Shown: one piece after another, positions 1 through 64,000 of the stretch | Layout: each line of letters begins with the position of its first letter | Position numbering within the stretch: position 1 is the first letter of the stretch | Assembly: GCF_000622245.1 (NCBI RefSeq) | Contig: NZ_KK211416.1 | Location: 354,296-418,295, forward strand | Direction: 5' to 3' | Length of the DNA: 64,000 nt | Source of the DNA: Fusobacterium perfoetens ATCC 29250 | Lineage (GTDB): Bacteria; Fusobacteriota; Fusobacteriia; Fusobacteriales; Fusobacteriaceae | Program-made: the position numbers and the translations under genes | The notes under the pieces: model-generated | Seen by the model: only the letters and a program-made list of their open reading frames with translations | What the model was told of the DNA's origin: nothing | The model's database searches: none

Positions 1-189
1 AGCATCCATCCAACTATCTTGTAAATCCCCCATTCCCCAAGTAGAAGTAGCAAATATTACAAATTCATATTCATCAACTTTATTTATTTCAGAAGCTTCA
101 TATACATCAGCTCCTAATAAATCTCCAACTCTTTTTGCTATGTCCTCTGTAACTCCTGTAGTACTTCCATAAAAAATTCCTGTCTTCAT
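1..189 (-). CDS. Flavodoxin, N-terminal part (cut by window edge)
   Basis: Reading from 189 down to the window edge gives 63 codons starting MKTGIFYGSTTGVTEDIAKR. This is the FMN phosphate-binding loop (G-S-T-T-G) of a short-chain flavodoxin, and further on T-S-T-W-G-M-G-D-L-Q matches the second FMN-contact loop. Flavodoxins are soluble one-electron carriers that replace ferredoxin when iron is scarce and support radical enzymes such as pyruvate formate-lyase activase. An AGGAGG-like site lies just upstream of the ATG, and a good promoter precedes it at 239-267. A second complete flavodoxin gene lies at 13519. The C-terminus is outside the window, so whether the gene is intact is unknown. Confidence 0.85.
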   Translation of the reverse strand, partial: MKTGIFYGSTTGVTEDIAKRVGDLLGADVYEASEINKVDEYEFVIFATSTWGMGDLQDSWMDA

Positions 190-238
190 TAATAAGCCTC
201 CTTTGAAAAATAATTTTAAATATTTTTTAGATAAAAAA

Positions 239-267
239 ATCTTATCACAAAATATTTAGCATGTCAA
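239..267 (-). promoter_or_regulatory. Sigma-70-type promoter for the flavodoxin gene
   Basis: On the minus strand TTGACA (262-267) is followed, after exactly 17 bases, by TAAGAT (239-244). It sits about 50 bases upstream of the flavodoxin start at 189. Confidence 0.65.
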
Positions 268-357
268 ATATTTTTTTGATTTAATTAGAAAAATTCCATA
301 TTTTTTCTAAAATTATAAATAATTACTATGCTTCTTATAAAAAATTATTTTTTAAAT

Positions 358-388
358 AATAAAAAAAACTGAAGAAAAATTTCTTCAG
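358..388 (-). terminator. Intrinsic terminator of the ZIP gene
   Basis: ACTGAAGAAA (367-376) pairs with TTTCTTCAGT (379-388). On the minus strand the hairpin is followed by a run of U (the A-run at 361-367). It lies 37 bases beyond the stop codon of the ZIP gene. Confidence 0.6.
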
Positions 389-424
389 TACTATTTGAAT
401 TAAGATAAAATTTTATTTATTGTA

Positions 425-1219
425 CTATCCTAAAGCAACATCTAATATCATCATTAAAGCAAAACCTATCATTACACTTAATGTTCCAGTATCAGAATGT
501 TCTCCTAAATTAGCCTCTGGTATAAGTTCTTCTACAACAACATACATCATTGCTCCAGCTGAAAAAGATAATAACCATGGCATAACATTTTCTAATGATG
601 CTGAAATAAATACAGTCATTATTCCAAATATAGGTTCTACTATTCCAGATAAACTTCCTAACACAAAAGCTTTTGTAGTGCTAAACCCCTCTCTTCTTAG
701 TGGGAGTGATACTGCTGCCCCTTCAGGAAAATTTTGAATTCCAATTCCTAAAGCCAATCCCATAGCTGAAGCTAAATAACTAGGTTCATAAGAATTTTGA
801 CTAGCAAGTGCAAAAGAAAGTCCTATAGCTATTCCTTCAGGAATATTGTGAAGAGTAACTGCAGTCATTAAAAGTGAAGTTCTCTTAAGATTTGTACTAA
901 CCCCTTCAACTTTATTTTCTCCACTATGTAAATGTGGAATTAATTTATCTAAAAATAAAATAAAAAAAACTCCTCCTAAAAATCCTGTAACAGCTGGCAC
1001 CCATCCTATCATTCCAAGTGCTTCAGCTTGTTCTATAGCTGGAGTAAGTAAGCCAAACATTGATGCAGAAATCATTATTCCAGCAGCAAATCCTAAAAAT
1101 ATTCTTTGAACATTCTCTTTTATTTCTTTCTTAAAGAAAAAAACCATAGAAGAACCTAGTGTTGTCATTAAAAATATAAATGTGGTTCCTAAAAATGTCC
1201 AATAAATTCCTTTAAACAT
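425..1219 (-). CDS. ZIP-family metal (zinc) transporter
   Basis: A 264-residue polytopic inner-membrane protein with about eight hydrophobic segments. The ZIP signature is clear: segment 4 carries TLHNIPEGIAIG and segment 5 carries IQNFPEGAAVSLP, the paired H-N-x-P-E-G / N-F-P-E-G metal-site motifs. A histidine-containing loop (IPHLHSG) lies between segments 3 and 4. ZIP proteins import Zn2+ or other divalent metals into the cytoplasm. I place the start at the ATG at 1219 behind a GGAGGGG site. A longer reading from a TTG at 1255 would overlap the -10 box of the promoter at 1255-1283, so it is rejected. The gene is monocistronic with its own terminator. The metal specificity is not visible. 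Confidence 0.88.
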   Translation of the reverse strand: MFKGIYWTFLGTTFIFLMTTLGSSMVFFFKKEIKENVQRIFLGFAAGIMISASMFGLLTPAIEQAEALGMIGWVPAVTGFLGGVFFILFLDKLIPHLHSGENKVEGVSTNLKRTSLLMTAVTLHNIPEGIAIGLSFALASQNSYEPSYLASAMGLALGIGIQNFPEGAAVSLPLRREGFSTTKAFVLGSLSGIVEPIFGIMTVFISASLENVMPWLLSFSAGAMMYVVVEELIPEANLGEHSDTGTLSVMIGFALMMILDVALG

Positions 1220-1254
1220 AAAGCCCCTCCTAAAGTAAAATTTATTAACAAACA

Positions 1255-1283
1255 ATTATATATTAAAACTTAATAAAATTCAA
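1255..1283 (-). promoter_or_regulatory. Promoter of the ZIP gene
   Basis: Minus strand: TTGAAT (1278-1283), 17-base spacer, TATAAT (1255-1260). The predicted transcript starts about 1248, which fits translation from the ATG at 1219. Confidence 0.6.
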
Positions 1284-1335
1284 GAAAAAAATTTTAATTT
1301 AATATTATTATTTTTTTATTATATTTTTCTTTCGT

Positions 1336-1355
1336 AAATACAAAATATTGTATTT
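1336..1355. promoter_or_regulatory. Perfect inverted repeat between ZIP and pflB
   Basis: AAATACAA, four bases, TTGTATTT: an 8-base perfect inverted repeat in the divergent intergenic region, upstream of both promoters. It has the shape of a dimeric repressor site, but no family is recognised. In such A+T-rich DNA it could be chance. Confidence 0.25.
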
Positions 1356-1445
1356 TTTTCTTGAAAAAACACAACATATATGATATTATTAATTATGTCA
1401 AATTTTATTGAACTTTAATATTCTTAAAGTTTGCAAATAAAATAT

Positions 1446-1504
1446 TTGACAACTTCAAAACAATATGATATAAAATATACATAAACATTGTTAATGTACA
1501 TTAA
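1446..1504 (+). promoter_or_regulatory. pflB promoter with downstream palindrome
   Basis: TTGACA (1446-1451), 17-base spacer, TATAAA (1469-1474) is a near-consensus promoter. Just downstream of the expected transcription start is a perfect 14-base palindrome, TTAATGTACATTAA (1491-1504), placed where a bound repressor would block the polymerase. The promoter is well supported; the operator role is inferred. Confidence 0.65.
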
Positions 1505-1527
1505 ATTTTTTAAGGAGGAATTAATTA

Positions 1528-3756
1528 ATGAAAGCATGGAATGGTTTTAAAGGAGAGCTTTGGAAAAGAGAAATTAATGTAAGAAACTTTATCCAAAATA
1601 ACTATACCCCTTATGAAGGAGACGATACTTTCTTAAAAGGTAGCTCTGAAAAAACTAAAAAAGTTTGGGACAAATTAACAGAACTTCTTGCTGAAGAAAG
1701 AAAAAGAGGAGTTTATGATGCTGAAACTAAAAAGCCTCAAGCTATAGATGCTTATGGACCAGGATATATAGATAAGGAATCTGAAGTAATTGTTGGAGTA
1801 CAAACAGATGTTCCTTTAAAAAGAGGAATTTATCCAAAAGGTGGGTTAAGAGTAGTTGAAAAAGCTCTTAAAGCTTATGGATTTGAAATAGACCCAATGA
1901 CAGAAGAAATTTTTACAAGATATAGAAAATGTCATAATGAAGGAGTTTTCCAAGTATATACTGATGAAATGAAAGCTTGTAGAAGTGCTGGAATAATTAC
2001 AGGACTTCCTGATGCTTATGGAAGAGGAAGAATCATAGGAGATTATAGAAGAGTAGCTCTTTATGGAATAGACAGACTTATAGAAGATAAAGAACAACAA
2101 ATGAAACTTCTTGAAATAGCTGAGTTAGATGATGAAACTATTAGAAGAAGAGAAGAGATTGCTGACCAAATTTCTGAAATGAAAAAATTTGTAAAAATGT
2201 GTGCTTCATATGGTTTTGATGTTACTAAACCAGCATCTAATGCAAAAGAAGCTGTACAATTTGTATATTTTGCTTATTTGGCTGTTACAAAAGACCAAGA
2301 TGGAGCTGCTACATCTTTAGGAAGAACTTCTACATTCTTAGATATATATATTGAAAGAGATTTACAAAATGGAGTAATTACAGAAGAAGAAGCTCAAGAA
2401 TTAATTGACCAATTTATCATTAAATTAAGAATAATTAGATTTTTAAGAGCTCCTGAATACAATGAATTATTCTCTGGAGACCCTACTTGGGTAACAGAAT
2501 CTGTTGGAGGACAAGGAGTAGATGGAAGAACTTTAGTTACTAAAAACTCTTTCAGATATTTAAATACTTTGTATAATTTAGGACCAGCACCAGAACCAAA
2601 CTTAACAGTTTTATGGTCTGTAAATTCTCCTGAAAATTGGAAAAAATTCTGTTCAAAAGTTTCTATAAATACTTCAGCTATTCAATATGAAAATGATGAT
2701 TTAATGAGACCTGATTTAGGTGATGATTATGGAATAGCATGTTGTGTTTCTCCAATGCAAATTGGAAAAGGAATGGAATTCTTTGGAGCTAGAGCAAACT
2801 TAGCAAAATGTTTACTATATGCTATTAATGGTGGAAGAGATGAAAAATCAGGAAAACAAGTTGGACCAAAATATCAAGGAGCAGTTGGAGAATATTTAGA
2901 CTTTGATGATGTAATGGAAAAATTTGATAGAATGATGAAATGGCTTTCTGGAGTATATGTAAATGCTCTAAAAATAATTCACTATATGCATGATAAATAT
3001 GCTTATGAAGCTTTTGCTATGGCTTTACATGATTTAAATATAAGAAGAACTCAAGCTACAGGAATAGCTGGACTTTCAATAGTTGCTGACTCACTAGCTG
3101 CTATTAAAAATGCAAAAGTAAAAGTAGTAAGAGATGAAACAGGACTTATTGTTGACTTTATTAGAGAAGGAGAATACGTCCCTTATGGAAATAATAATAA
3201 AGAAACAGATGATTTAGCTGTAATGGTAGTAGAAAAGTTTATGAATCATTTAAGAGCCCATGAAACTTATAGAAATTCTGTTCCTACTCAATCTGTTTTA
3301 ACTATTACTTCAAATGTAGTTTATGGTAAAAAAACAGGAAATACTCCAGATGGAAGACTAGGTGGAACACCATTTGCTCCAGGAGCTAACCCTATGAATG
3401 GAAGAGATACTAATGGAGCTTTAGCTTCTTTATTATCAGTAGCAAAATTACCATTCCACCATGCTGAAGACGGAATATCTTATACTTTTGCTATAACTCC
3501 AGCAGCACTTGGAAAATCTGATGAGGAAAGAATAAACAACTTAATAGGACTATTAGATGGATACTTTACTCCTGAAGGTGGACAACATCTAAATGTCAAT
3601 GTATTCAATAGAGAATTATTAGAAGATGCTATGGAACATCCTGAAAAATATCCTCAACTTACAATCAGAGTTTCTGGTTATGCTGTAAACTTCATAAAAC
3701 TTACTAGAGAACAACAACTTGATGTATTATCAAGAACTATTAATCAAAGAATGTAA
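1528..3756 (+). CDS. pflB: Formate C-acetyltransferase (pyruvate formate-lyase)
   Basis: A 742-residue glycyl-radical enzyme, close to the usual 750-760. It converts pyruvate plus CoA into acetyl-CoA plus formate in the anaerobic cytoplasm. The paired active-site cysteines are at residues 405-406 (G-I-A-C-C-V-S-P). The glycyl radical site is Gly717 in the C-terminal RVSGYAVNF motif. The activating enzyme follows 80 bases downstream, separated by a stem-loop at 3779-3811. The start codon has an AAGGAGG site and a strong promoter lies at 1446-1474. A formate/nitrite channel for the formate product is encoded at 44615. Nothing essential is missing. Confidence 0.98.
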
Positions 3757-3778
3757 TAAAATTTTATTATAAAATGTT

Positions 3779-3811
3779 AAGGGATTGCTTCACATTGTGA
3801 ATCAATCCCTT
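3779..3811 (+). terminator. Stem-loop between pflB and pflA
   Basis: AAGGGATTG (3779-3787) pairs with CAATCCCTT (3803-3811), and TTCACA/TGTGAA continues the stem inward. Only a weak U-stretch follows, so it is probably a partial terminator or mRNA stabiliser. That would give much pflB message and less pflA message. Confidence 0.6.
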
Positions 3812-3836
3812 ATTTAAAATTTATTTAGGAGAAAAA

Positions 3837-4565
3837 ATGGAAAATATAAAAGGAAAAATTCACTCATTTGAAAGTTTTGGAACTGTTGACGGACCAGGGA
3901 TAAGATTTGTAATTTTTTTACAAGGTTGTCCCTTAAGATGTAAATTTTGCCATAATCCTGATACTTGGGATATAAAAACTTCTAAAAAAGAAATGACTCC
4001 TCAAGAGGTTTTTGATGAAATGATAAAGTATAAAAGTTTTTTTGGAACTAAGGGTGGAGTTACTGTAACAGGAGGAGAACCTCTTGTACAAAAAGATTTT
4101 TTACTTGAATTTTTTAAACTTTGTAAAAAAAATGGAGTTCACACAACTTTAGATACATCAGGATATATATTTGATGAAAAAGTAAAAGAAATCTTAAAAT
4201 ATACTGATTTAGTTTTATTGGATATTAAATGTATTGATAAAGAAATATATAAATCCTTAACAAAAGTTGAACTTGAAAATACTTTAAAATTCTTAGATTA
4301 TCTAAAAGAAAAAAATAAAAAAGTTTGGATAAGACATGTAATTGTTCCTACAATAACTGATAATGACAATTTATTAGAAACTCTTGCTAAATATTTGAAA
4401 GATTATAAAAATATTATTGAAAAAGTAGAATTGTTACCTTACCATACTTTAGGAGTTTTTAAATATGAAGAACTTAATATGGAATATCCATTAAAAGATA
4501 TAGATGCACTTTCCAATGAAAGACTTTTAAATGCAAAAGAAATATTTAAAAAATATGGTTTTTAA
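3837..4565 (+). CDS. pflA: Pyruvate formate-lyase activating enzyme (radical SAM)
   Basis: A 242-residue radical SAM activase. The [4Fe-4S] cluster motif C-x3-C-x2-C is at Cys31, Cys35 and Cys38 (GCPLRCKFCHNPDTW), and the glycine-rich SAM contact TVTGGEPLVQ follows. It abstracts hydrogen from Gly717 of PflB using S-adenosylmethionine and an electron from flavodoxin or ferredoxin. It lies directly downstream of pflB, as in most fermenters, with a GGAG site 6 bases before the ATG. Length and motifs are typical. Confidence 0.97.
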   Translation: MENIKGKIHSFESFGTVDGPGIRFVIFLQGCPLRCKFCHNPDTWDIKTSKKEMTPQEVFDEMIKYKSFFGTKGGVTVTGGEPLVQKDFLLEFFKLCKKNGVHTTLDTSGYIFDEKVKEILKYTDLVLLDIKCIDKEIYKSLTKVELENTLKFLDYLKEKNKKVWIRHVIVPTITDNDNLLETLAKYLKDYKNIIEKVELLPYHTLGVFKYEELNMEYPLKDIDALSNERLLNAKEIFKKYGF

Positions 4566-4586
4566 TAATATCTTTAAATATTAATA

Positions 4587-4654
4587 AAAGGTTGTTACTT
4601 ATATTTCATAACTTATATAAAATTTTATAATTATGATAATATTTAACAACCTTT
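4587..4654. terminator. Long-loop hairpin between convergent genes
   Basis: AAAGGTTGTTA (4587-4597) pairs with TAACAACCTTT (4644-4654) around a loop of about 46 A+T bases. It lies between convergent pflA and the AlaX gene and can act as a terminator in both directions. The same architecture recurs at 12352, 14033 and 49734. Confidence 0.5.
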
Positions 4655-4661
4655 CTTATTT

Positions 4662-5408
4662 TTACAAATATAAATTTCTAAAATTTTCAATCTCAGATAG
4701 TTCTATAATCAATCTTTCAGAAGTTTTTCCAATATTTTTTCTTTTAACTTTCATTTTTCCTAAATATTTTGTATTTTCACAATGAGTTCCTCCACATGGA
4801 ATACAATAATCTAAACATTGCCAATATAACGCTTCCTTTTCTTCTTTATGTGGAAATGTTACTATTTCTAATCCCTCTTCAATAAGACTATTTGACTTTT
4901 CTTCAATTAATAATAATTCATCTTTTGAAAATTTATTTTCTGTTGCAAAATCTAATCTCCCATAAGTTGAAGTTATTTTGGCTCCAACTATAGATTTTCT
5001 TATATTAGGACGAATAGTCTCTAAAACCATAAGTGCTAGATGTAATCCTGAGTGATGTAAAGTTGTTCTAGCTCTTTTTTCTGTATCTATTTTTATTATA
5101 AAGGACTCCCCTATTTCTAAAGTTTTTAATATCTCTTTATCAATATGATGTACTATTAAATTTTCAACTTTTATACTAGGAAAATCTTCTAAAAAAATAT
5201 TTCTTCCTTTTATTTTTGTAGTATTAAAAAATTCTATTTTTTCATTAGTTTTTTCTCTTATTAAATAACCAATATCTCCAATTTGTCCTCCACCTTCAGG
5301 ATAAGCAACAGTTTTGTCAAATATAACTCCATCTTCATTTATTTCAGTTAATATTCCCTTACAAGAACTTAAAAATTGGTTTTTATAAAATAATTTTTCT
5401 GTTTTCAT
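4662..5408 (-). CDS. AlaX-type alanyl-tRNA editing protein
   Basis: A 248-residue free-standing homologue of the alanyl-tRNA synthetase editing domain. The N-terminal part carries the barrel signature TVAYPEGGGQIGD. The zinc site is visible as HHSGLHL (H-x3-H) and, near the C-terminus, CGGTHCENT. AlaX proteins hydrolyse mischarged tRNA-Ala (Ser or Gly) in trans. It lacks the synthetase catalytic and anticodon parts, so it is not a fragment of alaS. It is divergent from the MocR regulator with 149 bases between them, and a GGAG site precedes the ATG. Whether it clears Ser or Gly cannot be told. Confidence 0.85.
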   Translation of the reverse strand: MKTEKLFYKNQFLSSCKGILTEINEDGVIFDKTVAYPEGGGQIGDIGYLIREKTNEKIEFFNTTKIKGRNIFLEDFPSIKVENLIVHHIDKEILKTLEIGESFIIKIDTEKRARTTLHHSGLHLALMVLETIRPNIRKSIVGAKITSTYGRLDFATENKFSKDELLLIEEKSNSLIEEGLEIVTFPHKEEKEALYWQCLDYCIPCGGTHCENTKYLGKMKVKRKNIGKTSERLIIELSEIENFRNLYL

Positions 5409-5464
5409 TTTCTCTCCTTAAATTTCTATTTACAAAATTAATAAAAAAATATATTATATAACAG

Positions 5465-5484
5465 TATATAAACTGATATATAAA
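5465..5484. promoter_or_regulatory. Direct repeats upstream of the MocR gene
   Basis: The octamer TATATAAA occurs at 5465-5472 and again at 5477-5484, 12 bases apart on the same strand. MocR regulators often bind direct repeats next to their own gene. The composition makes chance occurrence easy, so this is only a candidate. Confidence 0.2.
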
Positions 5485-5557
5485 GATTTTAATAATTTAT
5501 TGTATAGAAGTCAATAAAATAACAAGAAAGTGTTATATCACAGTTAAGAGGTAATTT

Positions 5558-6970
5558 ATGGAAAAAGATTTTAAATATATTGAATTATATAAAAAATTAA
5601 AAGAAAAAATTGAGAAAAACGAATTAACAGAAAATAGCAAATTACCCTCTATAAGATTTTTAGCTAATAAATATAATCTTAATAATATTACAGTACTAAA
5701 AGCCTATAATTTATTAGAAAAAGATGGATACATAGTAAAAAAACAAGGAGCTGGTATTTTTGTAAAACCAAAAGAATATATTTTTTATAATTCTCCTATT
5801 AAAAATTCAACAAACACTTTTAATCAAGGATTTAAAAAATTAGATAGTGATAATATTATTAATTTTATTAGTGGAAACCAAAATTTTAATATAGAAATCT
5901 ACAATAAATTAAAAGAAATTCTTTTAAAACTTTCTAATTCTTTAGAGTATGATGTCCTTAATTATCAATTAACCGAAGGAAATGAAAAATTAAGAAAAAT
6001 TATAAAAGATAAACTTTTAAAAAAAGATATTTATATTTCTATAAAAAATATTCAAATAATAAATGGAACACAGCAAGGTTTAGATTTAATTTTAAAATCT
6101 ATAATCACTAAAAATCGAAATAAAATAATAGTTGGAGAACCTACTTATCATGGTGCATTGAATATTTTTAGAAATAATTGTAAAATTTTTACTGTTAAAA
6201 TGGAAAAAGATGGATTTAATTTGGAGGAGTTAGAAAATATACTTATAAATGAAAAAATTTCTTTTATTTATACAATGACTGATTTAAGTTGCCCTATGGG
6301 AATTTCTTGGAGTAACGAAAAGAAAATTAAATTGTTAGAATTAGCTAAAAAATATAAAACTTATATTTTGGAGGATGATTTTTCATCAGAACTTTATTAT
6401 AATAATTCTAAAAAAATATCTTTAAAAAGTTTAGATACAGAAAATAAGTATGTTATTTATTTGAAATCTTATTCAAAAATTTTAAGCTCTGGGTTAAGAT
6501 TAGCCTTTATGATTTTACCAAATGAGTTATTAGAAAAAATAAAAGGAGCTAAATTTATATCAGATATTTCTAGTTCTGGTTTAGAGCAATATATTTTATT
6601 AGAATTTTTAAAAGATAAATTTTTAGAGCAACATATAAAAAACTTAAGTAAAATTTATAAAGAGAGATATGAATATATAAAAAATGAAATTAAAGAGATA
6701 GAAGAATTAAAAATAGAGTATGATATTGAAGGTGGTTTTTATATTTGGCTTAAACTAGATTCTAAAATTGATTACAATAAATTTTATTCTGAAACTAAAA
6801 ACTTAGGTATATTATTATTACCAGCTTTTTATTTTTACTTAGACAATAAAAATCGTCCATATTTTAGATTGAGTTTTGCTTCTACTGACAAAGAGAAAAT
6901 TTCTTTAGGGTTTAAAGGTATAAAAGAAATTATAGAAAAATTAAATACAGAAAGAAAAAATACTCAATAA
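5558..6970 (+). CDS. MocR/GntR-family transcriptional regulator with aminotransferase domain
   Basis: A 470-residue protein with two parts. Residues 1-75 are a GntR-type winged helix (SKLPSIRFLANKYNLNNITV, then the wing GYIVKKQGAGIFV). Residues about 95-465 are a fold-type I PLP aminotransferase. The PLP lysine is Lys307 in S-Y-S-K-I-L-S-S-G-L-R, and the aspartate motif is ILEDDFSSELYY. MocR proteins sense PLP or an amino acid and control vitamin B6, amino-acid or GABA genes, usually including a divergent neighbour. The divergent neighbour here is the AlaX gene. The target regulon is unknown. Confidence 0.88.
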   Translation: MEKDFKYIELYKKLKEKIEKNELTENSKLPSIRFLANKYNLNNITVLKAYNLLEKDGYIVKKQGAGIFVKPKEYIFYNSPIKNSTNTFNQGFKKLDSDNIINFISGNQNFNIEIYNKLKEILLKLSNSLEYDVLNYQLTEGNEKLRKIIKDKLLKKDIYISIKNIQIINGTQQGLDLILKSIITKNRNKIIVGEPTYHGALNIFRNNCKIFTVKMEKDGFNLEELENILINEKISFIYTMTDLSCPMGISWSNEKKIKLLELAKKYKTYILEDDFSSELYYNNSKKISLKSLDTENKYVIYLKSYSKILSSGLRLAFMILPNELLEKIKGAKFISDISSSGLEQYILLEFLKDKFLEQHIKNLSKIYKERYEYIKNEIKEIEELKIEYDIEGGFYIWLKLDSKIDYNKFYSETKNLGILLLPAFYFYLDNKNRPYFRLSFASTDKEKISLGFKGIKEIIEKLNTERKNTQ

Positions 6971-6985
6971 AGTACTTTTTCTTTC
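6950..6985 (+). terminator. Probable terminator of the MocR gene
   Basis: The end of the gene (6950-6964) pairs with 6971-6985 around a six-base loop, with one mismatch in 14 pairs. The right arm contains U5 but no long tail follows, so efficiency is uncertain. Confidence 0.45.
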
Positions 6986-7017
6986 CATAAAATTTATCAA
7001 TAAGAATAAAATTAAAT

Positions 7018-7110
7018 TTATACAGGTACATTAGTTTTTAAAAATTCATAAAAAAATAAACCTATTCCTATAAAAAATATTAATCCTAAAATTTCTATTA
7101 ATTTTTTCAT
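7018..7110 (-). CDS. Possible 30-residue small membrane protein
   Basis: An ATG at 7110 opens 30 codons, starting MKKLIEILGLIFFIGIGLFF and ending K-T-N-V-P-V before a TAA. That is a lysine-initiated single hydrophobic helix of small-membrane-protein type. Against it, no ribosome binding site lies at the right distance; an AGGAGG occurs about 45 bases upstream but leads nowhere in frame. It lies in the 478-base gap between MocR and clpB. Confidence 0.25.
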   Translation of the reverse strand: MKKLIEILGLIFFIGIGLFFYEFLKTNVPV

Positions 7111-7448
7111 TATAATTTTTTGATAGATACTATAAAACTTTCTCTATCTAACCTCCTTAGAATATATTTAACTTTAATTATCATATCATTTACTTTTATT
7201 CTTTTCAATATTAAAAAATTTTTAAATAATAAAAGTAACTTTTTTTAATTAAACCATTCTAAAATTTTATATTTTAATTAAATTTTATACTAATTCGCAA
7301 ATATTTTTTTCATTTTGAAAAAAATATATAACTTTTTTTAAACTTTTCTCGTCATAATGTCAGATTGAAAGTTAAAAATAAAATAATTCTTTTTTGAAAG
7401 TTAAGAATTATTAAAAATGTATTTGCCTATCTATGGAGGAGGTAAAAT
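7111..7448. promoter_or_regulatory. clpB upstream region with repeated element
   Basis: Otherwise featureless A+T-rich DNA. The 11-mer TTGAAAGTTAA occurs at 7365-7375 and again at 7394-7404. An inverted repeat, AATTCTT (7385-7391) with AAGAATT (7403-7409), overlaps the second copy. This is the expected place for heat-shock control of clpB. No CIRCE element and no CtsR heptad is present. I see no convincing -35/-10 pair. Confidence 0.3.
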
Positions 7449-10007
7449 ATGAACCCAAATATGTTTACAGAAAATTCTATACTAGCTTTAAATGAAGCTA
7501 GGAGCTTGGCTATAAAATATAGTCAACAAACAATTAAACCTGAAATTTTAGCCTTAGCACTTCTTACAAATAAAGAGGGCCTAATTCCTAGAATTATTGA
7601 AAAAATGGGACTAAATACAGGTAATATTATTAGAGAATTAGAAGGAGAAATTGATAGATTTCCAAAAGTTTCTGGTAATTCAGATGTAGGACTTGATATG
7701 GCAACAAATAAAGTTCTAATTGAAGCTGAAAATGAAATGAAAAAAATGGAAGACTCTTATATAAGTGTTGAACATATTTTTATTGCACTTTTAGAAGAAA
7801 GTAGAATTTTAAAAAGATTGATTGATTTAAAACAATTTAGAGAAACTGTAAAAGCTGTTAGAGGTAATCAAAAAGTAGATTCTCAAAATCCAGAAGCAAA
7901 ATATGAAGTTCTTGAAAAATATGCTAGAGATTTAGTAGAACTTGCTCGTGAAGGAAAAATTGACCCAATAATTGGTAGAGATACAGAAATAAGAAGAACT
8001 ATTCAAATTATTTCAAGAAGAACAAAAAATAATCCTATCCTTATAGGAGAACCTGGTGTAGGTAAAACTGCTATTGCTGAAGGTATAGCTCAAAGAATTT
8101 TAAATGGTGATGTTCCTGAAAATTTAAAAAATAAAAAAATATTCTCACTTGATATGGGAGCTTTAATTGCTGGTGCTAAATATAGAGGAGAATTTGAGGA
8201 AAGATTAAAAGCAGTTCTTAAAGAAGTTGAGGAATCTCATGGAAATATAATTCTATTCATTGATGAAATTCATACTATTGTTGGAGCTGGTAAAACAGAC
8301 GGAGCTATGGATGCTGGTAACTTATTAAAACCTATGCTTGCTAGAGGAGAAGTAAAAGTTATTGGTGCTACTACAATAGATGAATATAGAAAATATATTG
8401 AAAAAGACCCAGCTCTTGAAAGAAGATTCCAAATTGTTATGGTTGATGAACCAAGTGTTGAGGATACAATTTCAGTTCTTAGAGGACTTAAAGAAAAATA
8501 TGAAGTTTATCATGGAATCAGAATAAGTGATGGGGCTATTGTATCAGCTGCTGTCCTAAGTGATAGATATATTGCTGATAGATTTTTACCAGATAAAGCT
8601 ATTGACTTAATAGATGAAGCTGCTGCTATGATAAGAACAGAAATTGATTCTATGCCTAGTGAATTAGATGAACTTACAAGAAAATCTATGCAACTTGAAA
8701 TTGAAAGAGAAGCTCTAAAAAAAGAAGATGATGATGCTTCCAAAGAAAGATTAGTAGCTCTTGAAAAAGAATTAGCTGAAATTAATTCTAAAAAATCTGT
8801 TTTAAAATCTCAATGGGATGTAGAAAAACAAGGTGTAGAAAAAGTAAAAAAACTTAAAGCTGATATTGATAAAACTAAACTAGAAATTGAAAAAGCTGAA
8901 AGAGATTATGACTTAAATAAATTAGCAGAATTAAAATATGGTAAACTTGCCACTCTTGAAAAGCAATTAAAAACAGAACAAGAAGCTATTGAAAGTAAGT
9001 TTAGTCATTCTTTATTAAAGTTAGAAGTAACTGATGAAGAAATTGCTGATATTGTCTCTAAATGGACAGGTATTCCTGTAAATAAATTAGTTGAAAGTGA
9101 AAAAGAAAAAATATTAAATCTTGAAAAATCTTTAAATGAAAGAGTTATGGGTCAAGAGGAAGCTGTAAAACTTGTAGCTGATACAATTTTAAGAGCTAGA
9201 GCTGGTTTAAAAGATAGTAGAAGACCTATTGGTTCATTTATCTTTTTAGGACCTACTGGTGTAGGTAAAACTTATTTAGCTAAATCTCTTGCTTATAATT
9301 TATTTGATGATGAAGATAATATTGTAAGAATAGATATGAGTGAATATATGGATAAATTTTCAGTAACTAGACTTATAGGAGCACCTCCAGGATATGTAGG
9401 ATATGAAGAAGGTGGACAATTAACAGAAGCTGTAAGAAGAAAACCTTATTCTGTAATTCTATTTGATGAGATTGAAAAAGCACATCCTGATGTATTTAAT
9501 ACTTTCTTACAAATATTAGATGATGGTAGACTAACTGATGGACAAGGTAGATTAGTTGATTTTAAAAATACTTTAATTATTATGACATCTAATATCGGAA
9601 GTAATTTAATTTTGGAAGACCCTAATCTTTCAGAAGAAACAAAAGAAGCTGTTATGAAAATTATGAAACAATCATTTAAACCTGAATTTTTAAACAGAAT
9701 TGACGATATTATAATTTTCAAAAGCTTAGGTATTGAGTCTATAAGAAATATTGTAAAAGCTCTTTTAAATGACACTAAAAATAAATTAAAAGATAGATAT
9801 ATCACACTTAATTTTTCTGATGCTGTAATTGATTATTTAGCTAAAAATTCTTTTGACCCACAATATGGAGCAAGACCACTTAAAAGATTTATTCAAAAAG
9901 AAGTTGAAACTGAATTAGCTAAAAAAGTATTGGCTAATGAAATTAAAGATAAAAGTGAAGTTCTTGTAGATATTGAAAATGATAAAATAATATTTAAAGT
10001 AAAATAA
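7449..10007 (+). CDS. clpB: ATP-dependent disaggregase ClpB
   Basis: An 852-residue AAA+ chaperone of the usual size. In order: the Clp N domain (about 1-145), NBD1 with Walker A GEPGVGKT at 200-207 and Walker B ILFIDEIH, the coiled-coil middle domain (about 400-520), and NBD2 with Walker A GPTGVGKT at 601-608. The C-terminal D2 region has [12 protein letters not shown]. The middle domain marks it as ClpB rather than ClpA or ClpC. It works as a cytoplasmic hexamer with DnaK to rescue aggregated proteins after stress. It is monocistronic, starting behind GGAGGAGG and ending at the terminator at 10031. Confidence 0.97.
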
Positions 10008-10030
10008 ATAAAAAATTAAGTAATTATAGA

Positions 10031-10062
10031 AAATGGATGTTGGAATAAACATCCATTTTTTA
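10031..10062 (+). terminator. Intrinsic terminator of clpB
   Basis: AAATGGATGTT (10031-10041) pairs with AACATCCATTT (10048-10058), followed by a U run. It is 24 bases beyond the clpB stop. Confidence 0.85.
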
Positions 10063-10196
10063 TTAAATTATGTTATAATTTAATAAAAAATCTTATTAAT
10101 TTATTTTAATATGTTTTATTTAATAACTTAAGTTATTATTTATAAAATTTATATTTTAGAAATAAGTATACTAAAATTTTGGGAGGATAAAAATAT

Positions 10197-11021
10197 ATGA
10201 TAAAAATACAAACTCTTTTGGAAAATGAAAATTCAAGAAACCATTCTCTTTTATCAGAACATGGACTTTCTTTTTTTGTAATTATTGATGACAAAAAATT
10301 TTTATTTGATTGCAGTGGAGGAGATAAATTTATAAAAAATGCTGAAAAATTAGGTATTAATTTAAATGAAGTAGATACAGTTATATTAAGTCATTCACAT
10401 TATGACCATTGTTGTGGATTTCTTGATTTAATAAAATATTTTAAAATTTCAAAACTTATTACAGGATACAATTTTTTTAATCCTAAATATTCTTTTGATG
10501 GAGTAAAATACACATATTTAGGTTGTGGTTTTGATAAAAAATTATTAGAAAAAAATACTATTGAACATATAGAGTGTGGGGATATTTTAAAGCTTCATAA
10601 TAATATATTTTTAATTGGAAATTTTAATAGAAAATTTGATTTTGAAAAAAGTCCTAATAGATTTGTTGTTGATGATAGTAAAGAAATTATAAAAGATGAT
10701 TTTAGAGATGAAATTTGTTTAGTAATAAATACAGAAAAAGGGTTAGTTGTAATTACAGGTTGCTCCCATCCAGGGATTTTAAATATTCTTACTACTATAC
10801 AACAAAGATTAAATAAAAATATATATGCTGTCTTTGGAGGTACACATTTAGTAGAAGCTGATGAAATTCGTTGTTTAAAAACTATAGATGAAATGGAAAA
10901 ATTAAAAATAAATATTGTTGGATTTTCTCATTGTTCTGGTGAATTAATTTTAAATTTAATAAAAAAAAATGATAATTTTATAAGTTGTAGGCTAAATACA
11001 GGAGATATGATAAAAATTTAA
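10197..11021 (+). CDS. Metallo-beta-lactamase-fold hydrolase
   Basis: A 274-residue cytoplasmic protein with the metal-binding motif H-S-H-Y-D-H at residues 66-71, a second metal ligand in VVITGCSHPGI, and a later GFSHCSGE. The arrangement is that of the COG1237 group, relatives of a dihydropterin-ribofuranosylaminobenzene phosphate synthase found in anaerobes. The substrate is unknown in most of these proteins, and I do not assign one. A GGAGG site precedes the ATG. The gene stands alone between the clpB terminator and a decayed gene at 11095. Confidence 0.8.
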   Translation: MIKIQTLLENENSRNHSLLSEHGLSFFVIIDDKKFLFDCSGGDKFIKNAEKLGINLNEVDTVILSHSHYDHCCGFLDLIKYFKISKLITGYNFFNPKYSFDGVKYTYLGCGFDKKLLEKNTIEHIECGDILKLHNNIFLIGNFNRKFDFEKSPNRFVVDDSKEIIKDDFRDEICLVINTEKGLVVITGCSHPGILNILTTIQQRLNKNIYAVFGGTHLVEADEIRCLKTIDEMEKLKINIVGFSHCSGELILNLIKKNDNFISCRLNTGDMIKI

Positions 11022-11094
11022 TAATATAATCTAAATATATCATGGTACAATTTTAGTTATTATTTTATAAAAAAATTTAAAATTACAAAAAATT

Positions 11095-11205
11095 ATCTAT
11101 GCTGAACTAGACATGGAAAAAGTTCCTATGAGTAGAATGGAATTTGATTCTTGTGGACATTATTCAAGACCAGATGTTTTACAATTAAAAATTGATGATA
11201 AATAA
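11095..11205 (+). pseudogene. Remnant of a nitrilase-superfamily (carbon-nitrogen hydrolase) gene
   Basis: Thirty-six codons are open to a TAA and translate with the run E-L-D-M-E-K-V-P-M-S-R-M-E-F, then D-S-C-G-H-Y-S-R-P-D-V-L. The G-H-Y-S-R-P-D motif is typical of the C-terminal end of nitrilases and related amidases. No upstream catalytic part is present: the frame closes at 11068-11070 and the MBL gene ends just before. It is therefore the last tenth of a lost gene, left by deletion. An internal ATG (11113) could start a 30-codon peptide, but no ribosome site supports it. Confidence 0.6.
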
Positions 11206-11237
11206 GAAAAGTTATTCTTTTTAAGCTTTCAATATGG

Positions 11238-11243
11238 TATAAT
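11238..11243 (+). promoter_or_regulatory. -10 box upstream of the AbrB-family gene
   Basis: TATAAT about 40 bases before the GTG start at 11281, extended by an upstream TGG. The -35 region around 11215-11220 (TTCTTT) is poor. Confidence 0.4.
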
Positions 11244-11280
11244 GTATACATAAATAATTAAATTATTGGAGGTGCTTATT

Positions 11281-12348
11281 GTGTATTTTGTACTCACATT
11301 ATTAGTTGGTTTAATTGGAGCTAAAATAGCTTTAAAAAATAAAATTCCTGCTGGTGCTATGATAGGTTCTCTTTTCGCTGTAGCTATTTTTAATGTCCTA
11401 ACTAATAAAGCAGACCTCCCTCAATCATATAAAATAATAACTCAAATTTCCACAGGAACTTTTATTGGAGCTAAAATAACAGCTCAAGATGTAAAAGGAT
11501 TGAAGAAAATTTTTATTCCAAGTTTAATAATGGTTATTTTAATGGCATTTTTTAATTTTGGAATGGGATATTTTATATATAAAACAACAAATATAGATAT
11601 TGTAACAGCTCTTTTTGCTACTTCTCCTGGAGGAATAGCTGATATGACAATAATTGCCTATGATTTTGGTGCTGAATCCTCTAAAGTTGCTTTACTTCAA
11701 ATGATTCGTCTAATATCTGTAGTTGGAATAATCCCAACACTTATAAAAATTTTATCAAAAAAATTTAAAAGAAGAGCTAATATAAAGCAAGATGAAAAAC
11801 CTTTAGAAAAAAATTCAGTAAATAATAAAAAAGTTTCTTCTAAAAAAGAAAATTTACAAAAAATTCTTTTAACTTTAGGGATAGGTACTCTTGGGGGAAT
11901 ATTGGGTTATATTTTAAAAATTCCATCTGGAGCAATGACTTTATCTATGGTTGTAATTGCTATTTATAATATAATTTCTGATAAAGCCTATATGCCTATA
12001 AAATTAAGACAGCTTATACAAGTTTTAGCTGGAGCTTTAATAGGAGCTAAAATGACCATGAAAGATTTGATAAGTTTAAAAGAAATATTTATTCCTGTAT
12101 TTATAGTTATAATAGGATTTTGTATTATGAATTTAGTTTTAGGAATTTTAATTTATAAAATTACTGATTTTGATGTAGAAACTTCTCTTTTTGCTGCTTC
12201 TCCTGGTGGAATGTCTGATATGTCTATAATTGCCAGTGAAATGGGAGCAGATACACCAAAAGTTGCTACAATGCAATTTTTTAGACTTGTTACTGTTGTG
12301 GCTGTATATCCAATATTAATAAGTTTTATAAAAAATTTATTTGTATAA
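11281..12348 (+). CDS. AbrB-family integral membrane protein (duplicated domain)
   Basis: A 355-residue inner-membrane protein made of two homologous halves. Each half begins with I-P-A/S-G-A-M and contains G-A-K followed later by a copy of the signature LFA(T/A)SPGG(I/M)(A/S)DM. The halves are joined by a lysine-rich cytoplasmic linker (about residues 165-200). This is the AbrB-duplication family (COG3180), named after an E. coli membrane protein reported as a regulator. It is unrelated to the DNA-binding AbrB of Bacillus, and its substrate is unknown. I choose the GTG at 11281, placed correctly behind GGAGGTG, over a TTG at 11266 that is itself inside the ribosome site. It is monocistronic with a terminator at 12352. 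Confidence 0.8.
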   Translation: MYFVLTLLVGLIGAKIALKNKIPAGAMIGSLFAVAIFNVLTNKADLPQSYKIITQISTGTFIGAKITAQDVKGLKKIFIPSLIMVILMAFFNFGMGYFIYKTTNIDIVTALFATSPGGIADMTIIAYDFGAESSKVALLQMIRLISVVGIIPTLIKILSKKFKRRANIKQDEKPLEKNSVNNKKVSSKKENLQKILLTLGIGTLGGILGYILKIPSGAMTLSMVVIAIYNIISDKAYMPIKLRQLIQVLAGALIGAKMTMKDLISLKEIFIPVFIVIIGFCIMNLVLGILIYKITDFDVETSLFAASPGGMSDMSIIASEMGADTPKVATMQFFRLVTVVAVYPILISFIKNLFV

Positions 12349-12351
12349 CCC

Positions 12352-12415
12352 AAAAAAGAAATTGTTAAAAAGTTTTAGTTAATTACTTAAAATTTTAATA
12401 ACAATTTCTTTTTTT
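12352..12415 (+). terminator. Long-loop terminator after the AbrB-family gene
   Basis: AAAAAAGAAATTGTTA (12352-12367) pairs perfectly with TAACAATTTCTTTTTT (12399-12414) around a 31-base A+T loop. The right arm doubles as the U-tract. Confidence 0.65.
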
Positions 12416-12538
12416 ATATTTACTTTATAATTTTATTTTCTATATATAAAATTTCTTAAGAATTATCTTTGAAAATATTATTAAATATTATATAATATAT
12501 CTGTTGATGATAATTTAAAAATTAGGAAGTGAAATAAT

Positions 12539-12790
12539 ATGGATAAAGAGCAAATCTGTATAATAAAAAAAATTATAGCTGAACAATTAGATATAGATGA
12601 AATTGAAATAAAAAATACTTCTAATTTATTTGATGAATTAGGTGCTGATTCCTTTGATATAGCTAATATTATAAGTGAAATTGAAATAAAATTTGAAATA
12701 TCTATTCCATATACAGAGGCTAAACATATTAGAAAAATGGATGAACTTTTAAATCACATCAATGATAAATTAGAAAAATTGGAGAAATAA
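12539..12790 (+). CDS. Acyl carrier protein
   Basis: An 83-residue acidic helical protein with the carrier-protein signature E-L-G-A-D-S-F-D. Ser38 is the predicted 4'-phosphopantetheine attachment site. The common D-S-L is D-S-F here. There are no fatty-acid synthesis genes nearby, so it may be a specialised carrier rather than the main AcpP. Its last base is the first base of the tcdA start codon, so the two genes are translationally coupled. A candidate promoter (TTGAAA ... TATAAT, 12469-12496) lies upstream. Confidence 0.85.
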   Translation: MDKEQICIIKKIIAEQLDIDEIEIKNTSNLFDELGADSFDIANIISEIEIKFEISIPYTEAKHIRKMDELLNHINDKLEKLEK

Positions 12791-13497
12791 TGATATTTAA
12801 AAGAGAAGAATTACTTATAGGAAAAGAAAATTTAGATAAACTAAAAAATTCTCATGTAATAGTTTTTGGACTTGGAGGAGTTGGTGGTTTTGTAATCGAA
12901 GGTTTAGTAAGAGGTGGAATAGGAGAACTTACAATAGTTGACTATGATACTGTAGATATTACAAATATAAATAGACAAATAATAGCTACTACACAAACTA
13001 TTGGAAAATTAAAAACATATCTTATATCCGAAAGAGCAAAAGCAATTAATCCTGATATTAAAATAAATTCTATCAGTGAAAAATATTTAAAAGAAAATAA
13101 AGATATGTTCTTTCAAAATAAAAAATATGATTATATTGTAGATGCTATTGATATGGTATCTTCAAAACTGAGTATAATTGAAGAAGCTAATAAATTAAAT
13201 ATCCCTATTATTTCTTCTATGGGAACAGGTAATAAATTAGACCCTTTAAAATTAGAAATTGCAGATATTAATAAAACTTCTGTTTGTCCTCTAGCAAGAG
13301 TAATTAGAAAAGAAGTTAAAAATAGAGGTATAAAAAGACTTAAAGTTCTTTATTCTAAAGAAGAACCTAAAAAACCTTTAAATGAAGATAATAGTAGAGA
13401 AAAGTCTGTCAATGTTGGAAGTATATCTTTTGTACCTTCTGTAGCTGGGCTTATAATTGCTGGTGAAGTGATAAAAGATATTTGTAATATAAAATAA
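12790..13497 (+). CDS. tcdA: tRNA threonylcarbamoyladenosine dehydratase (TcdA/CsdL)
   Basis: A 235-residue E1-like protein of the ThiF/MoeB/HesA superfamily. The nucleotide-binding loop G-L-G-G-V-G is at residues 27-32. It is followed by D-Y-D-T-V-D-I-T-N-I-N-R-Q, with the N-R-Q motif and arginine of adenylating enzymes. TcdA converts t6A37 in tRNA into its cyclic form ct6A using ATP. The length and the SSMGTGNKLDP segment fit TcdA better than ThiF or MoeB, which have extra zinc cysteines. It shares one base with the acyl carrier protein gene. Confidence 0.85.
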   Translation: MIFKREELLIGKENLDKLKNSHVIVFGLGGVGGFVIEGLVRGGIGELTIVDYDTVDITNINRQIIATTQTIGKLKTYLISERAKAINPDIKINSISEKYLKENKDMFFQNKKYDYIVDAIDMVSSKLSIIEEANKLNIPIISSMGTGNKLDPLKLEIADINKTSVCPLARVIRKEVKNRGIKRLKVLYSKEEPKKPLNEDNSREKSVNVGSISFVPSVAGLIIAGEVIKDICNIK

Positions 13498-13518
13498 AAA
13501 TGAAAGGAAATTAAATAT

Positions 13519-14022
13519 ATGGAAAAAATAGGAATTTTTTATGGAACAACTTCTGGTAAAACAGAAGCAATAGCTGATGAAATAGATTTTAACTTAAGAA
13601 AACATGACCATGAAGTTTTTAATGTAGCTGATGGTATTGATGAGATTGAAAATTTTAAAAATCTTATCTTAATTACACCTACTTATGGAGTTGGAGAATT
13701 ACAAAAAGATTGGGAAGACCACTCTTCTCAATTAAAAAATATGGATTTCTCTGGTAAAAAAGTAGCTCTTGTTGGACTTGGAAATCAATTTACTTTTGGA
13801 GAATCTTTTGTTGAAGGAATGAGAAAACTTTATGATATTGTTATAGAAAATCATGGAGAAGTTATTGGATTTACTTCTAATGAAGGATACAAATATCAAG
13901 AAAGTGAAGCTGTAATAGGAAATAAATTTGTTGGACTTGCTTTAGATGAAACTAATCAAGATAACGAAACTCCTGAAAGAGTAAGTGTTTGGATTAAAGA
14001 AATTTTAAAAGAATTTTATTAG
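13519..14022 (+). CDS. Flavodoxin (long-chain type)
   Basis: A complete 167-residue flavodoxin. The FMN phosphate loop is G-T-T-S-G-K-T near the N-terminus, and the T-P-T-Y-G-V-G-E-L-Q loop contacts the isoalloxazine ring. The GLGNQFTFGESF segment with the extra strand makes it a long-chain flavodoxin. It carries electrons to anaerobic redox enzymes. It starts 21 bases after tcdA and ends at the hairpin at 14033. It resembles, but is not identical to, the partial flavodoxin at the left edge of the window, so the organism has at least two. Confidence 0.92.
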   Translation: MEKIGIFYGTTSGKTEAIADEIDFNLRKHDHEVFNVADGIDEIENFKNLILITPTYGVGELQKDWEDHSSQLKNMDFSGKKVALVGLGNQFTFGESFVEGMRKLYDIVIENHGEVIGFTSNEGYKYQESEAVIGNKFVGLALDETNQDNETPERVSVWIKEILKEFY

Positions 14023-14032
14023 AATTTAATTT

Positions 14033-14152
14033 AAAAGGATTGTTGCATTTTATTAAACTGTTAAAAACAAATAAAATTTTCATAATTAAAAATACTTTTG
14101 TGAAAACATATTTTATTTTTATAACAAAGAATTTGCAACAGTCCCTTTTTTT
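14033..14152 (+). terminator. Long-loop hairpin / possible repeat element after flavodoxin
   Basis: AAAAGGATTGTTGCA (14033-14047) can pair with TGCAACAGTCCCTTTT (14134-14149) with a G-U pair and one mismatch, around a loop of 86 bases. A run of U follows the right arm. It works as a terminator in shape. The length and near-perfect terminal inverted repeats also resemble a tiny non-autonomous mobile element. Confidence 0.45.
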
Positions 14153-14169
14153 ATTTTAATATTTTATGA

Positions 14170-16215
<2,046 letters not shown>

Positions 16216-16226
16216 TTAAGTGCTAT

Positions 16227-16255
16227 TTGACTATTGTTTAATAGTATGATATATT
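16227..16255 (+). promoter_or_regulatory. secA promoter
   Basis: TTGACT (16227-16232), 17-base spacer, TATATT (16250-16255), in the short gap between ligA and secA. It indicates that secA is not only expressed by read-through from ligA. Confidence 0.6.
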
Positions 16256-16292
16256 AAAGTGTATAAAAAATGAAGATATGGAGAGGAATAAG

Positions 16293-18935
16293 ATGATAAG
16301 TAGTTTACTAAAAATGATTTTTGGTACTAAAAATGACAGAGAAGTAAAGAGAATACAAAAAAAAGTAAAAGAAATCAATGCTTTAGAACCAGAAATTTCA
16401 AAGTTATCAGATGAAGAATTAAAAGCTAAAACAGTTGAATTTAAAGAAAGATTATCTAAAGGAGAAACTTTAGATGATATATTAGTAGAAGCTTTTGCTG
16501 TAGTTAGAGAAGCATCTATAAGAGTTTTAGGAATGAGACATTATGATGTACAATTAATTGGAGGAATTGTACTTCATGAAGGAAAAATTACAGAGATGAA
16601 AACAGGGGAAGGAAAAACATTAGTTGCTACTGCTCCTGTATACTTAAATGCTCTTACAGGAAAGGGAGTTCATATTATTACTGTAAACGACTACCTTGCA
16701 AAAAGAGATAAAGAACAAATGGGTAGAGTTTATGAATTTTTAGGACTTACTACTGGAGTTATATTAAATGGTATGTTAAATGATGAAAGAAAAGAAGCAT
16801 ACTTATGTGATATTACTTATGGTACTAACTCTGAATTTGGTTTTGACTATTTAAGAGATAATATGGTCAAAAAATTAGAAGACAAGGTACAAAGACCTTT
16901 AAATTATTGTATAGTTGACGAAGTTGACTCAATTTTAATTGACGAAGCTAGAACTCCATTAATTATATCTGGAGCAGCTGAAAATACTGCAAAACTTTAT
17001 AAAACTTTCTATACTGTAGCTACTTATTTAGAGAGAAGTAGAGAAACAGAAAAAATTACAGATATTAAAAAGAAAAAAGAAATGAATATTCCTGATGAAG
17101 TATGGAAAGATTATGAAGTAGATGAAAAAGCTAAAAATATTGTTCTTACAGAAAAAGGTGTTAAAAAAGTTGAAAAAATGCTTAATATAGAAAACTTATA
17201 TGCACCAGAAACAATAGAATTAACTCACTATTTAATGCAATGTTTAAAAGCAAAAGAATTATTTGAAAGAGATAAAGATTATTTAATAAGAGAAAATGAA
17301 GTTATAATCATAGATGAGTTCACAGGAAGAGCTTTAGAGGGAAGAAGATATTCTGATGGATTACACCAAGCTATTGAAGCTAAAGAAGGAGTTAAAATAG
17401 CTGGAGAAAACCAAACTTTAGCATCTATTACTTTACAAAACTACTTTAGAATGTATGAAAAATTATCTGGTATGACAGGTACAGCTGAAACTGAAGCTCC
17501 TGAATTTGTATTTATTTATGGATTAGAAGTTGTAGTTATTCCTACAAATAAACCTGTTATTAGAAAAGATAACGGAGATATAATTTACAAGACTCATGAA
17601 GAAAAAATAGAAGCTATTATTGAAAAAATAAAAGAACTTTATGCAAAAGGACAACCTGTATTAGTTGGTACTATAACTATTCAAGGTTCTGAATTATTAT
17701 CAAATGAATTAAAAAAATTAAATATTCCTCATAATGTATTAAATGCTAAATTCCATGAAAAAGAAGCTGAAATAGTTGCTCAAGCTGGTAGATATAAAGC
17801 TGTTACTATAGCTACAAATATGGCTGGTAGAGGAACTGACATAATGCTTGGAGGAAATCCAGAATTTATGGCTAAAAAAGAAGCTAATTCTCCAGAGGAA
17901 TATAATCAATTATTAGAAAAATATAAAGTACAATGTGAAGAAGAAAAAGCAAAAGTAAGAGAATTAGGTGGATTATTTATCCTTGGAACTGAAAGACATG
18001 AGTCTAGAAGAATTGATAATCAATTAAGAGGACGTTCAGGAAGACAAGGAGACCCTGGTGAATCTCAATTCTATTTATCATTAGAAGATGATTTAATGAA
18101 ATTATTTGGTTCTGACAGAGTTAAATCTGTTATGGAGAGATTAGGAATTCCTAAAGGAGAACCTATAACTCATAGAATGATAACAAAAGCTATTGAAAAT
18201 GCTCAAAAGAAAGTTGAATCTAGAAACTTTGGAATCAGAAAATCTCTGCTTGAATTTGATGATGTTATGAACAAACAAAGAGAAGCAATATATGCTAGTA
18301 GAAATGAAGCTCTTTCTAAAGATGATTTAAAAGAAACTATAATTTCAATGTTAAGCGGAACTATTCATTCAGCTGTTATAGAAAGATTTGTTGGTGAATT
18401 TAAAGAAGAATGGGATGTAAAAGGTCTTTCTGAATTTTTAGAAGAAAAATATGATTATGTAATTGAAGATTTAGAAGATTATAAATCTTATGGAATAGAA
18501 GAATATGCTGAAAAATTATCTAATATTATTGCTGAAAAATATAAAGCTAAAGAAGAAGAAATTGGTTCAGATTTAATGAGACAAATTGAAAAATATGTTT
18601 TATTAGAAGTTGTTGATAACAGATGGAGAGAACATTTAAAAGCATTAGATGGATTAAGAGAAGGTATCTACTTAAGGTCTTATGGACAAAGAGACCCTAT
18701 TGTAGAATATAAACTACTTTCTGGAGAATTATATGGAAAAATGTTAGAAACAATAAAAACTGAAACAACTTCATATATGTTTAAAGTAATGGTAAGAACT
18801 CCAGAAGAAGCTGAAATAGAGGAAGCTAATATAATTGAAGAAAAAGATGAGGTAAATGTTGGTGGTCCTGATAATCCAGATGCTCCTTGTTCTTGTGGTA
18901 GTGGAAAACCTTATAAAAAATGTTGTGGTAGATAG
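16293..18935 (+). CDS. secA: Protein translocase ATPase SecA
   Basis: An 880-residue preprotein translocase motor. Walker A is M-K-T-G-E-G-K-T at about 102-109, the DEAD-type Walker B is I-V-D-E-V-D-S, and motif VI includes the arginines of [11 protein letters not shown]. The C-terminal zinc-binding tail reads [13 protein letters not shown]. It drives export through SecYEG at the inner membrane, including the many signal-peptide proteins in this window. I take the ATG at 16293 behind GGAGAGG; an ATG at 16278 would be upstream of that site. Confidence 0.97.
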
Positions 18936-18957
18936 ATAAAAAGGTATGGTGATAGTT

Positions 18958-19674
18958 ATGAAAAAAACATTAATAATTCTATCTCTTTTAGCTCTTGGAG
19001 CTTGTAGTTCTCTAAAAAAAGAGCCTAAAGTAGTTACTAATGAAGAGATAAAAAATTGGGATAAAACTATTTCTAAAGTTGTTGTAGATAGTGCTTTTAT
19101 TCCAGATGAATATGGAAATGAAGACCCTATTTATTATTTAAGAAAAACAGGAAAAATGTCTGAAAAAGATTTCCAATTTTTAAATACTTTAAAAACTAAA
19201 AATGAATTTGATGAAGAAGAAATTGATAAGTTTACAAAATTATTAGATAAATATCCTTCAAAAATTGATAGAAAATTTGTTTTAGAAGACTCAAATATAA
19301 AAAATCCAAAAGCTCTAGTTAATAAAATGGTTAATGAATCTCGTTTGAGAATGGCAAATCCTTCAAACCATATATTTTCTAAAGTAGCTACTGAAGAAGA
19401 ATGGGAGCAAATTGTAGCTTTTTCTAAAAAAAATGATTTAAATGAAAAAGATGTAAAAAAATTAAGAAAAATATTAAATAATTTTATAAAAAGAAGAGAA
19501 TTCTTTGATGAAAAAAGTTGGTATGGAGCAGAAATTTCTAGTAGATTAGAATATATTGTAGAAAAATCTAAATCAGAAACTTTAACAAAAAAAGAACTTA
19601 ATAATATCAATGCTAAAGCTTTATACATAGCTTATCCTGATTATTTATCCCCATTAGATAGATGGAAAGATTAA
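18958..19674 (+). CDS. Predicted lipoprotein of unknown function
   Basis: A 238-residue protein starting MKKTLIILSLLALGACSSLK, a lipoprotein signal peptide with lipobox L-G-A-C. The mature part is soluble, charged and mainly helical. I recognise no domain. It begins 22 bases after secA (an ATG at 18946 is possible but would add M-V-I-V before the signal peptide), so it may be cotranscribed. A strong bidirectional terminator follows. Confidence 0.75.
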   Translation: MKKTLIILSLLALGACSSLKKEPKVVTNEEIKNWDKTISKVVVDSAFIPDEYGNEDPIYYLRKTGKMSEKDFQFLNTLKTKNEFDEEEIDKFTKLLDKYPSKIDRKFVLEDSNIKNPKALVNKMVNESRLRMANPSNHIFSKVATEEEWEQIVAFSKKNDLNEKDVKKLRKILNNFIKRREFFDEKSWYGAEISSRLEYIVEKSKSETLTKKELNNINAKALYIAYPDYLSPLDRWKD

Positions 19675-19677
19675 TAA

Positions 19678-19713
19678 AAAATAGGCATCTTGTAAATCAA
19701 GATGCCTATTTTT
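19678..19713. terminator. Bidirectional intrinsic terminator
   Basis: AAAATAGGCATCTTG (19678-19692), loop TAAAT, CAAGATGCCTATTTTT (19698-19713). It is flanked by A on one side and T on the other, between convergent genes, so it serves both strands. Confidence 0.9.
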
Positions 19714-19733
19714 ACATTAAAGGGGAAATTTAT

Positions 19734-20108
19734 CTAAAATACTCTTGAATCTAATAATTTTTTTTCATCACTCAATTTATTCTCAAAAATTAAATTAACT
19801 TCAACATTATCATTAACTTCTAAATAATTTCTTATTTCATTAGCCATTTGGTTTACTATTTTATTATAATCATTTTTATCAAATTTATCCCAATTTCCAT
19901 TTCCTACATAAGATTCAATTTCAATATTTAAATAAAACCTTTCTCCTACTCTACCTACATCTATTCCATCAATTACAAGTTTATTATTTTTACTATCAAT
20001 AATTTCTTGATATTTTAACTCTAATTTATCTTCTATATAGTCATACATATCATCTGAAAAGCTCATCATTGATATAGCTAAAAATATTCCTAATAATAAT
20101 TTTTTCAT
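19734..20108 (-). CDS. Small secreted protein, function unknown
   Basis: A 124-residue protein with a clear signal peptide (MKKLLLGIFLAISMMSFSDD) and an acidic mature part with alternating strand-like segments. No family recognised. It lies 20 bases downstream of another secreted-protein gene on the same strand and has an AGGAGG site, so the two form an operon. They are divergent from the AraC-type regulator of the fibre island, which is the only hint of a link to that island. Confidence 0.65.
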   Translation of the reverse strand: MKKLLLGIFLAISMMSFSDDMYDYIEDKLELKYQEIIDSKNNKLVIDGIDVGRVGERFYLNIEIESYVGNGNWDKFDKNDYNKIVNQMANEIRNYLEVNDNVEVNLIFENKLSDEKKLLDSRVF

Positions 20109-20128
20109 AAAAATACCTCCTAGTTTAT

Positions 20129-20629
20129 CTAATTAATAAAAGATTTATAATATTTTTTAAATAGTTTATCTATCTTTCTTTCCTCTATATAATTCAAATA
20201 AATATTACTTTTTAAAAATTCTAAAAGATTTTTTCCTTGTATTTTATTTGTAAATGTAAATAAAGATAAATAAGACCTATTCCAATAAAGAAAAATATAT
20301 TTTATTTTAGTTTTATTTTCATCAAAAGTTTCCTTAGAAATAGACATTCCAAATGTATCTTCAATATCTTGATAAATAATTTCAAAATTAGGGTCTTTTC
20401 TTTCATCAGCTCTTTTCTTTATATTTGCCAATGCAGATTCAAAAGATTCTTTTGCCTCATTAAAACTAGTAAAACGATTATGTCCATAAGTAGATTTATC
20501 ACTACCATCATAACTTAAAAAAATGTTATTGAGAACCAATATTTTATTTCCAGTATTACTTTTTGTAGTTTCAGAATAAGAAAAATTCATAATCAACATA
20601 AATAATATTATTATAGCCTTTTTAATCAT
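20129..20629 (-). CDS. Secreted protein, function unknown
   Basis: A 166-residue protein with an N-terminal signal peptide ending around N-F-S-Y-S-E. The mature part is lysine/glutamate-rich with aromatic-rich ends. No domain is recognised. It is the first gene of a two-gene operon with 19734-20108, and the GGAGG site is 4 bases before the ATG. Confidence 0.65.
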   Translation of the reverse strand: MIKKAIIILFMLIMNFSYSETTKSNTGNKILVLNNIFLSYDGSDKSTYGHNRFTSFNEAKESFESALANIKKRADERKDPNFEIIYQDIEDTFGMSISKETFDENKTKIKYIFLYWNRSYLSLFTFTNKIQGKNLLEFLKSNIYLNYIEERKIDKLFKKYYKSFIN

Positions 20630-20823
20630 TTTTCCTCCAATCTTATCAATTATAGTAATATAAAAATTCTTAATAGATTATACCCTCTATTTTATTAGAT
20701 AGCAATAGAAAAAGTTATAAGTCTAATTTTTATAATTTTTTAAAAAAAATTATTATTAATAAAAAATTAACTTTAAATTCTTTTAATAAAAACATATATC
20801 AAAATTGTACATTTCAGCCTATC

Positions 20824-20866
20824 TTTTTTTTTTTGTTGACATATTTAAAAAAAAAAATTATATAAT
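20824..20866 (+). promoter_or_regulatory. Promoter of the AraC-type regulators, flanked and spaced by 11-base homopolymers
   Basis: T11 (20824-20834) is followed by TTGACA (20836-20841), a 19-base spacer containing A11 (20847-20857), and TATAAT (20861-20866). Both boxes are consensus, but the spacer is two bases longer than ideal. Strand slippage in A11 would change the spacing directly, the arrangement of a phase-variable promoter. The promoter is read directly; phase variation is inferred. Confidence 0.6.
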
Positions 20867-20932
20867 TTGTCTATAAAAAACTATATTACAAACATAACTT
20901 GCTCTAAAAATAAATATATTTTGGGAAGGTGT

Positions 20933-22069
20933 ATGATGAGTGAGGAATTACTAAATGATTTATTATCAGAAAAAGAATTTTGTGCTTTGAAAATGTTTGA
21001 TTTTTTAAACAGAGAAATAATAAATAAAAATTATACAATTCAAGAAAAAAATTTTTCTGATTTATTAAAATATTTGAGAAATAGAAAAATCGAATATTTA
21101 GATACTATTTGGAGTAAATCATCTATACAAAGAAATGTTTTTTTAACTATTGTAAATTTATGTGATTTTTGCTTTAAAATAAAAAACATAACATTTCCTT
21201 ATATTGAAAAGTTTTTTCAAGATAAAGAAAAATTATTTTTTACTATACCAATTATAAAAAACTATTCTAAAGAACTATATAAAATTTATTTAATAAGTAG
21301 AAATAAACATAAAATTAAATTTTATAAAAGTGAAAATTTTGAATGTTATTCTGTTGACAAATATAATGATGTATCAAATCTTTATTTAGATTCTAATGAT
21401 ATCTTTTTACATATAATCTTAGATGGTGTAATCTGTGTCAATGGAAAATCTTTTTTAACAAAAGGAGACTTATATTATTCTGGAGAATTTCCTCTAAAAG
21501 AAAACTTTGTTCCTTTAAGTCCGGAATTCAAAAAGATTATTATTGTTATAAAAAAATCTTTTTTTGTAAAATCCAAGATAATAATTAAAAATGAGAATAA
21601 AAATAAGGTTTTTCTTCCTATAATAAATGAATTAGAAAATATATTTAATAGTCCTTTAGATGATAGTGTACTTTTAGAAACTATTACATATTTGATTGAA
21701 TATTTTAATAATAAAAATATTATAAATTTTGAACCTCAATATATAGAAAAGAAAAAAATAATAGTTGATATTATCCAAAATAATATTTTATTACCTAGAA
21801 AAGTTATAGTTGATAAACTTCTAAATGAATTAGATGTATCTTTATCAAAATTATATAGTATATTTTACATTCTTTTTGGGATTCCTATAAATAAATATAT
21901 AGATAAAATAAAATTAGATAAAGCTTGTACCCTTTTAATAACTACAGTTGACCCTATTAGTTACATAAGTTCTCAATTAGGTTTTAATGAAGAAGTTTTA
22001 TTAGCAAAATTTTCAAAGTATATAGGCTGTACGCCATTAAAATTTAGAAAGGATTTTTGTGATAAATAA
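20933..22069 (+). CDS. AraC-family transcriptional regulator (first of pair)
   Basis: A protein of 378 residues, or 377 from the second ATG at 20936. The C-terminal 100 residues carry two helix-turn-helix units of AraC type, ending in ISYISSQLGFNEEVLLAKF and G-C-T-P-L-K-F-R. The N-terminal 270 residues are a divergent sensor region I cannot place. The start is set by GGGAAGG and by the promoter at 20836-20866; a TTG at 20867 would lie at the transcription start and is rejected. Its stop overlaps the next regulator's ATG by one base. Position at the head of the fibre island suggests it activates those genes, as AraC proteins such as Rns do for CS1-type pili. Confidence 0.8.
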   Translation: MMSEELLNDLLSEKEFCALKMFDFLNREIINKNYTIQEKNFSDLLKYLRNRKIEYLDTIWSKSSIQRNVFLTIVNLCDFCFKIKNITFPYIEKFFQDKEKLFFTIPIIKNYSKELYKIYLISRNKHKIKFYKSENFECYSVDKYNDVSNLYLDSNDIFLHIILDGVICVNGKSFLTKGDLYYSGEFPLKENFVPLSPEFKKIIIVIKKSFFVKSKIIIKNENKNKVFLPIINELENIFNSPLDDSVLLETITYLIEYFNNKNIINFEPQYIEKKKIIVDIIQNNILLPRKVIVDKLLNELDVSLSKLYSIFYILFGIPINKYIDKIKLDKACTLLITTVDPISYISSQLGFNEEVLLAKFSKYIGCTPLKFRKDFCDK

Positions 22070-23235
22070 TGATAAGCTTTTTAGAAACTGAATTAGAGAA
22101 AAAAGATAAAAATCTTTATCTAAGATTTAAAATAATAACAAAATTATTAAATTTATCTATTAAAGAAACCAAAGTAGAAATAACCAATAAATATCTAATG
22201 AAAATTTTAAATGTATATTTAACAGAAAATAAAAAAAATATTAATAGTGATAATATACTTGATACATTATTTATATTTTTTGAGGAAATTATTGATTCTT
22301 ATCTTATTGGAAATTTTGATAAGTATAATTTTATTCTAAAAGATTTGAAAATAAATGAAAATATAAAAGAATTTTTAAAAGAGAAAAAAGAAGAAGTTTT
22401 ACAAATTATAGAATATTATCTTGAAAACCCTTTTTCTCAAATAGAAGAAATTTTAGTCTCAAACAATTATTATGATATTATTAAAATAAAAGGAAATTTA
22501 GAAAAGAAAAAATTTAAAGCACGTTTAGAAGTCAATAGTATAATGATTAGATTTATGATAAAAGGAAAACTTTTTTATGAAGATGGCTTTATATTAACAG
22601 ATAATTATTATATTATTACAGGAAAAGAGTCTTTAAAATCATTTTTACCATTAGAAGAAGAATTATATTTAGTAGTAATTATATTAAAAAAATCTCTTAT
22701 AGAAATATTAAATATTAAAGAATCTTTTGAAAAAAATGCTATCAGAAGTTTAGCTTCTAAAAAATATATAGATAATTTACTAAATATTAATTTTCTAAAA
22801 GAAAGACCTTTCTATTTTATTGAAACTTTAATATATTTCTTAAAATCCAATAATCTATTAGAAAAAAATATAACTCCTTTATTAAAAAAAATTAGACATA
22901 ATACAATTGATTTAGCAGATATTTTTTCAAAAATTACAAAAAATATTAAACTAAATTCTGAAAAAATAAAAGATATTTTAATAAAAGAAACTGAACTTTC
23001 AAATATGCAATTAGATAATTTTTTAGTAGAAAAAACCAATTTAACACTAAAAAAATTAATTATTAAGTTAAAAATAAAATATATTTTAGAAGAATATTGG
23101 AATAATAATGTACCTATAGAAGATTTGATAGAAAAATATAATATAGAAAATATGAAAATTTTTAGATACAATTTAAAAATTTTTTATAATTTATCTATTA
23201 AAGATTTAAAGAAAATTAAAAAGAAATCTAGTTAA
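22069..23235 (+). CDS. Divergent AraC-like regulator (second of pair)
   Basis: A 388-residue, lysine-rich protein translationally coupled to the preceding AraC gene (shared base in TAATG). Overall organisation is the same: a long N-terminal region, then a C-terminal stretch of about 110 residues whose spacing matches two AraC helix-turn-helices (LKKLIIKLKIKYILEEYW, then F-R-Y-N-L-K-I-F-Y-N-L-S-I-K-D-L). The normal glycine/proline landmarks are missing, so DNA binding is uncertain. It is probably an ancient duplicate acting as a heteromer partner or sensor of the first regulator. A terminator overlaps its end. Confidence 0.55.
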   Translation: MISFLETELEKKDKNLYLRFKIITKLLNLSIKETKVEITNKYLMKILNVYLTENKKNINSDNILDTLFIFFEEIIDSYLIGNFDKYNFILKDLKINENIKEFLKEKKEEVLQIIEYYLENPFSQIEEILVSNNYYDIIKIKGNLEKKKFKARLEVNSIMIRFMIKGKLFYEDGFILTDNYYIITGKESLKSFLPLEEELYLVVIILKKSLIEILNIKESFEKNAIRSLASKKYIDNLLNINFLKERPFYFIETLIYFLKSNNLLEKNITPLLKKIRHNTIDLADIFSKITKNIKLNSEKIKDILIKETELSNMQLDNFLVEKTNLTLKKLIIKLKIKYILEEYWNNNVPIEDLIEKYNIENMKIFRYNLKIFYNLSIKDLKKIKKKSS

Positions 23236-23253
23236 ACTAGGTTTCTTTTTTTT
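23221..23253 (+). terminator. Intrinsic terminator of the regulator pair
   Basis: AAGAAATCTAG (23221-23231), loop TTAAA, CTAGGTTTCTT (23237-23247), then U6. It separates the regulators from the structural genes, so the latter need their own promoter. Confidence 0.8.
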
Positions 23254-23544
23254 ATCCCTTATTTTGAAAGCATATCACTTTTATACTCAAAACAGAAAAA
23301 AAGAAGAAAAATTTTTAAAAAATTTAAAAAATTTAAAAAAACTTTAATTGATAAACGAGAACAAAATAATTAATTTTTAATTTTGACTAAAAAAAATGTA
23401 AAAAAAAATAAAAAAACATGTGTTAAAAAAATATATTATAGTATAAAATAAGAAAGATGAGAGCAAAATATATTTTAATAATTGTTTTAATATAGTTTTT
23501 ATTGTATTAATAAAGAAGTTTTTGGAGGTAAACGGAGGTAAAAT
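23254..23544 (+). promoter_or_regulatory. Upstream region of the fibre operon with phased A-tracts
   Basis: About 290 bases without a gene. A block at 23310-23345 repeats AATTTAAAA with a period of about nine bases, a phased A/T-tract pattern expected to bend DNA. Further A-runs follow to 23430. A possible -10 box (TATAAA, 23442-23447) lies about 100 bases before the chaperone start; its -35 region is poor, as is usual for activator-dependent promoters. The gene start has GGAGG twice. No factor-specific motif was identified. Confidence 0.35.
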
Positions 23545-24285
23545 ATGAAAAAAATTTTCTTATTCTTAGCAATTTGTGTTAATGCTTTTGCTTTTAGACT
23601 AGAAAATATAACCTTTAATAAAAGTTTAAAAGATGGTTATAGGGAGTACACAGTTTATAATGATGGAACTCAGAGAACTAGATATAAATTAAAACTTGCT
23701 CCTGGAGAAGAAAAAGATATAACAAATTGTTTAGAAGTTTTTCCAAAAATAATAACAGTAGAACCAAAAGGTTCTCAAGTTTTTAAAATATTTGGAAAAG
23801 CTACTGAAAAATTAGAAAACAGAGAATATAAATTTTATTTAAATTTTGAACAAATAATAATACCAACTTTAGGAAAAGCAGATGGAAAAACTGTTTCAGG
23901 AACTTCTATAATGCCTTTAGCACCGAGTATCCAAATGAAAGGATATGGTGGAGAAATAGATTACTCTAAATCTTTATCATTTGAAAATATAAACTTTTCA
24001 AAAGATAAAAATGGTAATTTACAAGTAAAAGGTGATGTAGTAAATAATTCTCATGGAGCTGTTGAAGTAGGACTTAACTTTCATAATAATGATAAAACAG
24101 TGGGTTCTTCAAAAGGAATTGGGGAAATAGCTGCTCATTCAAGAAAAAAAGTAACTATACCTCTTGGCAGCTTTAAAGATAAAGATGAAATAAAACATTT
24201 AACTCTTTATAATGATAATTTTGATATTTTAAAAGAAATAGAACTTGATAATGGAGTTATAGTAAAAGATGCAAGTAAACAATAA
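23545..24285 (+). CDS. Periplasmic pilus chaperone-like protein (two Ig-like domains)
   Basis: A 246-residue protein with a signal peptide ending V-N-A-F-A-F. The first half (about 18-115) has the immunoglobulin-like pattern of PapD/CfaA chaperones: an R-x-Y-T-V-Y-N-D-G strand, then LEVFPKIITVEPKGSQVFKI, the strand-turn-strand that ends in a conserved basic/hydrophobic edge. The second domain (about 145-240) contains VVNNSHGAVEVGL. Such chaperones hold pilin subunits in the periplasm by lending a strand and deliver them to the usher. It is the first structural gene, followed 35 bases later by the pilin genes. Homology is inferred from pattern, not search. Confidence 0.7.
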   Translation: MKKIFLFLAICVNAFAFRLENITFNKSLKDGYREYTVYNDGTQRTRYKLKLAPGEEKDITNCLEVFPKIITVEPKGSQVFKIFGKATEKLENREYKFYLNFEQIIIPTLGKADGKTVSGTSIMPLAPSIQMKGYGGEIDYSKSLSFENINFSKDKNGNLQVKGDVVNNSHGAVEVGLNFHNNDKTVGSSKGIGEIAAHSRKKVTIPLGSFKDKDEIKHLTLYNDNFDILKEIELDNGVIVKDASKQ

Positions 24286-24320
24286 TGTTTATATAGAGAA
24301 ATTTAAAAAGGAGGAAAATT

Positions 24321-24923
24321 ATGAAAAAATTATTGTTAGGAGCTTTATTAATAGTTGGAGCAACTTCTTTTGGTGCTGTAAGTTCTGAATTAAAAGTTAC
24401 AGATGATGTTTCAGACCCAAAAAAATATTCTGGAAGTGGTTCTTTAGGTTTAGTAAGTAGAGGAGAAGTAGTTGATGCTACTGGTAAAATTATGTTAATT
24501 ATAACACCTACTGTTAGTGCTGGAGCTGATGGAACTTCATTGGCATTTGAACATGGGCAAATATTAGTGGGAGGTTCTAGTGAATTAACAGGAAAATTTG
24601 AAGCTAAAGTTGTTACTGGTGCTAATAATGAAATAATTCCTATTACAGATAAGGAATTAACTGTTAAATTATATGCTGAAGGAAATTCAACAGTAAGTGA
24701 AACAACACAAGGAAGTTATTCTGCTAATCCTATAAACTTAGTGGGACCTACAGGTTCAACATTGGCATATCAATTAACAAATGATAGTGGTTTACAAGGA
24801 AATATTTATAGAGGAACTATTCTTTCTAAAGTTGAAGCTAAAAATACAGCTGGAACATTCTTAGATAGAACTGGTAAAGTTGTAGTAGAAGTAACTAATT
24901 TAAGTGCAACACCACAATCATAA
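24321..24923 (+). CDS. Major pilin-like subunit, copy 1
   Basis: A 200-residue secreted protein with signal peptide MKKLLLGALLIVGATSFGA. The mature protein is beta-rich, Gly/Ser/Thr/Val-rich and free of cysteine. Its N-terminus has alternating hydrophobics (S-G-S-L-G-L-V-S-R-G-E-V-V), as expected of a donor strand. Near the C-terminus is G-N-I-Y-R-G-T-I-L-S-K-V. That G-x-Y-x-G pattern is shared by all four tandem copies and is reminiscent of CS1/CfaB-type pilins. It has an AGGAGG site. It is closely similar in DNA to the next gene. Most likely it polymerises into the fibre shaft. Confidence 0.7.
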   Translation: MKKLLLGALLIVGATSFGAVSSELKVTDDVSDPKKYSGSGSLGLVSRGEVVDATGKIMLIITPTVSAGADGTSLAFEHGQILVGGSSELTGKFEAKVVTGANNEIIPITDKELTVKLYAEGNSTVSETTQGSYSANPINLVGPTGSTLAYQLTNDSGLQGNIYRGTILSKVEAKNTAGTFLDRTGKVVVEVTNLSATPQS

Positions 24924-24968
24924 AAATTTTAAAATAAAATTAATTTTAGAAAACAAGGAGGAAAAATT

Positions 24969-25559
24969 ATGAAAAAATTATTATTAGGAGCTTTATTAAT
25001 AGTTGGAGCAACTTCTTTTGGTGCTGTAAGTTCTGAGTTAAAAACTACAGATACTGGACCTGATCCGAAAAAATATTCTGGAAGTGGTTCTTTAGGTTTA
25101 GTAAGTAGGGGAGAAGTGGTATCTGCTGCAAATAAAGTTATGTTAATTATAACACCTACTGTTAGTGCTGGAGCCGATGGAACTTCATTGGCATTTGAAC
25201 ATGGACAAATATTAGTTGGAGACTCTAGTGAATTAACAGGAAAATTTGAAGCAAAGGTTGTTACTGGTGCTAATAATGAAATACTTCCTATTACAAATGA
25301 ATTAGCAGTTCAATTAATTGTTGGAACTGATAATGTAAAACAAGGAGAATATTCGAATACTGTAGAATTAATTAAAGGAACTTCAACTGATACAACATTA
25401 GCATATCAATTAACAAATGATAGTGGTTTACAAGGAAATATTTATAGAGGAACTATTCTTTCTAAAGTAATGGCTGGAGATAAAGCTGGTACATTTTTAG
25501 ATAGAGGTTCTAAAATTGAAGTAACTGTAACTGATTTACCAGCAACAGCAAAACCATAA
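24969..25559 (+). CDS. Major pilin-like subunit, copy 2
   Basis: A 196-residue paralogue of the preceding gene. The signal peptide is identical, and the blocks around S-G-S-G-S-L-G-L-V-S-R-G, SAGADGTSLAFEHGQILVG and LAYQLTNDSGLQGNIYRG are almost identical in DNA as well as protein. Differences cluster in surface-loop-like segments (residues about 26-32, 105-135). This is a recent tandem duplication, giving either antigenic diversity or dosage. The intergenic spacing (45 bases) and ribosome site also duplicate those of copy 1. Confidence 0.7.
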   Translation: MKKLLLGALLIVGATSFGAVSSELKTTDTGPDPKKYSGSGSLGLVSRGEVVSAANKVMLIITPTVSAGADGTSLAFEHGQILVGDSSELTGKFEAKVVTGANNEILPITNELAVQLIVGTDNVKQGEYSNTVELIKGTSTDTTLAYQLTNDSGLQGNIYRGTILSKVMAGDKAGTFLDRGSKIEVTVTDLPATAKP

Positions 25560-25598
25560 AAAATAAATTAAATTTTTTAAGAAAGGGGGAAGAGAAAT

Positions 25599-26159
25599 TT
25601 GAAGAAATTATTACTAGGTGTCGCATTATTAGGAAGTTTTTCTTATAACACATTAGCACAAAAAGTTGGAAGTTTACATGTAGATGTAGTAGCAAATATG
25701 TTAGATTCTACTAGTAACTATGTGTTAATAATTGAACCTACTATTAGTGCTAGTAATGATGAAAGTTATTTATTATTTAACCATGGACAAGTATTAACTA
25801 ATCAAACTGATATATTACTTGGAAAATTTAAAGCTATGGTAATAGAAAGAGATACAGGAAATATAGTTCCTTTAAAAGAAGCAAATGATGAAAATGCTGA
25901 AGGAATGTATGTAGCTTTAGAAGTGGATAATAAACAGTTTGGAAAAGGAGAAGAAACTTTAGGACATGAGGTAATAAAAGATTCAAGTGGTGCATTGACC
26001 CCTTCTAATTTATATTATTCATTAACAAGAAATAGTGGAATTTATAGTGATATTTATAATGGTGAAGTCCTTTCTAAATTAATTACAGGTACAGCTACTG
26101 GAAGTTTTATCTACAAACGGGGAAATATAGTTGTAAAAGTAAATAATATAACACCTTAA
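25599..26159 (+). CDS. Divergent pilin-like subunit, copy 3
   Basis: A 186-residue secreted protein translated from a TTG behind GGGGGAAGAG. The signal peptide (MKKLLLGVALLGSFSYNTLA) is related to those of copies 1 and 2. Family landmarks remain: VLIIEPTISAS, LLFNHGQVL, L-L-G-K-F-K-A-M-V, and Y-N-G-E-V-L-S-K-L near the end. The Gly-rich N-terminal donor-like stretch of copies 1 and 2 is shortened. It is probably a minor or specialised subunit (initiator, adaptor or terminator). The TTG start may lower its expression relative to the major pilins. Confidence 0.65.
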   Translation: MKKLLLGVALLGSFSYNTLAQKVGSLHVDVVANMLDSTSNYVLIIEPTISASNDESYLLFNHGQVLTNQTDILLGKFKAMVIERDTGNIVPLKEANDENAEGMYVALEVDNKQFGKGEETLGHEVIKDSSGALTPSNLYYSLTRNSGIYSDIYNGEVLSKLITGTATGSFIYKRGNIVVKVNNITP

Positions 26160-26180
26160 TTGATAAAAAGGAGGAATATT

Positions 26181-26876
26181 TTGAAAAAATTATTATTAGG
26201 AGTAGCATCATTATTAATAGGAGCTACTACCTATTGTGGAGTAGCTGTAGACTTAAAAGAAGAGTCCACAGGAACATTTGGTGGAACAGCTAGTTTAGGA
26301 ATTGTAAGTAGAGGAGAAATAGTTGATGCTACTGGAAGATTTTTATTAATAGTCGAGCCAACTGTAAATGCTGGAGCTGATGGAACATCATTAGCATTTG
26401 ACCATGGACAAATTTTAATAGGAAGAGCTAGTGAACTAATAGGTAAATTTGAAGCTATGGTTGTTACTGGAGGAGCTAATATTGATGAAAATTATTCAAT
26501 TGTTCCTATGACAGGAGATGAAATAACAGCACAATTATATCATGGAAATTCTTCTATTCCAGAAGAACCAGGAATATATTCAGAACCAAAAGAATTACAT
26601 ATAATGAATGCTCCTGAAGGAATTATTCCTGGAACAAAAGAAAATTCTACTTTAGCATATCAAATAACAAAAGATAGTGGAATGCAAGGGGATATTTATA
26701 GAGGAATTATCTTATCAAAAATTATTGCTGGAGATATTCCTGGAACATTTTTAGATAGAAGTGCAAAACTATTAGTAAAAGTAGATAATGTAGATATAAA
26801 ACATATGCATGGTGATGTTATATCGAATAATGACAAAGGTTATGGAGATATTATAGCTAACTCAAATAATAAATAA
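26181..26876 (+). CDS. Pilin-like subunit, copy 4
   Basis: A 231-residue paralogue beginning at a TTG at 26181, 7 bases after AGGAGG; a TTG at 26160 is upstream of that site and is rejected. Landmarks: G-T-A-S-L-G-I-V-S-R-G-E-I-V, NAGADGTSLAFDHGQILIG, and G-D-I-Y-R-G-I-I-L-S-K-I, then G-T-F-L-D-R. It carries an insertion around residues 125-150 and a polar C-terminal tail (ending S-N-D-K-G-type residues) absent from the others, suggesting a distinct place in the fibre. A strong hairpin follows before the usher. Confidence 0.65.
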   Translation: MKKLLLGVASLLIGATTYCGVAVDLKEESTGTFGGTASLGIVSRGEIVDATGRFLLIVEPTVNAGADGTSLAFDHGQILIGRASELIGKFEAMVVTGGANIDENYSIVPMTGDEITAQLYHGNSSIPEEPGIYSEPKELHIMNAPEGIIPGTKENSTLAYQITKDSGMQGDIYRGIILSKIIAGDIPGTFLDRSAKLLVKVDNVDIKHMHGDVISNNDKGYGDIIANSNNK

Positions 26877-26885
26877 CCTCAAAAA

Positions 26886-26914
26886 TATACTCAAGAGTAT
26901 AACTCTTGAGTATA
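26886..26914 (+). terminator. Intercistronic hairpin between pilins and usher
   Basis: TATACTCAAGAGT (26886-26898), loop ATA, ACTCTTGAGTATA (26902-26914): a perfect 13-pair stem without a U-tail. It probably stabilises the pilin mRNA and attenuates transcription into the usher, as expected when subunits are needed in large excess. Confidence 0.6.
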
Positions 26915-26979
26915 TATATAAGTTTATTAAAAGATTAATAAATTTATATATGTATAAAAAAGGAGGGGGGAAAATTGTT

Positions 26980-29685
26980 ATGGTTTATAAAAAATCAAGA
27001 ATAACTTGGTTAATACTCTCATTTATTTTAAATAGTATAATAAGTATGGCTGAACCAGAATTCACAGAAGAAGAATTACTACTACTAAAAGAAAATAAAG
27101 CCATAACACAAGAAGAATTTTTAATTTTACTTAGAGAATTAACTGATGGAACTGCCAATGAAAAAAACTTTTATAACTTAAAAATTAACAATAAACTTTT
27201 AAATAGAAACTATGAAGTTTTAAATGAAAATGGAAAACAATATTTACAACTTCAAGGATTTTTTTCTTCAATAGGATTTACTAACTATTATCCTCATAAA
27301 GAAAGTACTGAAATATTTTTAGGAACAGAATTAGAAGAAATTATCCTAGAACATAAAAAAAATAAAGTTATAAGAGCTGGAAAGGAAATAAAATTTCAAG
27401 GAGATTATCCTAAATTTATAATAAGAAATGGATTTGTATATGTTGAAAAAGAGGTTTTTGAAAAAATATTTTTAAATGAATTAAGAATAGATAATCAAAA
27501 TCTAGACATACATATGGGATTAAATTTCACTCCTCCAGTAGCAATAGATAGATTAATAGATATTGCTAAAGAAAAATTAGATAGAGAGTCTAATAAAAAA
27601 GAATTGGTTTTTGGAGGAAAAAGAACTTGGTTTGATTTAGGTTATGTAAATATAGATGCAGGATATAATTTTTCTAAATCTTCTGAAAGTTCAAAATATG
27701 ATAGAAAATGGGATAGTTCTATTAGTTATCAAGGTGGATTATTATTTGGGGAATTACGTTTTGATTATGACTTAAAAGAAAATGAAGCTAGAAACTTTAA
27801 TTTACAATATGACCAAATTATAGAAAATCATACTTTGGATATTAGTAGAGATAAATTAGGTTCTGATGGTTTATGGGGATTAAGATTATATAAAGATAGA
27901 GGATATACAAATCAAGGTGGACAAATAACAATCTCTGAAACTGTTCCAATAGGTTCTAGAGCTCAATTATTATATATGGGTGTTCCTATAGAAATAGAAG
28001 ATGAAGAAAATGGTAGAGTTACATTTAATAGTAAAGAAATAAAATCTAATAGAGATTATCAATTAAAAATTTATTATCCTGATGGAAAAATTGTACTAAA
28101 AGATATTAGAACTACTGATGATTATAACAAACAAGAATTAGGAGAATTTGAATACGATATTAATATAAACGAGAGAAAAGAAATCTTTTTAAATGGAAAT
28201 AATAAAGATGAACTGTATAAAGGGTTTGATACTCAAACAAATTTCTACTATGGACTTACTGATAAATTGACATTAGGTTTTGGATTTTCAAATGAAATGG
28301 AACAAAATGTTCAAAGAGAAAAAGAATATTTAAAAACTTTAAGAGGAAATATTATCTATAGTGATACTTTAAATGGATATTCTTATACATTTAGATTAGA
28401 TGGTGAAAGAGCATTTAGTAATTTTTATGATACAGCTGGAAAAAATTATTCAGATATGAATAGTTTTGGATATTTAACAGAAATTACTAAAAATAAATGG
28501 AGAGTAACTTTAGAAGAAAGTAGATACGCTGAATATTATGAAGAAAAAAAGAAAAATTCTTTAAATATAACTTATGATATATTGCCTAATATAAGTTTAG
28601 ATTATAAATATGATAAAACTAATTATTATGATGGTAAAAGAGAAATTGAAGAAAGCTTAGGTTTTGATGTAGACTATGCAATTAAAGGTGTCTTATTAGG
28701 AGCTTCAGCAGACTTTGATTTAAGAGATAGCAAAAACAATGAATATAGTTTTAATGCATATTTTGGTGGTATAAAAAATTGGAATATGAGACTAGAAAAT
28801 ACTTGGACAAATAATGGAGATGACTACGAAGTAGCTTTAAATCTTTATAATAATAATTTTAAAGGATTTATAGATTTCTCTACAGAATTTAGATATTCTA
28901 ATACTGATAAAGAAAGTTTTGGAATACAATTTAGTATGATAATAGATGATTTAATAACAATAGATGCTTCTGGAGATAAAGATGGACAAAGAGATTTAAG
29001 ACTTGGAATTGATAAGACAATCGATTTAAAAAATCCATTCATAAATATAGATAGTACAGATGTATCAAGAGCAAATATTATAACATTTGTTGACCAAAAT
29101 AATAATGATATTTATGATGAAGGAGAACCTCTAATCGAAGGTGTAGAAGTATCAATAGGACTTAAAAAAGTTATAACTAATAAAGATGGTAGAGCTAAAA
29201 TTTATGGTCTTTCAAATGGAATCGAATATGATTTGAATCCAAAAATTAAGAAACCATCTTATACTTTAGGTAATAATAAAATTAAAATTTTAAGTAATTT
29301 TTCATCAGAAGTAGATGTACATATTCCTATAAAACCAATGATGAATCTAAATGGATATATTCAATTAGATAAAAATCTTGGATTAAAACCAGAAGCTAGA
29401 GAAGAATTTTATTCTAATATAATTATTCAAATATTAGATGAAGAAGGTAAAGAGATAGATATAGCTTCTCCTGATAATATAGGATTCTTTGATATAAGTG
29501 GATTATATCCAGAAACATATTTATTAAAAGTATTCTACATTGGTAACGATTATAAAATATTAAACTTAAATGAAAAACTACAATTAAAATATGATAAAAA
29601 TTATGGATTTGATTTCCAACTATTATTTAATGTATCTAACAAAGGTATAGAACTTGTAGAAAAAGGAAAAGGAGCTGGTTTATAA
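26980..29685 (+). CDS. Outer-membrane usher-like protein
   Basis: A 901-residue secreted protein. Signal peptide 1-24, then an N-terminal periplasmic domain (about 45-195) ending F-T-P-P-V-A-I-D-R-L. A long beta-strand-rich barrel region (about 215-690) follows, with alternating aromatic residues. Within it, about 300-365 is a plug-like segment: P-I-G-S-R-A-Q-L-L-Y-M-G-V-P-I with Y-Q-L-K-I-Y-Y-P-D-G. The C-terminal part has an Ig-like domain, V-D-Q-N-N-N-D-I-Y-D-E-G-E-P-L-I-E-G, as in ushers of the alternate (CS1/CfaC) class. Ushers are the assembly pore for pilins. Start at 26980 chosen for GGAGGGGGG nine bases before; the ATG at 26950 lies upstream of that site. Confidence 0.7.
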   Translation: MVYKKSRITWLILSFILNSIISMAEPEFTEEELLLLKENKAITQEEFLILLRELTDGTANEKNFYNLKINNKLLNRNYEVLNENGKQYLQLQGFFSSIGFTNYYPHKESTEIFLGTELEEIILEHKKNKVIRAGKEIKFQGDYPKFIIRNGFVYVEKEVFEKIFLNELRIDNQNLDIHMGLNFTPPVAIDRLIDIAKEKLDRESNKKELVFGGKRTWFDLGYVNIDAGYNFSKSSESSKYDRKWDSSISYQGGLLFGELRFDYDLKENEARNFNLQYDQIIENHTLDISRDKLGSDGLWGLRLYKDRGYTNQGGQITISETVPIGSRAQLLYMGVPIEIEDEENGRVTFNSKEIKSNRDYQLKIYYPDGKIVLKDIRTTDDYNKQELGEFEYDININERKEIFLNGNNKDELYKGFDTQTNFYYGLTDKLTLGFGFSNEMEQNVQREKEYLKTLRGNIIYSDTLNGYSYTFRLDGERAFSNFYDTAGKNYSDMNSFGYLTEITKNKWRVTLEESRYAEYYEEKKKNSLNITYDILPNISLDYKYDKTNYYDGKREIEESLGFDVDYAIKGVLLGASADFDLRDSKNNEYSFNAYFGGIKNWNMRLENTWTNNGDDYEVALNLYNNNFKGFIDFSTEFRYSNTDKESFGIQFSMIIDDLITIDASGDKDGQRDLRLGIDKTIDLKNPFINIDSTDVSRANIITFVDQNNNDIYDEGEPLIEGVEVSIGLKKVITNKDGRAKIYGLSNGIEYDLNPKIKKPSYTLGNNKIKILSNFSSEVDVHIPIKPMMNLNGYIQLDKNLGLKPEAREEFYSNIIIQILDEEGKEIDIASPDNIGFFDISGLYPETYLLKVFYIGNDYKILNLNEKLQLKYDKNYGFDFQLLFNVSNKGIELVEKGKGAGL

Positions 29686-29687
29686 TT

Positions 29688-30272
29688 ATGAAAAAAATGT
29701 TTATAATTTTTCTATTACTAATTAACAATCTCTTATTTTCTCAAGATATATCTATTGGAAGTAATACTAATTCCAATACTAATTCAGATAATATTGGCAA
29801 TTTATTTCCTTATCCCCCTGATTTTGAATTTCCTAAGGGAGAAATTCCCTTAGTTCCTATAATGCCTGAAATACCTACAACAGGAAGAGATAAGGATAAA
29901 GAAGGAAATATAAGATTATTAGAAAAGACCTATACAGTAATGTTAGAAGCAAAAGTAAATGTTTTTGTTCCATTAGAAGTAATAACGGATATAAATATAG
30001 AAGGAACTGTTGTTGGAGACCAAATATTAGATATTCCTTTTGAAATTGAACTTAATAGAAAACCTGAAAAAGAAAATTATTATAGATTAAAATATAGTGA
30101 AAATATAATAGATATAGATAATGATGGAAATCCTGATACTTATATTTTTTCACCTAAATATATAAATGAAAAATTGTCTAAAGATAATTTCGTCAGAGTC
30201 TACGGTTCTAATATAAGTAAAGAAGGAACATATAAAAAGGATATTTATATAACAGTAGAAGTAGGAAATTAA
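29688..30272 (+). CDS. Secreted minor pilin-like protein
   Basis: A 194-residue exported protein (signal peptide about 1-18) whose start is two bases after the usher stop, so it is surely coexpressed. After a low-complexity Asn/Ser and a proline-rich stretch comes a beta-rich domain. That domain contains an acidic D-I-D-N-D-G-N-P-D-T-Y loop, which looks like a calcium-binding loop. Its C-terminal strand, G-T-Y-K-K-D-I-Y-I-T-V-E-V, fits the final strand of pilin folds. Role unproven: minor subunit or adaptor. Confidence 0.6.
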   Translation: MKKMFIIFLLLINNLLFSQDISIGSNTNSNTNSDNIGNLFPYPPDFEFPKGEIPLVPIMPEIPTTGRDKDKEGNIRLLEKTYTVMLEAKVNVFVPLEVITDINIEGTVVGDQILDIPFEIELNRKPEKENYYRLKYSENIIDIDNDGNPDTYIFSPKYINEKLSKDNFVRVYGSNISKEGTYKKDIYITVEVGN

Positions 30273-30276
30273 CTTT

Positions 30277-30298
30277 TAGGAAGGGTCACCCCTTCCTA
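30277..30298 (+). terminator. Second intercistronic hairpin of the fibre island
   Basis: TAGGAAGGG (30277-30285), loop TCAC, CCCTTCCTA (30290-30298). It is GC-richer than its surroundings and has no U-tail. It divides the cluster after the usher and minor-pilin genes. Confidence 0.55.
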
Positions 30299-30322
30299 TT
30301 AGTATATATGGAGGATAAAAGT

Positions 30323-30850
30323 ATGAAAAAAATATTAATATTTATAATTTCTTTATGTTTAAGTAGTTTAGCATTAGCTGAAATAAAAGTAAAAATACAT
30401 GAGCCTATCAGATTTAAAAATGTTAATACTAAATCTTATGGAGATTTAGTTGTAGGAGAAGGAGCTTTAGAGATATTTTCTACAAACATAAAAGAAGATT
30501 TTGGTAAAAAACTAAAATTTAGATTTACAGAAAAAGGAATTATGACTAATAGAAAAAAATGGATAGTTGTAGATAAATTTACAATGGCTAAAGAAGACCA
30601 AGATTTTGTTTTAGAAACTGAAAAAAGAATTGTTAAATTTTATGCTTTCATAAAAAAAAGAAACTTAAATAAACATGAATTAGATGGAAGTTTAGTAGAA
30701 GGTGAATATTTAGGATATGCCCCAATAGTTATAGAGCAATATGGAAAACCTATAAATCGACCTATGCCATTACCAAGTGATAAACCTACAATATTACCAA
30801 ATTTACCTGATGAAAATAAACCTACAATATTACCAGAAACAGAGAATTAA
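30323..30850 (+). CDS. Secreted protein with proline-rich tail, fibre island
   Basis: A 175-residue exported protein (signal peptide ending S-L-A-L-A-E). The core is beta-rich with F-K-N-V-N-T-K-S-Y-G-D-L-V-V-G-E-G-A-L-E and, near the end, V-E-G-E-Y-L-G-Y-A-P-I-V-I-E, again the G-x-Y-x-G pilin-like ending. The last 25 residues contain two copies of K-P-T-I-L-P, a short Pro repeat typical of spacers. The start at 30323 follows GGAGG; the ATG at 30308 lies before it. Function unknown, presumably a fibre component. Confidence 0.6.
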   Translation: MKKILIFIISLCLSSLALAEIKVKIHEPIRFKNVNTKSYGDLVVGEGALEIFSTNIKEDFGKKLKFRFTEKGIMTNRKKWIVVDKFTMAKEDQDFVLETEKRIVKFYAFIKKRNLNKHELDGSLVEGEYLGYAPIVIEQYGKPINRPMPLPSDKPTILPNLPDENKPTILPETEN

Positions 30851-30865
30851 AAAGGGGTTGATATA

Positions 30866-31165
30866 GTGAAAAAAATATTTCTATTAATATTTTTAACAGC
30901 AAATACTTTAACATTTTCAACAAAATATCTAGTTCCTAGTTTAAAAAAAGATAATAAACAATTAGTAATTCATTTAAAAGCTAGAGAAATAGATTATAAA
31001 ATAAAAAAAGGTGATACTTTAGACTCTATAGCTAAAAAATATCAAATGACAGTGGAAGAATTAAAAAGAAGAAATAACCTAAACTCAGATAAAGATTTAA
31101 TAATAGGAAAAATTATAAGTGTAGATAGTGTTGATAAAAATGCAGACAATAAAAAAGATATATAA
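30866..31165 (+). CDS. Small periplasmic LysM protein
   Basis: A 99-residue exported protein translated from a GTG behind AAAGGGG. After the signal peptide a single LysM domain occupies about residues 45-88 (Y-K-I-K-K-G-D-T-L-D-S-I-A-K-K-Y, then L-K-R-R-N-N-L). LysM binds peptidoglycan glycans, so the protein may anchor the assembly machine to the cell wall. The following chaperone-like gene starts inside its 3' end, so the two are translationally coupled. A LysM protein is not part of classical chaperone-usher operons. Confidence 0.75.
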   Translation: MKKIFLLIFLTANTLTFSTKYLVPSLKKDNKQLVIHLKAREIDYKIKKGDTLDSIAKKYQMTVEELKRRNNLNSDKDLIIGKIISVDSVDKNADNKKDI

Positions 31166-31586
31166 AAAAATTATATTATTTTTTATAATCAATACAATAT
31201 CTTTTTCCTATATAAATCTTTATCCACTAGAATTTAATAAAAATATAACAAAAGGAGCTTTTCAAGAATTTGTTTTATACAATAGAAGTACGAAACCTGT
31301 AAGATATAGAATATATATAGAAGAAGTTCCCAATAGAAATTCAATGAAAGATTGGATTGAAGTTTATCCAAAAAGTATAACTCTAAATTCATTAGAAGAG
31401 GATAGTATAAGAGTTTATGTACAATCTCCTGAAGGTACAAAAGAAGGAATTTATGAAGCTAATTTAGTTATAAAAGAAATTTCTTTACCTCAACCAAAAC
31501 TAACTGAAGAAGAGAAAAATAAAAAACATAATATATTAACAATGGTTAAATTAAGATTGAAAGGAAGCGTAAAATATGAGAACTAA
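31140..31586 (+). CDS. Single-domain pilus-chaperone-like protein 1
   Basis: A 148-residue exported protein. After the signal peptide it has one Ig-like domain with the same landmarks as the first half of the chaperone at 23545: L-E-F-N-K-N-I-T-K-G, F-V-L-Y-N-R-S-T-K-P-V-R-Y-R-I, and W-I-E-V-Y-P-K-S-I-T-L. There is no second domain. Start: the ATG at 31140 gives the best signal peptide; GTG 31128 and TTG 31131 are alternatives. It overlaps the LysM gene before it and the lipoprotein gene after it. It may be a dedicated chaperone for one subunit, or a scaffold. Confidence 0.6.
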   Translation: MQTIKKIYKKIILFFIINTISFSYINLYPLEFNKNITKGAFQEFVLYNRSTKPVRYRIYIEEVPNRNSMKDWIEVYPKSITLNSLEEDSIRVYVQSPEGTKEGIYEANLVIKEISLPQPKLTEEEKNKKHNILTMVKLRLKGSVKYEN

Positions 31587-32802
31587 AAATATTTTAAAAG
31601 TAATCATGATATTTATGTTTATAATTACTGGAGGTTGTATATCTAGTTATAATAATAGTAAAGAATTAAAAATAACAAGTAAAAATTTAGAAAACATTAT
31701 TTTTTTTGATGTAGTAGATTTAAAAGAAAAAAAATTTATCTATACTAATCAAAATAAAACATTTTTAAATGAAAAAAATGAAGAAAAAGAATTAGATAAA
31801 TATATTATAAAAACTATTCAAAAAGATAAAAGATATTATATATATTTTGATGATAAAATAAGTAAATTTGGAGTTTTATCAGATAATTATAATGTACTAA
31901 TCTCCCCTCAATATGATTATATAGAAAATTTAGAAGATACAGTTTTTTTTAAAGTTATTAAAAATAAAAATCTATATTTATTAAACTTTAAAAGCAAGGA
32001 ACTTATTAAAATAGATAATTTTAAAATGGATAACAATAAAAATATACTAATAACACAAGATAAAAAAACTTCCTTAATAGATAAAAATGGAAAATTATTA
32101 ATAGGAGAAAACTATGATTATATATTATATACAAAGGAAGATAAAGCAGTTGTTAGTTTAAATAAAAAATATGGAATAGTTGATTATCAAAATAATATAG
32201 TAATCCCTTTTAAATATGATGAAGTATATTTTAGTGGAAAAAATATTATAGCTAAAAAAGATAATAAGTATTACTTTAATGAAAAAGAGCTTCAAATAAA
32301 TAAAATATATCCAAGTACAAATGATGTTTTGGTTTACGACTTAAATGAAGGGTTTGGACTAATTGATATAAAAAATAATAAAATTTCTAAAAAAATGTAT
32401 AGAGAAATAGCACCAAAGTTTAATGAATATATATTAGTTAGTAATGAAGATAAATATACAATAATAAATAAATATGAAACTAAAAAATTAAATAAAGATT
32501 ATGATTATATAATAAATTTAGGTAAAGATAGTTTTATTGGAGGAAATGATGATGGTAAAACTATGAGTTTAATAGTTAAAGATAAAATAATAAGTGAAGG
32601 AAATTATGATGAAATAAAAGAAGTTACAACTGGATTATATGAACTCATTCAAGGAAAACAAATTATTTTCTTAGATGAAAATGGAAATAAACTTTTAGAA
32701 ACTTCAATGGATACACTTATATATTTTGATGATAAAATTGCTATTACTTCAATAAATGGCGAAAAACAAATCCATATATTTAAAAAGGTTGTGATAGAAT
32801 GA
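31576..32802 (+). CDS. WG-repeat lipoprotein
   Basis: A 408-residue protein with a lipoprotein signal peptide (lipobox T-G-G-C). The mature part has degenerate WG/KWG-type repeats, for example K-Y-G-I-V-D-Y-Q-N-N-I-V-I-P-F-K-Y-D-E, spaced about 45-50 residues and expected to form a beta-propeller-like solenoid. WG repeats are common in secreted proteins of this phylum, and their role is generally unknown. It overlaps its neighbours on both sides (11 and 4 bases), so it belongs to the same translational chain. It may be a membrane-anchored assembly factor. Confidence 0.65.
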   Translation: MRTKNILKVIMIFMFIITGGCISSYNNSKELKITSKNLENIIFFDVVDLKEKKFIYTNQNKTFLNEKNEEKELDKYIIKTIQKDKRYYIYFDDKISKFGVLSDNYNVLISPQYDYIENLEDTVFFKVIKNKNLYLLNFKSKELIKIDNFKMDNNKNILITQDKKTSLIDKNGKLLIGENYDYILYTKEDKAVVSLNKKYGIVDYQNNIVIPFKYDEVYFSGKNIIAKKDNKYYFNEKELQINKIYPSTNDVLVYDLNEGFGLIDIKNNKISKKMYREIAPKFNEYILVSNEDKYTIINKYETKKLNKDYDYIINLGKDSFIGGNDDGKTMSLIVKDKIISEGNYDEIKEVTTGLYELIQGKQIIFLDENGNKLLETSMDTLIYFDDKIAITSINGEKQIHIFKKVVIE

Positions 32803-33182
32803 TAAAAAAAATAATTTTCTTTTTTTTAATCTCATTAAATATATTTGCTTTTAAAATAGATTCTCTTAATTTTGACCAAGAAATAAAAATAGGAGAAAAA
32901 GCAAGTAAAGAGTTCTTTTTAGAAAACAATAAAGATAATATAGTAAGATATAAAATTTCGATTGAAGGAAATAAAAAAAATATAAAAGTTTTACCTAATA
33001 ATCTTATAATATCCAAGGGAAAAAGTAAAAGTTTTACAATTACAATAGATGGAAAAGGAAAATTAGGAGAACACACTTATTTTTTAATTATTGAAGAAGA
33101 GGTTGTTAATCTAGAAAAAAAAGAATCAACAGCTAAAATTAAACTGAAATATAGAATAGAGCAAAAATATTATATTAAATAA
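32799..33182 (+). CDS. Single-domain pilus-chaperone-like protein 2
   Basis: A 127-residue exported protein. The signal peptide is followed by one Ig-like domain parallel to those at 23545 and 31140: F-K-I-D-S-L-N-F-D-Q-E-I-K-I-G, E-N-N-K-D-N-I-V-R-Y-K-I-S-I, then I-K-V-L-P-N-N-L-I-I. It ends after that single domain. The start overlaps the lipoprotein gene by four bases (ATGA). Having three related chaperone-like proteins in one island suggests different clients. Confidence 0.6.
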   Translation: MIKKIIFFFLISLNIFAFKIDSLNFDQEIKIGEKASKEFFLENNKDNIVRYKISIEGNKKNIKVLPNNLIISKGKSKSFTITIDGKGKLGEHTYFLIIEEEVVNLEKKESTAKIKLKYRIEQKYYIK

Positions 33183-33208
33183 AATATTTTTGAAAATGGA
33201 GGAAATTT

Positions 33209-33706
33209 ATGAAAAAATATCTATTTTATTTTTTACTAATATTTAATTTAAGTATAAATTCATTTGGAGAATTAGTAACTGCACCAGATTTTAAATTAAA
33301 AGACCAATATGGTATAGAACATTCTCTTGAAAAATACAAAAATAAAAAAGTCTTTTTAATATTTTGGACAAGTTGGTGTAAGTATTGTGAAGACACATTA
33401 GAAGATATACAACAATTATATAAAGAAAACGGAGAAAATAAAAAAGATATTATATTTTTAACTTTTAATAATGAAGAAAAAAAAGATTTAAAAAAAGTTT
33501 TAAAAGAAAAAAAATATGAGTTTCCAGTTATAAATAATAAAATAATTTTTTATCAATATTATGTAGAATATTTTCCAACTAACTATATAATTGATGAAAA
33601 AGGAAAAGTAGTACAATCAATAGCTGGACAAATAAACAAAGAAAATCTAAAAAAATTAATAAAAAATCAGAATTATAAAATAGAAAAAAAGAAAGTTACT
33701 AACTAG
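33209..33706 (+). CDS. TlpA/ResA-like periplasmic thioredoxin
   Basis: A 165-residue exported thioredoxin-fold protein. Residues 25-40 (A-P-D-F-K-L-K-D-Q-Y-G) are the usual TlpA opening, the active site is W-C-K-Y-C at 56-60 (Cys57, Cys60), and the cis-Pro region is F-P-T-N-Y-I-I-D. It should exchange disulfides in the periplasm. It sits between a chaperone-like gene and the giant secreted protein. The latter has about six cysteines, whereas the pilins have none, so the adhesin is the natural client. Whether it oxidises or reduces is not visible. Confidence 0.8.
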   Translation: MKKYLFYFLLIFNLSINSFGELVTAPDFKLKDQYGIEHSLEKYKNKKVFLIFWTSWCKYCEDTLEDIQQLYKENGENKKDIIFLTFNNEEKKDLKKVLKEKKYEFPVINNKIIFYQYYVEYFPTNYIIDEKGKVVQSIAGQINKENLKKLIKNQNYKIEKKKVTN

Positions 33707-33719
33707 GGGGAGGATATTA

Positions 33720-36700
33720 ATGGGCAATAAAATAAAAAAATTTATTATGCTTTTAACAGTTATCTTTGGAATTACTTTATTTGCCAGTGAAGGAACAGAA
33801 GTACCCAATCAACTAATAACAGAAAATCCTGATAAAGAAGTTACTACTGTAGAAAGTATGAAAGTAAGAGACCATGCAACAATGTCTTTAAGTATAACAA
33901 AAAGTAATCCAGAAGAAATAATGGGAAATCTTTCAGAAGATGGAAATCTTTCTGTATTTATTTATAAAAAACAAGCTAGAATGATGGCAAGAAATAAAAA
34001 TGCAGATATAAGTAATTTTAAACTAAAAGCTTATACTAATATTAAAAATAATGATATTGCTTTATTAAGAGCAAATACTAATAAAAATAAGAAAATTGAT
34101 AATTTAACAGCTGAAGATATTAGAAATATGAAAGATAGTAGAGAATCTTCTAAAGAAAAAAGAATTGATATAATAGAAGAAACTAATGAATATGTAAGGT
34201 TAAGAGTAAGAGATGTAAGAGAAAATGAAAAAGTTTATATTTCTGTAATGAATGGAAATAATGTAGTTAAATCTTATAGAATAGGAAATATTACTAGAGA
34301 TGGTACTGAAGAAAATCATTGTTGGTGGTCTATGAACCTTGATTGGGGAATCCAACTAGGTGATATATATAAAAAAAATCTAAATAGTGATGATTTAATT
34401 CAAATTAATTGTGATACTGGAAATACTGTTAATAATAAATTTATTGCTTGGAAAGATAATGAAGGTTTAAGTTTTCCAGAACATAGTGGATTAACAAATA
34501 TAAGCGTAGCTGATATTAAATCAAATACCCCAATAAAAGACCAAGATGAATATAATAAAAATAATGATGCAAAAGTCTCTGGAGAAGGAGTTGCACATGG
34601 AGTTAGATTTTTTATTAATTCTTTATTACCTGTAAATACACCAAAATCAATATACCATTATAATTTTACAAATGTAAAATATGGAAATGATGATAAAAAA
34701 ACAGAATCAAGTGCTAAATCTAATAGTTTAGAAAACACTAAAGCTGTTAAAGTTGAATATTCAAGCGCAACATATGAAACATTTAAATCGGCTACTTCAA
34801 TAATAGAAACAGCTACAGGGTCTTGTACCTTACCTTCTAACCATCAATATAAAAGTATATTTTCATCAGTAAAAGTTGCATTTAATAGTAATATAGAATA
34901 TAAAGGAATGAAACCAGGAGTTTATTATCATGAAAACGCTTTATCTGTAACTTGTAAAGGGGTAGGAAATCATACTAGTACACTTAAAAGTTCATACTAT
35001 ATTGACTTTACTGATATAACTCCAAGAACAAAAACACAAGATTTATATAATATAGTTGGTGGAACAACTATATTAACAGAATCAAAAGACTCTAAATTAG
35101 GTTTAAGTTTTATAACAAGAAATAATAAGCAAGTTAATAATTGTGAAGTTGGTATTTGGAAAGATAATGACAAATTACCATATAGTGATAATCCTCAACA
35201 AGATGGTTTAACTATAACTTCTGGAAGTAGTACTATAAAAATATCAGGAACTCAAGATAATGATGGATATATGAAGTTACATATTTATCATGAAAATGCT
35301 TCACAAAATGATGCTACATTTAATTTTACATTAAAACAAGGTAGAAAAGTTAATGGTGAACTTAGAGCTCATAGAACTGTTACTTATAATTTAACTTGGA
35401 AAAAAACTAACGATTTTGGAAGTTCTCAAATAAATCTTGATAAAAGAATTACACAAACTGGAGATTTTGGAAAATGGGTAAAATTTAATGGAGAGATTTA
35501 TGCTGAAAATGGAAATCTAAAATCAAAATTTCCAGAATTAGTGGGATATAATTCTAGTGGAGAAAAACCAAATATACCTGATACTCAAGTTACAAGAATA
35601 GAAAGTATAAATGATGTATCAAATAGTAATTTATTTCATTATCCTAATGCTACTAATGGTACTCATAGACATGAAAATTATCTTGCTATTCCTCGTAATG
35701 TTAGCCTTCAACAATATAAAATCGCTAATGGAAAAATATACGTATCAAGAGAGGGAGAAAAAACTAATAATACTTTCTTAGTTCAAGTTAATAATCAAGA
35801 TTACTGGAGTGGAAAAGTTATTAAAAATTATGCAACTGATTCAAGTGCTACATTAAATGGTAGTGGAACTCTTGATATGACAGAAGCAGTTATAAATACT
35901 GAATATGTTTTTGCTCCAAATGGTAATCAAGGAACTGGAAATGGTTCTACTATATCATTCCAAAATGGTGGTAAATCTTTTGACTCAACAGGAATGTTGT
36001 ATAAAAATAATAATTTTAGTATAGCTGATAAAATAGTATTCATAATAAATGGTCAATCACAAACACATGAATTATCGAATACTACTTCATCTGAAATAAC
36101 ATCTGGGGTTAAAATCTCTCCAGTTACTTTAAATAATTTAGATAGTTTTGCTATAGGTATTAGTGAAAATGGAGGACTAATTATAAAAAAATTAAAAGAT
36201 GTCAATACTAATACTCCAGTAACTATTAAATATTATTTACAAAATAAACAATCAGGAAATAATAATGATGTTGAATTAGGAACATATAATTTAACTATAA
36301 TATCTAAAATTAACAAAGTTTCAATAGGAGAAAGTAAATTTAAAATAGATAATAGACTTTCAAGAGTGAAAAAAAATTATACCTTATTGGCTACTGGAGG
36401 ACTAATAAATGGTAATAATTCAACTTCTGTTGATGGTGGAAGATATCCAGATTTAATTACTACAACACAATTTAATCAGATTTCAACTATACCAGAAAGT
36501 GAAAACCCTCAAATAACTAGTGCAACAATATCTGATGCAACTTTAAGTGATACAAGAACATTTGATGGAATAAAATATGGTAGACATCTTCTTAGTGGTG
36601 GTTCTTTAAAAGGATTTTTCCCAATAGAGCAAAAGTTAAAAGATATATATAAGTATATAGCATACCAAACTAATTCTAGCTTCTGTAAAGATTCTTATAA

Positions 36701-38444
36701 ATTTGAAATGACTGGAAATACTTATAAAAAGTATACTGGAACAATAACTAAGGAAATTGTTAATAACTATAATGAAGCTACTGCTACTTTAGATATAACA
36801 GGAGCTGATAAAGATGCAATAGGTACTTGGGATTCTAATGCTAGTGGTACAAGCGGAATATTAGTAAGTAATAAATTTAAGCTACAATTTAATGATACTA
36901 ATCAAAAATTATTTAATACAAAAGATATAAACAATACAAAAAAAATAGTTGATAAAATTAAAATTGATGGTACTGAACAAAATTTACCATATCAATTAGA
37001 TTTAAATAGTGATGGTACAAAGGATTTAGAAATTAATATCAATGAAAATGGACAATTAACAATTAAAAAGTTAACTATGCTTGAAAAGAACATAGAAAAC
37101 TATCAAATTGTAATTATACCTATGTACCAAGATTTAGAATTAGGTAAATTAACTTTAACAATAAAAAATGTAGTAAAAGAATTAAGTGGAACTCCTACAT
37201 ATAAAATAGATAAAAGATTACTTGGAGGATTGCCTGAACACAACTGGTTATTCCCTAATGGAAAAGTAAAAAAAGGTGGATTATTTGATATAACTACAGA
37301 TAATCCTAATGGAAATACTAGCACTTTTTCAAATAATTATTCTAAATTTTTTAAATTTAGTGGACAGTTTACTAATTTAGGAACTGGAACTATAGTAAAA
37401 GCTCTTTCAATGGAGGGAAGAGAAACAGACCAGAATAATAATGATAATAAAATTTATAAAAGATTTATAAAAAATGGACAATCTACAGATGAAGGAGCTA
37501 TTCCAAAACAAGGTGTTAAATTAACTGAATTAAATGATAAATTTATTGTATCAAAATATCAAAATGTTTCTTTAGATAATAAATTTAGTATTCTTGTAGA
37601 AGATAACGGTAATTATATTATATATAAAGGAAATGTTGTAGAAGATTATAAAGGTGGAGTAAGTATAGGTAGTGGAACTATTGATGTAATTCATATGGAA
37701 AATAATGTAACTTATGAATTTAATCCAAATGATTATACACAAGGACAACCAGTAATAGGAAAAAATAATGATGGAACAAAAACTTTAGAAATGACAAATG
37801 TAACAAATAGTTCTTCAAGTGAAGTTTCTAATCCATTACCTAATGGAAATACTAATAATGAAGTAACTAGTTTAAGTAAAATTGCTAATAAGATTACTGT
37901 TAATGAAACTACTAATAATGGAGAAACAGCAACTATAGATGGATTAACTTTTGGTATAGGAGATAATGGCGGACTTACAGTTAGTAAAAATGAATCTGTG
38001 AATATAAAGGATGAAAAAAACTATACTATTAAAATGTATTATAGTAAACCAGAAGGTGACATACTATTATCTGAATTTTCTCTTAAAGTATCTAAACTTG
38101 GATTTGAAATTGATGGAGATTCAACATTAGAATTTAGAGATATGGTTTGGAGACCAAATAAAACTACTGAAACAAGAGAAAAAGAATTTACAGTAATAAA
38201 TCATACTGATAAAACTGTAACTTTTGAAGTAAAAAATAAATCTCTTGACCTTACATCAACAACTCCAGGTTCTAAAGAAACTATAAACTTATCTCCAATA
38301 GAAATAGTAAAACAAACTAATGAAAAAGGAAAAGAAAAATTTACTTTAAGAGCTACAGCAAATTTAAATGAAAATATTCCAACAGACCAACATTTTACAG
38401 GAGAAATAGAAATTACTGTTAATATTTCTTCAACTAAAAAATAA
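33720..38444 (+). CDS. Giant repetitive secreted protein, probable fibre adhesin
   Basis: A 1,574-residue exported protein (signal peptide about 1-23, ending L-F-A-S). The N-terminal 560 residues contain most of the cysteines and are presumably the binding region. Then come three related units, each opening with a D-K-R or D-N-R motif at about residues 572, 876 and 1163. Later each carries a T-L-D-M / T-L-D-I / T-I-D-V strand and I-x-E-N-G-x-L-x-I-K-K-type ends. The last 110 residues form a separate beta domain ending F-T-G-E-I-E-I-T-V-N-I, pilin-like. It is the last gene of the island. The adhesin role is inferred from position, size and cysteines; I recognise no named domain. Confidence 0.6.
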   Translation: MGNKIKKFIMLLTVIFGITLFASEGTEVPNQLITENPDKEVTTVESMKVRDHATMSLSITKSNPEEIMGNLSEDGNLSVFIYKKQARMMARNKNADISNFKLKAYTNIKNNDIALLRANTNKNKKIDNLTAEDIRNMKDSRESSKEKRIDIIEETNEYVRLRVRDVRENEKVYISVMNGNNVVKSYRIGNITRDGTEENHCWWSMNLDWGIQLGDIYKKNLNSDDLIQINCDTGNTVNNKFIAWKDNEGLSFPEHSGLTNISVADIKSNTPIKDQDEYNKNNDAKVSGEGVAHGVRFFINSLLPVNTPKSIYHYNFTNVKYGNDDKKTESSAKSNSLENTKAVKVEYSSATYETFKSATSIIETATGSCTLPSNHQYKSIFSSVKVAFNSNIEYKGMKPGVYYHENALSVTCKGVGNHTSTLKSSYYIDFTDITPRTKTQDLYNIVGGTTILTESKDSKLGLSFITRNNKQVNNCEVGIWKDNDKLPYSDNPQQDGLTITSGSSTIKISGTQDNDGYMKLHIYHENASQNDATFNFTLKQGRKVNGELRAHRTVTYNLTWKKTNDFGSSQINLDKRITQTGDFGKWVKFNGEIYAENGNLKSKFPELVGYNSSGEKPNIPDTQVTRIESINDVSNSNLFHYPNATNGTHRHENYLAIPRNVSLQQYKIANGKIYVSREGEKTNNTFLVQVNNQDYWSGKVIKNYATDSSATLNGSGTLDMTEAVINTEYVFAPNGNQGTGNGSTISFQNGGKSFDSTGMLYKNNNFSIADKIVFIINGQSQTHELSNTTSSEITSGVKISPVTLNNLDSFAIGISENGGLIIKKLKDVNTNTPVTIKYYLQNKQSGNNNDVELGTYNLTIISKINKVSIGESKFKIDNRLSRVKKNYTLLATGGLINGNNSTSVDGGRYPDLITTTQFNQISTIPESENPQITSATISDATLSDTRTFDGIKYGRHLLSGGSLKGFFPIEQKLKDIYKYIAYQTNSSFCKDSYKFEMTGNTYKKYTGTITKEIVNNYNEATATLDITGADKDAIGTWDSNASGTSGILVSNKFKLQFNDTNQKLFNTKDINNTKKIVDKIKIDGTEQNLPYQLDLNSDGTKDLEININENGQLTIKKLTMLEKNIENYQIVIIPMYQDLELGKLTLTIKNVVKELSGTPTYKIDKRLLGGLPEHNWLFPNGKVKKGGLFDITTDNPNGNTSTFSNNYSKFFKFSGQFTNLGTGTIVKALSMEGRETDQNNNDNKIYKRFIKNGQSTDEGAIPKQGVKLTELNDKFIVSKYQNVSLDNKFSILVEDNGNYIIYKGNVVEDYKGGVSIGSGTIDVIHMENNVTYEFNPNDYTQGQPVIGKNNDGTKTLEMTNVTNSSSSEVSNPLPNGNTNNEVTSLSKIANKITVNETTNNGETATIDGLTFGIGDNGGLTVSKNESVNIKDEKNYTIKMYYSKPEGDILLSEFSLKVSKLGFEIDGDSTLEFRDMVWRPNKTTETREKEFTVINHTDKTVTFEVKNKSLDLTSTTPGSKETINLSPIEIVKQTNEKGKEKFTLRATANLNENIPTDQHFTGEIEITVNISSTKK

Positions 38445-38724
38445 AATTTATAAAAAATATTTTAATTTGATAATTTAAAAAAATTTTAAAATTATAAAAA
38501 TAGTTTTATTTTATAAATTTTTTCTAAAAACAAATTATCATAAAAAATGTTTTAATAATTAAAAAATCAGAAAACAGCTAAGGAGATTTTTAATCTCTTT
38601 GGCTTTTTTCTTTATAGTTTTTTATAAAAAATCTATAAATAACTTTTAAAATTTGATAAAAAATGGTAAAATCTATATGAGTATATAAATAATATATAAA
38701 AATATTTAGGAGGAGAATAAATAA
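38445..38724 (+). terminator. Gap after the fibre island with intrinsic terminator (38576-38610)
   Basis: A+T-rich spacer. The only clear element is a terminator: 38576-38588 pairs with 38592-38604 (13 pairs, three G-U), then U6. It ends the fibre operon about 130 bases after the last stop. A weak promoter for hldD may lie at 38644-38672 (TTTTAA, 17 bases, TAAAAT). Confidence 0.7.
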
Positions 38725-39720
38725 ATGATTATAGTTACTGGAGCTGCAGGATTTATTGGTAGTGCATTTATATGGAAACTAAATGAAATGGGAATAAATG
38801 ACATTATTGCTGTGGATAAAATGAGAACAGAAGATAAATGGTTAAATTTAAGAAAAAGAGATTATGCTGATTGGGTTGATAGAGATAATCTTTTTGATTG
38901 GCTATCTATTCCTGAAAATGCAAATAAAATCACAGGAGTTGTTCATTTAGGAGCTTGTTCAGCTACAACTGAAAAAGATGGAGATTATTTAATGAGCAAT
39001 AACTATGGTTATACAAAAAAACTTTGGCAATTCTGTGCTAAACAAAATATTAATTTTGTAAATGCCTCTTCTGCTGCTACTTATGGAGCTGGAGAATTAG
39101 GATACAATGATGATATAACTATAGAAGAATTTAAAAAATTAATGCCACTAAATAAATATGGATATTCTAAAAAATTATTTGATGATTGGTCATTTAAACA
39201 AACTGAAACTCCAAAACAATGGATAAGTTGTAAATTCTTTAACGTTTATGGTCCTCAAGAATATCACAAAGGAAGAATGGCATCAATGGTATTCCATACT
39301 TTTAATCAATATAAAGAAAATGGTGGAGTAAAACTTTTTAAATCACATAAAGAAGGGTTTGAAGATGGAGGACAATTAAGAGATTTTGTCTATATAAAAG
39401 ATGTTGTTGATGTTTTATATTTCTTCTTAACTGAAAAAGTTGAATCTGGAGTATATAATTTAGGTACAGGAGAAGCTAGAAGCTTTAGAGATTTATCTAT
39501 GGCTACTATGGAAGCTGCTGCTGGAAAAAAATTAGATGAAAAAAATGTAATTGAATATGTTCCAATGCCTGAAGATTTAAGAGGAAAATATCAATATTAT
39601 ACTAAAGCTGAAATGAATAAATTAAAAAGAGCTGGATATACAAAGAAATTCCATTCTTTAGAAGAGGGAGTTTATGATTATGTTGTAAATTATCTAGCTA
39701 AAGAAGACCCATATTTATAG
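38725..39720 (+). CDS. hldD: ADP-L-glycero-D-manno-heptose 6-epimerase
   Basis: A 331-residue extended short-chain dehydrogenase. The NADP-binding G-x2-G-x2-G is at residues 6-12 (T-G-A-A-G-F-I-G). The catalytic Y-x3-K lies in K-Y-G-Y-S-K-K-L-F-D, preceded by the serine pair in N-A-S-S-A-A-T-Y-G. The F-F-N-V-Y-G-P-Q-E and R-D-F-V-Y-I-K-D blocks are those of HldD. It makes the heptose precursor of the lipopolysaccharide core, evidence for an LPS-bearing outer membrane. It starts a tightly packed run of genes, with uppP eight bases downstream. Confidence 0.93.
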   Translation: MIIVTGAAGFIGSAFIWKLNEMGINDIIAVDKMRTEDKWLNLRKRDYADWVDRDNLFDWLSIPENANKITGVVHLGACSATTEKDGDYLMSNNYGYTKKLWQFCAKQNINFVNASSAATYGAGELGYNDDITIEEFKKLMPLNKYGYSKKLFDDWSFKQTETPKQWISCKFFNVYGPQEYHKGRMASMVFHTFNQYKENGGVKLFKSHKEGFEDGGQLRDFVYIKDVVDVLYFFLTEKVESGVYNLGTGEARSFRDLSMATMEAAAGKKLDEKNVIEYVPMPEDLRGKYQYYTKAEMNKLKRAGYTKKFHSLEEGVYDYVVNYLAKEDPYL

Positions 39721-39728
39721 GAGGAATA

Positions 39729-40535
39729 ATGAACCCGTACTTATTAGTTGTTATACTTGGAATAGTAGAAGGAATTACAGAATTTTTACCTGTAAGTAGT
39801 ACAGGACATATGATTTTAGTAGAAAAATTTATCAATAGTCCTTATGTTTCAAAAGATTTTATGGATAATTTTCTGATTATAGTTCAATTAGGAGCAATTT
39901 TATCAGTTGTTTTATATTTTTGGAAAGACATACAGCCTTTTGTAAAGAGCAAAGAAATTTTTAAAGAAAGAGTAAGTCTTTGGAGTAAAATTATTGTAGG
40001 TGTATTACCTGCTGCTGTTTTAGGACTTTTATTTGATGACTATATAACAGAATTCTTTTTAGGAAATACCAAAATAGTTGCTACAACTTTAATTTTCTAT
40101 GGAGTAATATTCTGTTTTATAGAAGAAAAAATAAAAAAAGTTAAAGTAATTGATAATATAAAAAATATACCTTATTCTTTAGCAATTATAATTGGTTTTT
40201 TCCAATGTCTTGCTATGATTCCTGGAACTTCACGTTCTGGAGCTACTATAATAGGTTCTTTATTATTAGGATTAAGTAAAGGGGTAGCTGCAGAATTTTC
40301 ATTTTTCTTAGCTATACCAACTATGATGGGAGCTACACTTTTAAAATTAGTAAAAAATGGAGTAAGTTTTACACCTATTGAATGGCAATTATTAGGAATT
40401 GGATTTTTTATCTCCTTTATAGTTGCATTTATAGTTATAAAATGGTTTATGGGATATATAAAAACTAGAACTTTTAAATTATTTGGAATCTATAGAATAA
40501 TTTTAGGAATATTAGTTTTTTTATTCTTAAACTAA
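39729..40535 (+). CDS. uppP: Undecaprenyl-diphosphatase (UppP/BacA)
   Basis: A 268-residue membrane protein of the BacA family. The first signature is G-I-V-E-G-I-T-E-F-L-P-V-S-S-T-G-H-M, and the second is P-G-T-S-R-S-G-A-T-I. Both carry the catalytic residues on the periplasmic side. It recycles the lipid carrier for peptidoglycan and LPS synthesis and confers low-level bacitracin resistance. The GGAGG site overlaps the end of hldD, so the two are cotranscribed. Confidence 0.96.
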   Translation: MNPYLLVVILGIVEGITEFLPVSSTGHMILVEKFINSPYVSKDFMDNFLIIVQLGAILSVVLYFWKDIQPFVKSKEIFKERVSLWSKIIVGVLPAAVLGLLFDDYITEFFLGNTKIVATTLIFYGVIFCFIEEKIKKVKVIDNIKNIPYSLAIIIGFFQCLAMIPGTSRSGATIIGSLLLGLSKGVAAEFSFFLAIPTMMGATLLKLVKNGVSFTPIEWQLLGIGFFISFIVAFIVIKWFMGYIKTRTFKLFGIYRIILGILVFLFLN

Positions 40536-40563
40536 TATAAAAAGTTTTTTGAAAGGAGATTCT

Positions 40564-41616
40564 ATGAATAAAGCAACTTTTTTAGAAATGATTGCTAAAG
40601 GAAGAACATATAAAGTAACTGACATACATTTAATAGTAGATGATTTTCCTGTTTTTAGAGTAAATGATAAATTATATAGATTTGAAGAATATCCACCTGT
40701 AAAAAAGGAAAATTTAGAAATTCTTGTTTCTGAAATATTAACAGAAAAAGAAAAAGAAATTTTAATGAAAAAGAAAGAATTAGATTTTTCTTTTAAAGAT
40801 TTAGGTGGAAATTGTAGAGTAAATATATTTTATGAAAGAGAAAATTTAGCTTTTGCTATTAGAATAGTAAATAAAGAGCCTCTATCATTAGAAGAATTAA
40901 ATTTAAGTGCTAAAATAAATGATTTTTATGAAGATACAAATGGACTTATTGTAGTATGTGGAAAAAGTAGTAGTGGAAAAACTAGTACTGTAGCAGCTAT
41001 GATTGAAAAATATAATAAAGAGAAGGCTTATAATATCATAACAATAGAAGACCCTATTGAATATACTTATAAAAATCAAAAAAGCATTATAAGGCAAAGA
41101 GAAGTAGGAAGAGATGTAAAATCTTATACTGATGGGATTAAATCTGCTCTTCGTCAAAATGCTGATGTAATAATGTTAGGAGAGTTAAAAGATACTGAAA
41201 GCATTGAAATGGCTTTACTTGCTGCTGAGACAGGTCATATTGTATTAGCTACTTTACATTCTAACGGAATAATAGATTCTATTGATAAAATGATTGGTAT
41301 GTTTAATGAAGATAGAAAAGAGTATATTCAAAGACTTGTAGCATCTAATCTAATTGGAGTTATACATCAAGAATTTACAGAAGGTGTTGAGGGAGAAGAA
41401 AAAATAAAAGTCCCTATTTGTGAAATAATGTACACAAATAATGGCATTCAAAATCTTATAAAAACAGGTAAAATCTCACAAATTTCATCTTTCTTAGATG
41501 TTAGTGGAAGAAAAGGAATTTTAAACAAACAAGAATCTATTAAAGAATTATATAGAGGAAAAAAATTAACACCTGAACAATTTGAAAAAGAAATAAAGGC
41601 TTTGAGAAAGTTTTAA
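40564..41616 (+). CDS. PilT-like secretion/retraction ATPase
   Basis: A 350-residue hexameric ATPase of the GspE/PilT superfamily. Walker A is G-K-S-S-S-G-K-T (133-140), the Asp box includes E-D-P-I-E-Y, Walker B is V-I-M-L-G-E-L-K-D, and the His box is T-G-H-I-V-L-A-T-L-H-S. Length and lack of a long N1 domain favour PilT/PilU (retraction) over PilB. The Walker B start M-L-G-E-L-K replaces the usual V-G-E-M/L-R. No pilin or PilC gene is adjacent; a ComEA-like gene is two genes away, hinting at DNA uptake. ATG at 40564 follows AAAGGAG. Confidence 0.85.
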   Translation: MNKATFLEMIAKGRTYKVTDIHLIVDDFPVFRVNDKLYRFEEYPPVKKENLEILVSEILTEKEKEILMKKKELDFSFKDLGGNCRVNIFYERENLAFAIRIVNKEPLSLEELNLSAKINDFYEDTNGLIVVCGKSSSGKTSTVAAMIEKYNKEKAYNIITIEDPIEYTYKNQKSIIRQREVGRDVKSYTDGIKSALRQNADVIMLGELKDTESIEMALLAAETGHIVLATLHSNGIIDSIDKMIGMFNEDRKEYIQRLVASNLIGVIHQEFTEGVEGEEKIKVPICEIMYTNNGIQNLIKTGKISQISSFLDVSGRKGILNKQESIKELYRGKKLTPEQFEKEIKALRKF

Positions 41617-41631
41617 TATTTTAGGAGATAA

Positions 41632-43032
41632 ATGGAAATTATTTTAGATTTTACAGTAAAAGAAAATACTGTACAGGATTTTAAAAAAGTTTTATTACCA
41701 GATGTAGATATAGATATATTAGAAGCTAAAACTTTAGAAGAAACCAAAGAAAAAATATCTATTGAATTATCTGCTAATGGTAGAAAAAAAATATTTACAT
41801 TAAAAAATTATACTGATAAAATGGTTGACCAAAAAACTGTTATGTTAAAAGCTGGAATGCTTTTATTATTTGATAAAGTTTATCCATGGGGAGCTTTAGT
41901 AGGTGTTAGACCTACTAAGCTCATTAGAAGATATTTAGTTATGGGATATTCCTATGAAGAAATTGATGAGATTTTGGATAAACTTTATTTTGTTTTTCCT
42001 GAAAAAAGAAAATTACTTTTAGATGTAGTAAAAAAAGAAAATCAATATTTAAATGCTAAGGGAATAAATATGTATGTAGGAATTCCATATTGCCCTACTA
42101 GATGTAAATATTGTTCCTTTGCTTCATATGAAATCAATAGTAAGTTAGGGAATTTCTATAATGAATTTGTAGATACACTAATAGAAGAAATAAAATTAAC
42201 TGGAGAGATTCTAAAAAATAAAAATTCTAAAATAGAATCTCTTTATTTTGGTGGTGGTACTCCTAGTATTTTAACTGAAAAAGATTTAGTAAGAGTTATT
42301 GAGGCTCTTTATGAAAATATTGATTTAACTCATCTTAAGGAATTTACTTTTGAAGCTGGGAGAGAAGATACACTTAATAAAGAAAAATTAGAAATTCTAA
42401 AAAGATTAGGTGTAGACAGATTAAGTCTTAATCCACAAACTTTTAACGAAAATATATTAAAAAATTTAAATAGACATTTTGATAAAAAACATTTTGATGA
42501 AATGTTTCAAGAAATAAAAAAACTTGGCTTTGTGGTTAATATGGACTTTATAATTGGACTTCCTGGAGAGACAGTTGAAGATATTCTAAGAACTTTTGAA
42601 GAAGTTAAAAAATATCCTATTGATAATTTAACTATACATTTCTTAGCAGTAAAAAATGGTTCTAACCTTATAAAAGACAAATATAAAATAACAGAAATAG
42701 AAAATCAAAAAATAGAAGAAAAGATAAAAGAAGTTATTGAAGAAAAAAATATGAAACCTTATTATCTTTACAGACAAAAAAATAGTATGAATTGGGGAGA
42801 AAATGTAGGTTACTCTATTGAAGGAAAGGAATCAATATTCAATATTGAAATGATAGAGGAAAATCAATCTACTGTTGGATTAGGCGGTGGAGCTATAAGT
42901 AAAAAAGTTGAGTATATAGACGAAACTAGAGTGTCTATTGAAAGATATATTAATCCAAAAGACCCATATATGTATATTTGTGAAATGAAAGATAGAATGA
43001 AACAAAAAGAGGAATTTTTCTCAAGTTTATAG
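41632..43032 (+). CDS. hemZ: Oxygen-independent coproporphyrinogen III oxidase-like radical SAM protein (HemZ type)
   Basis: A 466-residue radical SAM protein. An N-terminal region of about 145 residues is typical of HemZ. Then comes the cluster motif Cys154, Cys158, Cys161 in G-I-P-Y-C-P-T-R-C-K-Y-C-S-F. The tyrosine/cysteine spacing is that of HemN relatives, and L-Y-F-G-G-G-T-P-S is the SAM-binding loop. It may oxidatively decarboxylate coproporphyrinogen III, or be a heme chaperone-like relative. No other heme genes are present here. It starts 15 bases after the PilT-like gene. Confidence 0.85.
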   Translation: MEIILDFTVKENTVQDFKKVLLPDVDIDILEAKTLEETKEKISIELSANGRKKIFTLKNYTDKMVDQKTVMLKAGMLLLFDKVYPWGALVGVRPTKLIRRYLVMGYSYEEIDEILDKLYFVFPEKRKLLLDVVKKENQYLNAKGINMYVGIPYCPTRCKYCSFASYEINSKLGNFYNEFVDTLIEEIKLTGEILKNKNSKIESLYFGGGTPSILTEKDLVRVIEALYENIDLTHLKEFTFEAGREDTLNKEKLEILKRLGVDRLSLNPQTFNENILKNLNRHFDKKHFDEMFQEIKKLGFVVNMDFIIGLPGETVEDILRTFEEVKKYPIDNLTIHFLAVKNGSNLIKDKYKITEIENQKIEEKIKEVIEEKNMKPYYLYRQKNSMNWGENVGYSIEGKESIFNIEMIEENQSTVGLGGGAISKKVEYIDETRVSIERYINPKDPYMYICEMKDRMKQKEEFFSSL

Positions 43033-43044
43033 GAGGAAATTATA

Positions 43045-43539
43045 ATGAAAAAAATAATTTTTTCTATAATATTTTTACTTGTAAGTTTTTTTAGTTTTTC
43101 ATTAGAAACAGAATATAAAGTAATTTATAGTGACAATAATTTTGGAAAACTAGATATTAACTCTTCTAGTGAAGAAGAGATGCTTAAAGCTGGAGTTGCC
43201 CCTAGTTATGTTTCTAAAATAATAAGTTTTAGAGATATAAAAGGAGGAATAGAATCTATCGAGGAATTAGATAGAATTAATGGAATTGGTAAAAAAACTT
43301 GTGAAAAATTAGAAAAATATTTTTTTATTAATGAAAATTATAAAATAAACCCTTTAGAAATAAATAAAGCTGATGAAACAACTCTTATTTATTATGGATT
43401 TTCTAAAAAAGAAGTAAAAGCTATAATTAAATATAGAGAAGAAAAGGGAAGAATAGATGGAAATATTCAATTAAAAAAGATTATTTCACAGAAAAATTAT
43501 GCTAAATACAAAGATTTAATTATATATGATATATTTTAG
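43045..43539 (+). CDS. ComEA-like helix-hairpin-helix protein
   Basis: A 164-residue exported protein (signal peptide ending F-S-F-S-L-E). Residues 38-95 hold the ComEA motif: L-D-I-N-S-S-S-E-E-E-M-L, then I-N-G-I-G-K-K-T-C-E-K-L. A second degenerate helix-hairpin-helix follows (P-L-E-I-N-K-A-D-E-T-T-L). ComEA binds incoming double-stranded DNA in the periplasm during transformation. Proximity to the PilT-like ATPase is suggestive, but no ComEC or pilin is in the window. AGGAGG site. Confidence 0.78.
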   Translation: MKKIIFSIIFLLVSFFSFSLETEYKVIYSDNNFGKLDINSSSEEEMLKAGVAPSYVSKIISFRDIKGGIESIEELDRINGIGKKTCEKLEKYFFINENYKINPLEINKADETTLIYYGFSKKEVKAIIKYREEKGRIDGNIQLKKIISQKNYAKYKDLIIYDIF

Positions 43540-43548
43540 GAGGAAAAA

Positions 43549-44454
43549 TTGAAAAGTAGAATAATAAGAGGAGTTAGTAAAAACGCAAGATTTTTTGTTG
43601 TAAATTCTACTGATGTTGTTCAAAGAGCTTTGGATATTCATCATTGTAGTCCTACATCAATAGCAGCTTTTGGAAGACTTTTAACAGCTGGACTTATAAT
43701 GGGAGCTTCTTTAAAAGGAGATGATTTATTATCTCTTATAACTAATACAGATGGTCCTGTAAATAATATGGTTGTTACAGCTAATGCGAAAGGACAAATA
43801 AAAGGATATCTTTCAAATCCACAAAAAGACTTACCTTTAAAAGCTCTTACTAAACAATATGATATAGAAAATTTAATTGGAAAAGGAAGTCTTAGAGTTA
43901 TAAAAGATATGGGATTAAAAGAGCCTTATGTTGGACTTTCTGAAATACAAAAGGGAGATATAAAGTCAGATATGGAATATTACTATGAAACATCTGAACA
44001 AACTCCTACTATAATGGAATTAGGAATAAAACTTTCAGAAGATAAAAAAACTGTTAAGTTTGCTGGGGGATATATGATACAATTATTCCCTGGAGCAGAT
44101 AAAAAATTTATTGCTTCTGTTGTAGAAAAAATGGACGCAATTAGAAGTGTTACAGAATTATTTGAAGGTGGAATGGATTTAGAAAGAATTGTAAAACTTC
44201 TATATGAAGATATGACAGATGAAAAATTAGAAAGACTTGTAGAAGATTATGAAATATTAGAAGAAAGAGAAGTTTCATATTACTGTGATTGTAACAAGGA
44301 TAAATATTATAGAGGGCTTATTACTCTAGGTAAAAAAGAAATTCTTTCATTATTAGATGAATTAGGTGGAGTTATTGAAACTCAATGTCAATTCTGTGAA
44401 AAGAAATATCAATTTACTAAAGAAGATTTTAAAGATTTCTTTGAAGATAAATAA
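43549..44454 (+). CDS. hslO: Redox-regulated chaperone Hsp33
   Basis: A 301-residue Hsp33. Near the C-terminus is the redox zinc switch C-D-C (Y-Y-C-D-C-N-K) and C-Q-F-C. The N-terminal core contains the conserved G-R-L-L-T-A-G-L-I-M-G and L-S-N-P segments. Under oxidative stress the cysteines form disulfides and the protein becomes a holdase. Translation starts at a TTG behind AGGAGG, ten bases after the ComEA-like gene, so it closes this operon. Confidence 0.95.
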   Translation: MKSRIIRGVSKNARFFVVNSTDVVQRALDIHHCSPTSIAAFGRLLTAGLIMGASLKGDDLLSLITNTDGPVNNMVVTANAKGQIKGYLSNPQKDLPLKALTKQYDIENLIGKGSLRVIKDMGLKEPYVGLSEIQKGDIKSDMEYYYETSEQTPTIMELGIKLSEDKKTVKFAGGYMIQLFPGADKKFIASVVEKMDAIRSVTELFEGGMDLERIVKLLYEDMTDEKLERLVEDYEILEEREVSYYCDCNKDKYYRGLITLGKKEILSLLDELGGVIETQCQFCEKKYQFTKEDFKDFFEDK

Positions 44455-44457
44455 TAA

Positions 44458-44486
44458 TTGACATTATATAAAAAATATAGTATCAT
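44458..44486 (+). promoter_or_regulatory. Promoter of the formate-channel leader RNA
   Basis: TTGACA (44458-44463), 17-base spacer, TATCAT (44481-44486), immediately after the hslO stop. Confidence 0.7.
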
Positions 44487-44492
44487 ACTAAA

Positions 44493-44591
44493 ATGAAAAA
44501 ACAACATTGCTGAAAGACCCTTAAAATGAGCCTATTGCAGTGCAAGGATAAATTAACCGTTTTGAGAGGTTTTTCTCAAACGGTTTTTTTT
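44493..44591 (+). ncRNA. Structured leader RNA or small RNA upstream of the formate/nitrite channel
   Basis: A predicted transcript of about 100 bases runs from the promoter at 44458 to a strong intrinsic terminator (44555-44585 then U8) that ends 24 bases before the channel start. The first 55 bases can form helix CATTGC (about 44504-44509) with GCAGTG (44537-44542). A CCTT in the loop can pair with AAGG just after the helix, giving a compact pseudoknot. Helix, pseudoknot and terminator together are riboswitch-like. I do not recognise the class. It could also be an independent small RNA. Confidence 0.5.
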
Positions 44592-44614
44592 ATCATGTTA
44601 TTTTAGGAGGGATA

Positions 44615-45391
44615 ATGTATTCATTTTATAATCCAATAGAAGCCATTGAAGTTATAGGGAGAACTAATTTTAAAAGAGCTCAAGAAGAAAAAAATAAAAT
44701 TTTATTAACAGGAATTTTAGGAGGAATGTTTATTTCATTAGCTGGAATTGGACAACTTACTATATTACAAAATATAAATCCTCAAAATGAAACTTTTGTA
44801 AAATTTTTAGGGGCAGCTATATTCCCTGTTGGTTTATTACTTTGTTTATTATTAGGTGGAACTTTATTTACAGGAAACTCTTTAATAATTTTAAACCTTA
44901 TTAATAAAGAAATTAAAATAAAAGAAGTAGTGAGAAATCTTTCTATTACATGGTTAGGAAATTTTATAGGTGGAGGAGTAGTAGCATATATAAGTTATTT
45001 TGCTGGAATTTTTAAAACTTTGCCTATGCAAACTGCGTCTATAAATATAGCAATGAACAAATTAAACTTAAATACATACGAATGTCTATTAAGTGGTTTT
45101 TTATGTAATATATTAGTTATTGCAGGAATTTGGTTATCTACATCATCAAAAGATTCTAGTGGAAAAATTTATGGTTGTTGGTTTCCTATTATGTTATTTG
45201 TTATAAGTGGTTATCAACACGTTGTAGCAAATATGTTTTTTATAACAATTGCTAAATTAATTTCTCCAGAAAAAATAAATTTTTTACAGACTTTATTAAC
45301 TCATTTTTTACCTGTTACAGTAGGAAATTTTTTATCGGGAGAAATTTTCTTTCCAATTGTTTTTCATTACTTATATGTTCATAGAAAATAA
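44615..45391 (+). CDS. Formate/nitrite channel (FNT family)
   Basis: A 258-residue inner-membrane protein with six hydrophobic segments. It opens with the FNT N-terminal pattern (F-Y-N-P-I-E-A-I-E) and contains L-F-T-G-N-S-L in the third segment and W-L-G-N-F-I-G-G after it. Both match the omega-loop and pore constrictions of FocA-type pentamers. With pflB in the same genome region it most likely exports or balances formate, though nitrite or hydrosulfide channels share the fold. The central pore histidine (I-S-G-Y-Q-H-V-V-A-N) is present. Expression is probably controlled through the leader at 44493. Confidence 0.88.
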   Translation: MYSFYNPIEAIEVIGRTNFKRAQEEKNKILLTGILGGMFISLAGIGQLTILQNINPQNETFVKFLGAAIFPVGLLLCLLLGGTLFTGNSLIILNLINKEIKIKEVVRNLSITWLGNFIGGGVVAYISYFAGIFKTLPMQTASINIAMNKLNLNTYECLLSGFLCNILVIAGIWLSTSSKDSSGKIYGCWFPIMLFVISGYQHVVANMFFITIAKLISPEKINFLQTLLTHFLPVTVGNFLSGEIFFPIVFHYLYVHRK

Positions 45392-45415
45392 GAATTAAAA
45401 GGATAAGGGAAATTT

Positions 45416-46453
45416 ATGAGAAAAAAAATCTTGAATATATTTTTCATTTTTGGAATAATTTTTATATTAAATGGATGTACTATACTAGATAATTATTTAG
45501 GAAAGAAAAATATAAAAAGTGCTACTGATATATATAATGAAGAAGGAGTTACTTTAAAAGGTGTTGAAAAACTAGTTGATGGATTAGAAAATGTTCCTCA
45601 CTCTTTAGAGGGAACTACTCTTTTTAATGTACAATACTATAAAATATTAGAAGATAAAAATTTAGTTATGAAAAAAAGTAATCTTTCTATTGAAGACATT
45701 GAAAAATTAAAGCTATATGTATTTTCAAATGAAGAAGCTAAAAAATTATCTCTAAAAAATAAAAATATAATTTATAATAGTAAAGATTATGATAAAGATA
45801 AAAATTTAGTTATAAAAAAAATAGAAAATTTTATTCTTGCTGAAAAAACAGATTTTTATTCAAGAGATATGAAAATTCAAAAAATTGAAGAATATCAAAA
45901 ATTTTTAGAATATGTTCCTAGTCCAAAAATTTTTGAAAAGAAAGTTATGTTAGAAAAAGAAGTTACTATTGAAATAGGTCTATTAGTTGATAATTTAGGT
46001 TTTGATACTATTTCTAATATAGTAAGAGATGAGATAAATAAAATATCTAACAGAAATTATAATTTATTATTAGATAAATATATCTATTTTAAAGGTGCTA
46101 ATAGATTTTATAACTCTTTACATACAGATTATATAATCGAAATGGTTATAACAAGAACAAACATAACTCCTTTCTCAATCACTACTGAAGAAAAAGATGG
46201 GAAAACAATGATTATAAAAGAAAATAGGATTTCTATAGATGGATATTTTAATCTTTTTAAAGTTTCTGATAGAAAGTTATTAAATAGAAAACATTTCTCT
46301 TTTGAAACTAATTATACAATACATACAATAAAAGAAAATAAAGATTTAATTTTTGAAAATGAAAGGCATATTATAGAAGATGAAATAAGAAATAAGTTTG
46401 ATATGTTTTTCTTAGATGATATAAAAACTCTTGTAAGAACTACTAAATTTTAA
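45416..46453 (+). CDS. Predicted lipoprotein, function unknown
   Basis: A 345-residue protein with a lipoprotein signal peptide (lipobox L-N-G-C-T at about residue 21). The mature part is highly charged. The last 170 residues (I-G-L-L-V-D-N-L-G-F-D-T onward) look like an alternating alpha/beta domain; I recognise no family. It begins 24 bases after the channel gene and is probably cotranscribed with it. A bidirectional terminator follows. Confidence 0.65.
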   Translation: MRKKILNIFFIFGIIFILNGCTILDNYLGKKNIKSATDIYNEEGVTLKGVEKLVDGLENVPHSLEGTTLFNVQYYKILEDKNLVMKKSNLSIEDIEKLKLYVFSNEEAKKLSLKNKNIIYNSKDYDKDKNLVIKKIENFILAEKTDFYSRDMKIQKIEEYQKFLEYVPSPKIFEKKVMLEKEVTIEIGLLVDNLGFDTISNIVRDEINKISNRNYNLLLDKYIYFKGANRFYNSLHTDYIIEMVITRTNITPFSITTEEKDGKTMIIKENRISIDGYFNLFKVSDRKLLNRKHFSFETNYTIHTIKENKDLIFENERHIIEDEIRNKFDMFFLDDIKTLVRTTKF

Positions 46454-46460
46454 AAAAATA

Positions 46461-46483
46461 AAAGGGAGATTTATTCTCCCTTT
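46461..46483. terminator. Bidirectional terminator
   Basis: AAAGGGAGA (46461-46469) pairs with TCTCCCTTT (46475-46483). It ends the lipoprotein gene on one strand and overlaps the stop of the TetR gene on the other. Confidence 0.75.
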
Positions 46484-47037
46484 GTTTCTTTTAATCTTGA
46501 ATATATCATTGTCCCTGCTCCAGAAAGAAGTCTTTCCTTTATCTCATCATTTGTTGGATTTACATATCCTGTAGCAATTAAAGTAGAATATCCATGAGCA
46601 AATATCCAACAATCCATTAAAAGTCCCTCTTTAAATTCTGTAGGTAATCCTTTGAATCTTTCATCTTTTTCTATTTCTTCTCTAGTGGCGTTTCTAAATC
46701 TTCTTATTAAATCTGTAAAAGATTGTTCTCTTAAAAAAATAGATGTGAAAAGTTCTTTATTTTCTCTAGCAAATACACAAATTCCCATACCAATATTAAG
46801 ATATGTATATTCTGTAAATGGTTTTTTTATATATTCCATAAATCTGTTTTTAGCTACTGAAATTAATTCTTCTTTCAATTCATCAATAGATTCATAATTT
46901 GAATAAATAGGCGCAGGTGAAGCTTTTAATTCTTTTGCAAGATTTCTAGCTGTAATAAAATCTAGTCCATACTTTTCAAACATTTCAAAAGCCTTACTAA
47001 ATACAATCTCTTTCTTGAAAACAACTTTTTTTGGCAT
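46471..47037 (-). CDS. TetR/AcrR-family regulator
   Basis: A 188-residue protein. The N-terminal helix-turn-helix (about 8-55) reads F-E-K-Y-G-L-D-F-I-T-A-R-N-L-A-K-E-L, then A-P-I-Y-S-N-Y. The C-terminal ligand domain is divergent. The start is the ATG at 47037, six bases after GGAGGG; a TTG six bases upstream is rejected. The gene for a FadL-like porin lies 160 bases upstream on the same strand, a plausible target since many TetR regulators sense hydrophobic compounds. A short inverted repeat at 47064-47077 may be its own operator. Confidence 0.85.
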   Translation of the reverse strand: MPKKVVFKKEIVFSKAFEMFEKYGLDFITARNLAKELKASPAPIYSNYESIDELKEELISVAKNRFMEYIKKPFTEYTYLNIGMGICVFARENKELFTSIFLREQSFTDLIRRFRNATREEIEKDERFKGLPTEFKEGLLMDCWIFAHGYSTLIATGYVNPTNDEIKERLLSGAGTMIYSRLKETKGE

Positions 47038-47063
47038 AGCCAACCCTCCAAAAATTTTCTTAC

Positions 47064-47077
47064 ATGATTATTATCAT
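47064..47077. promoter_or_regulatory. Inverted repeat upstream of the TetR gene
   Basis: ATGAT, four bases, ATCAT, about 27 bases before the TetR start. It is suitable in position for autoregulation, but short. Confidence 0.3.
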
Positions 47078-47151
47078 AATACTACATTTTTATGAAAAAG
47101 TAAATAAATTTTTTATTTTTTTAGTCTAAATTATCTTTTTAGTCATTAAAA

Positions 47152-47178
47152 AGATGAGGTAACTAAGTAACCTCATCT
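47152..47178 (-). terminator. Terminator of the FadL-like porin gene
   Basis: AGATGAGGT (47152-47160) pairs with ACCTCATCT (47170-47178), just beyond the stop at 47196. A modest U-stretch follows on the minus strand. Confidence 0.65.
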
Positions 47179-47195
47179 AAATAATTTTTATTAAA

Positions 47196-48479
47196 TTAGA
47201 ATTTTTTTACAAAGTTAAATCCAATACTTCTTATATCTTTTTCATATTTAATTCCATTAAATGTTGTAGAATCATAGAAGTAGTGGTTGTAAGCTATTGT
47301 CCATTCTGTAGTTTCGTTTTGTTGAATTTTAAATCCTGTACCAACCATTATAGAATCTATTGCATATTCTGTAGCTGCATAAGTAGTTCCTTTTGCTCCT
47401 GTATCAGCATAGTTAAATCCAACTAACCAAGATACTTTTTCATTTAATTTATATTCAGAACCTAAAGAAACTTCCCATCCATTATCATAATCATATCTTC
47501 CAGGGTCATCTCCTACTCTGTCCATTTTTGCATCTTTGTTAAAATAGTAGTTTCCACCTATAAATGTTGTCCAATCATCAGTTACTTTATATGAAGCTCC
47601 TAAAGCCATTAAAGCTGGTAAATCTCTTCTAGTTTTTAATCCATCAGCATAAACAGGATAAATTCCTAATAATTGATCTGAAACTCCTTGGCCTGGTCTT
47701 AATACAGCAGTTGGATCTGTTATTGTTGCATCTGTTTTAAAATCTAATTTTACTCTACTATCATATCTAAATCCAATATTTAATCTATCATTAGCAGCAT
47801 AGTTTAAACCTAATTGAACTCCTACACCAAAGGCTGTTCTTTCTGAATCAATTGAAACTGGTAAATAAACTGGTGATGCCCCTCCTGATAAAGTAACTGG
47901 ATATTTAGTACTTGCCTCTAAAGTTCTTAATCCATAAACTGCTCTTAATCCTAAAGACATTGATAATTTTTCATCTACATTCCAAGCTTTACCAATAGTC
48001 ATTTGAGCATATTGATTTGAACCTTTAAGATTTGTATCTTTTAATAATTCATTCATATTTACTAATCCTGATGAAGTAGGAACATCTGGTAAAGGAATTC
48101 CATTTTTATATTCTAATGAAGCTCCTCCAGCTACTGCACCAAAAGTCCAGAATAAAGCTCCATCATCAGTTTTTTTATAAATTGCAAAATTAGGAATTGG
48201 AGATGATAAATCTGTATCAAATCCTTTTCCATTATAATTATTATCTGTCATTTTTTGGTCTCCAAAAGCATATTGGATTCCACCAGCGAAATATGTTCCA
48301 TTTTCTAATCTCATTAATCCTGCTGGGTTGAAGTTAACTGTAGTTCCATAGTTGATAGCTCCTTGTTGAGCTGGGTTTGCTCCATACTCAGCTGTATAGT
48401 TTTGAACATGGTCTATAGAAGCACCAAATGCTGTAGCACTAACTAATAAAGATGCTATTGTTAATTTTTTTAAATTCAT
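47196..48479 (-). CDS. OmpP1/FadL-family outer-membrane transport protein
   Basis: A 427-residue exported beta-barrel protein. The signal peptide ends S-A-T-A-F-G-A. The mature N-terminus contains N-P-A-Q-Q-G-A-I-N-Y-G, then N-F-N-P-A-G-L-M-R-L, the N-P-A-G hatch signature of FadL proteins. The C-terminus ends in F-N-F-V-K-K-F, a typical barrel terminal strand closing on Phe. FadL proteins import long-chain fatty acids or other hydrophobic molecules. I use the ATG at 48479 behind GGAGG; the longer upstream reading lacks a signal peptide at the right place. A promoter lies at 48524-48553. Confidence 0.88.
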   Translation of the reverse strand: MNLKKLTIASLLVSATAFGASIDHVQNYTAEYGANPAQQGAINYGTTVNFNPAGLMRLENGTYFAGGIQYAFGDQKMTDNNYNGKGFDTDLSSPIPNFAIYKKTDDGALFWTFGAVAGGASLEYKNGIPLPDVPTSSGLVNMNELLKDTNLKGSNQYAQMTIGKAWNVDEKLSMSLGLRAVYGLRTLEASTKYPVTLSGGASPVYLPVSIDSERTAFGVGVQLGLNYAANDRLNIGFRYDSRVKLDFKTDATITDPTAVLRPGQGVSDQLLGIYPVYADGLKTRRDLPALMALGASYKVTDDWTTFIGGNYYFNKDAKMDRVGDDPGRYDYDNGWEVSLGSEYKLNEKVSWLVGFNYADTGAKGTTYAATEYAIDSIMVGTGFKIQQNETTEWTIAYNHYFYDSTTFNGIKYEKDIRSIGFNFVKKF

Positions 48480-48523
48480 TGTAAATTTCCTCCATAAAAA
48501 TACATTCGTAATCATACGTATAT

Positions 48524-48553
48524 AATATAACATATGTTTCTATAAAAAATCAA
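48524..48553 (-). promoter_or_regulatory. Promoter of the FadL-like gene
   Basis: Minus strand: TTGATT (48548-48553), 18-base spacer, TATATT (48524-48529), about 45 bases before the start codon. Confidence 0.5.
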
Positions 48554-48627
48554 GAAAATTTTTTAAAACTTTTTTAATATTTTTAACTTTTATTTATTAT
48601 TAAATAAAAAAATATACCTAACAAAAG

Positions 48628-49152
48628 TTAGATATATTCTCTATAAATAAAATTATTAAATTTTTTTTCAAAATTTATTTTATAGTTTTTAAAATTAATT
48701 TTTGGAAAATAAGTATCTCCTAAATACTCACCATTAATATGAGAAATACAAAGTTTATCAAATTTTTTCTTTTGAATAAACTCATTATATATACTTCCCC
48801 CACCAATTATAAAAATATCTTTATTATAATTATTTTCAAAATTTATTTTTTTATAAAATTCTAGTCCATCTTCAATATTAGAAAAAACTATAATTTTATT
48901 TAATAAATCTTCAAATTTATATAATTTATTTTTTTCTATTTTAAATTCTGAATCTAAACTTTTACTTATAACTATATTTACTCTGTTAGGTAGAGGTTTT
49001 CCTATACTTTCAAAAGTTTTTCTACCCATAAGTAAAAAATTATCAGTAGTTTTTTCTTTAAATAATTTTAAATCTTCAGGAATATCCCAAGGAATTTTAT
49101 TTCTGTCTCCAATAAGATAATTTTTATCTATTGCAACAATAATATTTATCAT
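48628..49152 (-). CDS. folA: Dihydrofolate reductase
   Basis: A 174-residue DHFR. The opening M-I-N-I-I-V-A-I-D and I-P-W-D-I-P-E-D-L-K-L-F carry the substrate-binding Trp and Asp, L-M-G-R-K-T-F-E-S-I-G is the cofactor loop, and I-I-G-G-G-S-I-Y is the second NADPH loop. It reduces dihydrofolate for thymidylate and purine synthesis. The ATG at 49152 is used: it follows GGAG and lies just after the trmL stop, whereas a longer start at 49164 would overlap trmL. The trmL-folA pair is an operon. Confidence 0.95.
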   Translation of the reverse strand: MINIIVAIDKNYLIGDRNKIPWDIPEDLKLFKEKTTDNFLLMGRKTFESIGKPLPNRVNIVISKSLDSEFKIEKNKLYKFEDLLNKIIVFSNIEDGLEFYKKINFENNYNKDIFIIGGGSIYNEFIQKKKFDKLCISHINGEYLGDTYFPKINFKNYKINFEKKFNNFIYREYI

Positions 49153-49153
49153 A

Positions 49154-49612
49154 TTATTCTCCAAAATTAAAATCAGTTTGTCTTAAAGCTTCATATAATA
49201 TAATTGCTGCTGAATTTGAAAGGTTTAAAGAACGTCCCATTTCTATCATAGGAATAGTTATACATTTATCTGGATTAGCATCTAATATTTCTTTTGGTAA
49301 TCCTCTTGATTCTGGTCCAAATATTATAAAATCATTCTCTTTAAACTTTACATCACAATATCTATTTTTACATTTTGTAGTTGCATAGTAAAAATTACCA
49401 TCAGGATTTCCCTTTAAAAAATCTTCATAACTATCCCATTCTTTAATTTTTACTAAATGCCAATAATCAAGTCCTGCTCTTTTAACATTTTTTTCATCTA
49501 AAGAAAAACCAAGAGGTTTTATAAGATGAAGAGTTGAATTTGTAAGTACACAAGAACGTCCAATATTTCCTGTATTATAAGGAATTTCTGGCTCATATAA
49601 AACTATATTCAT
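49154..49612 (-). CDS. trmL: tRNA (cytidine/uridine-34 2'-O)-methyltransferase TrmL
   Basis: A 152-residue SPOUT methyltransferase of TrmL length. It begins M-N-I-V-L-Y-E-P-E-I-P-Y-N-T-G-N-I-G-R. Later come F-G-P-E-S-R-G-L-P and I-P-M-I-E-M-G-R-S-L-N-L-S-N-S, which form the knotted SAM site. It methylates the wobble ribose of tRNA-Leu isoacceptors. It is upstream of folA with one base between stop and the next start. Confidence 0.94.
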   Translation of the reverse strand: MNIVLYEPEIPYNTGNIGRSCVLTNSTLHLIKPLGFSLDEKNVKRAGLDYWHLVKIKEWDSYEDFLKGNPDGNFYYATTKCKNRYCDVKFKENDFIIFGPESRGLPKEILDANPDKCITIPMIEMGRSLNLSNSAAIILYEALRQTDFNFGE

Positions 49613-49733
49613 ATATCCTCCTAAAATAAATTATTTGTTTTATTATTTTTACATTACATTTTAACATATTTTTTAAATAATATCATTAACTTTTATAAAT
49701 TTATACTAATAAATAATTTACAAAAAATTAAAG

Positions 49734-49783
49734 AGGTGTTGTATTTTATAAATTATTAATAATAAATAAAATTTACAACACCT
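49734..49783 (-). terminator. Long-loop terminator of the NSS transporter
   Basis: AGGTGTTGTA (49734-49743) pairs with TACAACACCT (49774-49783) around a 30-base A+T loop, 20 bases beyond the transporter stop. A U-rich stretch follows on the minus strand. Confidence 0.55.
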
Positions 49784-49802
49784 TATTATTAAAAATTAAT
49801 TT

Positions 49803-51116
49803 TTATCCTATGCTTCCATATATCATACCAAGAATTAATACTAAAGCTGTGCCTGGTACAAATAAATATTTTCCAATAGCTAAAACATATTTTCCTTTTT
49901 TACTAGTAGCTCCTTTATCTATTTCATCTATAATTTTTTGATTATCCATAAAGAAATAATAGAAGAATAAAACAATTAAAGCTCCTAAAGGAATTAATAT
50001 TACAGACATAAAATCAGCAAATTTTCCAAATAAATTCATATTCAAATCAAGTGGAATACCAATTAATACTAAAATAGTTCCAACAATAACACTTGCTTTT
50101 TTTCTTGAAACATTAAATTTATACATAAATGCTTCTACAGGTACTTCTAATTGATTTATTGCTGATGATACAGCAGCAAATATTACACTTAAAAAGAATA
50201 TTCCAGCTAAAATTTTTCCTCCAGCTATTTGAGAGAAAATTGCTGGTACTGTGATAAATAATAACCCTGGCCCAGCTCCTGGATTATGTCCTAAAGCAAA
50301 GGCAGCAGGAATAATTACAAATCCAGCCAATAAAGCTGCTATAGTATCTAATATACAAGTGTGAAATACTCCATTTGTAATATCCATATTGTCATCTACA
50401 TAACTTCCATAGACAAGTAAAGCTGAACCACTAAGTCCAACAGTAAAGAAAGATTGTCCTAAAGCCATAACCCAAGTCATTGGATTTGCTAATGCTTCCC
50501 ATTTTGGAGTAAGTAAATATTTTATTCCTTCTGTAGCTCCTGGTAAAGTTAAAGATTTTATCATAAGCCCTATAAAAATAATAAACATTAAAGGCATTAT
50601 AATCTTATTTAATTTTTCTATTCCTTTAACAACTCCTAAAGAAATAACTCCAATACTTATTATACCAGCTAATATATGCCAAATAATTGAATCAGATGTT
50701 CCTACAAAATTACCAAAATATTCTGCATAATTAACATTGTTCATATCTATAGTTACATAAGAATAAAAATATTTTATTATCCATCCAAAAACAATTACAT
50801 AGAATGTAAAAATTCCTGAAACAGATATTACTGAAATAAGAGGTAAATATTTAGCAAAAGGAAATTTTTTCTCTTGCATAAGTTCAGAAACTCCCATTAC
50901 CCCTTTTTTTATCATTCTTCCAAAAGAAATTTCTGATATAAGTCCAATATAAGCAAAGAAAGCCATAAATAAGAAATATGGAATAAGGAAAGCTCCTCCA
51001 CCAAAAGTACCTAATTTCCAAGAGAACATCCAAATGTTTCCAAGCCCTACAGCTGCTCCTACACATGATAGAATGAACCCAAGTCGGTTACTAAATTTTT
51101 CTCTTTTCTCTTTCAT
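49803..51116 (-). CDS. NSS-family sodium-coupled transporter, predicted tryptophan importer
   Basis: A 437-residue inner-membrane protein with 11-12 hydrophobic segments. The N-terminal sodium/substrate motif is C-V-G-A-A-V-G-L-G-N-I-W-M-F, as in LeuT and TnaT. Family length and sequence suit the bacterial NSS transporters of hydrophobic amino acids. The substrate is inferred from the 5' leader: a leader peptide with three consecutive Trp codons (51283-51354) and a Trp-type attenuator precede the gene, so expression should rise when charged tRNA-Trp is scarce. Tryptophan uptake is therefore the best guess. Start ATG behind GGAGGAC. Confidence 0.85.
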   Translation of the reverse strand: MKEKREKFSNRLGFILSCVGAAVGLGNIWMFSWKLGTFGGGAFLIPYFLFMAFFAYIGLISEISFGRMIKKGVMGVSELMQEKKFPFAKYLPLISVISVSGIFTFYVIVFGWIIKYFYSYVTIDMNNVNYAEYFGNFVGTSDSIIWHILAGIISIGVISLGVVKGIEKLNKIIMPLMFIIFIGLMIKSLTLPGATEGIKYLLTPKWEALANPMTWVMALGQSFFTVGLSGSALLVYGSYVDDNMDITNGVFHTCILDTIAALLAGFVIIPAAFALGHNPGAGPGLLFITVPAIFSQIAGGKILAGIFFLSVIFAAVSSAINQLEVPVEAFMYKFNVSRKKASVIVGTILVLIGIPLDLNMNLFGKFADFMSVILIPLGALIVLFFYYFFMDNQKIIDEIDKGATSKKGKYVLAIGKYLFVPGTALVLILGMIYGSIG

Positions 51117-51150
51117 TTTTCAGTCCTCCATTAAAATTAAAATTATATAT

Positions 51151-51184
51151 AAAAAAATGACTATCAAATGTATCTGATAGTCAT
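51151..51184 (-). terminator. Attenuator terminator (segments 3:4) of the Trp leader
   Basis: ATGACTATCA (51157-51166) pairs perfectly with TGATAGTCAT (51175-51184). On the minus strand the hairpin is followed by U7. It lies 35 bases before the transporter start, so it ends transcription before the gene. Confidence 0.85.
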
Positions 51185-51209
51185 TATTAATCATTTTAAA
51201 TATTACATA

Positions 51210-51256
51210 CAGATACAAATTATTGAAATTTCCAAAACAAAATTAGTTTGTATCTG
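51210..51256 (-). promoter_or_regulatory. Alternative-pairing segments 1 and 2 of the attenuator
   Basis: On the minus strand CAGATACAAA (51256-51247, segment 1) can pair with TTTGTATCTG (51219-51210, segment 2). Segment 2 can instead pair through eight bases with CAGATACA inside the terminator hairpin (about 51176-51169), destroying it. A further AGATACATTT copy (51310-51301) lies directly before the Trp codons. These mutually exclusive pairings are what a ribosome-controlled attenuator needs. Confidence 0.65.
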
Positions 51257-51282
51257 TTTAATTAAACAATTACAAACTTATC

Positions 51283-51354
51283 TTAGAAACTCCACCACCA
51301 AAATGTATCTACAGAGGAAATATTTTTTCTAGTAATTAAATTGTAAATTTTCAT
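51283..51354 (-). CDS. Trp-rich leader peptide (attenuator)
   Basis: A 23-codon reading frame with an ATG at 51354 behind a perfect GGAGGG site. It begins M-K-I-Y-N-L-I-T-R-K and ends T-F-W-W-W-S-F before TAA. Trp19-Trp20-Trp21 (51292-51300) are consecutive UGG codons, in a genome where Trp is rare. Position between a strong promoter and an intrinsic terminator, ahead of an amino-acid transporter, identifies it as a regulatory leader peptide like TrpL. The peptide itself probably has no function; ribosome stalling on the Trp codons does. Confidence 0.85.
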   Translation of the reverse strand: MKIYNLITRKNISSVDTFWWWSF

Positions 51355-51392
51355 AAATATCCCTCCTTTTGTTTGTAATTTTTATTTCTTGT

Positions 51393-51421
51393 ATTTTATC
51401 ACTATGATATTTCATTGTCAA
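51393..51421 (-). promoter_or_regulatory. Promoter of the Trp leader
   Basis: Minus strand: TTGACA (51416-51421), 17-base spacer, TAAAAT (51393-51398), about 40 bases before the leader peptide. It begins 10 bases after the antiporter stop codon. No terminator separates the two, so some read-through from the antiporter is possible. Confidence 0.75.
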
Positions 51422-51431
51422 GTTTTTTTAT

Positions 51432-52643
51432 TTAATTTAATAATTTTTTTTGTCCTACTCTAATTCCAATAACTCCAATAGGGACAGAAACTATTATAGA
51501 TAAAACTCCTACAGCTAATAATATTTCTCCATGAGGTACTCCCATCATCAATGGAATTCCAGCCATAGCAGCCTGTACTGTGGCTTTCGGAATATAAGCA
51601 AGTCCACAAAAAAGTTTTTCATTATTATTTAAATTTGACCCAAATAAAGCTACACGAACTCCTATCATTCTACCAATAAGTCCTATTATAATTATTATAA
51701 GCCCTACTATACTAGAAGCAAATACAACCTTTATATTTACAGCTGCTCCTATTAAAACAAATAATAAAACTTCAGCAAATACCCAAATTTTATTAAATTT
51801 TAATGAAAGTCTTTGAGCAAGTTCTGGATATTTTTCTAAAATCATAAATCCCATAGCCATTATTCCTAAAAGACTAGCCATTGGAAATAAATTTAAAACT
51901 TCTATTTGATGAAATACTATAGCAATCATTAAAAATAAAATTGCCTTTCTTGTATCTCTAATATGATATGCTTTAAAAAATTTAACAAGTAAAATTCCAA
52001 CTAAAACTCCTAAAACTAATCCACTTATAATACTCATAGGAATTTTTAAAAGTTCTTTATAAATATTTACACCTTTTCCTAAAGCCATTGACAAAAAAGA
52101 TGAAAATAAAGTTATAGCAAATATATCATCTATTGAAGCTCCAGCTAAAATTATTGTTGGAATTTCTCTTTCTTTTCCTAGATTTTTTTCTTTTAAAGTT
52201 AACATTTCTGGTACAACTACTGCTGGTGATACAGCTGCTATTATAAACCCTAAACAACCTGAAATAGCAAAAGAATATCCAAGTAAAATATGAGTGATTA
52301 ACATAATAGTAAATCCTTCAAAAAGACAAGGTAAAGCTGCCATTTTTATGGCTGTTTTACCTATTTTTTTAAGAACTTCCCTATCAATTCCTAGCCCTGC
52401 TCTAATTAAAATTACAATTAAAGCACAAAGTCTTAAATCAGGAGATATCTGTAAAATTTTATCAGATATAAAAAATGATTCTAAAAATTTTAAATTTAAT
52501 GTATTTACAAAATAATCTTTAGAATATTCTCCTAATAAAATTCCTGTGAAAAGCATTCCTAAAAGCCCTGGAAGTCTTAACTTTTCAAAAACTTTAGCCA
52601 ATGATATGGCTATTAAAATAAAAACTGCAAAACTAAATAACAT
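51432..52643 (-). CDS. Monovalent cation:proton antiporter (CPA family)
   Basis: A 403-residue inner-membrane protein with about 12 hydrophobic segments. G-L-L-G-M-L-F-T-G-I-L-L-G opens the first repeat, and the ion-binding region is I-L-A-G-A-S-I-D-D-I-F-A-I-T-L, with the paired aspartates of CPA antiporters. The R-A-G-L-G-I-D segment is also typical. There is no C-terminal TrkA domain, which separates it from the KefB/KefC group. It probably exchanges Na+ or K+ for H+. It lies behind its own promoter and a structured leader with a terminator (52668-52803), suggesting RNA-level control. Confidence 0.82.
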   Translation of the reverse strand: MLFSFAVFILIAISLAKVFEKLRLPGLLGMLFTGILLGEYSKDYFVNTLNLKFLESFFISDKILQISPDLRLCALIVILIRAGLGIDREVLKKIGKTAIKMAALPCLFEGFTIMLITHILLGYSFAISGCLGFIIAAVSPAVVVPEMLTLKEKNLGKEREIPTIILAGASIDDIFAITLFSSFLSMALGKGVNIYKELLKIPMSIISGLVLGVLVGILLVKFFKAYHIRDTRKAILFLMIAIVFHQIEVLNLFPMASLLGIMAMGFMILEKYPELAQRLSLKFNKIWVFAEVLLFVLIGAAVNIKVVFASSIVGLIIIIIGLIGRMIGVRVALFGSNLNNNEKLFCGLAYIPKATVQAAMAGIPLMMGVPHGEILLAVGVLSIIVSVPIGVIGIRVGQKKLLN

Positions 52644-52667
52644 ATTTCCTCCTTAAAAATAAAAAAA

Positions 52668-52766
52668 CTTCTACAAACGAAAAAAACATTTGTAGAAGCT
52701 ATCATCTTAGTTATAAGCATTTTACACATAAGTGCTTGGAGAGCCTCATCTCCAATTATTATTTTT
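52668..52766 (-). ncRNA. Structured leader of the antiporter gene, riboswitch candidate
   Basis: From a promoter (-35 TTGTAA 52798-52803, 17-base spacer, -10 TATAAT 52775-52780) the minus-strand transcript runs about 100 bases. It meets an intrinsic terminator, CTTCTACAAA/TTTGTAGAAG (52698-52689 with 52677-52668, then U7), 25 bases before the antiporter ATG. The region between holds a perfect 7-pair hairpin with loop UGAGGC (52736-52755) and a conserved-looking A-C-U-A-A-G-A-U-G-A-U stretch. No open frame runs through it. This is a typical riboswitch layout; the antiporter target makes Na+/Li+ or c-di-AMP sensing plausible, but I could not match a class. Confidence 0.55.
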
Positions 52767-52774
52767 ACAGACTT

Positions 52775-52803
52775 ATTATATCTTATTTTTTTTAAAGTTA
52801 CAA
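52775..52803 (-). promoter_or_regulatory. Promoter of the antiporter leader
   Basis: Minus strand: TTGTAA (52798-52803), 17-base spacer, TATAAT (52775-52780). Confidence 0.6.
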
Positions 52804-52871
52804 GAAAAAATTTTTTTAACAAATAAAATCATTGGAATTCAAGAATTTTATTCAGTTTTTAAAAAAATATG

Positions 52872-52900
52872 TTGACAAAAAATTAAATATTTGATAGAAT
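52872..52900 (+). promoter_or_regulatory. tRNA-Gly promoter
   Basis: TTGACA (52872-52877), 17-base spacer, TAGAAT (52895-52900), ten bases before the tRNA. Confidence 0.8.
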
Positions 52901-52909
52901 TATTTTGTT

Positions 52910-52985
<76 letters not shown>

Positions 52986-53017
52986 TTTTTTTATAAAAAT
53001 ATTCATAATTATTCCCT

Positions 53018-53045
53018 AAAGAACTAAAAATTTAGTTCTTTTTTA
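53018..53045 (+). terminator. Terminator of tRNA-Gly
   Basis: AAAGAACTAAA (53018-53028), two-base centre, TTTAGTTCTTT (53031-53041), then more U. Confidence 0.75.
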
Positions 53046-53073
53046 TTTTTTTGTAAAATTTCTTTTTATAAAA

Positions 53074-53118
53074 AACTACATCTTTCCTCTTAAAGCATTT
53101 AAGACAAAAGATGTAGTT
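53074..53118 (-). terminator. Terminator of the AGCS symporter gene
   Basis: AACTACATCTTT (53074-53085) pairs with AAAGATGTAGTT (53107-53118), with a U-run on the minus strand (A5 at 53071-53075 and beyond). Confidence 0.7.
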
Positions 53119-53139
53119 AGTAAATTTATAAATCTTTAA

Positions 53140-54522
53140 TTATTTTTTTAATTTTCTATTTTCTTCTTTTAAAATTATTTCATATTTTCTTAACTCTGAT
53201 ATTGCTTCTTTTGCTAATGGTGTTAAACAAATTATATTTATAACTGTCATTATTCCTAAACCAAAATCAGCTAATGACCATACAAAGAAATTTTGTTTTA
53301 CCCCACCAATATAAACCATTAAAATTATAAGAAGTTGATATACAATATTAATTCCTGTTTTTTCTGTTAAATAATTAAGGGCGTTTCTTCCATAAAAAGT
53401 TACAGCAAGAATTGTACTTAATGAGAAAAAGAAAATAACAACAACTGTAAATGGAAGTCCTACTATTCCTATATGACTTTTTATAGCTTCTTGGAATAAA
53501 GCCATACCACTTAATTCTTTTCCATTTAATATCATTCCTTGAACTCCAGTTACATTTTTAGCTCCAGCTAAAAGAACAACAAAGGCTGTAGCACTACATA
53601 CTAATAAGGTATCTACAAAAACTCCTAAAGCTTGAACCATTCCTTGTTTTGCTGGTTGGTCAATATCAACTACTGCTGCTGCATAGTTAGAATCTCCACT
53701 TCCAGCTTCATTTGAGAATAATCCTCTTCTAACTCCTTGCATTATTACAATTCCTATAGCTCCTCCAGCTATCTCTTTTGTTCCAAAAGCTTTTGAGAAT
53801 ATATCTACTATCATCATTGGAATTGAAGAAATATTTGTAAGAATTATATAAAGAACAACTCCTAAATATAATCCAGCCATTATAGGAACTATTTTATTAA
53901 GAGAAGTTATAATTACATCTTTCTTTCCTCTTCCAAATATAATAGCTGCTACTATTACTGTTAAAGTTATTGATACCCAACTTTGTTTTATATTATAAGC
54001 ACTAGCTACAGATTCTGTTATTGAGTTTGACATAACTTGAGTAACTCCTATATAACAAATTATAGAAGCTATTGCATATAATCCTCCAAGCCATCCAAGT
54101 TTTAATCTTTTTCTAATAATCCAAGGTGTTCCACCAATATAATTTCCATCTTTATTTTTCTCTCTATAAATAACTGCCAAAGTAGATTCAATAAAAGATG
54201 TTGCTGCTCCAAATAAAGCTACTAACCACATCCAGAATAATGAACCAGGTCCTCCAACTGTTATTGCAGCCACAACTCCAGCTATATTTCCAGCTCCAAC
54301 TCTACAAGCTGTTCCTAAAAAAAATGTTTCTATAGAACTTATTCCATTTTCTTTTTTTTCTTCATTTGTAAATACTGATAATATAGGTCCAAGTAATCTA
54401 AATTGCATAAATTTTGTTCCTAATGTAGCTAAAATCGCCGCTCCTATTAGTAATACAACTAAAATATTTTTTCCCCATAACAGATTATTTACTCCGTCAA
54501 CTAAATTTTTAAAAATTTCCAT
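53140..54522 (-). CDS. Alanine/glycine:cation symporter (AGCS family)
   Basis: A 460-residue inner-membrane protein with about 11 hydrophobic segments. Family signatures include G-T-A-C-R-V-G-A-G-N-I-A-G-V, the long block around F-S-N-E-A-G-S-G-D-S-N-Y-A-A-A, and F-F-F-S-L-S-T-I-L-A-V-T-F-Y-G. These transporters import alanine or glycine with Na+. Its start lies behind a weak GGGA site. Two copies of a 10-base element lie in the 340-base region upstream (54608-54681) and may be operators. The substrate choice between Ala and Gly cannot be read from the sequence. Confidence 0.93.
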   Translation of the reverse strand: MEIFKNLVDGVNNLLWGKNILVVLLIGAAILATLGTKFMQFRLLGPILSVFTNEEKKENGISSIETFFLGTACRVGAGNIAGVVAAITVGGPGSLFWMWLVALFGAATSFIESTLAVIYREKNKDGNYIGGTPWIIRKRLKLGWLGGLYAIASIICYIGVTQVMSNSITESVASAYNIKQSWVSITLTVIVAAIIFGRGKKDVIITSLNKIVPIMAGLYLGVVLYIILTNISSIPMMIVDIFSKAFGTKEIAGGAIGIVIMQGVRRGLFSNEAGSGDSNYAAAVVDIDQPAKQGMVQALGVFVDTLLVCSATAFVVLLAGAKNVTGVQGMILNGKELSGMALFQEAIKSHIGIVGLPFTVVVIFFFSLSTILAVTFYGRNALNYLTEKTGINIVYQLLIILMVYIGGVKQNFFVWSLADFGLGIMTVINIICLTPLAKEAISELRKYEIILKEENRKLKK

Positions 54523-54862
54523 ATAAATCCCTGCCTTTTATAATGTTTTACTATATAAGTATATCATTCCTAATATTAAAAAAAAAAGATAACAATATTT
54601 TTTATTTTTTGTTCGATATTTAAGTTTTTATCTCTTTAGTTTTAATAGTTTTTAAAAAAAATAATTAAATATTTGTTCGATTTATTTTTATTTTTAAGAA
54701 AAAAATAGATATTAATACAATTTTTTCTACATAATATATTAAATAAAAAGACAAAATCTTTATTATTTTCATAAATATAAAATTTTTGTAATTGAAAATA
54801 TTTTTATAGAGATAAATTTTATATTTATAAAAAGAAGATATTAACTTAATAATATCCTCTCT
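54523..54862 (-). promoter_or_regulatory. AGCS upstream region with duplicated decamer; terminator of the selenium operon
   Basis: No gene is present. The decamer TTTGTTCGAT (minus strand ATCGAACAAA) occurs at 54608-54617 and 54672-54681, 64 bases apart (about six helical turns), in DNA that otherwise contains almost no C or G. This suggests a paired operator upstream of the symporter. Near 54832-54862 an inverted repeat (AGAAGATATTA with TAATATCCTCT, one mismatch) probably ends the minus-strand operon whose last gene stops at 54863. Confidence 0.4.
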
Positions 54863-55624
54863 TTATTTTAATTTTTTTAATTGTATTTTTTTTAAAAGTT
54901 TTAATTCTAATTTTCTAGGAATAAATTTCCCCATAAATACTAAAATTTTATTGATAACCCCTGGTATCGACACTTCTTTTTTATTAAAAAAATCTTGTAC
55001 TATAATTTTAGCAACTTTTTTCGATTCCATAGTATAAAAGTTCTTTTCTTTATCCATTCCTACAAATTCTGTTTTAGTTGGTCCTGGATAAACTCCCATA
55101 ACTTTAAAATTTTTATCTCCTAATTCTTCTGCAATACCATTGGTAAAAGAAGAAACAAAAGCTTTTGTTCCATAATACACTGCAAAATATGGTCCTCCAC
55201 TTTGAAAGGCTGCTGTTGATGAAATATTAATTATTCCTCTAATTTTATCAATATTTTCTTCTAAAGATTTATTTATAAATTTATAAGTAATATACACAAG
55301 AGACTTGATATTTAAATCTATCATTTTTTCATTATTTTTATAATCTATATTATAAAACTCCCCCAAAAATCCAACTCCTGCATTATTTATCAATATATCT
55401 ATAGATATTTTATCTTTATCTAATATTTTAAAAATTTTATCAATATTTTCTTCTAAAGTAATATCATAATTTAGAGGAATAAAATCTTCACCATATTTAT
55501 TTTTTAATTCTAAAAGTTTTGATTCTGTTCTTCCAATACCAAATACTTTATGATTTCTTTTTATAAATTCAGATACTAATTGATAACCTATTCCTTTAGT
55601 AACTCCTGTAATTAAAATATTCAT
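54863..55624 (-). CDS. Short-chain dehydrogenase/reductase
   Basis: A 253-residue classical SDR. The N-terminal cofactor loop is T-G-V-T-K-G-I-G, N-N-A-G-V-G is present, and the catalytic serine and tyrosine-lysine lie in N-I-S-S-T-A-A-F and Y-Y-G-T-K-A-F. The P-G-P-T-K-T motif follows. The C-terminal basic/hydrophobic tail (K-L-E-L-K-L-L-K-K-I) may be membrane-associated. It is the last gene of the selenium operon, nine bases after the L,D-transpeptidase-like gene. The substrate is unknown, and its link to selenium is only by position. Confidence 0.85.
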   Translation of the reverse strand: MNILITGVTKGIGYQLVSEFIKRNHKVFGIGRTESKLLELKNKYGEDFIPLNYDITLEENIDKIFKILDKDKISIDILINNAGVGFLGEFYNIDYKNNEKMIDLNIKSLVYITYKFINKSLEENIDKIRGIINISSTAAFQSGGPYFAVYYGTKAFVSSFTNGIAEELGDKNFKVMGVYPGPTKTEFVGMDKEKNFYTMESKKVAKIIVQDFFNKKEVSIPGVINKILVFMGKFIPRKLELKLLKKIQLKKLK

Positions 55625-55633
55625 AATAACCTC

Positions 55634-56797
55634 TTAGAATATTATAAACATAACATTTTCTTGTGGCTTTTGATAGTTTGAATTTTGATTTCTCTCATCT
55701 CCTAATATCCAATCAAATAAAAATTTAGCATGAGAAACTGTATTTCTTATACATTTTCTTGTTCCTTTAAAAGTTCCAAGTCCATCTTCTTTTTGTTTTA
55801 AAAAGAAATCTTCATTGTCTACTTCAACATGGTCAACAGGTGTTCCATGTAAATATCCACCACCACTAAATCTTATAGCATATCTTGCTATTCCCATATC
55901 AGCTCCATAAATATCTCTGTATCCCATTTCATATTTAAGTAATGGAACTATAAAAGACCCCCTAGGAGTTTCAAATCCTAATTGACTTTCTAAACCTGTT
56001 TTTGCATAAATATATGAAATCAAAGTCCATTCTCCATTTATTTTTTCAAAAGCTGCTAAGTTTTGATTTTCAATATCAACAACAATGGCTTTTTCAAATC
56101 CCTCTTCTATTTTGGGATTATATGAAAGATACTTTTTGTCAATAACTAATGGAGATTCTGGAATTCCTTCTACTTTTACTTCTGCTTTGTTTCCATTAAT
56201 TTTTAAAACACTTAACACAGACCTATCTGGAATATGTAATTCAATATTTTCTTTTTCATAGACTCCAACTATATTTTGGTCTATTGAAATCCCATATTTA
56301 TCCTTTGTTCTTTTCATATCTTTATTATATGGATTTGGTAAATATGAGTTTGTGGAAGCTAATTTTATATTATTTTGATTATTTTCATTTATAAATTTTT
56401 CTACATCTTTTATTCTTTCTAACATTTTTTCAAATCTAAATGTTTTTACATCAACATTGTTTCCAAAAACATATCCAATTCCTTTTGAAGTTTTTACTTT
56501 ATACCAATAACTTTCTCCAACTTTAACCTTTTCTAAAAGTTGATATTTTGTGTTAAATGGAGCATTGTATATAACTTCTGATTTTGGATTTGGTTCCTCT
56601 CTAATAATAGCATATAAAGTTTTTATAAAAACATAATCTAACAATTCTGGCAAATCATCTTCTTTATATTTTATATCAACCTTTATATCATCATGTATTA
56701 AATTATCATATCTATTTTCTACAACTATATTTGATTTTTTTCCAAATATAATTGTAGTAAATAATATAAATATAATTCCAATTAATCTTTTTTTCAC
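55634..56797 (-). CDS. L,D-transpeptidase-like (YkuD) protein with SH3 domain
   Basis: A 387-residue exported protein. After the signal peptide an SH3-like domain occupies about residues 55-115 (I-R-E-E-P-N-P-K-S-E-V, W-Y-K-V-K-T). The last 150 residues are a YkuD catalytic domain (G-F-E-T-P-R-G-S-F, G-G-Y-L-H-G-T-P) with the nucleophile in G-T-R-K-C-I-R-N. The usual S/T-H-G-C before the cysteine is changed to T-R-K-C, so activity may be altered. L,D-transpeptidases cross-link peptidoglycan in the periplasm. It sits inside the selenium operon, an unexpected place. Confidence 0.75.
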   Translation of the reverse strand: MKKRLIGIIFILFTTIIFGKKSNIVVENRYDNLIHDDIKVDIKYKEDDLPELLDYVFIKTLYAIIREEPNPKSEVIYNAPFNTKYQLLEKVKVGESYWYKVKTSKGIGYVFGNNVDVKTFRFEKMLERIKDVEKFINENNQNNIKLASTNSYLPNPYNKDMKRTKDKYGISIDQNIVGVYEKENIELHIPDRSVLSVLKINGNKAEVKVEGIPESPLVIDKKYLSYNPKIEEGFEKAIVVDIENQNLAAFEKINGEWTLISYIYAKTGLESQLGFETPRGSFIVPLLKYEMGYRDIYGADMGIARYAIRFSGGGYLHGTPVDHVEVDNEDFFLKQKEDGLGTFKGTRKCIRNTVSHAKFLFDWILGDERNQNSNYQKPQENVMFIIF

Positions 56798-56807
56798 AAA
56801 TTTCCCC

Positions 56808-57071
56808 CTATAAATTAATTATATTTTTCTTAAATCCTTTTTTTTCTACTAGAGAAATTTTTACTTCTAAACTTTCTCTATTTACTATTTCTTTAACTTT
56901 TTCTAAATATTTTTCTTCTAATTTTACAGCTAATCCACAATTTGCAGAAATTTCTGTAGGTAAAGGTATTATTCTGCATTCTATATTTTCATTTAATAAA
57001 ATTTTTTCTACTTTTATAACTAAGTGAGTAGACTCTGCTGATACAACTAAAAATCTTTCTTCTAAAACCAT
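56808..57071 (-). CDS. DUF3343 protein, putative Se/S carrier
   Basis: An 87-residue protein with the DUF3343 pattern: a first strand L-V-V-S-A-E-S-T-H, then I-P-L-P-T-E-I-S-A-N-C-G-L-A. The central cysteine lies in the A-N-C-G-L motif. Members of this family lie beside selenium genes in many anaerobes and are annotated as putative Se/S carriers; the chemistry is unproven. It begins ten bases after yedF, and the two are probably cotranslated. Confidence 0.8.
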   Translation of the reverse strand: MVLEERFLVVSAESTHLVIKVEKILLNENIECRIIPLPTEISANCGLAVKLEEKYLEKVKEIVNRESLEVKISLVEKKGFKKNIINL

Positions 57072-57081
57072 TTTATCTCCA

Positions 57082-57657
57082 TTAAACTCTTATTATTTTT
57101 GTAGCTTTAAGTTGTCTTTCAACTATAGTGTACATATTAGTTAAACTTCCAACTTGTAATTTATCTTGTAAACCATAATAATTTACACAAGTTCCACAAG
57201 CTATAATTTCAACACCCATAGCTTCTAATTTTTTTAAATCCTCTATAGTATTTTTATTAACAGTTGCAAGACATACACCTTTATTATAAAGAATAACTGT
57301 TTTTGGTAAAACTTCCATTTCAGTTAAAGAATATATAAATCCTTTTACTAAAATTTCTCCTAATTCTCTATCACCTTTTCCCATTTCGTCAGAATCTATT
57401 ACAACAACAATATTTTCTTCTTTTACTTCATCTTTTTTCTCTTCTTTTGTTTTTGTAATTACAACTTTATAATTTCCTTCTACTTTTTCAGATTTATAAC
57501 TAAAACCCAACTCTTTTCCTAATTTTTCCAAATTTTCTTTAGCAGTCTCATTATCTACTAATACTTCTACTTCCCCTTCTTCTATTTCATTTAAAGCTTT
57601 TTTAGTCATTATAACAGGGATAGGACAAAGAAATCCCACAGCATTTACTTTTATCAT
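57082..57657 (-). CDS. yedF: Selenium-metabolism protein YedF
   Basis: A 191-residue protein. Residues 1-70 are a TusA/SirA-like domain with the C-P motif at Cys11-Pro12 (G-F-L-C-P-I-P). The C-terminal 110 residues form a DsrE-like domain (I-D-S-D-E-M-G-K-G-D, then I-I-A-C-G-T-C-V-N-Y-Y-G), with two cysteines suited to handling persulfide or perselenide. The fusion defines the YedF selenium group. It probably delivers reduced selenium to SelD. It starts two bases after selB. Confidence 0.9.
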   Translation of the reverse strand: MIKVNAVGFLCPIPVIMTKKALNEIEEGEVEVLVDNETAKENLEKLGKELGFSYKSEKVEGNYKVVITKTKEEKKDEVKEENIVVVIDSDEMGKGDRELGEILVKGFIYSLTEMEVLPKTVILYNKGVCLATVNKNTIEDLKKLEAMGVEIIACGTCVNYYGLQDKLQVGSLTNMYTIVERQLKATKIIRV

Positions 57658-57659
57658 AA

Positions 57660-59402
57660 TTATTCTCCTTTTATATATCTTATATTTTTTCTATTTACCA
57701 AAAAATTTATTTTTTCTAGCTTATTTATAAGAAGAATTGCAATATCTCTATTTGTATTTATCAATTGTCTAAATTCTCCTAAAGTTATTCCTTTCTCCTT
57801 ATTTTCTTCACTTTCAAAATACTCTTTTAATAACTTCATACTCTCTTTAAAATATCCAGAAAGAATAAATCTATTCTCACCTAAATATTCTAACATATTT
57901 TCCTCTACCATATATCTATGAATAGCTTGTATGTTATTTAATTGATAACCATTTTTTATTAAACTTTCTTCTATTATCTCATATTTATATGGTAAAAATC
58001 TAGCATTTTTATATATACTAAAAATTTCTTCTTTTATTTTTTTGTCATCTTTAGTAAGTTTTATTTTAAAATCTACAAGGGAAATTTTTCCTTGAATTAC
58101 TTTTATTTTTTCTAATGATATAAGTTCTTTTATAATTTCTTGTAAATTTTCAACTCTATTAGAAAAATTTTTTTCTAATTCTTTTATTTCAATTCCTTTT
58201 TCTAAATAATTTTTTTTATGAAAATCTAATAAAAAATTTAAAATTTTACCTATATTTATCTCTTTATTTTTATTTTCAAAACCTAGCAGAATATTTTTTA
58301 ATTCTTCAATATATTCATCATATTCTATAGTTTTTTTTCTAACCTTTTTTCCAAAAACTTTTAAAATTTTTATTCCACCTAAAGTTATAAGTGGTGTATA
58401 ATTTCTTATTATTCCTAATTGATTTTGGAAAAAATAACTTTCTTTTTCTAAAATTATTTCACAGAGAAAATTATTTTTATATAATTCTTCTAGTATTCTT
58501 ATTTTTCCTATAATTTCAGAAGTTCCAACATAAATTCTTATCTTCTGATTAGGTTTTATTTTATTTCCCTCAATTAAAGAAAGATATACATTTATAATTT
58601 CAGTAGATTTTAGATTATCTTCCTTATATAAAAAATCTCCTCTCTTAACCTCTTTATAATCAATACCAGAAATATTTAATGCACATCTATTATTTTTTTC
58701 AATATATTCTAATCTTTCTCCATGTTGCTCTATATTTTTTATTTTTATTTTAATCTTTTGTGGATAAATATATAAAAATTCGTCTTTATTTATTTTTCCC
58801 TCTCCAACACTTCCTGTAACAACTGTTCCAAACCCTTTAGGAGAAAAACTTCTATCAATATACATTAAAAAATTTTTATCTATCCTTTTAGTTTTTATCT
58901 TTTCAATGTCAAAAAATATTTTTTCTTTTAATTTTTCAAAAGAAGATATATCATTTATAGAAGTTTCCATTATAGGTAAATTATCCATAAAAGAGTTTTT
59001 AAAAGTTTCTTTTATATTTTCTTTTAATTCTTTTATTCTCTCTTCTGTTACTAAATCTTTTTTTGTTAGGACTATAATTCCATTTTTAATTTCTAAAAAT
59101 TTTAAAATATTAAAATGTTCCACAGTCTGAGGCATAATTCCATCATCACAAGCAATTATAAAAATTATATACTCAATACCAGTTACTCCTGTAAGCATAT
59201 TTTTTATAAATTTTTCATGTCCAGGTACATCTACTATTCCAATTTTTTTACCATTTTTTTCTAAAAAAGAAAAACCAATATCTATCGTCATTCCCTTTTC
59301 TTTTTCCTCTGGTAGTCTATCTGTATCTATTCCTGTCAAATATTTTATAAGTGTAGTTTTTCCATGGTCAATATGTCCTGCAGTTCCTATAATTACACTC
59401 AT
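57660..59402 (-). CDS. selB: Selenocysteine-specific elongation factor SelB
   Basis: A 580-residue GTPase. The P-loop is G-H-I-D-H-G-K-T at residues 9-16, followed by the switch E-K-E-K-G-M-T-I-D-I-G-F and D-V-P-G-H-E. Domains II and III are EF-Tu-like. The last 250 residues contain winged helices that bind SECIS hairpins in mRNA. SelB brings Sec-tRNA to in-frame UGA codons, such as the one in selD here. The ATG at 59402 shares one base with the selA stop (TAATG) and has GGAG six bases before it; a start at 59423 is rejected. Confidence 0.95.
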   Translation of the reverse strand: MSVIIGTAGHIDHGKTTLIKYLTGIDTDRLPEEKEKGMTIDIGFSFLEKNGKKIGIVDVPGHEKFIKNMLTGVTGIEYIIFIIACDDGIMPQTVEHFNILKFLEIKNGIIVLTKKDLVTEERIKELKENIKETFKNSFMDNLPIMETSINDISSFEKLKEKIFFDIEKIKTKRIDKNFLMYIDRSFSPKGFGTVVTGSVGEGKINKDEFLYIYPQKIKIKIKNIEQHGERLEYIEKNNRCALNISGIDYKEVKRGDFLYKEDNLKSTEIINVYLSLIEGNKIKPNQKIRIYVGTSEIIGKIRILEELYKNNFLCEIILEKESYFFQNQLGIIRNYTPLITLGGIKILKVFGKKVRKKTIEYDEYIEELKNILLGFENKNKEINIGKILNFLLDFHKKNYLEKGIEIKELEKNFSNRVENLQEIIKELISLEKIKVIQGKISLVDFKIKLTKDDKKIKEEIFSIYKNARFLPYKYEIIEESLIKNGYQLNNIQAIHRYMVEENMLEYLGENRFILSGYFKESMKLLKEYFESEENKEKGITLGEFRQLINTNRDIAILLINKLEKINFLVNRKNIRYIKGE

Positions 59403-60802
59403 TACATCTCCATTTCTTTGCAAATTGAATGTATAATTTCTCCTAATTCTTCTAATTCTTCTTCAAATACTGTTTTCATATCAAGAATAAATTTTTTATC
59501 TTCTATTCTTCCTATTATAGGAATATAATTTTTTCTAAAATTTTCTTCTAGTTTATTTGGAGAAATTTTATTTTTTAAAAGTATTCCAAAACTTTCAATA
59601 AATTCTTCTGGCATACTTCCACCACCAATAGTTGCTTTAGTTTCTATAACTTCATTGTCAATATTTTTATCTTTTAAAATTTTAGAAAATTTATTGGCTC
59701 TCTCTTGAACCTTTTCTATTTTCTCTGTAATCATTCTTAAAGTTGGAATATTCTCCACAGCTTCTTTTTCATTCTGATAGATAGAAAATACTTTCTCTAA
59801 TATAACTATAGTAATTTTATCAACTCTTACAGCTCTTAAAAATTGATTTTTCTTAAGTCTTTCAATATATTCTTTTTTTCCTACAATAATTCCAGCTTGA
59901 CATCCTCCAAGAAGTTTATCTCCGCTAAAAGTAACTATATCTATTCCACACTCTAAACTTTTTTTAATTGTAGGTTCATTTTTAACTCCATATTTTGAAA
60001 ACTCTATTAAATTTCCACTTCCAATATCTTCAATAGAAATTATATTATGTTTTTTTCCAATTTCAGCAAGTTCTTCTACTGTTGTTTCATGAGTAAAACC
60101 TTGTATTTTATAATTAGAAGTGTGAACTTTCATTAAAACTCCTGTTTCTTCTGTTATTTCTTTTTCATAATCTTCTTTATAAGTTCTATTTGTTGTTCCT
60201 ACTTCTGATATCTTAGCTCCTGCAAATTTTATAATTTCAGGAATTCTAAAACTTCCACCTATTTCTACAAGTTCTCCTCTTGAAATAATTACTTTTTTAT
60301 CCTTAGCAAATTCATTTAAACAAAGAACTACTGCAGCAGCATTATTATTTACTATTAATGCTCCTTCACTTCCAACAACATTACAAATTAACTTTTCTAA
60401 ATTTTTATATCTGCTTCCTCTTTTTCCTGTTTCTATATCATATTCAAGATTATTATAACCAGATAATATATTTCCTACAATATTTCCTATATCTTTTGAA
60501 AATACACTTCTTCCTAAATTTGTATGGATAATTGTTCCTGTACAATTAAAAACTTTTTCGATATTTTTTCTTTTTTCTATTTTTAGTTTTTCAATTATCT
60601 CAATTAAAATTTTATTTTTTAAATCTTCTTCACCAGAAAAATCTTCTAAATCTTTTAAAATTATATTTCTATATTTTTCTATAGTTTCTTTTATACATGA
60701 CAAAAAAGTGTAGTAAGCTACACTTTCTTTATACTTTTCTAATTTTTTCTCATTTAAGATATAGTCAATCTTCGGCAAAGCTCTCAATAATTCTTTTTTC
60801 AT
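59402..60802 (-). CDS. selA: L-seryl-tRNA(Sec) selenium transferase SelA
   Basis: A 466-residue PLP enzyme. The N-terminal region binds tRNA(Sec), the fold-type I core has the PLP lysine in S-G-D-K-L-L-G-G-C-Q-A-G, and N-N-N-A-A-A-V-V lies in the cofactor pocket. It converts Ser-tRNA(Sec) to Sec-tRNA(Sec) with selenophosphate. I use the ATG at 60802 behind AAGGAG; an ATG further upstream (60820) would precede this site. It is 21 bases after selD and overlaps selB. The tRNA(Sec) gene selC is not in the window. Confidence 0.96.
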   Translation of the reverse strand: MKKELLRALPKIDYILNEKKLEKYKESVAYYTFLSCIKETIEKYRNIILKDLEDFSGEEDLKNKILIEIIEKLKIEKRKNIEKVFNCTGTIIHTNLGRSVFSKDIGNIVGNILSGYNNLEYDIETGKRGSRYKNLEKLICNVVGSEGALIVNNNAAAVVLCLNEFAKDKKVIISRGELVEIGGSFRIPEIIKFAGAKISEVGTTNRTYKEDYEKEITEETGVLMKVHTSNYKIQGFTHETTVEELAEIGKKHNIISIEDIGSGNLIEFSKYGVKNEPTIKKSLECGIDIVTFSGDKLLGGCQAGIIVGKKEYIERLKKNQFLRAVRVDKITIVILEKVFSIYQNEKEAVENIPTLRMITEKIEKVQERANKFSKILKDKNIDNEVIETKATIGGGSMPEEFIESFGILLKNKISPNKLEENFRKNYIPIIGRIEDKKFILDMKTVFEEELEELGEIIHSICKEMEM

Positions 60803-60823
60803 TTTATCTCCTTCAAACAATAG

Positions 60824-61849
60824 TTACCTTACAATGATTGGAAATTCTTTTAATTTTTCTACACTTCCCACTATTGCTGATTTTATTTTAAGCTCTCCTA
60901 ACTCTTTCATAACATCATTTACATATTGAATAGGTATTGAGAATAAAAGTCCTCCAGATGTTTGTGGGTCAAATAAAATTTCTTCCATCTCAAAAGAAAT
61001 ATTTTCAAATTTTATTTTTCCTTCTAAAGATTTTCTATTTTTTTGCCCACTTCCTGTAATATAAAATTCTTTGGCATATTCTTTACTACCACTTAAGCAA
61101 GGAATATACTCAGACTCTATTACAAAAGTTTTTTCAGAAGCACTAGCCATTTCATAAAGATGTCCTAAAAAACCAAATCCTGTTATATCTGTACAAGCTG
61201 TCACAGGATATTTTGCTATTATTTCTCCAGCATATTTATTTAAAGTAGTCATATTTTCAATAGCTTCTTGAATTTCATTTTCTTTTACAACTTTCATTTT
61301 TGAGGCAGTTGTAATTATTCCTGTTCCTAAAGGTTTTGTAAGAATTAATATATCTCCCTCTTGAGAACCGTAATTTTTAAATATTTTATTAGGAGAACAG
61401 ATTCCTGTTACTGATAATCCATATTTTATCTCATTGTCATGAATAGAATGCCCACCACTTAGGACAGCTCCTGATTCATAAATTTTTTCAGCTCCACCTC
61501 TTAAAATTTCTTCTAAAATCTTTATATTCTCTTTTTCTGGAAAACAAACTATATTCATAGCTGTAATAGGTTTTCCTCCCATAGCATACACATCACTTAA
61601 GGAATTTGCAGCAGCAATTTGTCCGAAAATATATGGGTCTTCTACCATTGGAGTAAAGAAATCTAGAGTTTGAATAAGAGCTGTATCATCTGAAATTTTA
61701 TATACTGCAGCATCATCAGATTTTTCATATCCAACTATTAAATTTTTATCCTCTTTTACAGGAATTGTTTTTAATATATCTGAAAGAACCTCTGGTCCTA
61801 TTTTACTTGCTCAGCCACCTATTGAACATCTATCTAATAATAGTTTCAT
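60824..61849 (-). CDS. selD: Selenophosphate synthase SelD, itself a selenoprotein
   Basis: A 341-residue enzyme once the UGA at 61811-61813 is read as selenocysteine (Sec13). The opening is M-K-L-L-L-D-R-C-S-I-G-G-U-A-S-K-I-G-P-E, where the G-G-(C/U)-A-x-K motif is the catalytic site of SelD. The remaining 328 residues match in length and motifs (D-F-F-T-P-M-V-E-D-P, D-V-Y-A-M-G-G-K-P, T-D-I-T-G-F-G, P-Q-T-S-G-G-L). A start at a GTG at 61648 would drop the active site and is wrong. A hairpin 12 bases after the UGA is the likely SECIS. It makes selenophosphate from selenide and ATP. Confidence 0.95.
61785..61799 (-). promoter_or_regulatory. Candidate bacterial SECIS hairpin in selD
   Basis: On the minus strand AGGACC (61799-61794) pairs with GGUUCU (61790-61785) around a three-base loop, beginning 12 bases after the UGA. 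Position fits a bacterial SECIS. The exact SelB contacts are not evident. Confidence 0.55.
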
Positions 61850-61889
61850 TTTCTTCACCTCATCATTTATAAAATTTCATTTAATTATA

Positions 61890-63221
61890 TCACACTTTAC
61901 TAAAAATTTCTTTGTTATTTTTTTTACCTAGATATAATATAATTCCATTTATAAAATATGACGAGATAGATATATAATTTCCTAAACTTCCACCTATATT
62001 TTTTCCTATTAAGGCAATAACTCCTCCTACAACAATAGCTGTTATTACAACTTTTTCCTTTGCTCTAAATCCAAAAATTCCTAAAAATGTTGGAACTATA
62101 AAAGCACCTGAATAAATTGAAAGGGCTAATAAAAGGGTTGCTAATATATACTTCATTTTTATAGCTACTAAAATTGATAAAAAACCAAATACAACTATTA
62201 AAATTCTTGTTATAAAAATAGAATTTTCTTTTTTTAAATCCTTTATAAAAACTTGAGCAAATAATGATGAAGCTGTAAGTAAAGTTGTGTCAGCTGTGGA
62301 AATAACAGCAGATAAAATCCCAAAATATAAAGCTAAGGCTAAAAATTTTGATAATTTTTCTTGAGCTATAACTAAAAGTACAGAATCTCCCATTCCATTT
62401 CCACCAAAAATTTGTTGTCCATATATTCCAATTCTTGCAAGAATATAAGATAGTGGTAATAAAATTAAAATTGTCAAAATAATAGAATTTTTCATTGTTT
62501 TTTCATCTTTGGCACAGAAAAGTCTTGAATAAATATCAGGACCAACAACAAAAGTTGTAGAATATGATAACATCATAACTATTAAATCTATAAATTGGAA
62601 TTTTTCATTAAACATAGGGGTAATATTTATAGTTATTGGTTCTTGATTTATAAATAAAAATGTAGAAACTACTCCAAAAATAATAAATCCAAGCTGAACT
62701 ACATCTGTTTTTATAATTGAAAGTTGTCCTCCTAATAAAGTATAAATAATAAAAATCACTCCACTTAAAATAACTCCCTCTGTATAAGTTAGAGTTGTCA
62801 TTATACTAATTATTTTAGCTGCTCCCATAATTTGAGAAGCTATTACTCCAAGCCATGCTATTGGAATTAAAAGAGAGGCTGCTTGTTGTACTTTTTCCCC
62901 ATAAAAACTTCCAAGCATACTTGGTAAATTGTATCCTTTAAAATCTTTTATATATTTTACAAGAGGCAGAAGTCCACAAAAACCTAATGAAGCACAAATA
63001 ACCAACCACATTCCTGCCCAACCTGAAGAATAAGCAAAATCAACACTTCCTAATATAACAGAACTTCCAACAACAGAAGCCAATAAACTTCCTGTAATTT
63101 GAATTATTCCAGCTTTTCTTCCAGCTATAAAAAAATCTTTATCATCTTTTATTTTTTTATAAGAAAGTCCACCCATTAATAACATAATAAAAAAATATAA
63201 AAATAAAAAATTTCTATTCAT
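61890..63221 (-). CDS. SSS-family sodium:solute symporter
   Basis: A 443-residue inner-membrane protein with about 12-13 hydrophobic segments. D-D-K-D-F-F-I-A-G-R-K opens the first repeat. The SSS sodium-binding region is L-L-A-S-V-V-G-S-S-V-I-L-G, and S-A-V-I-S-T-A-D-T-T-L-L carries the second Na+ site. The family imports proline, pantothenate, sugars and others. It starts at 63221 behind AAGGAG. It is 40 bases upstream of selD on the same strand, hence first in the selenium operon; whether it carries a selenium compound or a Stickland substrate cannot be told. A -10 box (TATAAT, 63252-63257) lies upstream. Confidence 0.88.
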   Translation of the reverse strand: MNRNFLFLYFFIMLLMGGLSYKKIKDDKDFFIAGRKAGIIQITGSLLASVVGSSVILGSVDFAYSSGWAGMWLVICASLGFCGLLPLVKYIKDFKGYNLPSMLGSFYGEKVQQAASLLIPIAWLGVIASQIMGAAKIISIMTTLTYTEGVILSGVIFIIYTLLGGQLSIIKTDVVQLGFIIFGVVSTFLFINQEPITINITPMFNEKFQFIDLIVMMLSYSTTFVVGPDIYSRLFCAKDEKTMKNSIILTILILLPLSYILARIGIYGQQIFGGNGMGDSVLLVIAQEKLSKFLALALYFGILSAVISTADTTLLTASSLFAQVFIKDLKKENSIFITRILIVVFGFLSILVAIKMKYILATLLLALSIYSGAFIVPTFLGIFGFRAKEKVVITAIVVGGVIALIGKNIGGSLGNYISISSYFINGIILYLGKKNNKEIFSKV

Positions 63222-63339
63222 AAAATTTCTCCTTTTTTTAAAATACAAAAAATTATATCATACTTATATTTATTTTTTTATTTTTTGTTTTAAATAGGTT
63301 TACATTTAATTATTTACTGTTATTTTATTCTACCCTTAT

Positions 63340-63368
63340 TTGACTTCTTTATATATAAGTAGTATAAT
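63340..63368 (+). promoter_or_regulatory. Promoter of the TolC-family gene
   Basis: TTGACT (63340-63345), 17-base spacer, TATAAT (63363-63368). The divergent selenium operon has a -10 TATAAT at 63252-63257 on the other strand. Confidence 0.65.
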
Positions 63369-63444
63369 ATATTATTACAAAATAACTGATTAATAAAAAT
63401 ATAAATTTATGTTATTTTATAAATTTTTAAAGGTGGTACTTACA

Positions 63445-64000
63445 ATGAAAAAAAAGATTTTTCTTCTTTGTTTTTCTCTTTTTATTTTAGGTTGTTCTAA
63501 TCAAGATACTAGAAAAAATCTCAATAAAGAAAACACTCTAACAGAAAAAGAGTATTTAAAAAAATATGGAGATACTCTGTCTTTAGATGAAATTTTAGAA
63601 ATAAATAGAGAAAGAAATTTAGATTTAAAAATAAAACAATTAGAAAGAGAAATTGCTACTTTAGACAAAAAAATTGCCTTTGGAAATTTTTTGCCTTCAA
63701 TTAATGTTTTAGGAGGTTATACAAAATTAGATAATAATATTGATATTAATATTGATACAAGTTCTCTTACTAGTTTTTTCCCAATTCCAATACCTCCAGG
63801 AATTTTACCTAATTCTCTTTCTTCAAGACTTGTTGATGAAAGTTTTTATGCTTATGGAGTAGGAGTACAAATTCCTGTTTTTGTTCCATCAATATGGTTT
63901 TTATATTCTGCTAGACAAAAGGGAGAAAAGATTAGTGAACTTGTAGAAAATCTAACAACTAAACTTACAACTTTACAAGTTACAGGAGAATATTATTATA
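63445..64000 (+). CDS. TolC-family outer-membrane efflux lipoprotein, N-terminal part
   Basis: The first 185 codons are in the window. It begins M-K-K-K-I-F-L-L-C-F-S-L-F-I-L-G-C-S, a lipoprotein signal peptide with lipobox L-G-C. Then comes the TolC/OprM opening: L-S-L-D-E-I-L-E-I-N, N-R-E-R-N-L-D-L-K-I and a coiled helix, then F-L-P-S-I-N-V-L-G-G-Y, the start of the first barrel strands. Such proteins form the trimeric outer-membrane duct of RND, ABC or MFS efflux pumps. The partner pump genes are presumably to the right. Confidence 0.85.
   Translation, partial: MKKKIFLLCFSLFILGCSNQDTRKNLNKENTLTEKEYLKKYGDTLSLDEILEINRERNLDLKIKQLEREIATLDKKIAFGNFLPSINVLGGYTKLDNNIDINIDTSSLTSFFPIPIPPGILPNSLSSRLVDESFYAYGVGVQIPVFVPSIWFLYSARQKGEKISELVENLTTKLTTLQVTGEYYY

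What the first reader, a model, noticed from the sequence alone, without database searches (positions are those of the whole stretch)
20824..38444. Candidate new chaperone-usher-like surface fibre system in a fusobacterium
In one 17-kb island I see two AraC-type regulators, a PapD-like chaperone, four tandem pilin-like subunits, an usher-like outer-membrane protein, two more chaperone-like proteins of one domain each, a LysM protein, a WG lipoprotein, a thioredoxin and a 1,574-residue repetitive secreted protein. Classical chaperone-usher operons encode 4-11 proteins and do not include LysM, WG, single-domain chaperones or a thioredoxin. The closest known class is the alternate CS1/CFA type (AraC activator, G-x-Y-x-G pilin ends, Ig-like usher C-terminus), but gene content is much larger.
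Basis: partly seen in the sequence, partly recalled or inferred. Interest (0 to 1): 0.88.

Follow-up and report, generated by a model that had tools for sequence, protein, structure and literature searches.

The report
Unrecognised fusobacterial chaperone-usher pilus island
This 19-kb DNA insertion in a member of the Fusobacteriaceae encodes a full set of parts for building sticky hair-like fibres by the chaperone-usher route, a pathway a review lists as missing from the best-known fusobacterium, with unusual half-size chaperones, a giant predicted tip adhesin and signs of an on/off genetic switch.

Summary
In detail: all the genes are there. The 911-residue protein is an usher. Its AlphaFold2 model (pLDDT 83.5) matches FimD and PapC structures as the top 17 PDB hits (best E 1.8e-24), although Pfam's Usher model does not detect it. 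The pilin model's 13 best PDB hits are all chaperone-usher pilins, but only at E 3e-3 or worse. The core order chaperone-pilin-[chaperone]-usher-S1-S2 is conserved in 21 Fusobacteriaceae genomes of five genera, and the S1 profile matched nothing else among 389 genomes.

New here:
- The island (about 19676-38617) is an insertion; congeners carry the empty site.
- Two chaperone-like proteins consist of domain 1 only, each in a supported clade.
- The giant protein ends in a pilin-like domain and has about 300-residue repeats.
- A strong RNA hairpin follows the pilin gene.
- The AraC promoter has perfect hexamers around an A11 tract; a congener's pilus promoter has G10 in its spacer.

The CS1/CFA assignment is not supported. 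This is best read as a new lineage of a known kind.

The parts
19676..38617 (.). Inserted island: the DNA between lipoprotein gene 18946-19674 and the region before rfaD that is absent at the same site in congeners
   Evidence: Window 19675 and 38618 lie 26-38 bases apart in congeners G036 and G033; G032 (SecA 99% identical) also has the empty site
20824..20866 (+). Candidate phase-variable promoter of the AraC pair: T11, then TTGACA (20836), a 19-nt spacer holding A11, then TATAAT (20861)
   Evidence: Only perfect TTGACA-TATAAT pair (15-21 spacing) in the window, flanked by the two longest A/T runs in it; same design with G10 in congener locus L048
20867..22069 (+). AraC1, AraC-type regulator (likely start ATG 20933 or 20936)
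   Evidence: HTH_18 E 1.3e-9; start inferred from promoter and GGGAAGG site
22069..23235 (+). AraC2, divergent AraC-like regulator
   Evidence: No Pfam HTH match; grouped with AraC1 by iterative profile search
23545..24285 (+). ChapA, two-domain PapD-like periplasmic chaperone
   Evidence: PapD_N 21.4 bits; family of 30 with invariant Pro67 in domain 1
24321..24923 (+). Pilin 1
   Evidence: AF2 pLDDT 82.9, pTM 0.73; 13 best PDB matches are chaperone-usher pilins, best E 3e-3
24969..25559 (+). Pilin 2, recent duplicate of pilin 1 (77% identical)
25599..26159 (+). Pilin 3, divergent paralogue
   Evidence: 35% identical to pilin 1
26160..26876 (+). Pilin 4
   Evidence: 55% identical to pilin 1
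26870..26950 (+). Tandem RNA hairpins between last pilin and usher, candidate attenuator or mRNA stabiliser
   Evidence: MFE -27.9 kcal/mol, z -9.4; hairpins after the pilin gene in most relatives, median z -4.8 against -1.5 for other gaps
26950..29685 (+). Outer-membrane usher (N-terminal domains, barrel, plug at about 326-390, C-terminal domains with SdrD-B-like D-x-N-x-N loop)
   Evidence: AF2 pLDDT 83.5; Foldseek top 17 all FimD/PapC, best E 1.8e-24; hhalign to E. coli K-12 ushers E 2.1e-5; loop conservation
29688..30272 (+). S1, conserved secreted minor subunit candidate with invariant D-x-D-x-D-G-x-x-D-T loop
   Evidence: 21 of 21 aligned members, directly after the usher; profile found only in Fusobacteriaceae among 389 genomes
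30308..30850 (+). S2, conserved secreted protein, candidate minor subunit or anchor
30866..31165 (+). Small secreted LysM protein
   Evidence: LysM E 5.9e-15; eight homologous ORFs in relatives' loci
31128..31586 (+). ChapB, single-domain (D1-only) chaperone
   Evidence: Matches chaperone profile positions 3-139 of 236, E 2e-43; supported clade across genera
31576..32802 (+). WG-repeat lipoprotein
   Evidence: WG E 1.8e-12; fused to a chaperone-like domain in L036
32799..33182 (+). ChapC, second single-domain chaperone-like protein, usually beside the giant protein gene
   Evidence: Profile positions 4-136 of 236, E 1.2e-20; clade 100/99
33209..33706 (+). Secreted thioredoxin-like protein (CxxC)
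   Evidence: AhpC-TSA E 6.7e-20; not seen within other type-I operons
33720..38444 (+). Giant secreted protein, probable tip adhesin: about 300-aa repeats near residues 573, 876 and 1163, and a C-terminal pilin-like domain (last about 120 aa)
   Evidence: C-terminal domain shared by 22 loci; repeats

Best explanation
The island encodes a chaperone-usher adhesive pilus of a lineage special to Fusobacteriaceae. Shown by computation: an usher fold, PapD-like chaperones, pilin-like subunits, conserved gene order and insertion at one chromosomal site. Inferred: ChapA, helped by the domain-1-only ChapB and ChapC, holds subunits in the periplasm by donor-strand complementation. The usher then strings pilins 1-4 into a rod, with S1 and S2 as minor or anchoring subunits. 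The 1,574-residue protein, which ends in a pilin-like domain, leaves first and forms a long repetitive tip adhesin. A hairpin after pilin 4 keeps pilin output above usher output. Slippage in the A11 tract of the AraC promoter is proposed to switch the system on and off. LysM and WG proteins probably hold the assembly site to peptidoglycan and the membrane (weakest inference).
For: Usher: AF2 model matches only FimD/PapC ushers in the top 17 PDB hits over nearly the full length. hhalign to six E. coli K-12 ushers gives E 2.1e-5 over 451 columns. Distant fusobacterial relatives pass the Pfam Usher cut-off and are linked to the window usher by profile. Pilin fold: top 13 hits are chaperone-usher pilins. 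Chaperone: PapD_N in 7 of 30 members, invariant proline, Ecp chaperone profile E 2.6e-4. Operon conserved. Giant protein C-terminus conserved with a DFG motif also seen in EcpD. Hairpins. Promoter tracts. Empty site.
Against: Pilin fold match is below the usual significance (best E 3e-3). TM-scores of the usher to full-length ushers are mostly only 0.34-0.44. S1, S2, the one-domain chaperones and the giant protein have no structure model. No donor strand was observed directly. No expression, microscopy or functional data. Phase switching is inferred from two promoters only.
Confidence: 0.85

Rival explanations
1. It is simply a distant member of the alternate (CS1/CFA/Ecp) class carried into Fusobacteria.
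For: Chaperone domain 1 aligns better with Ecp chaperones (E 2.6e-4, 97 columns) than with classical ones (E 3.6e-3, 43 columns). The EcpD adhesin shares a LDFG motif with the giant protein's C-terminal domain. AraC regulators.
Against: No hit of 37 ushers to CS1-type usher models or of 28 pilins to CS1 pilins. The characteristic non-classical arginine is missing (against PMC4654587). The usher matches single EcpC no better than single FimD.
Confidence: 0.2
2. It is an archaic (sigma, Csu-like) chaperone-usher system, the class known in several phyla.
For: Archaic systems have the widest spread (PMC4654587). The giant protein's C-terminal DFG motif resembles archaic and alternate subunits (recalled, not tested).
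Against: Pilins have no cysteines after the signal peptide, whereas cysteines are invariant in archaic pilin domains (PMC4654587). No spore-coat-U (SCPU) match among pilins. Conserved arginine absent.
Confidence: 0.12
3. The usher-like protein exports the giant repetitive protein as a surface adhesin and no polymeric pilus is made; pilin-like proteins are only small surface decorations.
For: Giant protein and usher are usually together; giant size (up to 2,853 residues) is unusual for a pilus tip.
Against: Pilin genes precede the usher in nearly all loci, are duplicated to four here, and are followed by a strong hairpin as expected for a highly produced subunit.
Confidence: 0.1
4. A non-chaperone-usher outer-membrane barrel system that only resembles an usher.
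For: The sequence does not reach the Pfam Usher model.
Against: Full-length fold match to ushers including the plug region; linked chaperones and pilin-like subunits.
Confidence: 0.03

Closest known systems
Classical chaperone-usher pili (type 1/Fim, P/Pap of E. coli)
   Same: Usher fold with plug in the barrel, PapD-like chaperone, pilin-like subunits, hairpin after the pilin gene (analogy from own knowledge)
   Different: About 11% identity, no Pfam Usher hit, one-domain chaperones, giant tip candidate, SdrD-B-like calcium-type loop in the usher C-terminal domain, no cysteines in pilins
Alternate chaperone-usher pili (Ecp, CS1/CFA)
   Same: Chaperone domain 1 profile slightly closest to EcpB/EcpE; tip-subunit DFG motif; some loci with two chaperones, like EcpB and EcpE
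   Different: No CS1/Cfa family hits, conserved arginine absent, different gene order with S1, S2, LysM, WG
Archaic chaperone-usher pili (Csu, CupE)
   Same: Found outside Proteobacteria; general scheme
   Different: No SCPU match, no pilin cysteines, no non-classical chaperone arginine
Distant fusobacterial usher loci (for example L051-L064)
   Same: Homologous usher about 20-27% identical, linked two-domain chaperone; some reach Pfam Usher
   Different: Different subunit set (420-485-715-488-280 residues before the usher in one group), no S1 or S2

Membership tests
Chaperone-usher pathway (whole superfamily) | Outer-membrane usher: barrel with inserted plug, N- and C-terminal periplasmic domains | tested here: met
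   AF2 model and Foldseek, top 17 hits FimD/PapC; hhalign E 2.1e-5
Chaperone-usher pathway (whole superfamily) | Two-domain Ig-like periplasmic chaperone with the superfamily's invariant proline | tested here: met
   Two-domain family, Pro67 in 30 of 30; PapD_N in 7 of 30, sub-threshold. Pro67 is equated with CsuC Pro59 by alignment only
Chaperone-usher pathway (whole superfamily) | Pilin with incomplete Ig fold and N-terminal donor strand | tested here: inconclusive
   Fold matches chaperone-usher pilins at best E 3e-3; donor strand not examined
Alternate (CS1/CFA/Ecp) class | CS1-type usher or pilin families | tested here: not met
   No such Pfam family among 37 ushers or 28 pilins at E 0.1
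Alternate and archaic classes | Conserved chaperone arginine (Arg89 of CsuC/EcpB) | tested here: not met
   Position after Tyr95 is S, D, T, L, K and others; alignment to EcpB is of low confidence
Archaic class | Invariant pilin cysteines / SCPU domain | tested here: not met
   No cysteine in mature pilins 1-4; no SCPU hit
Classical class | Pfam Usher (PF00577) above cut-off | tested here: not met
   Window usher none; only distant relatives in three genomes pass
Chaperone-usher pathway (whole superfamily) | Assembly of surface pili | not testable with these tools
   Needs microscopy and mutants

The most novel reading that the evidence does not exclude
A fourth chaperone-usher lineage, confined to Fusobacteriaceae, in which chaperones cut down to domain 1 alone still present subunits, the tip is a repeat-extendable adhesin of up to about 2,850 residues, and expression is switched by homopolymer slippage in a promoter spacer.
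Probability: 0.45. Interest if true: 0.78.

Novelty: new variant of a known kind. Interest (0 to 1): 0.62.

Why it matters
A 2026 review states that F. nucleatum and F. vincentii strains lack chaperone-usher pathways (PMC12940168). A survey lists the usher family in Proteobacteria, Spirochaetes, Cyanobacteria and Deinococcus-Thermus but not Fusobacteria (PMC4827864), and another paper confines classical and alternate types to beta- and gamma-proteobacteria (PMC4654587). A hidden family in Cetobacterium and relatives would widen the known range of these pili, give a candidate colonisation factor for gut fusobacteria, and make testable whether a chaperone can work with one domain only.

Tried and rejected
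Direct PDB sequence searches with usher, chaperone, pilin, S1 and S2 profiles gave no pilus hit; only SdrD B domains matched the usher C-terminus. NCBIfam added nothing. tblastn of the usher against plasmids found nothing. hhalign against single sequences was uninformative. The collection scan with S1 found 11 loci, fewer than the genome search, because the search patterns were strict (against 84). The repeat search within the giant protein by self-BLAST found none; the motif spacing did. No integrase or terminal repeat was seen at the island borders; both lie at terminators. Literature searches for fusobacterial chaperone-usher pili found no report.

Full report
Observation. PapD_N on the first chaperone is just under cut-off. 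The usher-like protein, the pilins and the 1,574-residue protein have no useful Pfam, NCBIfam or PDB sequence match. The genome has one copy of the usher.

Relatives. Among 98 Fusobacteriota genomes, 33 encode a relative of the usher. Mapping 40 loci showed a core order: chaperone, pilin, sometimes a second chaperone, usher, S1, S2, often LysM, then one-domain chaperones, WG protein and a very large secreted protein. S1 is the most conserved marker. It occurs in 21 of 389 genomes searched, all in the same family, five genera. Named hosts are Cetobacterium species and uncultured Fusobacteriaceae. A second, distant usher family has other subunits.

Usher. The model has mean pLDDT 83.5. The 17 best PDB matches are all FimD or PapC, best E 1.8e-24, over nearly the full length for the top ones. 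The low TM-scores (mostly 0.34-0.44) reflect different domain placement and distance. Profile comparison with six E. coli K-12 ushers gives E 2.1e-5 over 451 columns. Distant fusobacterial relatives pass the Pfam Usher cut-off in three genomes. The C-terminal domain has an SdrD-B-like loop, D-x-N-x-N, with D in 37 of 37 and both N in 36 of 37 members. S1 has an invariant D-x-D-x-D-G-x-x-D-T loop. Calcium binding is an inference from these motifs.

Pilins. The model of pilin 1 has pLDDT 82.9 and pTM 0.73. Its 13 best PDB matches are all subunits of type 1 or P pili, but the best E is 3e-3. This is specific rather than individually significant. Pilins 1 and 2 are recent duplicates. The gap between the last pilin and the usher folds at -27.9 kcal/mol, z -9.4. 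Across relatives the gap after the pilin has median z -4.8 (22 gaps) against -1.5 for 62 other gaps (p 1.3e-9). The hairpin sequences differ between loci while the hairpin itself persists. I read this as the major-subunit attenuator or stabiliser, by analogy with known pilus operons (own knowledge).

Chaperones. The family's Pro67 is invariant, as the superfamily proline should be, but the arginine typical of archaic and alternate chaperones is missing (PMC4654587). ChapB and ChapC align to profile positions 3-139 and 4-136 of 236, that is, domain 1 only. In a domain-1 tree ChapB forms a clade with support 98/99 and ChapC one with 100/99. Loci with one long chaperone carry the short ones, while loci with two long chaperones mostly do not. 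In L036 a chaperone-like domain is fused to the WG protein. A literature search with the term single-domain chaperone found none in this context.

Giant protein. Relatives of 388-2,853 residues share a C-terminal domain of about 120 residues with a DFG motif and a G-x-Y ending, aligned weakly with EcpD. Repeats of about 300 residues occur three times here and more in L031. A pilin domain at the C-terminus after a long N-terminal part is the layout of tip adhesins (own knowledge).

Insertion. In G036 and G033, window positions 19675 and 38618 are 26-38 bases apart. G032, 99% identical in SecA, also has the empty site. So the whole island, 18.9 kb, is present or absent as a block at a terminator between the lipoprotein gene and rfaD.

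Switch. The only perfect TTGACA-TATAAT pair in the window stands before AraC1, with a 19-base spacer holding A11 and T11 just upstream. These are the two longest A/T runs in 64 kb. In congener G036 (L048), TTGACA-N18-TATAAT with G10 in the spacer stands 145 bases before the first chaperone gene. Across the 41 sequences scanned (40 loci and the window), these two are the only perfect pairs with a long homopolymer in the spacer. Slipped-strand phase variation is likely but untested.

Class. Membership in the chaperone-usher superfamily is met for usher and chaperone, likely for pilin. Specific tests for the archaic class were not met, and the CS1 tests were not met. The chaperone profile leans slightly to Ecp. 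I therefore describe it as a separate fusobacterial lineage pending a full usher tree.

Context. A review states that two F. nucleatum-group strains lack chaperone-usher pathways (PMC12940168), and an earlier survey lists the usher family without Fusobacteria (PMC4827864). No report of such pili in Fusobacteria was found in the open-access library; subscription papers are not covered.

Noticed in passing
L051-L055, L057-L064, L066: Second, distant fusobacterial usher family with a different operon (subunits of about 420, 485, 715, 488 and 280 residues before the usher in one group), some above the Pfam Usher cut-off; another uncharacterised pilus type.
   Followed up: partly
window 19734-20629, - strand: Two small secreted proteins (124 and 166 residues) without family lie inside the inserted island, facing away from the pilus operon.
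   Followed up: no
L048:6006-6035: Perfect promoter with G10 in the spacer upstream of a pilus operon in a congener.
   Followed up: yes
L034:19417 and L035:3465: C8 tract between S1 and S2 in G048, possible further slippage site (the two loci overlap the same DNA).
   Followed up: no
window 40549-41616: PilT-like ATPase gene (by reading its sequence; no family scan run) close to the island, outside it.
   Followed up: no
L034 (G048:C1): Two pilus operons lie back to back, divergently, in one genome.
   Followed up: partly

Follow-up and report, generated by a model that had tools for sequence, protein, structure and literature searches.

The gene for a sodium:amino-acid symporter of the NSS family in Fusobacterium perfoetens ATCC 29250 is very probably preceded by a ribosome-mediated transcription attenuator, which would couple the supply of charged Trp-tRNA to tryptophan import through a scaffold that seems to be reused throughout the phylum. 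The gene lies in a stretch of 64,000 nucleotides analysed here as a whole (the window), and the predicted element belongs to a class in Fusobacteriota whose members share a hairpin after the leader stop codon, a downstream pairing segment (segment 4) and a terminator, and differ in the codon runs of their leaders. Taken alone, the window case is a Trp attenuator on an importer, a correct but modest result; the class behind it is more interesting, and is a variant of a known attenuation mechanism.

The leader region is bounded by the start of the NSS gene at 51116 and the end, at 51432, of an upstream antiporter gene on the minus strand. In the direction of transcription, with the regulated gene last, the features of the locus are the following:

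51393–51421, minus strand: sigma-70-type promoter, TTGACA-17 nt-TAAAAT with TG ahead of the -10 element (11 of 12 matches)
51362–51367, minus strand: Shine-Dalgarno (SD) sequence AGGAGG of the leader ORF (sequence, leader finder)
51283–51354, minus strand: leader peptide ORF of 23 codons, MKIYNLITRKNISSVDTFWWWSF, then stop (SD-led, kept in orthologs, shuffle test)
51292–51300, minus strand: TGG TGG TGG, three consecutive Trp codons, the proposed sensor (coordinates and conservation)
51245–51278, minus strand: post-stop hairpin, segments 2:3 (AGUUUGUA...UACAAACU), the shared scaffold (covariation, models R1 and R2)
51208–51219, minus strand: segment 4 (UUUGUAUCUGUA), partner of segment 3 (termination) or of segment 5 (antiterminator) (pairing tests)
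51169–51176, minus strand: core of segment 5 (CAGAUACA), 5' arm and loop of the terminator and antiterminator partner of segment 4 (truncated folds)
51156–51185, minus strand: intrinsic terminator (segments 5:6), a stem of 13 pairs with a U tract behind it that reaches about 51149 (terminator search)
49803–51116, minus strand: regulated gene, NSS/SNF-family sodium:amino-acid symporter of 437 aa, probable tryptophan importer (PF00209, NF037979)

The original prediction, whose range of 49803–51421 also takes in the whole NSS gene, had placed a Trp leader, a promoter, a terminator and overlapping complementary segments ahead of the gene, and all of them are present. An SD-led short ORF with WWW occurred in 0 of 5,000 dinucleotide shuffles and one with WW in 1 of 5,000, and the leader is the sole WWW peptide among the 26 SD-led short ORFs of the whole window. 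One terminator was observed at the locus compared to 0.1 expected, and the fold of the leader RNA beats 200 of 200 shuffles (z = -4.85). On its predicted translation, the locus has an SD-led ORF with a regulatory codon run ahead of a terminator, the arrangement of a ribosome-mediated attenuator. The promoter had been called consensus; it is indeed near-consensus, but one this good was reached by 79 of 2,000 shuffles and is therefore weak as evidence by itself. The alternative pairings had been ascribed to repeated AGATACA, found at 51310–51304 (within the ORF), 51255–51249 and 51175–51169, and its complement GTATCTG at 51216–51210. The last two copies are kept in orthologs; the ORF-internal copy is absent from them, and for that reason we rejected it as a regulatory segment and regard it as incidental.

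Among Rfam families, only a tRNA and the fluoride riboswitch exceed their curated scores in the window, with no Trp_leader, and a search of the window at E up to 5 gave no meaningful leader match. The fluoride riboswitch (RF01734, 52686–52762, minus strand, 37.9 bits) is located just upstream of the antiporter gene (51432–52643), which encodes a cation:proton antiporter (PF00999); this arrangement suggests a fluoride/proton antiporter.

Evidence for the shared scaffold comes from the post-stop hairpin, the upper stem of which changes by compensation (UUGUUU/AAACAG, CCUG/CAGG, UUAUGA/UCAUAG). The 2:3 pairing was assessed on alignments of the hairpin alone, since aligning entire leaders with MAFFT placed segment 4 and the terminator wrongly. 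In 14 sequences 92.3% of the cells are paired, compared with at most 48% in slid versions, and two-sided changes number 15 against 5.1 in shuffled data; in 18 sequences of several classes the corresponding numbers are 22 and 8.2, and these covariation counts take in related sequences. The hairpin arms and the following NAUUUUG are also conserved in their letters, beyond pairing, with a U 11 nt past the hairpin in 29 of 36 sequences. It is possible that this conservation reflects an RNA-polymerase pause hairpin.

The downstream pairings are alternatives to one another. In the window, 3:4 has a dG of -13.8 (p = 0.004) and 4:5 a dG of -10.9 (p = 0.006). Among 38 representatives of the class the terminator is present in all 38, 3:4 is above shuffles in 31, and 4:5 is above shuffles in 22 and without significance in 16; the segment-5 shuffles ignore the constraint from the terminator itself. 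In a swapped-partner control, segment 3 distinctly prefers its own downstream region over those of other classes in 15 of 38 representatives, a weak result due to the GUAUCU core of segment 4 being common to classes. Mutually exclusive terminator and antiterminator structures (3:4, 4:5 and 5:6) are thus found in the window and in most of the 38. The original prediction was right that alternative pairings exist, but with five segments plus a terminator the wiring is no simple two-way switch. For window RNA that ends just after segment 5, placing a ribosome on any one of the Trp codons gives a minimum free energy structure of 2:3 together with 4:5. For the complete RNA and a ribosome at the stop codon, the structure is 3:4 plus the terminator. 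If the RNA in the stop-codon state is truncated after segment 5, the equilibrium still prefers 4:5, so that in the model 3:4 would have to form first during transcription, and the order of formation would decide the outcome in this state.

From this anatomy, its conservation and covariation, the alternative pairings and the match between leader codons and genes, we infer both the stalling of the ribosome and the direction of control. When Trp-tRNA is scarce, the ribosome would stall on the Trp codons and the post-stop hairpin 2:3 would stay intact, keeping segment 4 available to pair with newly transcribed segment 5; the terminator would be blocked and the importer made. When Trp-tRNA is ample, the ribosome would reach the stop codon and cover segment 2, in which case segment 3 would capture segment 4 and 5:6 would form the terminator.

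A leader unconserved in relatives had been named as the finding that would speak against a tryptophan attenuator, and a look at other fusobacterial NSS genes as a check. The leader, the Trp run and the pairings are kept in 12 other fusobacterial genomes, where WW or WWW precedes an orthologous importer 69–96% identical to that of the window, and two genomes carry WCWC before a paralog. The ortholog leaders (genera g1 and g4) are at equal distance from the gene and end in WWWSF, YWWRS, YWWRSF, HWWSS or FWWWP. There are exceptions: in one genome (G061) the leader is located on another contig (L143), and in another (G015) a WW leader of different design is found (L013). The orthologs of genus g13 have no leader and are located behind a gene that we read as proS. 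At one locus of genus g4 (L046, in a genome 67% complete) the promoter and terminator are kept and the leader ORF and hairpin are lost, which looks like a deletion of the switch. The two genomes with WCWC, G004 and G006, represent sister species in the window's genus and lack the ortholog; in them the same leader, ending in NISSENTFSWCWC, precedes another NSS protein, 33% identical to that of the window, while the leader DNA is still about 77–80% identical in an alignment with cheap gaps. Either a different gene took the place of the old one downstream of a retained attenuator, or the attenuator itself passed from one paralog to another.

Other NSS genes also have leaders. Three loci of genus g13 (L034, L084 and L085) have a distant NSS paralog with another type of Trp leader, in which WW or WWW occurs early in an ORF of 34–40 codons (..YWWWNCIEK.., ..CWWWSYIEK.., ..YWWSYIEN..), followed by a terminator without the shared hairpin; this is possibly an independent Trp attenuator. 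Two clostridial NSS relatives (L037 and L039) have the same attenuator as the window, with leaders rich in Tyr/Trp and in Phe/Tyr, and lateral transfer together with the gene is possible.

The extent of the class was surveyed in 98 Fusobacteriota genomes with a model of the Trp-codon end plus hairpin (R1) and with a model of the hairpin without the sense codons (R2), the latter trained on 18 class sequences, which it then recovered. Beyond NSS genes, R1 detected the leaders of trpS (MKINYYAISYWWC), DAHP synthase (..SWYWY), hisZ (..HHHRH), metY and homoserine dehydrogenase (..MLMMMLW) and metN (..MMMHMYT). R2 gave 37 sense matches with E ≤ 0.001: at 31 of them a W, H, M, C or P run within an SD-led ORF extends to the hairpin, 5 have Met or aromatic leaders recognised by eye and missed by the strict rule, and 1 is a plain terminator. 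Altogether 82 leaders were collected via R2, and in almost every assigned case the codon run suits the gene that follows; the loci are related, so that the counts are not independent, and R2 had been trained without any Cys, Pro or Asn leaders. The assigned genes are as follows:

Trp leaders: NSS 15, DAHP synthase 2, trpS 1, ABC permease 1
His leaders: hisZ 8, polar-amino-acid (ABC) binding protein 18
Met leaders: metN 8, metY 7, metG 2, hom 2, metE, aspartokinase
Cys leaders: sulfite-reductase-like, cystine-type permease, symporter, amidohydrolase
Pro leaders: putP 4
Asn leaders: asnA

A GldA-like dehydrogenase gene follows three aromatic leaders (L163, L164 and L175), which read MSLRKVRAMFWFMYYFKT.., and has no obvious link to aromatic amino acids; a further four leaders lie at contig ends or have no assigned gene. 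The leader MKINKVALFWWSWIIT stands before an ABC permease of LsrC/RbsC type (L152), possibly an unrecognised tryptophan ABC importer. MCCCMKL before a dicarboxylate/amino-acid symporter (L178) and MCCYMKL before an M20 amidohydrolase (L226) suggest the use of cystine or cysteine conjugates.

The window element is a single copy in its own genome, where two more R2 matches proved to be a plain terminator (L274) and part of a coding sequence (L275). We considered and rejected a clostridial origin for the class, as R2 matches in 117 Clostridiaceae genomes are plain terminators (28 loci examined), with the exception of one known NSS leader.

The gene product is an NSS protein by PF00209 (173.2 bits, cut-off 27) and NF037979 (98.2 bits, cut-off 50), and its nearest solved structure by sequence is the 4us3 series (E = 6e-75), which we take to be MhsT. 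MhsT binds aromatic and aliphatic amino acids. Leader codons may serve as a pointer to the substrate, which the original prediction took as identified by the attenuator, and here we infer tryptophan, since the same element stands before trpS and DAHP synthase elsewhere and no trpA was found in the window's own genome (99.97% complete); these observations support the original reading as a tryptophan attenuator and make a tryptophan importer the natural one. No trpA over cut-off was found in any genome with a window-type leader; the two genomes with the element also before DAHP synthase (G004 and G006) do have trpA. For the window's species, which lacks trpA, control of import would be the main way to meet the tryptophan need. 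The Tyr/Trp- or Phe/Tyr-rich leaders of the clostridial relatives indicate that the substrate of the family may drift among aromatic amino acids. At four loci of genus g4 (L053–L056), an NSS gene about 40% identical to that of the window is located directly behind a tryptophanase gene and is a probable catabolic tryptophan importer. No Trp leader was found before these tryptophanase-linked genes of genus g4, which suggests that import for supply and import for catabolism are kept apart.

The downstream RNA invites comparison with the trpB motif (RF04312), a strong riboswitch candidate which Narunsky et al. (2024) described from Firmicutes and Fusobacteria, mostly ahead of amino-acid ABC transporter genes (PMC11109978), and which members of the present class match below threshold. 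It is nevertheless very unlikely that the element is a metabolite-binding riboswitch of the kind proposed for that motif and the ORF incidental, because at almost every assigned locus the following gene can be predicted from the leader's codon run, one scaffold serving at least six amino acids is difficult to explain by a single aptamer, the window has no RF04312 match, and the authors of the motif themselves leave attenuation open (PMC11109978). That the hairpin is a plain A+T-rich terminator accompanied by chance ORFs is barely conceivable. The R2 matches in Clostridiaceae and a few in Fusobacteriota are such terminators, but codon-run leaders were found at none of the 28 matches in Clostridiaceae and at none of 107 on the opposite strand of all R2 matches, compared with the 31 of 37 sense matches at E ≤ 0.001.

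A mechanism of TnaC type, in which free tryptophan acts through the nascent peptide, the ribosome is arrested at the stop codon and high tryptophan induces expression for catabolism, has some appeal, as NSS importers, a tryptophanase gene and Trp leaders co-occur in these genomes and genus g4 has a different NSS gene directly behind the tryptophanase gene. In leaders of TnaC type the peptide is conserved and has a single critical Trp, and termination depends on Rho, whereas the present leaders have tandem Trp codons that vary in number and context (WWW, WW, WCWC, WYWY), a variable peptide sequence and an intrinsic terminator. Moreover, the tryptophanase-linked NSS genes have no such leader, and trpS and DAHP synthase under the same element suit starvation control; we consider the TnaC-type mechanism highly improbable. 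A reading compatible with attenuation, and differing from ours on the substrate, is that the importer is a general aromatic carrier of which tryptophan is the scarcest substrate and the one sensed. The ortholog leaders with FYWWRS, the clostridial leaders NTYYWSYYS and NFYFSHFR and the known binding range of the 4us3 relative favour such a carrier. Against it, the leaders of the window and of genus g4 have WWW but no Tyr, and trpA is missing in all genomes with a window-type leader, leaving it a possible but not the likelier interpretation. We retain the tryptophan importer under attenuation control as the preferred reading.

Leader-peptide attenuators are usually regarded as separate single-operon inventions, mostly of Proteobacteria and Actinobacteria. 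In Fusobacteriota one RNA scaffold appears to be reused for at least six amino acids across the phylum, and its leader codons suggest substrates for uncharacterised transporters. Naville and Gautheret noted that, until their own case in Bacillus, Proteobacteria and Actinobacteria were the only groups with known leader peptides (PMC2965389); a later case is Listeria ilv (PMC5864092). Our literature search found no paper describing attenuation in Fusobacterium or Fusobacteria. His-codon leaders are known before his genes outside Proteobacteria, in Firmicutes (PMC9413887; PMC2965389), but no scaffold common to several amino acids was described for them, and Fusobacteria were not treated.

Two Rfam families resemble parts of the class. 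In RF04312, P1 corresponds to the 3:4 pairing and P2 to the terminator, whereas the family is described without a leader ORF or the post-stop 2:3 hairpin. Full-length matches of 38–52 bits, below the curated cut-off of 59 bits that no tested locus including the window reached, were obtained for 18 tested His loci and both clostridial NSS leaders; the tested Trp, Met, Cys, Pro and Asn members were not recognised. RF02863 (Enterococcus sRNA_2410) matches the NSS leader of Clostridium hydrogeniformans over all 196 positions with 66.9 bits (cut-off 61). Its consensus opens with the codons of FSYFR-stop followed by the same GUUUGUA hairpin, like the end of a Phe/Tyr leader; it differs in being filed as a small RNA rather than a leader, a comparison made on the consensus sequence. 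These matches lead us to propose that the RF04312 motif, judged from sub-threshold loci, and sRNA_2410 may be parts of leader-peptide attenuators. For an orphan riboswitch candidate with more than 900 described members, the proposal becomes a prediction that a codon run lies directly upstream. We lean towards the broader notion that Fusobacteriota and part of Firmicutes have one inherited attenuator scaffold that takes the role of T-boxes in sensing amino acids generally, with a sequence-conserved hairpin (perhaps a pause hairpin) directly after the leader stop, swappable codon runs and exchanged targets, and with RF04312 and sRNA_2410 as its downstream halves.

The T-box (RF00230) also responds to the charging of tRNA and regulates genes of the same kinds, but needs no leader peptide and is rare in Fusobacteriota: a covariance-model search found none in the window's own genome, and 20 of the 98 Fusobacteriota genomes have a match at E ≤ 0.001, 2 of them over the cut-off. 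In trpL attenuators the codons lie in segment 1 of a set of three overlapping hairpins, whereas the window element has its sensor hairpin after the stop codon and two extra pairings between sensor and terminator. The window element and trpL of E. coli and Corynebacterium have in common a short ORF with tandem Trp codons, alternative pairings and an intrinsic terminator (for trp attenuators of Actinobacteria see PMC1262725), but trpL controls biosynthesis or trpS, and the element described here would control an importer.
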